Virus record (IMG/VR): IMGVR_UViG_3300006752_000251 | Span: 1 to 22,780 of that record | Length of the DNA: 22,780 nt | Reading direction: 5' to 3' (one strand) | Source: a virus | Part shown: positions 1-22,780 of the stretch, one piece after another | Layout: every line of letters begins with the position of its first letter | Numbering within the stretch: the first letter of the stretch is position 1 | Made by a program: the position numbers and the translations under genes | The notes under the pieces: model-generated | The model's database searches: none | Told to the model about the DNA's origin: nothing | The model's input: the letters and a program-made list of their open reading frames with translations, nothing else

Positions 1-3000
1 ACATTAGGTTCTAAGGCAATATTAAAAGGTGGTATATTCCCAACGGATGTTGATTCAAGAGGTAAATTCCCAAACAACCCATCTGATGAAAATAAAACCA
101 TTCAACAACTTAGAAGTGCTTATGATGACTCATCTGCGGCTGGGCCTCCTGCAGGAAGTGGTACTTATGTCAACTCTTCTAATTACAATTTTGATTTCAA
201 CTTAAATGGATTCTTAGATTCTGGTCAATTTGGTTTCTCTGCAGAAGGTGATATTAGTATTACCAATAGAATCTCAGCTACAGTAATTGATACTGATGCA
301 TCACAGAATTTCCAAAACGCATTTTTTGATATTGCACAAAAAGAAACTGATTTTGATATGCCATTCTCACTTGCTTTTGCTGAAAAGGTAAGATTTGGTT
401 CAGGATCTATTAGAATGGGTACACTTTCAGGTTCATTTAGTAGAGGTTCTGTTTTAAAAATTAGTGGTAGTGGTGAAATCTCATCATCACAATATGTACA
501 AAAATCAGATGGACAGGTAACTGGTTCTAAAATTAATTTTACGGGTGGTAGAATATCAGGTTCAGATATGACTATATTTGCAAATGAATTTGATTTTAAA
601 TCCACATCAGGTAGAGTAGTAGGTAATGAAACCACATTTGAAATAAGTTCATCTTTATTAGATTTAAAACCTAAATCATTAGATATAAAAGGTAACTTAC
701 AAGCAGAAAAAGTTTATGGACAGGATACTTTCTTAGCTGGTAAAGTAGTAAGTACAGGTGTAAAGAACCCAAGAATTACAACTGTTAAATATAACCTACC
801 ATTCGTTGAAGCATATTCACAAGATGGTAATGATGAAAGATTAGATAACACTTCTGTTGACTTTATGGTGGGGGGAGCGAGCTATAATCCAACTACAACG
901 GCAGTACTATCTCACACAGGTTCTGCTATTATTGGAAATCATCAATCATTTGCATTGGGTGGTTCATTTACAAATACACCTCAATATTTAGTTAAAGTAA
1001 CAAATGATGGTATTGGGTATCCTGAAGAATTTAAAAGTTGGAAGGATATTAGTGGTGTAAATAATGATTATGTATTCGTAGAAAATTCAGATGCACGAAC
1101 TGCAGCACAAGCATCAGGTAGTTTACCAACACAACTAATCGGTAATCAATTAGTATTTAACCAAGCTACATCTTCAGCAATAATATTTAATGGTTCTAAC
1201 GCATTAACCGCTTCAAATGCTTTTTCAACTATAACAACTGATAATATAAATCTACAAGATATTTTATCTGAAAACTCAAGAGGAACACATTTACAATTTG
1301 GTATTAGAGGAACGGCTCACCCATCTACTGGTTCATTTAGTGGATTTAATCCTGAATATAAAGTAGAAATAATTACAACATCAGGTTCAGCTGAAAGTAA
1401 AGTGTGGGAGAAATCATACAAAGATACAGAAGCTACAAACGCTAGTTGGGCTATATTTGATATACCATTAACGGATATTATAACAACATTTAATTCTGAA
1501 AGTAAATATAACCAACATCAATACAAACACAGTCCGATGTCTGATACTGTGAATTCATTGAATTTGGTATCTGGTAGTGGTGTATATGGTGTTAAAGTTA
1601 AGATTAGTAGTAGATATAGTGGTTCTTCTGTAATGACTAGCCGATTACAAGAAGGTAAACGATTCGGTGGATTGCAAGAGGCAAGTGGTTCGTTTACTTT
1701 AGGATTTGCACTTACTGAAATGAGATTAGTGGAGCCGGTTAGAGTACCAGCATTAGATACACAAACACTTCATCTAAAAGATACTTATTTAACTTGGCAT
1801 GATAATGCTGCAACAACAGGTCATTATGGAAACTTTGTACCAGAACATACAACAAATACAACTGCAAGTTTTTCATTAGGTACGCCAAAAGAAAAGTGGG
1901 ATGAGATATATCTAAATATAAAACAAGATAATATTGTTACGGCAAGTTCTTCAGCTGGTGCACAGATAGAAAATAAATTTGTAAGAATGGATATCCATTC
2001 AGGTAAATTAACATTTACATCAGCATCTGCTGGTGGTGGTGTAGTTTCATACTCTTTACCATTAGCAGCAGCAAATACAAGAGGTGGTGTTAAAATTGGA
2101 TATACTGAAAATGGTAAAAACTATCCTGTAGAACTATCTAATGAACAAATGTATGTTAACGTTCCTTGGACTGATAACAATACAAATTACCATTTAGATG
2201 GAATTACTAAATCTGGCAATACACTTACATTTAGTGTAAATGGTGCTACTAACCAAACATATACATTTGGTTCAAACGCATTTAATAGTACGGCTTATTT
2301 AACTTCTCTACCTTCACATAACCACGATGATAGATATTATACTGAGACTGAAATGCAAACCTTCTTTAATAGAGGTTACATAAATCACCAACAAGCCAGC
2401 AATCTTGCTGTTGGTTGGTACACAATTGCTCAAAATACTGGTGATAGGGCATTAGGAGAGTTCCAAATTTGGGATACCTACAGTGGTAGACATCAATCCG
2501 TTATATTCAATGCGGCACACCACTTTGGTACAGATGATTCTAATAGTATTACAGTAACTGCAAATTCAACCTATAGTACAGATGTGTTTAGATATATTCG
2601 TATTAAAGAAAATAGTACTTATGATGGTGCTGCTATTCAAGTTTACATTGATAATGCTAATAATGATGTTCACGTTGCCATTGTAGGAGCACACGCACAA
2701 GAAAGTGGATGGGCTCTGGTTGATTGGTTGGTTGATTCGGAATCTCCGAGTCTAATATCAAATTGGGCAAATGCAACTCAAAAAAGTAGAGTAGATCTTG
2801 ATAACATTCAAACTGGTGGTATTGCAACTACTGGTAAGATTTACGCTGGTGGTGCTACTACTCAATATGAGGTTTATCACACTAATAATCTAACACCTTT
2901 AACAATAGGAAGAACTGCTGATACTGCATTGGCCGGTATTACAACAGTAGATGATGTATCGGTAGCAAACTTAAAGACTAGGTTAGCTGGTGGATTTGGT

Positions 3001-4113
3001 TCTAATGCCGTAACTATTGGTGATAGTGATGATACAGTAACAATCGCCGGTAATCTGAATATAGCTGGTAGGTTAGATTTTACTGGAACTGCAGTTTATA
3101 CCGCACTTGATTTAAAGAATAATAATATTATTGGTGTTAATAATATTACTATAAACGATCCTGGCCCAAATGAAGGTATTACTTGGTCAAACATAAAAAT
3201 ATTTGAATCACCAAATGATTTAACAACAAACTCTGCGGGTAATTTTCAGATTGTTTATGGAAGTACAAGAAGATTATCTGTTACCAATACAGGTGCTGAA
3301 GTTAATGGAGCTCTTACAGTTTCAGGATTGAACGGGACTGGAAACCGAATGGTTATTGCTAATGCTACTGGTGTATTATCAACACAAGCAATACCATCTG
3401 GCGGCGGTGGTGGGATATCGTTTGATGGTTCAACTGCAGATGGTATATTAACTTATAAAGATTCAGATGAGGCTACGGTAGAGAGTGGATTAACATGGAA
3501 ATCAGGGTATTACCTTACATCACATACAACTTCAGGTGGTGGTAGAGTTAGGTTTGGAGCAGGTAGCTATTCTTCACCAACTTACGCATTTCAGTCAGAT
3601 ACCGATACAGGATTCTACCTACCGGCTACTGGGGAAATCGCAGGAGTTATCGGTTCAAGTGAAAGAATTAGATTAAAAGAAACGGGTCTTAAAGTTGTAA
3701 ATGGTGCATTAGGTGTGAACGTAAACGCATCTACTACTAATGGTAGAATTGATGCAAGTAACGATATTGTTGCATACTCTACTTCAGATGAGAGATTAAA
3801 AGAAAATGTTAAAACCATTGATAGTTCTTTATCTAAAGTTCTACAAATCAGAGGTGTTGAATTTGATTGGAAAGAACTTACAGAAGAAGAAAAGAAAACT
3901 ATACATGGAAACGAAGGACATGATGTAGGAGTTATCGCACAAGAGATAGAAAAAGTACTACCAGAGGTGGTTACTGAAAGAGAAAACGGATACAAAGCCG
4001 TTAAGTACGAAAAGATAGTTCCACTACTAATTGAAGCTATAAAAGAACAATCAGATACGATTGAAAAATTAACCGAAAGAATTAATAAATTAGAAAAAGG
4101 TTCTAATAATTAA
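1..4113 (+). CDS. Long tail fibre / tailspike, 5'-truncated, with C-terminal S74 chaperone domain
   Basis: The frame is open from the first base of the window, so the gene starts upstream; 1370 residues are visible. The body is Ser/Thr/Gly/Asn-rich and repetitive, as expected for a trimeric beta-structured fibre. An HNHDDRYYT motif, common in phage fibres, lies near residue 773. A five-glycine stretch near 3400 separates the shaft from the end region. The last ~110 residues form a peptidase S74 intramolecular chaperone: SDERLKEN holds the candidate catalytic Ser (codon 3784-3786, visible residue 1262) and the Lys five residues later, matching the Ser/Lys spacing of endosialidase-type chaperones. 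GVIAQEIEKVLPEVV and YEKIVPLLIEAIKEQ follow, then a short coiled coil. In this family the domain trimerises the fibre and cuts itself off before the Ser. Receptor binding at the tip is inferred. An ATG at 358 is internal, not the start. Confidence 0.92.
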   Translation, partial: TLGSKAILKGGIFPTDVDSRGKFPNNPSDENKTIQQLRSAYDDSSAAGPPAGSGTYVNSSNYNFDFNLNGFLDSGQFGFSAEGDISITNRISATVIDTDASQNFQNAFFDIAQKETDFDMPFSLAFAEKVRFGSGSIRMGTLSGSFSRGSVLKISGSGEISSSQYVQKSDGQVTGSKINFTGGRISGSDMTIFANEFDFKSTSGRVVGNETTFEISSSLLDLKPKSLDIKGNLQAEKVYGQDTFLAGKVVSTGVKNPRITTVKYNLPFVEAYSQDGNDERLDNTSVDFMVGGASYNPTTTAVLSHTGSAIIGNHQSFALGGSFTNTPQYLVKVTNDGIGYPEEFKSWKDISGVNNDYVFVENSDARTAAQASGSLPTQLIGNQLVFNQATSSAIIFNGSNALTASNAFSTITTDNINLQDILSENSRGTHLQFGIRGTAHPSTGSFSGFNPEYKVEIITTSGSAESKVWEKSYKDTEATNASWAIFDIPLTDIITTFNSESKYNQHQYKHSPMSDTVNSLNLVSGSGVYGVKVKISSRYSGSSVMTSRLQEGKRFGGLQEASGSFTLGFALTEMRLVEPVRVPALDTQTLHLKDTYLTWHDNAATTGHYGNFVPEHTTNTTASFSLGTPKEKWDEIYLNIKQDNIVTASSSAGAQIENKFVRMDIHSGKLTFTSASAGGGVVSYSLPLAAANTRGGVKIGYTENGKNYPVELSNEQMYVNVPWTDNNTNYHLDGITKSGNTLTFSVNGATNQTYTFGSNAFNSTAYLTSLPSHNHDDRYYTETEMQTFFNRGYINHQQASNLAVGWYTIAQNTGDRALGEFQIWDTYSGRHQSVIFNAAHHFGTDDSNSITVTANSTYSTDVFRYIRIKENSTYDGAAIQVYIDNANNDVHVAIVGAHAQESGWALVDWLVDSESPSLISNWANATQKSRVDLDNIQTGGIATTGKIYAGGATTQYEVYHTNNLTPLTIGRTADTALAGITTVDDVSVANLKTRLAGGFGSNAVTIGDSDDTVTIAGNLNIAGRLDFTGTAVYTALDLKNNNIIGVNNITINDPGPNEGITWSNIKIFESPNDLTTNSAGNFQIVYGSTRRLSVTNTGAEVNGALTVSGLNGTGNRMVIANATGVLSTQAIPSGGGGGISFDGSTADGILTYKDSDEATVESGLTWKSGYYLTSHTTSGGGRVRFGAGSYSSPTYAFQSDTDTGFYLPATGEIAGVIGSSERIRLKETGLKVVNGALGVNVNASTTNGRIDASNDIVAYSTSDERLKENVKTIDSSLSKVLQIRGVEFDWKELTEEEKKTIHGNEGHDVGVIAQEIEKVLPEVVTERENGYKAVKYEKIVPLLIEAIKEQSDTIEKLTERINKLEKGSNN

Positions 4114-4120
4114 TTAAACT

Positions 4121-4129
4121 ATATTTATT
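4121..4129 (+). promoter_or_regulatory. ATATTTATT junction motif before the adenylyltransferase gene
   Basis: The gap between the fibre stop and the next ATG (4133) is only 19 bases and holds ATATTTATT and no Shine-Dalgarno. The same 9-mer, or ATATTTATA, recurs in other gene junctions of this window. It may be a promoter element; its direction is unclear. Confidence 0.3.
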
Positions 4130-4132
4130 ACT

Positions 4133-6418
4133 ATGGGAAAACTAATTAAAGAGTGGGTTAAGGGAATCTTAACTGAAGGAATAGAAAAAAAGGTAGTAGT
4201 TTACGCTGGTAGATTTCAACCTTTTCATAAAGGGCATAATGCCACTTACGAACATTTAGTGAAACAATTTGGTAGAGATAATGTTTATATTGGTACTTCT
4301 AATAAAACAGATAATTTAAAATCACCATTTAAGTTTAACGAAAAGAAAATGATTATGACAAAGATGTTTGGAGTTCCATCATCTAAGATTGTTCAAATCA
4401 AAAACCCATACGCTCCCAAAGAAATTATAGGTAAATTCAATAAAGATAAAACGGCATTTATTACTGTTGTTGGTGAAAAAGATAGATACAGATTAAAAGG
4501 TAAATACTTTGAACCATATCATCCTGATAAAATCCAAAAAGGATACGAAGAAAAGGGATATGTTTATGTAGCACCAGCTCAAAGTGGTGGGATTAGTGGA
4601 ACTGAAGTTAGAAAGTTATTATCATTTGGTAGTGATGATTCTAAAAAGAAAGGTTTCAAAAAAGCATATGATGGAAAGTTTAATCCAAAGATATATAAAT
4701 TTATAACAGATAGATTAGGTAAAATATCCACTAAGATGGAAAACTTTTTATCTACATTTGATTTTAATAAAATAATATCAGAAGGTAGTGCACTTTCAAC
4801 TACTAAAGGAACTGTTGATGATGGACCAGGTGCATATTATGGTAATTCAAAATCATATAAAGCGGTTGGAAAAGAAGCTGCAGAAAAATTAGGTTGGACT
4901 GTAGTTGATTATATATTAGGTACAGATGAAGAAACTATATATGATTTATTTGATGGTGGGATACCAGATAAATACCCAGTATCATATTTCCCATCAGGCG
5001 TTGCAGGTTTAGATGCACAATCACAAAGATATATTGATTTAAAAGGTTCACAGGCATATAAAGCTTGGGCAAAACATATTACAAAAGTAGCAACAATAGT
5101 AGGATATAAGTTAGTTGATTTCTTAGATGCTGAAAAATCTGTTGATAGTTCTAAAAATGAACCTCAGAAAGAAGAATCAGCAGAAAATATAATAAAAGAA
5201 GGATTGATTACCGAAGGTGGAGCATATGGACATATGGCTCACCCATTCGATACACAAATGAATCTAACATTTGGTGATTTAAAAACAATTATATCAAACG
5301 CATTAAATGGTAAGTTAGAATTCGCTAGAGAAAAAACAGATGGACAAGCACTTGCTATTAGTTGGAGAGATGATAAAGGTTTAATCGCCGCTCGTAATGG
5401 TGGACACCTAAAGAATAGTGGTGAAAACGCATTGGATATTAGTGGAGTAGCTTCTAAGTTTCAAGGTAGAGGTGGATTAACTGATGCATACAACTTCGCT
5501 ATGCAAGATTTATCTAAAGCAATCAAATCATTATCAAAAGCACAAAGAGATAAAGTATTCAATCAAGGTTCATCCTTTATGAATATAGAAGTTATATTCC
5601 CAACATCAGTAAATGTAATTCCTTATGGGCAACCTTTATTAGTATTCCACGGAACAATGCAATATAATATGGATGGGAAAGCAATTGGAGCTGATACATC
5701 AGCAGCAAGAATCTTAGCTGGGATGATTAAACAAATCAATCAAGATGTGCAAGATAATTATACAATACAAGGCCCACCTGTAGTTAATTTACCAAAATCG
5801 GAAGAACTTTCAAAGAAACAAGGTAAATACTATTCAGCACTAAACAAAATTCAAAAAGAATTTAAACTAAAAGATTCTAATGGTGTAGCTGATTATCATC
5901 AAGCATGGTGGGAACAATATGTTGATAAGAATTCACCATCTACATTAGATAACAAAACCAAAATGGGATTAGTTAAAAGATGGGCATTCTTTGATAACTC
6001 ATTCAGATTGAATAGAAAGAATATTACAGATTCTAAGGTATTAGATTGGGCAACCAAAACAGATAAGCAAGATAAAGCAAAAATATCTAAACAAAACCTT
6101 AGAAAGTTTGAAGATATATTCTTAGGTGTTGGTGCAGATGTACTTTCATTTATGAGTTCAGCACTTACAGTCAATCCTGATAAAGCACTTAGAACTATGA
6201 AATCAGAATTAGATAAGACTGTGAAAGCAGTTCAGAAAAGTGGTGATGTTAAGAAGATTGAAAAACTAAGAATGGAATTAGAACGATTAGCCGCAGTAGG
6301 TGGTAAAGATAAGATTGTACCAAATGAAGGAATCGTATTCACATACAAAGGTGGAACGTATAAATTAACTGGTACATTCGCATCATTAAATCAGATATTG
6401 GGATTAATGTACTTTTAA
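4133..6418 (+). CDS. NMN-adenylyltransferase-like / polynucleotide-ligase-like fusion, probable head cargo
   Basis: This 761-residue protein has three parts. Residues ~20-200 are a nucleotidyltransferase of the HxGH superfamily: GRFQPFHKGH (HKGH at 32-35) and ISGTEVR (154-160) match NadM-type NMN adenylyltransferases, which join NMN and ATP to make NAD+. Residues ~218-345 are unrecognised. Residues ~362-761 look like a covalent nucleotidyltransferase (DNA/RNA ligase superfamily): EKTDGQ (candidate motif I, Lys401), FMNIEVIFP (motif III, Glu486), NEGIVF (motif IV, Glu732) and TYKLTG (motif V, Lys744). A long helical insert lies between motifs III and IV. Candidate prohead-protease sites fall at domain borders: LTE15-G, ISE217-G, IKE356-G and LTE-like ITE361-G. 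The first closes a 15-residue amphipathic leader like a T4 capsid-targeting sequence. The adenylyltransferase call is firm, the ligase fold probable, the packaging inferred. Confidence 0.8.
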   Translation: MGKLIKEWVKGILTEGIEKKVVVYAGRFQPFHKGHNATYEHLVKQFGRDNVYIGTSNKTDNLKSPFKFNEKKMIMTKMFGVPSSKIVQIKNPYAPKEIIGKFNKDKTAFITVVGEKDRYRLKGKYFEPYHPDKIQKGYEEKGYVYVAPAQSGGISGTEVRKLLSFGSDDSKKKGFKKAYDGKFNPKIYKFITDRLGKISTKMENFLSTFDFNKIISEGSALSTTKGTVDDGPGAYYGNSKSYKAVGKEAAEKLGWTVVDYILGTDEETIYDLFDGGIPDKYPVSYFPSGVAGLDAQSQRYIDLKGSQAYKAWAKHITKVATIVGYKLVDFLDAEKSVDSSKNEPQKEESAENIIKEGLITEGGAYGHMAHPFDTQMNLTFGDLKTIISNALNGKLEFAREKTDGQALAISWRDDKGLIAARNGGHLKNSGENALDISGVASKFQGRGGLTDAYNFAMQDLSKAIKSLSKAQRDKVFNQGSSFMNIEVIFPTSVNVIPYGQPLLVFHGTMQYNMDGKAIGADTSAARILAGMIKQINQDVQDNYTIQGPPVVNLPKSEELSKKQGKYYSALNKIQKEFKLKDSNGVADYHQAWWEQYVDKNSPSTLDNKTKMGLVKRWAFFDNSFRLNRKNITDSKVLDWATKTDKQDKAKISKQNLRKFEDIFLGVGADVLSFMSSALTVNPDKALRTMKSELDKTVKAVQKSGDVKKIEKLRMELERLAAVGGKDKIVPNEGIVFTYKGGTYKLTGTFASLNQILGLMYF

Positions 6419-6429
6419 ATAAAATTCTC

Positions 6430-6438
6430 ATATTTATA
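6430..6438 (+). promoter_or_regulatory. ATATTTATA junction motif
   Basis: An exact ATATTTATA lies 17 bases before the ATG at 6455, in a 36-base gap with no Shine-Dalgarno. It is one of a set of such motifs at gene junctions. It may be a promoter for the 6455-9337 group, but read on the opposite strand it is TATAAATA, the T4 late promoter octamer. Confidence 0.35.
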
Positions 6439-6454
6439 TAAAACAAAATAAGTT

Positions 6455-7045
6455 ATGTCAAAGTTAAATAATATTAAAGCAGTAAAAGAAATGTTAGGTG
6501 GGGAACACAAAACCCAAACTAAAAAAACTATTTCATTTACTGATAAAGTTATTAAAAGAAGAGAAGTTGGTGAAACTTGGGCTGATGATAAAGGTCAAAA
6601 GTGGGAACAACGAAAAGGTTACAAAGTTAAAGTTGGTAAACTATCAGAACTCAGAACTGAGTTAAGAGCGTTTCCAAACTGCAACAAAGAAACTTGTACT
6701 TGTATTGAGCCAGGCCAAGCTGATTTAAAAATGAAAGCTATACATGGTATGTGTTTAGATTGTGTTACCTTAATGGAGTATGATTTAAAACAAAAAGGTG
6801 AGTACGAAGAGTACGAAAGAAAAAAAATGTTGGCTAATGCTGAGGCTTGGTTAAAACAAGCCGAAGTTGAAAAGGAAGTTTTAAAAACAACTCTAAAAGC
6901 TTCATTCATAAATGAAGATGGTTCTATTGAAGAATGGGCTGAAGGAATGAGTGAAGATGAGTTGGTAAGTAAAATTGATAATGATTTTGAAAAGTTTAGA
7001 ACAGATTTTATAGGAAAACTTAAAAATGAACAAACAACAGATTAA
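6455..7045 (+). CDS. Conserved T4-like phage protein with zinc-ribbon-like cysteines
   Basis: I do not know a function for this 196-residue protein, though its pattern resembles a family I recall from marine T4-like phages. An N-terminal helix (NIKAVKEMLGGE) is followed by a Trp-containing strand region (GETWADDKGQKWEQRKGY). A cysteine cluster follows, FPNCNKETCTC and, about 23 residues on, GMCLDCV, which could bind zinc. The C-terminal half is charged helix (KKMLANAEAWLKQAEVEKEVL) and ends in an acidic segment. The start is the ATG after the junction motif; no Shine-Dalgarno is visible. Its end overlaps the next gene by 20 bases, so the two are probably translated together. The neighbours suggest a virion or assembly role. 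Confidence 0.75.
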   Translation: MSKLNNIKAVKEMLGGEHKTQTKKTISFTDKVIKRREVGETWADDKGQKWEQRKGYKVKVGKLSELRTELRAFPNCNKETCTCIEPGQADLKMKAIHGMCLDCVTLMEYDLKQKGEYEEYERKKMLANAEAWLKQAEVEKEVLKTTLKASFINEDGSIEEWAEGMSEDELVSKIDNDFEKFRTDFIGKLKNEQTTD

Positions 7046-7451
7046 AGAATTTATAGAATCAAAATTTGATTCGTATTCAGTAAATGGTACAGATTCAGCA
7101 CTATGTGTTGAATTTGCGTTATCTGATTTGTATGAACATCTTTGTACAGAAAACTTAATGAATGAAGATTTAAGAAAGTGGTTAGGTACAGGAAAAACAG
7201 GTTCAACCTCAGGTGGTGGATGGGATAGATACGGAAGTGATGGTCAGAAGCTAGGTAAGTGTGGTGATGGTAAAAAGGGTGGTGCATACGCTGCTTGTTT
7301 ATCACAAGAAAAAGCCAATAAGTTAGGACCTAAGGGTAGAGCCGCATTTGTAAGAAGAAAACGAGCAGACCAAAAGAAGGCGGGTGATTCTAAAAAAGGT
7401 GGAAACCGAACTAAAGGTAAAACACCAACTAATAGTAAGACAGGGGCATAA
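7026..7451 (+). CDS. Small Gly/Lys-rich phage protein, possible virion component
   Basis: This 141-residue protein begins inside the end of the previous gene and stops two bases before the next. The first ~60 residues form an acidic helical region (MNKQQIKEFIESKFDSY, then DLYEHLCTENLMNEDLRKWL). The rest is Gly/Lys-rich: TGSTSGGGWDRYGSDGQK, LGKCGDGKKGGAYAACLS, then a strongly basic tail (FVRRKRADQKKAG to the end). The Trp-Asp-Arg-Tyr and Cys-Gly-Asp-Gly elements recall a small module I have seen in T4-like marine phage proteins. The basic tail suggests contact with nucleic acid. LMNE-D at 7157-7171 weakly resembles the protease sites of its neighbours. Function unknown. Confidence 0.7.
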   Translation: MNKQQIKEFIESKFDSYSVNGTDSALCVEFALSDLYEHLCTENLMNEDLRKWLGTGKTGSTSGGGWDRYGSDGQKLGKCGDGKKGGAYAACLSQEKANKLGPKGRAAFVRRKRADQKKAGDSKKGGNRTKGKTPTNSKTGA

Positions 7452-7453
7452 TA

Positions 7454-9337
7454 ATGAATACCAGATTAAATAAAAAAGTTAAAAAAGATTTAGATGCATA
7501 CTTCAAAGGATTTAGGGGCTCAGACCCAGAAGTACATCACGGATTAAAACACATCCTAATAGGTGCATTAACAGATGCTAACTTCCATAGTGAAGCTAAG
7601 AAAGTTCAAAGTATGTTTCCTAAAGCGAATCAATCTAAATATGCTGGTAGGAAAGATTGGGAAGATTCGATTGAACAGAATCATGGTGTACCAATTGCTA
7701 AAGCAGCAAAGTGGGATGGGTATGAGATTATAGATGCTATTTCATTTTTCGCATCAATGTTTATCGGTGGACCTGTAGGTGCTAAAATTACTTCACTTAA
7801 AGAAGGTATGAACGAAAATGTTAAAATGTTTGTAAGTAGATTTATCAAAGAAGTAACTCACTCACATGAATATGAAGATATGAGTTCAATGGGTGAAGAT
7901 GAAACTGATAAAGAAGAAATTAAAATAGGTGAATACCAAACTAAATACTTTCACGTTTGTCCTGGCGCATCATCACTATATGGTGATATAGAATCTAAGG
8001 GCGTTGATATGGATATGGCTGAAAGAAGTGTAAGATTACAAGATGCACTTTTCTTTATAGAAGAACACGTAGGTGGTGAAGGTTATACTCCTGATAAAGA
8101 TTATGTAATGGTGGCTAAAAATATAGCAAAAAACATTATGAAGATGGCTAAACTAATGGGATTGGAAAAAGAACACTCTTATATACAAGGGCATGTTGAT
8201 ACAATCATAAAATCAGTTGAAGGTAAAAAGTTAGAAGAAAAAGTAATCGAACTTACAGAAAAAAATGTACCAACAGACCCAGCTAAGTGGGCCGCATCTA
8301 AAGCAGCAGCTAAAAGAAAGTTTGATGTATATCCATCAGCATACGCTAATGCTTGGGCAGCTAAGAACTACAAAGGTAAAGGTGGTGGTTGGAGAACTAA
8401 AAAAGAATCAGTAAACGAAAATGATTCGTATTCAATCACAGATGATAAAGGTAGACACTTTTTACTTATAGTTGGTGAAGAACCAAAAGATTCTAAAGGA
8501 AAATCTGATTATAAAAAAGATGGATTTTACATTTCACCACAAAAAGGATTCAAAGGATTAATAACTGCATATTTTAAAGATGAGAAAACTCTCAAAAAAA
8601 ATATAGATAAGAAATACCATAACCAACTTGGTGAATCAATGAACGAAGGTAAAGTACACTTTGAAAAGAAATTAAAAAGTGGTAATATCTTTCAAGTAAT
8701 CGATAGAGATATGAAAGGTATGAAAAGACCTGAGAAAGAGGATAAGTTTCTTATGCAGATTGTAGATAAAAAAGGTAAGGTAGTTAAACACATTGGTTCA
8801 CACCCATCACTAAGTGGGGCTAAAAAGTATTCCAACTCAGTAAATGAAGCTAAAGAACCTGAAGTAATTACTACATTAAGAAAAATCGTAAAGAATAAAC
8901 AAAACGATTTAATTAAAGATACTAAGAGTGGTAAGAAGGTAAGAGTTGATATGAATTCAGCAAACTTAATGGTTCAAGTATATGATGCACTTAAACAACA
9001 ATCTAATAAAGATAAGTTTGTTAAGAGTGGTATTGTTAATATGGGTCATATGGCTTACAAACTTATGAAGAAAGAAAATACTTCTGAAGTAATTGAAGAG
9101 GCTGAGTATCAAGGTAGAAAAGTAGAACTTAACAAACCAATGCAAGGTGATTCTAAAAAATTCAAAGTATATGTTAAGAACGCTAAGGGTAATGTTGTAG
9201 TGGTTCACTTTGGACAAAAGGGAATGAATATTAAAAAGAAAAATCCAAAAGCTAGAAAATCATTTAGAGCTAGAATGAATTGTGATAACCCTGGACCAAA
9301 ATGGAAAGCAAACTATTGGTCTTGTAGAAAGTGGTAA
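7454..9337 (+). CDS. Modular polyprotein, probable prohead-protease substrate and head cargo
   Basis: AGGGG at 7442-7446 precedes the ATG by seven bases. No single family covers the 627 residues; the protein is a chain of modules separated by x-N-E or x-E-E peptides: LKE117-G, MNE121-N, VNE322-N, MNE398-G, VNE465-A and IEE549-A. The first module is helical with GLKHILIGALTDANFH and a hydrophobic stretch ISFFASMFIGG near residue 95. The module before residue 322 contains KFDVYPSAYANAWAAK and GKGGGW, a phage signature I recognise without known function. The last module ends FRARMNC, NPGPKWKANYWSCRKW, another recurring phage C-terminal signature with two cysteines. The middle modules (323-549) are short Lys-rich beta/alpha units. 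Sites ending E-G or E-A fit gp21-type cleavage; those ending E-N are weaker. Packaging into the head is inferred. Confidence 0.75.
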   Translation: MNTRLNKKVKKDLDAYFKGFRGSDPEVHHGLKHILIGALTDANFHSEAKKVQSMFPKANQSKYAGRKDWEDSIEQNHGVPIAKAAKWDGYEIIDAISFFASMFIGGPVGAKITSLKEGMNENVKMFVSRFIKEVTHSHEYEDMSSMGEDETDKEEIKIGEYQTKYFHVCPGASSLYGDIESKGVDMDMAERSVRLQDALFFIEEHVGGEGYTPDKDYVMVAKNIAKNIMKMAKLMGLEKEHSYIQGHVDTIIKSVEGKKLEEKVIELTEKNVPTDPAKWAASKAAAKRKFDVYPSAYANAWAAKNYKGKGGGWRTKKESVNENDSYSITDDKGRHFLLIVGEEPKDSKGKSDYKKDGFYISPQKGFKGLITAYFKDEKTLKKNIDKKYHNQLGESMNEGKVHFEKKLKSGNIFQVIDRDMKGMKRPEKEDKFLMQIVDKKGKVVKHIGSHPSLSGAKKYSNSVNEAKEPEVITTLRKIVKNKQNDLIKDTKSGKKVRVDMNSANLMVQVYDALKQQSNKDKFVKSGIVNMGHMAYKLMKKENTSEVIEEAEYQGRKVELNKPMQGDSKKFKVYVKNAKGNVVVVHFGQKGMNIKKKNPKARKSFRARMNCDNPGPKWKANYWSCRKW

Positions 9338-9360
9338 ATAGGTTTATTAAATATATTACC

Positions 9361-9369
9361 ATATTTATA
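9361..9369 (+). promoter_or_regulatory. ATATTTATA junction motif
   Basis: ATATTTATA stands in the 64-base gap after the polyprotein stop, 32 bases before the ATG at 9402. It is a candidate promoter element for the membrane-protein and terminase genes that follow. AAGG at about 9391-9394 may serve as a weak ribosome binding site. Confidence 0.35.
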
Positions 9370-9401
9370 GTATAAGAAGTTTAATTTTAAAAAGGCAAAT
9401 T

Positions 9402-9731
9402 ATGAGTACATTATTAATCATTTTAGGTGTTATCGGTGTTGCAGTGGCAACCTATTTAGTATTATTATACACTGGAAAAATCAAAGATAGAGATGGAGAT
9501 TTTATTCCTGATGTAGTAGAGGATACAGTAGAAGATATCAAAGAAGATGTAGCTGAAGTAAAATCAGAAGTTAAGCGTAGAGTTAAAAGAGTTAAAGAAG
9601 AACTCAAAGACGTTAAAGCTGCTGGTAAGAATTTAGCAAAACAATCTAAAGATGTTGTTGAAGCCGCAAAAGGTGGAAGCCGAAAAGGTAGAAAACCTTC
9701 AAATCGCAAGAGAAAAGCTACTAAAAAATAA
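9402..9731 (+). CDS. Small membrane-anchored coiled-coil protein with Ca-loop-like motif
   Basis: Residues 3-24 are a single hydrophobic span (LLIILGVIGVAVATYLVLLY). Directly after it comes DRDGDFIPD, a spaced run of Asp residues like the calcium-binding loops of EF-hand or thrombospondin type 3 repeats. A charged helix follows (EDIKEDVAEVKSEVKRRVKR and beyond), then a very basic tail (RKGRKPSNRKRKATKK). The 109-residue protein is most likely anchored in the host inner membrane; which side the tail faces is not decidable, though positive charge after the span favours the cytoplasm. It lies nine bases upstream of a second one-span protein. A lysis role (holin or spanin) or a membrane assembly site for the head are both possible; neither is proven. 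Confidence 0.72.
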   Translation: MSTLLIILGVIGVAVATYLVLLYTGKIKDRDGDFIPDVVEDTVEDIKEDVAEVKSEVKRRVKRVKEELKDVKAAGKNLAKQSKDVVEAAKGGSRKGRKPSNRKRKATKK

Positions 9732-9740
9732 GAGTAGCAA

Positions 9741-10337
9741 ATGAAAAAGTATTTCGGAGATATTAGGAATCTGATAATCTTAGTTTTAATAGTTGTTATA
9801 CTATTACTAAGACAATGTAGTGGAGATGGGGGAGAAATTACCCCATCCGAACCTACTATTATCACAAAGGTAGAAACGAAGTACGATACTATTACCAAAG
9901 AAGTTACAAAATACGTTCCTAAAATAGTTACTAGAATCAAAACTGAGATTGATACAATAACATTAACTCAAGATATTGATACACTTTCTATTTTAGAAGA
10001 TTACTTCGCAAAATATGTTTATGAAGATTTTCAACAACTAGATTCTTTAAACTTAACAATTAAAGATACAATCTCTCAGAACAAAATTTTATCAAGAAAA
10101 ATATTCTACGATTTAATTTACCCTACAACAACTGTAACGGAAACAAAGTATATTAACCAAAGAGAATTCTATGTAGGATTCGGTTTGAATGGAACATCAA
10201 AGCAATTTAATTACATTGGTGGTTCAATATTGTACAGAACACGAAAGAAACAGATGTTTGGACTAGGTTTAGGATTGAATGACCAATTTCAACCAATCAT
10301 ATCTACTCAGTTTCTTTGGAAATTGGGAAAGAAATGA
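9741..10337 (+). CDS. N-terminally membrane-anchored protein, possible spanin-like or envelope factor
   Basis: A hydrophobic span (LIILVLIVVILLL, residues ~11-23) is followed by RQCSG. The Cys lacks a proper lipobox, so a lipoprotein is unlikely. The next ~100 residues are rich in Thr/Ile/Lys/Asp with heptad-like repeats (TKVETKYDTITKEVTKYVPK), suggesting an extended rod. The last ~60 residues are beta-like with alternating aromatic and Gly positions (EFYVGFGLNG, FGLGLGLND), as in a small beta sheet or outer-membrane contact region. The 198-residue layout of anchor, rod and terminal beta part would suit a protein spanning the periplasm. Its TGA overlaps the terminase ATG as ATGA, so the two are probably translationally coupled. 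Function is inferred only. Confidence 0.68.
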   Translation: MKKYFGDIRNLIILVLIVVILLLRQCSGDGGEITPSEPTIITKVETKYDTITKEVTKYVPKIVTRIKTEIDTITLTQDIDTLSILEDYFAKYVYEDFQQLDSLNLTIKDTISQNKILSRKIFYDLIYPTTTVTETKYINQREFYVGFGLNGTSKQFNYIGGSILYRTRKKQMFGLGLGLNDQFQPIISTQFLWKLGKK

Positions 10338-11905
10338 GCAAAAACATAAAAGAACTTATTAGGGAAGAGTACGTTAAATGTGCTAAAAACCCAGTTTACT
10401 TCTTTAAGAAGTATTGTTACATTCAACACCCAAAAAGAGGTAAGATACTTTTTGATTTATACCCATTTCAAGAAGATGTGATGGGTGAGTTGGATGACCA
10501 CAGATTCAATGTAATCCTTAAATCACGTCAGTTAGGTATCTCAACATTATCCGCAGGTTATTCTTTATGGATGATGTTATTTCACGAAGATAAAAACATA
10601 TTGGTAATTGCAACCAAACAAGAGGTAGCTAAAAACTTAGTTACTAAGGTTAGGTATATGCATGAGAACTTACCGAGTTGGTTAAGAGGTGATACCGAAG
10701 AAGATAACAAACTATCCTTACGATTACGAAATGGTTCAACAATCAAAGCAACATCAGCAAGTGGTGATGCAGGTCGTTCTGAAGCATTATCAATGTTGAT
10801 TATTGATGAGGCTGCTTTTATCAAAGGGGTTGATGAGATTTGGGCATCGGCTCAATCTACATTATCAACTGGTGGTAAAGCAATCGTATTATCAACTCCA
10901 AATGGTGTTGGTAATTTCTTTCATAAAACTTGGCAAAAGGGTGAACAAAAGGATGGTTGGAATCCAATCAAACTTCATTGGACTGTACATCCTGAAAGAA
11001 ACCAAAAGTGGAGAGAGGAACAAACTCAACTCTTAGGTGAGAAGATGGCATCACAAGAATGTGATTGTGATTTTATATCATCTGGTTATACAGTCGTAGA
11101 TGGACAACTTCTACAATGGTATGAAGAAACCCACGTACAAGAACCTGTAGAGAGAAGGGGATTCGATGGTAACTATTGGATTTGGCAACAGCCAAACTAT
11201 ACAAAAGATTATGTAGTAGTTGCCGATGTTGCGAGAGGTGATGGGGCTGATTATTCAGCATTTCACGTTATCGATGTAGAAACTGTAGAACAAGTGGCAG
11301 AGTACAAAGGTAAAATTGAAACTAAACATTATGGTAATATGTTGGTGAATGTTGCAACAGAATGGAATGATGCATTGTTAGTGATTGAGAATGCAAACAT
11401 TGGATGGGCAGTAATCCAAGAAGCAATAGATAGAAATTATACTAATCTATATTATTCATATAAAGAATTCGGTTATACAGATAACGATATCCATCTACAA
11501 AAGGGATATGATTTAAAAGATAAATCACAAATGGTACCTGGCTTCTCAATGACAAGTAGAACACGTCCATTGGTTATCTCAAAATTAGATACTTATATGA
11601 GAGAAAGAGTTCCTATTATTCGGTCTAAACGATTGATTGATGAACTTTTTGTTTTTATATGGAATGGTAGTAGAGCTGAAGCTCAACAAGGGTACAATGA
11701 TGATTTAACAATATCGTTTTCAACATCATTATGGGTTAGAGATACAGCATTAAAACTCAGACAGCAAGGTATTGATTTAAATAAAAGGGCATTAGAATTT
11801 ACATCAAAAAATTCAGGTGTATTTAAAACCACTCCACAAAGAGCTAAGGATGCTTGGAAGATTAATACTGGTAGGGGTGATGAGGATATAAGTTGGTTAC
11901 TATAA
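10334..11905 (+). CDS. 17: Terminase large subunit (gp17-like DNA-packaging motor)
   Basis: This 523-residue protein has the ATPase and nuclease halves of a T4-type large terminase. It pumps DNA into the prohead at the portal and cuts the concatemer. ATPase motifs: KSRQLGIST (63-71), a variant Walker A with the basic residue in front and Ile where T4 has GK; LIIDEAA (Walker B, D158-E159); and LSTPNGVGNFF (coupling motif). Nuclease motifs of the RNase H fold: VADVARGDGADYSAFH (D298, D306), VIENAN (E352) and YNDDLT (D456-D457). The ATG at 10334 overlaps the previous stop and gives a natural length; an upstream TTG at 10316 would only add six residues. No small-terminase gene is recognisable nearby. 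The portal follows directly, without tail sheath and tube genes between. Confidence 0.97.
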   Translation: MSKNIKELIREEYVKCAKNPVYFFKKYCYIQHPKRGKILFDLYPFQEDVMGELDDHRFNVILKSRQLGISTLSAGYSLWMMLFHEDKNILVIATKQEVAKNLVTKVRYMHENLPSWLRGDTEEDNKLSLRLRNGSTIKATSASGDAGRSEALSMLIIDEAAFIKGVDEIWASAQSTLSTGGKAIVLSTPNGVGNFFHKTWQKGEQKDGWNPIKLHWTVHPERNQKWREEQTQLLGEKMASQECDCDFISSGYTVVDGQLLQWYEETHVQEPVERRGFDGNYWIWQQPNYTKDYVVVADVARGDGADYSAFHVIDVETVEQVAEYKGKIETKHYGNMLVNVATEWNDALLVIENANIGWAVIQEAIDRNYTNLYYSYKEFGYTDNDIHLQKGYDLKDKSQMVPGFSMTSRTRPLVISKLDTYMRERVPIIRSKRLIDELFVFIWNGSRAEAQQGYNDDLTISFSTSLWVRDTALKLRQQGIDLNKRALEFTSKNSGVFKTTPQRAKDAWKINTGRGDEDISWLL

Positions 11906-11912
11906 AATTTGG

Positions 11913-11945
11913 ATATTAAAAATATTTTTTGTATATTTATAAATT
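11913..11945 (+). promoter_or_regulatory. Candidate weak terminator and promoter between terminase and portal
   Basis: In the 66-base gap, ATATT-AAA-AATAT (11913-11925) followed by six T is a weak terminator-like hairpin. ATATTTATA (11933-11941) overlaps TATAAATT (11938-11945), one base off the T4 late promoter octamer TATAAATA and reading toward the portal gene. The 13-mer TTTTTTGTATATT at 11925-11937 also occurs before the methyltransferase gene (18646-18658). Confidence 0.4.
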
Positions 11946-11971
11946 GTAGTACTATATAAAAGAAATAAATT

Positions 11972-13855
11972 ATGGCAGATACTTCGTTATTCGGTAGATT
12001 AAAGAGATTATTCTCAACTCAGGTAGTTGTTAGAAGAGTCGGTAAAAACAAATTAAAAGTAGTGGATTCTTCACGATTACAAGCAGATGGTAATCGTAGA
12101 GGTTCAGCATACTATGATAGGTATGGAAGATTGCATGGTTCTAACTCAAGAAAGAATTGGCAAACATACAATGAAAGATTTAACTACCATTCGAATAAAT
12201 TAGAATTATATACAGATTATGAGGCAATGGATAAGGATTCTATTATCTCATCTATATTAGATATATACTCAGATGAATGTACACTTAAAAATGATATGGG
12301 TGATGTAATTCGTATCAAATCATCTGATGAGAAATTAAAGAAAACATTACACAACTTATTCTATGATGTATTGAACATTGAGTTCAACTTATGGTCTTGG
12401 GTAAGAGGTATGAACAAATATGGTGATTACTATCTTTATTTGGATATTGATGATGAGTTAGGTGTTGTAAACGCACAACCATTATCTACATATGAAACTC
12501 GTAGAGAAGAAGGATATGATTTAGATAATCCATATTCAGTTAGATTTGAGGTTGAAGAACAAAACACAAATGCAATCTCACAAAGAAACAACACTAAGTT
12601 TTTAGAATCATTTCAAGTAGCTCACTTTAGATTACTTACTGATACTAACTTCCTTCCATATGGTCGTTCACTATTAGAAGGAGCTAGAAAGACTTGGAAA
12701 CAATTAACTCTTATGGAAGATGCGATGATGATTCATAGAATTATGAGAGCGCCTGAAAAGAGAATTTTCAAAATTGATATCGGAAACATTCCACCTGCAG
12801 AAGTTGATTCGTATATGGCGAATATTATCGACCAGATGAAGAAAGTACCATATGTAGATGAATCTACAGGTGAGTATAATCTTAAATTCAATATGCAGAA
12901 TATGATGGAAGATTACTATCTACCTGTTAGGGGTGGACAGAGTGGTACTGAGATTGATTCCCTAAGTGGAATGGAGTTCGGTGGTATTGATGATATTGAA
13001 TACCTAAAGAATAGAATGTTAGCAGCACTTAAAGTTCCAAAAGCATTTATTGGATACGAAGAAGGTGTTGAAGGTAAAGCAACATTAGCACAAGAAGATA
13101 TTAGATTTGCTCGTTCTGTAGAAAGAATTCAAAAGATTGTATTATCGGAATTAACTAAGATAGCAATTGTACACTTATATGCACAAGGTTATACAGATGA
13201 TGAGTTAGTAAACTTTGAATTAGAACTTACTACTCCATCCATTATCTATGAGCAAGAGAAAGCAAACCTTTGGTCTGAAAAAGTAACATTAGCAAGTGAT
13301 ATCAAAGATTTAAAAATGGTATCTCAAGAATGGGTTTACAAAAACATCTTTAATATGAGTGAAGATGAGTGGAAAGAAGAACAATTTAAAGTTATCAATG
13401 ACCTGAAGCTAGGATTCAGACACGAACAAATTGAAACTGAAGGTAATGACCCAGTTAAGACTGGAGAATCATTTGGTACTCCACATGATTTAGCAGCACT
13501 AACTCAACAAGAAGGTGGTGATGATAGTGGTAACAATCCATTTGGTGAGAATAGAGGTGGAGCACCTGAAGGTGGATTCGATGGAGCTGGTAGACCTAAA
13601 GAACCGGGTAATTATAAAACGGATGATAATCCATTTGGTAGAGACCCATTAGGGAATATAGCAAACAGACCTACTAAAAACGAAAGATACAACGCTCACT
13701 CAGTTATAAATCAAGAACAAATTGATGCAGTTGTTAGTCGTATGAAAAGTAAAGTAAAAACAAAGAAAATTATACTAGAATCCCTATCAGATGATACTTT
13801 AAAAGCATCAGATGGATTATTAGATGAGAAAAATATACTGAATTCTGATAATTAA
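11972..13855 (+). CDS. 20: Portal vertex protein (gp20-like)
   Basis: The protein forms the dodecameric ring at one capsid vertex through which DNA enters and leaves and on which the prohead is initiated. Position after gp17 and conserved stretches support this: ISSILDIYSDECTLKND (~78-94), LNIEFNLWSWVRGMNKYGDY, HFRLLTDTNFLPYGRSLLEG, EDAMMIHRIMRAPEKRIFKI, and YLKNRMLAALKVPKAFIGYE followed by an acidic QEDIRFARSVERIQ segment. At 627 residues it is longer than T4 gp20 (524). The excess lies mostly in a C-terminal tail from about residue 505, rich in Gly, Asn, Pro and Asp (SGNNPFGENRGG, TDDNPFGRDPLG), ending in a Lys-rich helix and acidic tip. The ATG has no clear Shine-Dalgarno. Confidence 0.95.
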   Translation: MADTSLFGRLKRLFSTQVVVRRVGKNKLKVVDSSRLQADGNRRGSAYYDRYGRLHGSNSRKNWQTYNERFNYHSNKLELYTDYEAMDKDSIISSILDIYSDECTLKNDMGDVIRIKSSDEKLKKTLHNLFYDVLNIEFNLWSWVRGMNKYGDYYLYLDIDDELGVVNAQPLSTYETRREEGYDLDNPYSVRFEVEEQNTNAISQRNNTKFLESFQVAHFRLLTDTNFLPYGRSLLEGARKTWKQLTLMEDAMMIHRIMRAPEKRIFKIDIGNIPPAEVDSYMANIIDQMKKVPYVDESTGEYNLKFNMQNMMEDYYLPVRGGQSGTEIDSLSGMEFGGIDDIEYLKNRMLAALKVPKAFIGYEEGVEGKATLAQEDIRFARSVERIQKIVLSELTKIAIVHLYAQGYTDDELVNFELELTTPSIIYEQEKANLWSEKVTLASDIKDLKMVSQEWVYKNIFNMSEDEWKEEQFKVINDLKLGFRHEQIETEGNDPVKTGESFGTPHDLAALTQQEGGDDSGNNPFGENRGGAPEGGFDGAGRPKEPGNYKTDDNPFGRDPLGNIANRPTKNERYNAHSVINQEQIDAVVSRMKSKVKTKKIILESLSDDTLKASDGLLDEKNILNSDN

Positions 13856-13856
13856 G

Positions 13857-13865
13857 ATATTTATT
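13857..13865 (+). promoter_or_regulatory. ATATTTATT junction motif
   Basis: This is another copy of the junction motif, just after the portal stop and about 42 bases before the next ATG. Here the following gene also has a good ribosome binding site (GAGG at 13896-13899, eight bases before ATG 13908). Confidence 0.3.
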
Positions 13866-13907
13866 AACAAAATATAGGTTACTCTACCAAAATTAGAGGT
13901 GATATAG

Positions 13908-14756
13908 ATGAAGAAATTAAAACACAGTAAGTACAAAAATACAGGAATACTATTTGAATTATTAGTTAGGCAAATTGCTACTGATACTTTGAATAATAAA
14001 GATTCTTTGGCGACTAAAATTATTAAAGAGCACTTTGGTAAAAGTACAGAACTATCTAAAGAACTTAGATTGTATAAACTATTTATTGATGAAAACTTTG
14101 ATTCTGATTATAAAGCATCTGAATTTTTAAATATTATTCTAAAAGAACGAGTTAAATTAAATGAATCTGTTTTAAATAGACAGAAGTATAACTTAATTAA
14201 AGCAATTAAGAAGAATTTTGTAATAGAAGATTTCTTTAAGTATAGAGTTACTAACTATAAAGAGAACGCATCTATATATAAATTATTTGAGCATACAAAT
14301 TCAGATAATCCAAAAGAATATGTTGAATGTAAATCTACATTATTAGAATCACTAACAGGTAAATCTCAAACTGATGATAAAGTTGTTACAAAAATTAATG
14401 AAGAGTACTCAAAACAACCAAAAGAGGTAAGATTGCTAGCGTGGAAGATGTTAGTTGAGAATTTTAACAACAAATACACTACATTAACAGATAAGCAACA
14501 AGATATTCTTAGAGAATATATTAATTCTGTAGATAATTCTGTTAAATTGAAAAAATTTGTAGTAAGAGAGTGTAATTCTTTATCAAAAAATATTAAAGCA
14601 ATCAAAGTTACAGATAAAGTTACTCAGATTAAAGTAAATGAAGTTGTTAAACTAATATCTAAAGTAAAAACATCTAAAGTAATTACTGAATCTCAAATTT
14701 TATCGTTATTAAGATATACAGAATTACATAATGAATTGAAAAGGGTATTCAAATGA
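13908..14756 (+). CDS. Uncharacterised helical protein in the prohead-core gene position
   Basis: I do not recognise this 282-residue protein. It is Lys/Leu/Ile/Asn-rich and almost wholly helical by composition. It opens with KLKHSKYKNTGILFELLVRQ, a basic segment plus amphipathic helix, and carries further helices such as LNIILKERVKLNESVLNRQK and YNLIKAIKKNFVIEDFFKY. The C-terminal part contains VKLISKVKTSKVITESQI, where ITE-S resembles the prohead-protease consensus. In T4 the small prohead core genes 67 and 68 lie between portal and protease, so a core or scaffold role is plausible by position only. GAGG at 13896-13899 supports the start. The TGA overlaps the next ATG (ATGA), so the genes are coupled. 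Confidence 0.72.
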   Translation: MKKLKHSKYKNTGILFELLVRQIATDTLNNKDSLATKIIKEHFGKSTELSKELRLYKLFIDENFDSDYKASEFLNIILKERVKLNESVLNRQKYNLIKAIKKNFVIEDFFKYRVTNYKENASIYKLFEHTNSDNPKEYVECKSTLLESLTGKSQTDDKVVTKINEEYSKQPKEVRLLAWKMLVENFNNKYTTLTDKQQDILREYINSVDNSVKLKKFVVRECNSLSKNIKAIKVTDKVTQIKVNEVVKLISKVKTSKVITESQILSLLRYTELHNELKRVFK

Positions 14757-15241
14757 AAAGCTTAATCAAAGAAATAGAAGATAAGTTTGAAGAAATCGAA
14801 GAAGCTAATGTAACTGGTAACTTAGATGGTGGTGAGGGCCCAATCAAAACTCCACATGCTTTTGCAAAGAGTAAAGATGAGGATGATTTAGATGATGACC
14901 ACATAGAAGTGTTGGGTATGAAAAAATCAAAGGAGAAACATATGAACACAAAAAAATTAGAATCGTTAGAACGTAAGTTAGAAACTAAAATCAATGAGAT
15001 TTCTTATAATGAGTTCAAAAAAGATGATACAAGAAAGCAACATCAAAAAATAAATGATTCAATCAAAGAAATCAATAGTATGATGTTTAAGTTAGAAAGA
15101 ATCGTTAATCAAAATGCTAAATTGAAAACGGAAGCTGGTGTTCATAATGGGCAGTATTGGAAATCAACTCAAAAAAGATTTGGTAAGATTTCAGAACGTA
15201 TGTTAAAAGTTGCAAGAAACTTAAAAGAACTATCGGCATGA
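14753..15241 (+). CDS. Prohead core / internal protein with candidate capsid-targeting leader
   Basis: The 162-residue protein begins with an acidic amphipathic helix, MKSLIKEIEDKFEEIEE, followed by ANVTG. The IEE17-A18 junction fits the gp21 cleavage consensus, so residues 1-17 look like a capsid-targeting leader. Next comes GNLDGGEGPIKTPHAFAK, a Gly/Pro-rich strip that I recall from structural proteins of related phages, then a very acidic patch (DEDDLDDDH). The rest is a long coiled coil (MNTKKLESLERKLETKINEI to NSMMFKLERIVNQNAKLK) and a basic C-terminal helix. Position between portal and protease matches T4 genes 67 and 68 (prohead core). Its start and stop overlap its neighbours as ATGA, showing a tight operon. 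Orthology to 67 or 68 is not claimed. Confidence 0.78.
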   Translation: MKSLIKEIEDKFEEIEEANVTGNLDGGEGPIKTPHAFAKSKDEDDLDDDHIEVLGMKKSKEKHMNTKKLESLERKLETKINEISYNEFKKDDTRKQHQKINDSIKEINSMMFKLERIVNQNAKLKTEAGVHNGQYWKSTQKRFGKISERMLKVARNLKELSA

Positions 15242-15372
15242 TAGATAAAAAGAAAATATTAAAAGAAGAACTTTCAAATAAGGATTTGGAAAATATTCGT
15301 CTACTTATAAGATATGAAGTAGCACAAATCATGTTTGATTTATATAGAAAACGTAAAGTTTGGGGAGCATAA
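15238..15372 (+). CDS. 44-residue protein between core and protease genes
   Basis: A short gene fills the gap exactly. Its ATG (15238) overlaps the previous TGA as ATGA. Its TAA (15370-15372) shares one base with the protease ATG as TAATG. The product has two charged helices: MIDKKKILKEELSNKDLENI, then RLLIRYEVAQIMFDLYRKRK and a VWGA tail. There is no signal peptide or membrane span. Perfect packing between two overlapping neighbours is strong evidence that it is real. By location it could be a small prohead core protein, like T4 gp67 or gp68; its sequence alone does not show this. Confidence 0.75.
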   Translation: MIDKKKILKEELSNKDLENIRLLIRYEVAQIMFDLYRKRKVWGA

Positions 15373-15989
15373 TGGGCAGATTACTTATAGATACAATTCC
15401 TTTTACTATGACTAAGAGGCAAATCAATGAATCATTGGAAGATAACAATGGTAGATTGATTGTTAATGGTGTCCTACAACGTGCTGAAGCTGAAAACCAA
15501 AATGGTAGAGTTTACCCACGTTCAATCTTAGAAAGAGAAGTTGAAAAATACAAAGGTAGAGAAATTAAAGAGAATAGAGCTTTTGGTGAGTTAGACCATC
15601 CTGAATCTTCGGTAGTGGAACTAAAAAATACTTCACATATCATCAGAGAAGTATATTGGAAGGGTGATGATGTAATGGGTAAGGTAGAAGTACTAAAAAC
15701 TCCATCAGGGAACATCCTTAAAGAACTTTTAGAGGCAGGTTGTACTGTTGGTATCTCTTCAAGAGGTATGGGTTCTGTAAAAGAAGCTAGTAATGGTAAG
15801 ACTGTTACAGTTGAAGATGATTTTGATTTAATTTGTTGGGATTTTGTATCAAACCCATCAACACATGGTGCATTTATGAGACCTATGAACGAATCAGTAG
15901 TAGGAAAGAGTAAAACTCCATCATATAAAAAAATTAATACATTAGTAAGAGATATCATCTGTGAAATAGATGGTGTTTGTTCAATCTAA
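15372..15989 (+). CDS. 21: Prohead maturation protease (gp21-like)
   Basis: This serine protease of the T4 gp21 (S80) type cuts core and capsid proteins during head maturation, in the family at L/I-x-E followed by A, G or S. The 205 residues are close to T4 gp21's length. Visible signatures: NGVLQRAEAENQNGRVYP near the N-terminus; FGELDHPESS with candidate catalytic His76; GCTVGISSRGMGS with candidate nucleophile Ser129 or Ser130; and LICWDFVSNPSTHGAFM toward the C-terminus. The start is ATG 15372, preceded by GGGAG at 15362-15366 (five-base spacing); the TTG at 15360 is not needed. The next gene starts ten bases after the stop. Its predicted substrates appear to lie on both sides in this window. 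Confidence 0.95.
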   Translation: MGRLLIDTIPFTMTKRQINESLEDNNGRLIVNGVLQRAEAENQNGRVYPRSILEREVEKYKGREIKENRAFGELDHPESSVVELKNTSHIIREVYWKGDDVMGKVEVLKTPSGNILKELLEAGCTVGISSRGMGSVKEASNGKTVTVEDDFDLICWDFVSNPSTHGAFMRPMNESVVGKSKTPSYKKINTLVRDIICEIDGVCSI

Positions 15990-15999
15990 GGGAAATAAT

Positions 16000-16038
16000 A
16001 TGAAATTAACTGATATACGAAACTCATTAAACGAAATC
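16000..16038 (+). repeat. Capsid-targeting-like leader, copy 1
   Basis: Codes MKLTDIRNSLNE-I, the N-terminus of the 722-residue polyprotein. It resembles the leaders of T4 internal head proteins, which end in a gp21 cut. Ile after Glu is not the usual residue, so cutting here is less certain than at the later copies. Confidence 0.5.
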
Positions 16039-18168
16039 TCAGCAATCGGTGGATTAAAACAGGTTGTAAAAGGTAATACTGATAGAGTAGAGGGAATTAA
16101 ACTATCAAAAGAAATGGCACAAGCTATGATTGATTGGTTTAACTCATCTCCTTATGGTAGAAAGTATCCAAAAGCAGCTAAAGCTAGATTACACATATCA
16201 TTAGGTATTATGAGTAATATGGGATTGGATAGATACGCTAAACACAAAGGTGCTAAAGAAGAATTAAAGTACATCAAAGATTTATCCAGAGCTATGAGAG
16301 ATAATGTAAATGAAGGAATAGAACCACAAATTAAAAAGATTGCATACTTCACAGGTACAAGACCTGAAGCAGTTGAGGATTTTGTTTCCAAACATACATT
16401 AAATATTACTAAACTTCTTAAATATGTTGAGAAGGGTAAACTTCCTCAAAGAATGGAACTTGTTTCTGCTCTTGCTGGTAGAGATGGCAACGCCACTCAG
16501 AAGAAAATTATTAAAATGTTTAGTGAATCAACAATTACTGAAGGTAAATTTAAAGTTGATGATTTAGTATATAACAAACGAACTAAGACAGTTGGTATCG
16601 TAAGAATTGGTGATGATAAATCAGGTGAAGTTAAAACTGATGCAGATGGTAATGTAGATGTAGATGATTTAGAAAAATACAATCCAATCAAATTTAAACA
16701 CCAATCAAAAGCTAAAGCAGCTCCATCTACTCAAAAGGAAGTAAGTAAGAGAGGGTTATTTAATCCATTCAAAAGTGAATCAGTAGTAAACGAAGGTAAG
16801 CATGATGATTTATTAGATAATCTTGCAGATATCGTTGGTAATGCTAAATCATTTATGGATATTGGTAAAGAGTTAAAAAGTAACAAAATAAAATATTCAT
16901 TTGGTACATCACCACTTCCAATGTATATAATCGATAAACCTGTTAAGATAGCAATTCTAAATAAGAAATATGCAGATGGTGCTGAAAGAGAAGTTGGTAG
17001 TACAGCAATTGGATTAATGGAATCTATGAAGATGAACGAAGCTAAGTACGATATCGGAATGGCTCGTAAAGGAAATGGGTTAACTATTTATAATAAAGCT
17101 GAAGAAGAAAATGGTGATTACAAAAATGTAGCCCACATTGATAACAAAGGTAAAATAAAATACTTAGATAAAAAAATACCATCTAACATTAAGAAACAAA
17201 TCGAAGCTGAGGCTAAGAAAATGATGGAAATTACAAAAGAGGGAACTATGAAACTAAAAAATATATTAAATGAATCATTTGAAAGTGGTAGAGTTTATTC
17301 AAACCCATTTCACACTCCTTTCGTTAAAGAAAACGATGATGAGAGACACGAAGAATCTGCAGAGATGAGTAATGAACAAAAGATGGCATTCTTAGAAGCG
17401 GTTAAATCATACAAAAAATTTGGTGAATCAATATACAGAAAAGAAGGATTAGCTAAAGTGTATGAATCAATCAGAGGATTGGTAGAAGTTGCTGGTAAGA
17501 ATATGGTTAAAGAAACTGAAGGTTCATTTGATGGTATTACAGTTGGTAGACACGTAAAAAGAATGAATGAATCATTCAAAGTATTTGAGAAAACTTTAAA
17601 AGAAGTTGGAACACTACAACAAAGATTAGAATCAACTTATGATGAGATTGGTGAAGTATTAGGAAAGTATTACGAAATCAATGAATTAGAAGAGGGTAAT
17701 GAATTCGGAGCTGCTAGAGCTAAAGCAATCGCAAATGGTGATAGTGAATTTGAAGTAGATGGTAAAAAGTATCCTGTAAAAGGTGTTGATAAAGATGATA
17801 AAGAAAATGCAAAAGAATTTACTAATGAATCTAAATCAATGAAACTTACTTCTTTACTAAATGAATCATTTGGAATAGGTGAATTACCATCATCTAAATT
17901 AATGAAGATGAAAGTATCAGCTAAAGAGATGATGGATTCAGTTAAGAATAAAAAAGTAAATGAGTCAGAAAAAATCAACGAAGGTTTTTCAACTTGGGAA
18001 ATGAGATTTTCTGATATGAATCTTGGTGGTGTTAAACTATCTAAGAAGAATGTGTATAAAGTAAAAGCAAGAAATACAGTTGAAGCTATTAAGAAAGCAG
18101 CTAAAATGGCTGGTGTTGGTGATAACTGGATTGCAACTGAAACCCATTCACTAAAAAAAATAGGATAA
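16000..18168 (+). CDS. 722-residue modular polyprotein with repeated capsid-targeting-like peptides
   Basis: The best start is ATG 16000 after AAGGGA; an ATG at 15970 would overlap the protease gene and spoil the leader. No enzyme is recognised. The leader MKLTDIRNSLNE-I is echoed inside the protein by MKLKNILNE425-S and MKLTSLLNE622-S, each beginning with Met, as if three genes had fused. Other candidate gp21 sites: VNE105-G, ITE181-G, VNE265-G, MNE347-A, TKE414-G, LEE565-G, VNE655-S and INE661-G. Modules between them include KFKVDDLVYNKRTKTVGIVR (a small beta-barrel-like unit after 182), a Lys-rich DIGMARKGNGLTIYN unit after 348, a helical bundle (427-560), FGAARAKAIANGDSEFEVDG (after 566) and a C-terminal WEMRFSDMNLGG unit. 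Packaging and processing in the prohead are inferred from these sites and from the neighbouring protease and capsid genes. Confidence 0.8.
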   Translation: MKLTDIRNSLNEISAIGGLKQVVKGNTDRVEGIKLSKEMAQAMIDWFNSSPYGRKYPKAAKARLHISLGIMSNMGLDRYAKHKGAKEELKYIKDLSRAMRDNVNEGIEPQIKKIAYFTGTRPEAVEDFVSKHTLNITKLLKYVEKGKLPQRMELVSALAGRDGNATQKKIIKMFSESTITEGKFKVDDLVYNKRTKTVGIVRIGDDKSGEVKTDADGNVDVDDLEKYNPIKFKHQSKAKAAPSTQKEVSKRGLFNPFKSESVVNEGKHDDLLDNLADIVGNAKSFMDIGKELKSNKIKYSFGTSPLPMYIIDKPVKIAILNKKYADGAEREVGSTAIGLMESMKMNEAKYDIGMARKGNGLTIYNKAEEENGDYKNVAHIDNKGKIKYLDKKIPSNIKKQIEAEAKKMMEITKEGTMKLKNILNESFESGRVYSNPFHTPFVKENDDERHEESAEMSNEQKMAFLEAVKSYKKFGESIYRKEGLAKVYESIRGLVEVAGKNMVKETEGSFDGITVGRHVKRMNESFKVFEKTLKEVGTLQQRLESTYDEIGEVLGKYYEINELEEGNEFGAARAKAIANGDSEFEVDGKKYPVKGVDKDDKENAKEFTNESKSMKLTSLLNESFGIGELPSSKLMKMKVSAKEMMDSVKNKKVNESEKINEGFSTWEMRFSDMNLGGVKLSKKNVYKVKARNTVEAIKKAAKMAGVGDNWIATETHSLKKIG
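17248..17277 (+). repeat. Capsid-targeting-like leader, copy 2 (internal Met)
   Basis: Codes MKLKNILNE-S at residues 417-426. KNILNE is also residues 4-9 of the major capsid protein. A GAGGGA at 17239-17244 stands three bases before the ATG, so internal initiation is conceivable though the spacing is short. A further candidate cut (TKE-G) lies just upstream. Confidence 0.55.
17839..17868 (+). repeat. Capsid-targeting-like leader, copy 3 (internal Met)
   Basis: Codes MKLTSLLNE-S at residues 614-623, close to copies 1 and 2 in sequence. No Shine-Dalgarno precedes this ATG, so it is more likely a relic of gene fusion, or a cleavage signal, than a start. Confidence 0.55.
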
Positions 18169-18173
18169 CCACA

Positions 18174-18599
18174 ATGGATTACTCAGATATATTACAAGAC
18201 ATTTCAGTTGATTTATCTTATATGGTAAAGAAACATCTAAAGAATATTAAAAAATTAGATTCCAAACAACAAAGACAATTTGGAAAGCTATTTGGAGATA
18301 TGAAGCAAGGTATTGATGATTTATCTGAAGGAGTAACCGAATCAGTAAATGAAGTCCGTGTTCCTAAAATGTATGTTAAGTATAGAGCAGTGATTAAAAA
18401 AATAAAAGAACTTGAGGAAAAGCAAAAACAATTGGCAGAACCATATTTTGCTGCAAGGTCCAAAGGTGATGTGGTAACTGCCAAGTCTCAATTGCAATTA
18501 ATGAAAAAGAATCAAAAGGATTTAGATGGTTATAGAAAAAATCTAGCAAGTATTGAATCGAAATACATAGATAATATGGATTATTTTCCAGGAGAATAA
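18174..18599 (+). CDS. Helical virion/assembly protein with one candidate protease site
   Basis: The 141-residue protein starts five bases after the polyprotein stop. The N-terminal ~50 residues are helical (MDYSDILQDISVDLSYMVKK), leading to DDLSE52-G, a good gp21-type site. VNE-V eleven residues later is a poor one. After RVPKMYVKYRAVI the protein is coiled coil (KKIKELEEKQKQLAEPYF, then LQLMKKNQKDLDGYRKNL) and ends in acidic DNMDYFPGE. No known domain is recognised. The 52-residue leader is longer than a simple targeting peptide, so cutting might instead remove an assembly segment. A strong terminator follows 24 bases after the stop and closes this transcription unit. Confidence 0.72.
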   Translation: MDYSDILQDISVDLSYMVKKHLKNIKKLDSKQQRQFGKLFGDMKQGIDDLSEGVTESVNEVRVPKMYVKYRAVIKKIKELEEKQKQLAEPYFAARSKGDVVTAKSQLQLMKKNQKDLDGYRKNLASIESKYIDNMDYFPGE

Positions 18600-18623
18600 A
18601 ATATACATATATTATTTTTTAAG

Positions 18624-18651
18624 AAAGGTTTGGTAATTCCAAACCTTTTTT
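18624..18651 (+). terminator. Strong intrinsic terminator
   Basis: A perfect 10-bp stem, AAAGGTTTGG (18624-18633) with CCAAACCTTT (18639-18648), encloses the loop TAATT and runs into six T (18646-18651). It ends the core-protease-polyprotein unit and sits immediately before the methyltransferase gene. A T-run on the upstream side means it may also work weakly in the other direction. Confidence 0.88.
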
Positions 18652-18665
18652 GTATATTAGACATT
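18652..18665 (+). promoter_or_regulatory. Candidate short-leader promoter region for the methyltransferase
   Basis: Only 14 bases separate the terminator from the ATG at 18666, with no Shine-Dalgarno. TTTTTTGTATATT (18646-18658) is identical to 11925-11937, where it also precedes a gene without a Shine-Dalgarno. A promoter overlapping the terminator is possible; so is read-through with leaderless-type initiation. Confidence 0.3.
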
Positions 18666-19988
18666 ATGAGTGGATTTTTATCAATATTAGATACAAGAAA
18701 GAAGGAATGGCAATCCCGCAAGAGTTGGTGGATACAAAAGTATGGCATACAATCCGAACTTGGTAGAGAAGATACTATATCATATTCTAAATTTTGGGAT
18801 GATGTCACTGTATCTATATTTGATGCTAAATTGTGTGAAGATATATACACCTCATTCATACCACCAAGTGGTTCAGTTCTTGACCCATTCGCAGGTGGTT
18901 CAGTTAGAGGTATTGTTGCTGAAGAGTTAGGGTTTGACTACACTGGTATTGAGTTATCACAAGAACAAGTCAATGCTAATGAACTACAATCTAATAAACC
19001 TACTTGGATATGTGGAGATAGTGATGAAATATTAGACAACTTAGATACTCAGTACGATTTGGTATTTACCTGCCCACCATATCACGACTTAGAAATATAT
19101 TCAGATAATACAAACGACCTATCGAATATGGATTGGGATGGGTTTCTTATCAAATACAAGTCAATCATACAAAAGTCATACGATAAACTAAAAGATAATA
19201 GGTTCTTTATTGTAGTGGTGACTGAGATACGAGATAGAATGACCACTGGTGATTATAAGATTGGTAAGTATAAGGGATTTGTTCCATCTACTATTCAGAT
19301 TGCCGAAGAATGTGGGTTTCATTACTATAATGATGTTGTATTGATAAACCCATCTCAGCAATCGGGGAGAATGTCTAATGTATATTTTAATCGTAATAGG
19401 AAAGTAGCATCAACTCATCAGAATGTTTTGATGTTTGTAAAAGGAAACCCAGACCTTGCAACTGAAGATATTCAATGGGATGGGACATATGTTTGTGAGA
19501 TAGATGGTAAGAAGTATAAATCATTTAGAGAAGCTGCAATAGATATTGACCCAAATAGATTAGTTGCATCTGAAATACAACGTAGATGTAAATCAACTAA
19601 ATACAAATATAAAAATTGGAATGTAATTGGTGTTGATAAGCAACCTGATATAAAATTTGAAATCGATGGTGTGTTATTTCAATCTATATCTCAAATAGCC
19701 AAATTACTTGATAATGTAAGTGAAACTAATGCTAGAACTTGGACAGACTCAAACTCTAAAAATTGGAGTCATTGGAAGCGTGTATCTCCAAACGATTATG
19801 ATGTATCTTATACTGATATGGAAAAAACTTGGAATAACCCAATTCGACTTGAACTAAATACAATCAAATGTGAGGGTGTTGAGTTTACAACAATAAAAAA
19901 AGCAGCAGAGTATTTCAATTTGTCATCTGAACGTGTACGGCAAAAGATACTTTCTGATAAATATGATGATTATACTTATCTTAATTAA
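18666..19988 (+). CDS. DNA methyltransferase (N6-adenine/N4-cytosine type) with three NUMOD-like repeats
   Basis: The protein transfers a methyl group from S-adenosylmethionine to an amino group on DNA. VLDPFAGGSVRG (D73-P-F) is the cofactor motif and FTCPPYH (134-140) the catalytic (S/T/D)PPY-type motif. Motif I before motif IV, about 60 residues apart, gives a gamma-like order. NQNVLMFVKGNP-type sequence closes the catalytic domain near residue 265. The C-terminal third holds three related ~45-residue units, at about 274-318, 328-372 and 398-440, each with a short strand, (I/V)-(D/E)-G, an aromatic, then a helical segment such as SFREAAIDID, SISQIAKLLD or TIKKAAEYFN. This resembles the NUMOD helix-turn-helix repeats of homing endonucleases and may read the DNA target. 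The start is ATG 18666; the TTG at 18630 lies in the terminator. It may protect phage DNA from host restriction. Confidence 0.9.
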   Translation: MSGFLSILDTRKKEWQSRKSWWIQKYGIQSELGREDTISYSKFWDDVTVSIFDAKLCEDIYTSFIPPSGSVLDPFAGGSVRGIVAEELGFDYTGIELSQEQVNANELQSNKPTWICGDSDEILDNLDTQYDLVFTCPPYHDLEIYSDNTNDLSNMDWDGFLIKYKSIIQKSYDKLKDNRFFIVVVTEIRDRMTTGDYKIGKYKGFVPSTIQIAEECGFHYYNDVVLINPSQQSGRMSNVYFNRNRKVASTHQNVLMFVKGNPDLATEDIQWDGTYVCEIDGKKYKSFREAAIDIDPNRLVASEIQRRCKSTKYKYKNWNVIGVDKQPDIKFEIDGVLFQSISQIAKLLDNVSETNARTWTDSNSKNWSHWKRVSPNDYDVSYTDMEKTWNNPIRLELNTIKCEGVEFTTIKKAAEYFNLSSERVRQKILSDKYDDYTYLN

Positions 19989-19998
19989 ATTTATTTTG

Positions 19999-20007
19999 AT
20001 ATTTATA
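19999..20007 (+). promoter_or_regulatory. ATATTTATA junction motif
   Basis: ATATTTATA follows the methyltransferase stop by ten bases and touches the 5' arm of the next hairpin. It matches the motif at the other junctions of this window. Confidence 0.3.
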
Positions 20008-20045
20008 TACACCTATCATTAACAATGTGGTAGGTGTATTTTTTT
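20007..20045 (+). terminator. Intrinsic terminator after the methyltransferase
   Basis: ATACACCTA (20007-20015) pairs with TAGGTGTAT (20031-20039), and an inner CATT/AATG pairing can close the loop. Seven T (20039-20045) follow. It separates the methyltransferase from the bS21-like gene, so that gene either has its own promoter (TATAAACA at 20045-20052 is one base off the T4 late octamer) or depends on read-through. Confidence 0.8.
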
Positions 20046-20066
20046 ATAAACATTTATCAAAACAAT

Positions 20067-20333
20067 ATGAACGATAACGAAAAGAAGTTTAAAAGACCTT
20101 ACAAAAAAGTTAGAAGAGAGGATATGGAAGTACCAGGAAACTCAATGGCAGTTAAGGTTGTAAATGGTAACATAGAATTAGCACTCAAAGCTTTCAAAAG
20201 AAAAATTAAAGATAGTGGTAAGATGGATGAGGTTAAAGCCCGAAAAGAATATATCAAACCATCAGCTATCAAACGTAAACAAAAAGCAGATGCGATTCGA
20301 GCCCAATGGCGAAGAAATCAATTCGAAAATTAA
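20067..20333 (+). CDS. rpsU: Phage-encoded ribosomal protein bS21 homologue
   Basis: The C-terminal ~60 residues have the bS21 pattern: MAVKVVNGNIELALKAFKRK (a beta strand, then a basic helix), DSGKMDEVKARKEYIKPS with the conserved E-x-x-x-(R/K)-(R/K)-x-(F/Y)-x-KPS-type segment, and a Lys/Arg-rich terminal helix (IKRKQKADAIRAQWRR). In bacteria bS21 sits by the anti-Shine-Dalgarno end of 16S rRNA and aids initiation; phage versions are known from marine myoviruses. Three starts are possible. ATG 20067 adds a basic 26-residue extension (88 residues total, no Shine-Dalgarno). ATG 20124 has GAGAGG too close. ATG 20145 has AGGAA at 20135-20139 and gives a normal-length 62-residue bS21. The gene stands alone between two hairpins, downstream of the methyltransferase. 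It may bias host ribosomes toward phage messages. Confidence 0.82.
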   Translation: MNDNEKKFKRPYKKVRREDMEVPGNSMAVKVVNGNIELALKAFKRKIKDSGKMDEVKARKEYIKPSAIKRKQKADAIRAQWRRNQFEN

Positions 20334-20338
20334 ATAGT

Positions 20339-20358
20339 AAACACTTTTTTAGTGTTTT
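20339..20358 (+). terminator. Weak hairpin terminator after the bS21-like gene
   Basis: AAACACT (20339-20345) pairs with AGTGTTT (20351-20357) around a TTTTT loop, but only a short T stretch follows. It lies five bases after the stop. It is less convincing than the two hairpins upstream. Confidence 0.5.
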
Positions 20359-20423
20359 CAATAATACTACACTATTTATTGTAGAAAAAATATCGGCTTC
20401 CAATAGTCGATTAAATTTATTTT

Positions 20424-20431
20424 TATAAATA
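20424..20431 (+). promoter_or_regulatory. T4-type late promoter for scaffold and capsid genes
   Basis: TATAAATA is an exact match to the T4 late promoter octamer, in the correct direction, 56 bases before the scaffold ATG. Transcription would start about 10 bases downstream, near 20440, just at the leader hairpin. This is the only exact match in this orientation that I found in an intergenic gap here, in front of the genes that need the highest expression. Confidence 0.6.
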
Positions 20432-20439
20432 ATATCTAT

Positions 20440-20459
20440 TAAGATTCTCAATAATCTTA
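20440..20459 (+). promoter_or_regulatory. 5'-leader hairpin of the scaffold-capsid mRNA
   Basis: TAAGATT (20440-20446) pairs with AATCTTA (20453-20459) over a CTCAAT loop. If transcription begins near 20440 the stem would form the very 5' end of the message, where it could slow decay. A good ribosome binding site follows (AGGAG, 20476-20480, seven bases before ATG). Confidence 0.45.
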
Positions 20460-20487
20460 TTTCCAAAAACAATTTAGGAGAACAATT

Positions 20488-21534
20488 ATGGCAAATAGAA
20501 AAGATTTGTTATCTGAAGCTATCGCTGATGCTAAAGCCGTTAAAGAAACTGCACTAGCAAACGCTAAATTAGCCTTAGAAGAAGCGTTCACCCCAAAACT
20601 ACAATCAATGATTTCTGCAAAATTAGCTGAAGAAGCTGATGAGGAAGAGATGGATGAAGATTTAGATTCAACAGATTTAGGTTCAAGCGATAACGCAGAA
20701 CCAAATGATGGTGCATCTGATTCATCTGATATCGAAAACGATGATGAATTGACTGAAGAAGAAGGTGAAGAGCACAACGAAGAAGAAGAAGTTAAAGAAG
20801 AAGAAGAAGAAATGAAATCTGAAGAAGAGGACATGGAAGAATCTGAAGAAGAAGCTACTGATGAAACTTATGAATCTGAAGAAGAAGTATCTGAAGAAGA
20901 TATGGAAGATGAAGAAGAAGAAGATGATTTAGATTTAGAATCTGTAATCGCTGAATTAGAAGCTGAAATGGCTGAAGAAGAGGACATGGAAGAATCTGAA
21001 GAAGAAGCTACTGATGAAACTTATGAATCTGAAGAAGAAGCTGTTGCTGAAGAAGATGACATGGATGAAGAAGAAGAAATCGACTTAGACGAAGTTATTA
21101 AAACTTTGAAAGAGATGGAAGAATCTGATGACATGGAAGAATCTGAAGAAGAAGCAAACGAAGAAGAAGAAGTAGAAGAAAATGATGAGTTAGAAGAAGC
21201 TTACTTAACAATTGAAAGTTTACAAAAAACTATCAATGAAGTTAATTTACTTAACGCTAAGTTACTTTACACTAACAAATTATTCAGAACTTTTGACTTA
21301 AACGAAAACCAAAAGGTAAAAGTTTTAGAAAACTTCGATAGAACTTCATCAGTAAGAGAAGTGAAATTAGTATTCTCAACTTTAGCAGAAAACTTAAACG
21401 TTGCTAAAAAGAAAAGAACTGTTGTAAAAGAAGGATATGCCTCAAAAGCAACAAAGAGTTCTGCACCGAAGAAAATAATTTCTGAGGGTAACGATATGGC
21501 CGCTAGATGGAAAAAACTAGCAGGTTTAAAATAA
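20488..21534 (+). CDS. 22: Prohead core scaffolding protein (gp22-like), highly acidic
   Basis: The 348-residue protein sits directly before the capsid gene, as T4 gene 22 does. It would form the core on which the capsid assembles and be degraded by the gp21-like protease. It opens with ANRKDLLSE10-AIADAKAV, a helix with a gp21-type site. Residues ~45-235 are extremely acidic, with a duplicated EDMEESEEEATDETYESEEE unit. The C-terminal ~115 residues are ordered and helical: EEAYLTIESLQKTINEVNLL, NAKLLYTNKLFRTFDLNENQ, then a segment ending FSTLAENLNV. Further candidate cuts are VKE-GY and ISE-GND near the end. A basic patch (KKKRTVV) and ARWKKLAGLK close the protein. The acidic body is much expanded relative to what I would expect of gp22; identity rests on position, composition and the C-terminal region. 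Confidence 0.88.
   Translation: MANRKDLLSEAIADAKAVKETALANAKLALEEAFTPKLQSMISAKLAEEADEEEMDEDLDSTDLGSSDNAEPNDGASDSSDIENDDELTEEEGEEHNEEEEVKEEEEEMKSEEEDMEESEEEATDETYESEEEVSEEDMEDEEEEDDLDLESVIAELEAEMAEEEDMEESEEEATDETYESEEEAVAEEDDMDEEEEIDLDEVIKTLKEMEESDDMEESEEEANEEEEVEENDELEEAYLTIESLQKTINEVNLLNAKLLYTNKLFRTFDLNENQKVKVLENFDRTSSVREVKLVFSTLAENLNVAKKKRTVVKEGYASKATKSSAPKKIISEGNDMAARWKKLAGLK
20819..20887 (+). repeat. 69-bp direct repeat in scaffold gene, copy 1
   Basis: Identical over 69 bases to 20972-21040, in the same frame, 153 bases (51 codons) apart. It codes the acidic EDMEESEEEATDETYESEEE unit. A shorter third copy (GACATGGAAGAATCTGAAG and onward) lies at about 21130-21155. Confidence 0.9.
20972..21040 (+). 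repeat. 69-bp direct repeat in scaffold gene, copy 2
   Basis: Second perfect copy of 20819-20887. Identity at synonymous positions indicates a recent in-frame duplication, or repeated recombination or slippage in the GAA-rich tract. Confidence 0.9.
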
Positions 21535-21562
21535 TTAATAAGATTAATAACGGAGAAAAAAA

Positions 21563-22780
21563 ATGGATTTAAAAAACATTTTAAATGAAGGTTCTTCTCA
21601 CACCGCAAGACTATCTGAAGCTACAAGAGCTTTAGCTGGTAAGTGGGAAAAAACCGGTCTTTTAGAAGGTATTGACAACGAAGTTGAAAAAGCTGGTGTT
21701 GCAACACTTTTAGAAAACCAAGCAAGACAATTAGTAAAAGAGGCTTCTTCTACTGGTACTTCTGCAAATTCAGAAGAGTGGGCTGGTGTAGCTCTACCAT
21801 TGGTAAGAAGAATTTTTAGTGAAATCGTAGCAAAGGATTTCGTATCTGTACAACCAATGAACTTACCATCAGGTCTAGTATTTTATCTAGATTTCAAATA
21901 TGGTACAGGTCAAGCTGGATTTGCAACAGGTAGTGGTAAAGATTCACAAGCTGATTCTGTATTTGGTATTACTGATACATCAAATGACCCATCAGGTGGT
22001 TTATATGGTGCTGGTAGATTCGGATACTCTATCAACGATAACACATCTGCTACTCAAACATTAGGAGATGCAGCTGCATCTAATGTATTCTTAACATCAT
22101 CTGTATCTTTAGCAGACGTGAACTATGATACTCAATTTACTGCATCTAATGGTGCTGCTATTTTAGCAGGTACTATATGTAAAGTTGCTGTACCAAAAGC
22201 TTCTATCGCTGGATATGATGACAAAGGAATCAGAGGATTTAGAATTGAAGGTTCTGAGATTACAGATAACTACCCACAATTTACTGTAGAGAGTGGTGAT
22301 GATATCGTATTCGTAGTAAAAACTTCAGGATTCAACGCAAGTGGTGATGCTGATGAAGTTGTGGTAAAATATCACAAACAACCAACTGATATTTCAAGAG
22401 GTGACTTCGAAGCAACAGGAACTCAATTAACTTCTAACCCAGAAGCTGATATCGATATTCCTGAATTGAATGTTGAAATGAAGAGTTTACCAATTGTTGC
22501 TAAGACACGTAAGTTGAAAGCACAATGGACTCCTGAATTCGCACAAGATTTAAATGCATATCACTCAATTGATGCAGAAGCTGAATTAACTTCTATGTTA
22601 TCTGAATACGTTTCGCAAGAAATAGATTTAGAACTTTTAGATATGTTAATCCAGAATGCTCAAACAACTGATAGATGGTCAGCAAGAGTTGGATATGAAT
22701 GGAATGCAGGAAGTGCTGCATTTGATCAATCTAATGCAACTGCTCAAGCATACAACCAAGGAACTTGGTTCCAAACTTTA
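21563..22780 (+). CDS. 23: Major capsid protein (gp23-like), 3'-truncated
   Basis: The frame is open from ATG 21563 to the window edge (406 codons). GGAG at 21552-21555 supports the start. Conserved gp23 stretches are clear: TLLENQARQLVKEASS, PLVRRIFSEIVAKDFVSVQP, MNLPSGLVFYLDFKYG, TRKLKAQWTPEFAQDLNAYH followed by SIDAEAELTSMLSEYVSQEI. The N-terminal peptide is removed in T4 after residue 65; here LVKE60-A61 is the best equivalent. LKNILNE9-G and RLSE19-A are extra candidate sites within the leader. The first nine residues resemble the internal leaders of the 722-residue polyprotein. The protein forms the hexameric capsid lattice. Coupled with the scaffold gene, only 28 bases upstream, it is probably driven by the late promoter at 20424. 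Confidence 0.97.
   Translation, partial: MDLKNILNEGSSHTARLSEATRALAGKWEKTGLLEGIDNEVEKAGVATLLENQARQLVKEASSTGTSANSEEWAGVALPLVRRIFSEIVAKDFVSVQPMNLPSGLVFYLDFKYGTGQAGFATGSGKDSQADSVFGITDTSNDPSGGLYGAGRFGYSINDNTSATQTLGDAAASNVFLTSSVSLADVNYDTQFTASNGAAILAGTICKVAVPKASIAGYDDKGIRGFRIEGSEITDNYPQFTVESGDDIVFVVKTSGFNASGDADEVVVKYHKQPTDISRGDFEATGTQLTSNPEADIDIPELNVEMKSLPIVAKTRKLKAQWTPEFAQDLNAYHSIDAEAELTSMLSEYVSQEIDLELLDMLIQNAQTTDRWSARVGYEWNAGSAAFDQSNATAQAYNQGTWFQTL

Follow-up and report, generated by a model that had tools for sequence, protein, structure and literature searches.

Head genes and long chains of the window

The window analysed here is a whole stretch of 22,780 nucleotides (IMGVR_UViG_3300006752_000251, positions 1 to 22,780) from a virus of bacteria; all features described below lie on the + strand. 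It encodes a gp21-type prohead core protease (Peptidase S77; 15372..15989; Pfam PF03420, 120.8 bits with a cut-off of 27; phrog_207, 180.7 bits), which carries the sites QINE|S and MNE|S of its own (the bar follows the Glu of a predicted cleavage site). Both, the second as [MV]NE|S, are shared by the window with the 13 closest distinct homologues listed. The gp22-like scaffold (20488..21534) has nine sites, and the N-terminal precursor region of gp23 (21563..21742) has E9 (ending a leader), E19, E35 and E60. Among the 22 distinct gp23 N-termini listed, LLE|G and [VIL]xE|A are present in all and the leader site in 21, the exception being Mel-JY01. A motif-enriched 282-aa protein encoded between portal and protease (13908..14756) is a core-protein candidate by position. 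The leader of a 162-aa core-like protein, MKSLIKEIEDKFEEIEE|A (14753..14803), ends in site E17; in 10 of the 11 distinct contexts, Mel-JY01 among them, [LIVM]xE is kept there ahead of NVTGNxDG. The T4 head genes are ordered 20-67-68-21-22-23, and the positions of the 282-, 162- and 722-aa genes fit such a block. An N-terminal leader ending in a site is carried by the ligase fusion (E15), the 162-aa protein (E17), the 722-aa protein (E12), gp22 and gp23.

The 722-aa protein (16000..18168), encoded between the protease and scaffold genes, contains predicted sites at E12, E105, E181, E265, E341, E347, E425, E489, E524, E562, E565, E622, E655 and E661. Its leader, MKLTDIRNSLNE|I (16000..16035; site E12, with I at P1'), has a site that precedes module m09 (aa 13-105, 16036..16314) in 9/9 contexts; five relatives (L024-L027, L032) encode m09 separately, as a 100-aa gene that has its own leader. 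Module m17 (aa 106-181, 16315..16542) is preceded by NE in 5/5 contexts and sits in other genes in L050, L054, L058, L059/G001 and L065. After m31 (aa 182-265, 16543..16794) come m12 (aa 266-347, 16795..17040), also present in relatives' 627-type genes (L032/G006, G003), and m03 (aa 348-416, 17041..17247), preceded by [LIVM]NE in 16/16 contexts. An internal ribosome-binding-site-like GAGGGAACT, an ATG and the leader MKLKNILNE|S (aa 417-425) follow at 17239..17274, and separate genes in L024-L027, L032 and L039 have the counterpart of this leader at their N-terminus. The core module m01/m00 (aa 426-565, 17275..17694) is the most frequent module; in Mel-JY01, a single 154-aa gene corresponds to part of it. 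E489, E524 and E562 fall within this conserved module, so that either it is also cut up or those motifs are unused. A second internal leader, MKLTSLLNE|S (aa 614-622, 17839..17865), has no Shine-Dalgarno pairing and is the gene start of a 111-aa gene in L039, L040 and L047; m14 forms the C-terminus (aa 662-722, 17983..18165).

The 627-aa protein (7454..9337; sites E117, E121, E322, E394, E398, E465, E549) divides into aa 1-117, 122-322, 323-394, 399-465, 466-549 and 550-627. The last of these, m07 (9101..9334), is found in other phages too (25 tblastn records, with matches starting at query residues 535-560), and [LIVM]xE precedes it in 14/14 distinct contexts. The tested stretches of the 722- and 627-aa proteins gave no Pfam match above the cut-off. 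The 141-aa protein (18174..18599) consists of a constant 52-aa N-terminal part, m10, and an exchangeable C-terminal part that begins after E52/E56/E60, where E52 and E56 match [LIVM]xE|[GAS]. m10 occurs 21 times, N-terminal each time, with five named partner families and single ones.

The adenylyltransferase-ligase fusion has four sites (E15, E217, E356, E361), all matching [LIVM]xE|[GAS]. Its leader, MGKLIKEWVKGILTE|G (4133..4177), ends in E15; relatives show ILTE or ILSE too, and some (L119, L121, L123) have D or N at P1'. The nicotinamide-nucleotide adenylyltransferase-like module (aa 16-217, 4178..4783) matches Pfam CTP_transf_like with 33.6 bits, NCBIfam NMNAT models below their cut-offs and PDB NMNATs at E 2.8e-5; its border E217 aligns with [LIVM]xE in four relatives (G003, G004, G006, G007). 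A variable middle stretch (aa 218-361, 4784..5215) ends in E356 and E361, and in relatives' complete ORFs 15 to 741 aa precede the ligase start. The RNA-ligase-like nucleotidyltransferase module (aa 362-761, 5216..6415) contains REKTDGQ, NEGIVF and YKLTG; KTDG, NEG[I]VF and KLTG are invariant or nearly so in 20 aligned sequences and may correspond to the KxDG and downstream motifs that, with a nucleotidyltransferase fold, mark the RNA ligase superfamily. A Foldseek search with this module gave no match at E<=0.001; a weak match to T4 Rnl2 (Z 5.2, rmsd 3.9, 105 aa) and other RNA ligases mixed with unrelated rows among the weak matches are suggestive of an RNA-ligase-like fold. Immediately N-terminal to this module, [LI]xE is present in 58/58 distinct upstream contexts, the sequence further upstream being unlike. 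In L065, the module is a stand-alone gene with a 15-aa leader.

Frequency of the protease motif

A sequence-only reading of this DNA had named Glu residues of this type in the ligase fusion and the 627-, 162- and 141-aa proteins, and each was found in the translations, with E394 of the 627-aa protein in addition to its E117, E398, E465 and E549. For the 722-aa protein it had claimed at least nine; we counted twelve [LIVM]xE|[GAS]. Each window protein was compared with 2000 of its own shuffles for this motif. The excess was strongest in the 722-aa protein (12 vs 3.43 expected, p=0.0005), followed by the scaffold (9 vs 3.48, p=0.0045), the protease (4 vs 1.06, p=0.016), the 282-aa protein (3 vs 0.73, p=0.028), the 627-aa protein (5 vs 1.97, p=0.049), the 141-aa protein (2 vs 0.38, p=0.052) and the capsid (4 vs 1.54, p=0.063). 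The counts for the ligase fusion (4 vs 1.89, p=0.12) and the 162-aa protein (1 vs 0.65) were not significant; for these two, the motif appears to be backed by conservation, not by count. Among the control proteins, TerL had 2 motifs with 1.5 expected, the portal 3 with 2.2, the tail fibre 4 with 3.6 and the methyltransferase none with 1.0. The narrower form [LIVM]NE, scored separately, reached 10 vs 1.0 in the 722-aa protein (p=0.0005) and 4 vs 0.51 in the 627-aa protein (p=0.0015).

The count was extended to the window, six IMG/VR contigs and the complete immuto genome, with ORFs taken by a simple longest-frame rule and the homologous contigs not independent of one another. In this set, [LIVM]NE[GAS] occurred 39 times in the 722 family (12 ORFs; 1.0 expected), 18 times in the 627 family (10 ORFs; 0.7) and six times in the 141 family (4 ORFs; 0.03), with 54 vs 39.6 in 886 other ORFs and none in portals (1.1 expected), TerL (0.5) or tail fibres (1.5). 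The ligase-fusion family had one [LIVM]NE[GAS] (0.8 expected) and 24 broad motifs vs 11.7; the 282-aa family had 25 motifs vs 7.0 and the scaffold family 57 vs 30.3. The motif excess is concentrated in genes of the head region. Equal motif frequency in non-structural genes, named beforehand as the outcome contrary to the sequence-only reading, was not found in this set. The other ORFs also carry the motif at 1.2-1.4 times the shuffled number, and the shuffle baseline is therefore slightly low. By shuffles, the broad motif is expected about once per 200-400 residues, and some occurrences are likely not real sites.

Module exchange at the joints

Comparison with relatives was decisive. Cutting 160 non-redundant related ORFs at the predicted sites gave 666 segments, which form 52 multi-member module families; 45 of these families have two or more different neighbours on one side. 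As these segments were themselves cut at sites, homology breakpoints served as an independent test. HSP starts lay within 5 aa of a site in a fraction of 0.511 (0.164 by chance) and HSP ends in 0.639 (0.171 by chance), and none of 200 site shifts gave a value above 0.242; for unique breakpoints the fractions were 0.464 (442) and 0.562 (377), compared with about 0.165. Tested singly, 47 of the 68 proteins listed miss p<0.05; the 627-aa protein shows significant clustering (p=0.0095), and the 722-aa protein is borderline (p=0.054). When breakpoints were examined without reference to the motif, NE, SV, ES, VN and EG were the most enriched of the dipeptides that occur 60 times or more. In the homologues, whose alignment had been proposed as a check, [LIVM]xE is kept before nearly every module tested while the upstream sequence differs (m08 12/12, m11 7/7, m12 5/7 contexts, besides those given above). 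A chain has up to 20 predicted sites and joins unlike domains that are shuffled between relatives, as in polyvalent proteins, which have 2-15 such domains. Comparison of these homologues shows that modules were lost, gained and moved between genes at joints during evolution.

The more distant phages give a mixed picture in such comparisons: the adenylyltransferase chain of HTVC008M has no broad motif (1.3 expected), that of Melnitz has six (1.7 expected), and in Aegir m07 stands alone as a leaderless protein. The cultured Flavobacterium phage immuto has several genes with leaders and an 841-aa protein, gp079, that is rich in the motif; the texts returned by a literature search contained no virion proteomics for immuto or Mel-JY01. 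In immuto gp088, two HExxH stretches were seen by eye, and a Peptidase_M91 match is below threshold (17.3 vs 25 bits).

The chains might instead be core (scaffold-assisting) proteins like T4 gp22, gp67 and gp68, whose gp21-cut peptides would exit the head as waste and not as cargo. In the cited passages gp21 fragments these three proteins (PMC9026906, PMC5694885), and the placement of the 722-aa gene between protease and scaffold, the frequency of its core module, part of which is a lone gene in Mel-JY01, and the sites within this helical module agree with such a role. As a point against our own reading, AlphaFold modelled the 722-aa protein poorly (mean pLDDT 45), so that folded modules with exposed joints stay hypothetical. 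Against the core-protein role, stretches 271-320 and 361-410 of this model average at least 70 and 571-600 about 69-70, all between sites; most sites fall on module borders, and modules of mostly 50-120 aa stay intact; the other modules are accessory and exchangeable, and the adenylyltransferase and ligase have no evident scaffold use. We consider the core-protein explanation unlikely.

It is more improbable still that modules are exchanged by homologous recombination with the ESVNE-type joint as a DNA linker and that proteolysis plays no part. Of 67 distinct contexts with SVNE, 44 use TCAGTAAACGAA, where codon use predicts a fraction of 0.081, and such nearly constant DNA can serve as a crossover point. 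Yet the same pattern also arises from other DNA: the 53 ligase joints show 24 distinct 9-mers, the 15 m07 joints 12, the 19 m03 joints 8 and the 12 m08 joints 5; as distinct 9-mers encode one pattern, its conservation is at the protein level and not only at the DNA level. Furthermore, the pattern is kept where exchange is not seen (gp23, gp21, the 162-aa leader), and N-terminal leaders likewise end in it.

Shine-Dalgarno pairing of -5 kcal/mol or better is found at 13 of 33 internal leader ATGs, compared with 62 of 1115 other internal ATGs and 23% of 385 predicted gene starts. The idea that the modules are mainly separate proteins from internal starts, the long frames being incidental fusions, draws on this signal and on relatives with the same modules as separate genes, but is the least probable of all, as the signal occurs only at leader-type joints (M-K-L...LNE) and many joints (ESVNE, SVVNE) lack a start codon, which leaves their modules in need of cleavage to be freed. 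Under the main reading set out below, the fact that some internal leaders keep ribosome-binding sites and that relatives carry modules as separate genes makes the chains look like small genes, each with a leader, that were fused in frame and in part retained their ribosome-binding site and start codon.

A candidate cargo of the phage head

In our preferred reading, which we put at roughly two in three, modular polyproteins are routed to the prohead, a gp21-type protease cuts their joints and the products are probably ejected with the DNA. The 722-, 627- and 141-residue proteins and the adenylyltransferase-ligase fusion would be the cargo chains. Short leaders, N-terminal or mid-chain, would carry them into the prohead core, where the S77 serine protease would cut after Glu in [LIVM]-x-E|[SAG], preferring [VLIM]-N-E, thereby freeing leaders and splitting chains into single modules; the motif, its conservation and the presence of the protease argue for both leader release and module separation. 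By analogy with T4 internal proteins and Alt, the small products, including the adenylyltransferase- and RNA-ligase-like enzymes, would remain with the DNA and accompany it into the infected cell. The sequence-only reading had proposed that such polyproteins are packaged, cut in the head and ejected as products with the DNA, and it is supported in part. Its first part, modular polyproteins bearing a head-protease signal at their joints, is strongly supported by sequence comparison (module reuse, breakpoints, the fixed [LIVM]xE). The leader route gains support by analogy, as the capsid has the same kind of leader (MDLKNILNE|G, resembling MKLKNILNE|S of the 722-aa protein) and ORFs that have a site at residues 7-22 are commoner near gp21 (46/182 vs 26/670 elsewhere). 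It does not extend to the 627- and 141-aa proteins, which have no motif at residues 7-22 and would need another way into the prohead.

RNA-virus polyproteins are cut by a viral protease at repeated short sites to yield many products; unlike there, the protease of the window has its own gene and would act inside the capsid, and the products would be accessory cargo. In T4, gp21 cleaves behind L/I-x-E, and the 10 N-terminal residues of IPIII are enough to get it packaged (PMC9026906). The window proteins resemble T4 IPI-III and Alt in the short N-terminal leader with a gp21-type site, the S77 protease and the candidate enzymes; however, that source describes one leader and usually one product per gene in T4, Alt being also C-terminally trimmed (PMC9026906), whereas the chains have up to 20 predicted sites, many modules and mid-chain leaders. 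Polyvalent proteins of phages and conjugative elements likewise combine unlike, shuffled domains in one chain, characteristically zincin-like peptidase, ArdC-N and ART among others, and are thought to be packaged and transferred; the processing proposed for them in the cited account is mainly by in-chain zincin-like or assemblin-like peptidase domains (Iyer et al. 2017, PMC5512222). In contrast, the joints of the window match the phage's separate head protease, and a Pfam search of its chains gave no peptidase domain. In the giant phages phiKZ and SPN3US, the head proteases gp175/gp245 likewise cut several packaged proteins, among them ejection proteins, after Glu in a short motif, which is A-X-E in SPN3US; the cited passages describe mostly propeptide removal in SPN3US (13 of 14 identified sites N-terminal) and no domain-by-domain dissection (PMC10052503, PMC5694885). 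The P1 antirestriction proteins DarA, DarB and DdrB are large packaged proteins, too, with a capsid-targeting signal in DarB, DdrB processing shown and DarA processing believed, and shuffled module series with repeated protease joints are not part of the cited descriptions (PMC9024508, PMC5512222). What would be new is the combination of T4 capsid-targeting leaders with polyvalent proteins whose recombination-prone joints the head protease would process in trans.

We are evenly divided on a further proposal, a combinatorial cargo system in which a group of T4-related phages shares a pool of about 50 small modules in polyproteins and the joints double as head-protease cleavage site and DNA crossover point. 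Any module inserted in frame would then automatically be packaged, freed and injected, and leaders with their own ribosome-binding site would let genes join or leave a chain. If the reading is true, a sequence rule would tell which unknown proteins of these T4-related phages reach the host, and long unknown genes would divide into testable small proteins, with immuto as a cultured phage for such tests. The joints and leaders would be usable for loading chosen proteins into phage heads, and the rapid exchange of injected proteins, much as polymorphic toxins swap their tips, would be explained.

The head gene block and its predicted cleavage sites

The window spans the complete 22,780-base IMG/VR record of a T4-related phage, the terminase of which is ~57% identical to the terminases of Flavobacterium phage immuto and Microcystis phage Mel-JY01. 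Besides terminase, it encodes a T4-type portal, an S77 prohead protease (gp21), a scaffold and a capsid precursor (the latter two assigned from their position and their resemblance to capsid genes annotated in immuto and Mel-JY01). The long proteins encoded between these head genes have almost no database matches. The head gene block also contains a DNA methylase gene (N6_N4_Mtase, 18630-19988), whose product carries at its C-terminus an I-TevI-like DNA-binding stretch slightly below the cut-off (25.1 vs 27 bits). A ribosomal protein S21 homologue (20067-20333; Pfam 45.6 bits, NCBIfam 48.4 bits) is located between the polyprotein genes and scaffold, and an annotated RpsU is also found between protease and scaffold in Mel-JY01. 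An S74 (endosialidase chaperone) domain (3784-3975) lies at the end of the tail-fibre gene.

Counts of the predicted site, [LIVM]xE/[GAS] (the slash marks the putative cut), and of its stricter form [LIVM]NE were compared with 2000 shuffles of each protein. The 722-aa protein has 12 broad sites (3.4 expected) and 10 of the stricter form (1.0 expected), the 627-aa protein 5 (2.0) and 4 (0.5), respectively; TerL, portal, methyltransferase and tail fibre of the window stay at chance level. The shuffles and these control proteins rule out mere composition as the reason for the motif abundance. The sequence-only reading had proposed a gp21-type motif common to a larger protein set, and this is borne out by the counts for the 722- and 627-aa proteins but not for the adenylyltransferase-ligase fusion (4 vs 1.9 expected) and the 162-aa protein (1 vs 0.65). 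As the motif number is not significant in the latter two, it was dropped as support for them, and only conservation of the sites counts there.

We extended the counts to the window, six related contigs (74-253 kb) and the complete immuto genome. In this sample, [LIVM]NE[GAS] occurs 63 times (1.7 expected) in 26 ORFs of the 722/627/141 families, 11 times (0.5) in gp21 and 6 times (0.7) in gp23, vs 54 times (39.6) in 886 other ORFs and not once in portals, terminases and tail fibres; the frequency above that of shuffled sequences and other genes, on which the sequence-only reading depended, is therefore present in the three families. The highest [LIVM]NE excess in immuto was found for gp079 (7 vs 0.83), which is placed between the adenylyltransferase gene and terminase, like the 627-aa gene of the window.

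T4 gp21 is described as cleaving after L/I-x-E (PMC9026906). In the capsid precursor, LLE/G and [VIL]xE/A are present in all 22 distinct N-termini among those listed, and the leader site in 21 of these 22, Mel-JY01 being the exception. The gp21-type protease has its own QINE/S and [MV]NE/S sites close to its two ends (the gp21 homologue of the related contig G009, G009:C1:1332-1952, contains one internal TAA). We conclude that, at the level of sequence, the polyproteins, gp23 and gp21 share a common predicted cleavage signal.

Modules exchanged at the sites

In one viral-contig scan, relatives of the 722-aa protein turned up at 66 loci; they match it blockwise. In one selection, candidates had to contain three or more [LIVM]NE and be 100 aa or longer. 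The module clustering omitted ORFs resembling scaffold, the 282-aa protein or the protease as well as those <70 aa, and contained duplicates were removed (298 to 160). The resulting 160 non-redundant ORFs, cut at predicted sites, gave 666 segments of at least 25 aa and 52 families with at least two members. Of the 52 families, 45 have two or more different neighbours on one side and 29 have three or more; without both halves of the 162-aa protein, the tandem family m13 and the scaffold repeat m50, 48 families remain, 43 of them with changing neighbours. For example, m12 (aa 266-341 of the 722-aa protein of the window) is shared between 722-type genes and the 627-type genes on other contigs, m17 is found in still other genes among relatives, and the 141-aa protein has a constant 52-aa N-terminus and a swapped C-terminal part (m02, m22, m09, m40, m30 and single ones).

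Because these segments were themselves cut at sites, the location of homology breakpoints served as an independent test. In the main, pooled test (ORFs of at least 150 aa from the 160-ORF set, alignment blind to the motif, site shifts as null; the sequences are related and hence non-independent), 51% of internal alignment starts and 64% of ends were within five residues of a site, with 16-17% expected by chance and a top value of 24% over 200 site shifts. Counted once each, 46% of 442 starts and 56% of 377 ends were that close. In a motif-free test of dipeptides that occur at least 60 times, NE, SV, ES, VN and EG were the most enriched at breakpoints; together they spell the joint ESVNE/G. Single-protein tests, run on an earlier and cruder setting, were mixed (627-aa, p=0.0095; 722-aa, p=0.054; p<0.05 in 21 of 68 listed proteins).

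Sites preceding individual modules are conserved. The ligase-like module starts with GG(A)YGH, and the preceding three residues are [LI]xE in 58/58 distinct contexts, Mel-JY01 included, with 15 to 741 residues in front of the module in complete ORFs of relatives; the sites are kept while their surroundings vary. P2 is mostly L, T or M there (others in a few), and a second site lies five residues upstream of the module start in 47/57 contexts (one context of the 58 being too short to enter the offset profile). One relative (L065) has the ligase as a stand-alone gene with a 15-aa leader. Similarly, [LIVM]xE precedes m03 in 16/16, m07 in 14/14 (HTVC008M included), m08 in 12/12, m09 in 9/9, m11 in 7/7 and m17 in 5/5 distinct contexts. 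For m14, the site is at one of two adjacent offsets in 7/7 contexts, and for m12 it is directly before the module in 5/7 and within eight residues in 7/7. Two of the 15 'm01' rows in this count were regex hits by chance; the pattern for gp23 had no match. The C-terminal module of the 627-aa protein, m07 (9101-9334), is also present in pelagiphages, roseophages, Methylophilales phages and immuto, some of its carriers being podo- or siphophages, judged by name. By eye, LTE/ precedes m07 in phage C48C1 and MME/ in Melnitz; in Aegir, m07 is a lone protein without leader.

The DNA at the joints is diverse for the ligase (24 distinct 9-mers in 53 joints) and m07 (12 in 15) and less so for m03 (8 in 19) and m08 (5 in 12). 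As different DNA encodes the joints, the constraint is at least partly on the protein. The SVNE joint is nearly constant in DNA, being coded by TCAGTAAACGAA in 44/67 distinct contexts vs 8% expected, which suggests a role of this joint in recombination as well.

Leader genes and the origin of the chains

The initial ten residues of T4 IPIII are reported to suffice for packaging (PMC9026906). Of the ORFs with 80 aa or more, 46/182 located no further than 15 kb from gp21 have a site between residues 7 and 22 (local background 7-11% per window of this size), compared with 26/670 elsewhere (background 5-6%). The leader site of the 162-aa protein is kept in 10/11 distinct contexts; within the window, the 627- and 141-aa proteins lack such a leader. 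In an 823-aa chain on the related contig G001 (G001:C1:215563-218034), far from gp21 and without a leader site in residues 1-22, a module that looks like a P-loop kinase by eye (phrog_5268) is linked to four further module families, all of them recurring.

In five related loci (L024-L027, L032), the core module and m09 belong to separate genes of 272 and 100 aa, respectively; three others (L039, L040, L047) have genes of 190 and 111 aa. The N-termini of relatives' genes, MKLKDLLNE/S and MIKLKKLINE/S, match the internal MKLKNILNE/S and MKLTSLLNE/S of the window's 722-aa chain. The first of these internal leaders is preceded by GAGGGAACT-ATG; no Shine-Dalgarno pairing was found before the second. 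Pairing of -5 kcal/mol or better was found for 13/33 distinct internal leader ATGs, many of them related to each other, vs 62/1115 other internal ATGs. The simplest explanation is that the chains arose when leader genes fused in frame, and starts inside the chains may still work.

Enzyme content and putative route of the chains

Profile searches of the modules (Pfam, PHROGs, NCBIfam) gave mostly no matches and a few very weak ones. The 627-aa protein is matched by phrog_7595 and phrog_27331, m28 by phrog_1987 and m34 by phrog_5268, none of which has an assigned function; the AlphaFold model of the 722-aa protein has a mean pLDDT of 45. A 388-aa ORF in the protease-scaffold gap of Mel-JY01, considered ADP-ribosyltransferase-like by eye, had no Pfam match and was dropped. 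The adenylyltransferase chain of immuto, gp088 (L068 7132-9855), carries several sites, a Peptidase_M91 match below threshold and, judged by eye, two HExxH stretches.

Sequence comparison shows that the motif is in excess, that modules are exchanged at it, that the sites are conserved, that gp23 and gp21 share the signal, and that leader genes exist and have fused. In architecture, the chains resemble polyvalent proteins as described in PMC5512222, where processing is credited mainly to peptidase domains inside the chain. The head protease of SPN3US is reported to cleave many packaged proteins, mainly by propeptide removal (PMC10052503, PMC5694885). Paper listings from a single open library gave no account of such polyproteins or of their module-by-module dissection, and published virion proteomics of the giant phage RaK2 and of cyanophages was of no help here either. 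In route and cut, the chains of the window would be like T4 internal proteins and Alt: the leader would carry the chain into the prohead, gp21 would cut it there, and the products would be retained in the head and then ejected.

As for what might be delivered, database domain matches place an adenylyltransferase domain in the ligase fusion, and the ligase-like domain keeps the KTDG, EGIVF and KLTG motifs intact. Its model (pLDDT 66) gave no Foldseek match at E<=0.001, and VIA-align returned weak RNA-ligase rows among unrelated ones. Our guess is that these two domains could be used early on, for NAD or RNA-end repair chemistry.

Follow-up and report, generated by a model that had tools for sequence, protein, structure and literature searches.

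An N-terminally extended bS21 homologue in a T4-like phage lineage and Shine-Dalgarno use by its late genes

Of all ribosomal proteins, phages carry bS21 most often, and the reason is a standing question, which we approach here through one such gene in a T4-like phage. An earlier note on this DNA had suggested that the phage protein might change which messages are favoured late in infection. The window, by which we mean the whole stretch of DNA that was analysed, is a 22.8-kb contig in which the bS21 gene adjoins the capsid and packaging genes: terminase, portal and protease lie upstream, and scaffold (so called from its position, with no family match) and capsid lie downstream. By capsid and TerL identity, the closest named phages are the Microcystis phage Mel-JY01 (58% and 57%, respectively) and the Flavobacterium phage immuto (51% and 56%).

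Rfam and tRNA searches of the window gave no matches. Directly upstream of bS21, positions 18630-19988 encode a DNA methyltransferase with C-terminal NUMOD1/I-TevI-like DNA-binding stretches, the latter matching below curated cut-offs. The product of 4133-6418 has an N-terminal nucleotidyltransferase-like domain and, further on, a KTDG stretch resembling a nucleic acid ligase motif.

Identity and start of the bS21 gene

Judged by its profile matches and predicted fold, the gene encodes a genuine bS21, as the earlier note had proposed. The reading frame at 20067-20333 on the plus strand specifies 88 amino acids and a stop (coding part 20067-20330). A Pfam profile search matched it to PF01165, Ribosomal_S21 (5.9e-12, 45.6 bits against a cut-off of 27), covering positions 2-54 of the 55 in the family profile, and it also matched PHROG 21469 (ribosomal protein S21). 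The bS21-like helices on which the identification depended are present in the AlphaFold model, at residues 36-50, 52-58 and 65-87, and the confidence of the model is good beyond roughly residue 20. The KPS motif (residues 64-66) falls between the N- and C-terminal helices. The PDB fold matches for the predicted structure were bS21 chains only, both weak.

20067-20333, plus strand: bS21 homologue (PF01165) with conserved extension, starting at the first ATG, no Shine-Dalgarno (SD)
20067-20144, plus strand: basic extension of 26 aa at the N-terminus; conserved motif (R/K)(E/D)xMx(I/V)PG
20298-20309, plus strand: R78 (position of Bacteroidia Tyr54) to W81, by ungapped alignment to 7jil_z

A later in-frame ATG at 20145, preceded by AGGAA, had been put forward as the start that gives a protein of normal length, with a 26-residue extension if the first ATG is used instead. 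The AGGAA (20135-20139) and the length of the extension are both as described, but most relatives have Leu, Thr, Ala or Lys in place of the Met encoded at 20145. A start there with AGGAA as its SD is ruled out by this lack of conservation, and because the Met is not conserved we read AGGAA as part of Pro-Gly-Asn codons. In aligned relatives the first ATG opens the reading frame and the basic extension is retained, and on this comparative evidence the first ATG is the true start. The extension, with its "PG" motif (KKVRREDMxIPG), is kept in about 60 distinct viral relatives, among which G24 is almost invariant. AlphaFold models it mostly as coil at low to fair confidence, with pLDDT climbing from 53 to 83 along its length. 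Extensions of at least 10 residues occur in 52 of the 67 distinct phage bS21 examined.

The other distinctive site is near the C-terminus. Arg78 aligns with Tyr54 of Flavobacterium johnsoniae bS21 (chain 7jil_z) and a Trp follows three residues further, so that the window protein has no Bacteroidia-type Tyr at position 54. Arg is the usual residue here in the window clade, with Tyr in a minority sub-clade. The distant bS21 relatives L167, L169, L177, L180 and L188 also carry a C-terminal tail (e.g. WTMIIDGKAK).

Promoter and hairpins of the bS21 unit

The gene sits in a short unit bounded by hairpins, as had been noticed earlier: one is at 20007-20039 (z -5.5), and a second fold lies within 20330-20440 (z -4.3).

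19999-20007, plus strand: ATATTTATA, core of the late-type promoter that serves bS21; unchanged in all 15 aligned leaders
20007-20039, plus strand: hairpin plus T-run where the bS21 mRNA is predicted to begin, -16.5 kcal/mol
20392-20411, plus strand: terminator-like hairpin 3' of bS21 (2 found in the region, 0.3 expected)

The word ATATTTAT is among the most over-represented upstream of genes in the clade (41 found, 4.1 expected) and also precedes five further genes in the window, at distances of 12-51 nt. We infer that the ATATTTATA promoter is late because it has no -35 box and resembles the T4 sequence TATAAATA.

The 33-nt hairpin directly after the ATATTTAT site at 19999 is more stable than the fold behind any other ATATTTAT[A/T] site, in the window and in the relative genomes examined. 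It appears to be under selection, since stem changes in relatives are compensatory (A-T, G-C, C-G and T-A at one position). In L142 and L144 it is either degenerate or not there at all, and distant relatives lack it, so it cannot be a constant feature of bS21 genes of this kind. Possible roles are a terminator against read-through or a 5' stabiliser. The arms pair CACCU with AGGUG, the letters of part of the anti-Shine-Dalgarno (ASD) and its complement; L152 and L154 differ at the outer pair, and the resemblance may be a coincidence.

Shine-Dalgarno use by gene class and lineage

Good SDs on the scaffold and capsid genes, also pointed out in the earlier note, hold across the whole clade.

20476-20480, plus strand: AGGAG SD of the scaffold gene (20488-21534), with an SD in 10 of 10 unique leaders of relatives
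21552-21555, plus strand: GGAG SD of the gene for the major capsid protein (21563-22780, truncated where the window stops)

Ahead of the capsid gene, an SD is present in all 34 unique leaders of the window lineage and in 13 of 13 among Mel-JY01 relatives; the count is 0 of 18 among relatives of immuto, which itself has no bS21, and 0 of 5 in phages with a Tyr54-type bS21. Window-type bS21 messages are themselves SD-less (42 of 43 unique leaders), while Mel-like bS21 leaders mostly carry an SD.

With early and late classes inferred from promoter type and start codons set by the promoter, SDs were found in 10 of 99 genes behind early promoters (10%; shuffle expectation 6%) and in 52 of 142 behind late promoters (37%; expectation 5%; late versus early p=2e-6). 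Late genes of the control phages had SDs in 1 of 22 and 0 of 9 cases, and the Tyr54-type phages and immuto had almost none in either promoter class. An energy count gave a similar picture: 6% of genes behind TTTGG-N19-TAnnTT reach -6 kcal/mol or below, and their mean of -1.3 is weaker than the average of internal codons (about -2.8), while 34% of genes behind ATATTTATA have SDs. In four genomes outside motif discovery, early-gene SDs were weaker than those of all other genes (p=3e-8).

Our main reading, to which we give a probability of about 45%, is that, late in infection, the phage bS21 may make SD-blind ribosomes of the Bacteroidota type use SDs. The preference for late messages anticipated in the earlier note is upheld in part, by comparative genomics only: SDs concentrate on late genes, are universal on capsid genes and are absent in the bS21-less sister phages.

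Across lineages, we scored SD use by comparing ASD-pairing energies at gene starts with those at internal Met codons. By this score most of the window clade uses SDs, as does Mel-JY01, and immuto avoids them. The 111 bS21 loci fall into two classes, one Tyr54-type, without extension and SD-avoiding, the other extended, mostly Arg54 and SD-using. When the 67 distinct proteins are split by extension length, the genes around those extended by 10 residues or more use SDs (mean -2.2 kcal/mol), whereas the genes around the others on average avoid them (+1.0; p=1.5e-6, uncorrected for relatedness). Of the 28 immuto-like contigs that include TerL as well as capsid, none has a bS21 in the stretch retrieved and all avoid SDs; all 25 Mel-like contigs with a detected bS21 use them. 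Three contigs with TerL 52-53% identical to that of Mel-JY01 (L345-L347) avoid SDs and have no bS21 in the part available.

How many evolutionary events these patterns represent is limited by the TerL tree. The Tyr54-type phages form a distant clade, and the base joining the SD-using bS21 carriers to the bS21-less immuto clade is not resolved, so the changes that can be counted as independent are few; the window-type members are one phage lineage, and there are roughly one to three independent contrasts. There are also exceptions. The sub-clade L016-L019 and L130-L135 has Tyr at position 54 and still some SD use, L182 and L183 use SDs without an extension, and L176, in the window lineage (bS21 at 10001-10207), has Arg54, no extension and little SD use. 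Tyr or Phe in SD-using phages, together with the Arg of L176, rules out residue 54 as sole determinant. The few contrasts and these exceptions count against the late shift to SD use that we favour. The scarcity of contrasts would suit a very improbable alternative, in which the late AGGAG motifs are read by another phage factor or are a composition effect and the link to bS21 is an accident of shared ancestry; L176 has a bS21 and little SD use, as that alternative allows. It sits poorly with the motif itself, which fits the ASD in position (-10 to -7) and sequence and occurs in late leaders about sevenfold above composition-shuffled expectation.

Host and a candidate late switch

If ribosomes are shifted to SD use, the host should normally ignore SDs. 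A search of a bacterial genome collection with the bS21 returned two weak Clostridia matches and no close cellular relative. In the window clade TTG-N20-TATATT shows a spacing peak (81 against a background of 24, sd 5), which is shared by the Tyr54-type loci and Flavobacterium phage immuto and not by the Pelagibacter phage. This spacing, together with the SD-less early leaders, suggests but does not prove Bacteroidota-type hosts. Sigma-70 promoters (TTG-N20-TATAAT) are not enriched in the window clade, nor are classic Bacteroidota TAnnTTTG promoters, which are strong only in Mel-JY01.

The host could instead be SD-competent, for example a Bacteroidota relative outside the class Bacteroidia, with a host-like phage bS21 that tops up ribosomes and late SDs that are simply normal strong initiation signals. 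Bacteroidia are said to be the only bacteria with Tyr54 (PMC9976891); a phage protein without it would fit another host, as would the lack of a close cellular relative and the exceptions to the residue-54 rule. We nevertheless consider such a host unlikely, if a serious contender: the early genes avoid SDs and have A-rich leaders, as in Flavobacterium, and the promoter type is common to a Flavobacterium phage. Moreover, SDs are present on the early genes of T4, whose E. coli host uses them, and avoiding them early is thus not a rule among T4-like phages.

The shift to SD use that we favour would begin with a probable Bacteroidota-type host whose ribosomes keep the ASD hidden. Early phage genes, with A-rich, SD-less leaders, would be accepted by these unmodified ribosomes. 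The late promoter would then drive the bS21 message, which, being SD-less, should itself be translatable by unmodified ribosomes, and the phage paralogue would take the place of host bS21 on the 30S platform. There the basic extension, together with the usual absence of Tyr54, which guides the 16S 3' tail to its pocket, might free the ASD, so that capsid, scaffold and protease messages with AGGAG-type SDs would initiate well. Homology, start, extension, promoter motif, hairpin, the early/late SD contrast and the sister-phage contrast come from data; host, incorporation into ribosomes, ASD release and the order of events are conjectural steps. We hold the fuller version tentatively and at somewhat less than even odds: a temporal programme of SD-less early and SD-led capsid genes in which the extension displaces the 16S 3' tail from the bS21-bS18-bS6 pocket. 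Phage bS18, another pocket protein, was not found in the ten genomes examined.

There is precedent for the central step. In F. johnsoniae, Tyr54 of bS21 is stacked against A1534 and seems to direct the 16S tail to the pocket, and SD messages are translated more when the residue is changed (Y54A) or bS21 is depleted (PMC9976891). Two published observations speak against the switch: F. johnsoniae requires an extended SD (PMC9976891) and the phage SDs here are short, and the sole biochemically tested phage bS21, that of HTVC008M, left E. coli ribosomes largely inactive (PMC6375957). An improbable alternative has the phage protein merely keeping ribosomes replete late in infection, as host bS21 is lost or diluted, with message choice unchanged. 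That bS21 is loosely bound and exchangeable (PMC6375957), and that the Tyr54-type bS21 of other phages looks host-like (PMC9723584), would agree with it; it leaves unexplained why SDs occur in divergent, mostly N-extended bS21 lineages, and mainly on late genes.

A late translational switch by phage bS21 has been proposed before (PMC9723584, PMC6375957). For lake phages with inferred Bacteroidetes hosts, Chen et al. (2022; PMC9723584) observed late bS21 expression and proposed such a switch. As here, bS21 lies beside terminase, portal, protease and capsid genes. Tyr54 is present in 54 of their 61 phage bS21, with an aromatic residue in the rest, and these proteins may work like host bS21 (PMC9723584). 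Those phages have Tyr54 or a nearby aromatic residue and bS21 on the opposite strand, whereas the window type has it on the same strand, N-extended, mostly with Arg54 and with late SDs. We compared the clades with Tyr54-type loci retrieved here as stand-ins for the published genomes, and on that basis the window falls outside the Chen-type clade: TerL is 24-27% identical, and the Tyr54-type loci form a separate clade, have no N-extension and avoid SDs.

In the bS21 autoregulation of F. johnsoniae (McNutt et al. 2023, PMC9976891), bS21 composition sets SD-message translation, as we infer for the phage. There only rpsU has a strong SD, whereas in window-type phages the bS21 message is SD-less and the capsid messages carry SDs. 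The bS21 of Pelagibacter phage HTVC008M (Mizuno et al. 2019, PMC6375957) is likewise phage-encoded and was shown to enter E. coli ribosomes; unlike the window protein it has no N-extension, its host is Pelagibacter, and the phage itself uses SDs. Immuto differs from the window in having neither bS21 nor SDs. The phage bS21 is of a known kind and its context, with N-extension, usual Arg54 and late-gene SDs, is new; we found no report linking phage bS21 to late-gene SDs, in a literature search of incomplete coverage. What the context adds is a signature that spans the genome and can be tested: how SD use divides among gene classes. This signature tracks one kind of phage bS21 and is absent in bS21-less sister phages. 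If the reading is true, we would have an example from nature of a virus that makes specialised ribosomes, and the rule by which these choose messages could be read from sequence.

In Mel-JY01 the extension of bS21 is short; the phage is SD-using, and most of its relatives have an SD on the bS21 gene as well. In its genome (PP395634.1; L033, L070-L072) we counted 20 intergenic TTG-N17-21-TAnnTTTG promoters against 0.7 expected. Because these promoters are of the Bacteroidota sigma type, the true host of this phage, filed as a Microcystis phage, may be a Bacteroidota bacterium in the culture.
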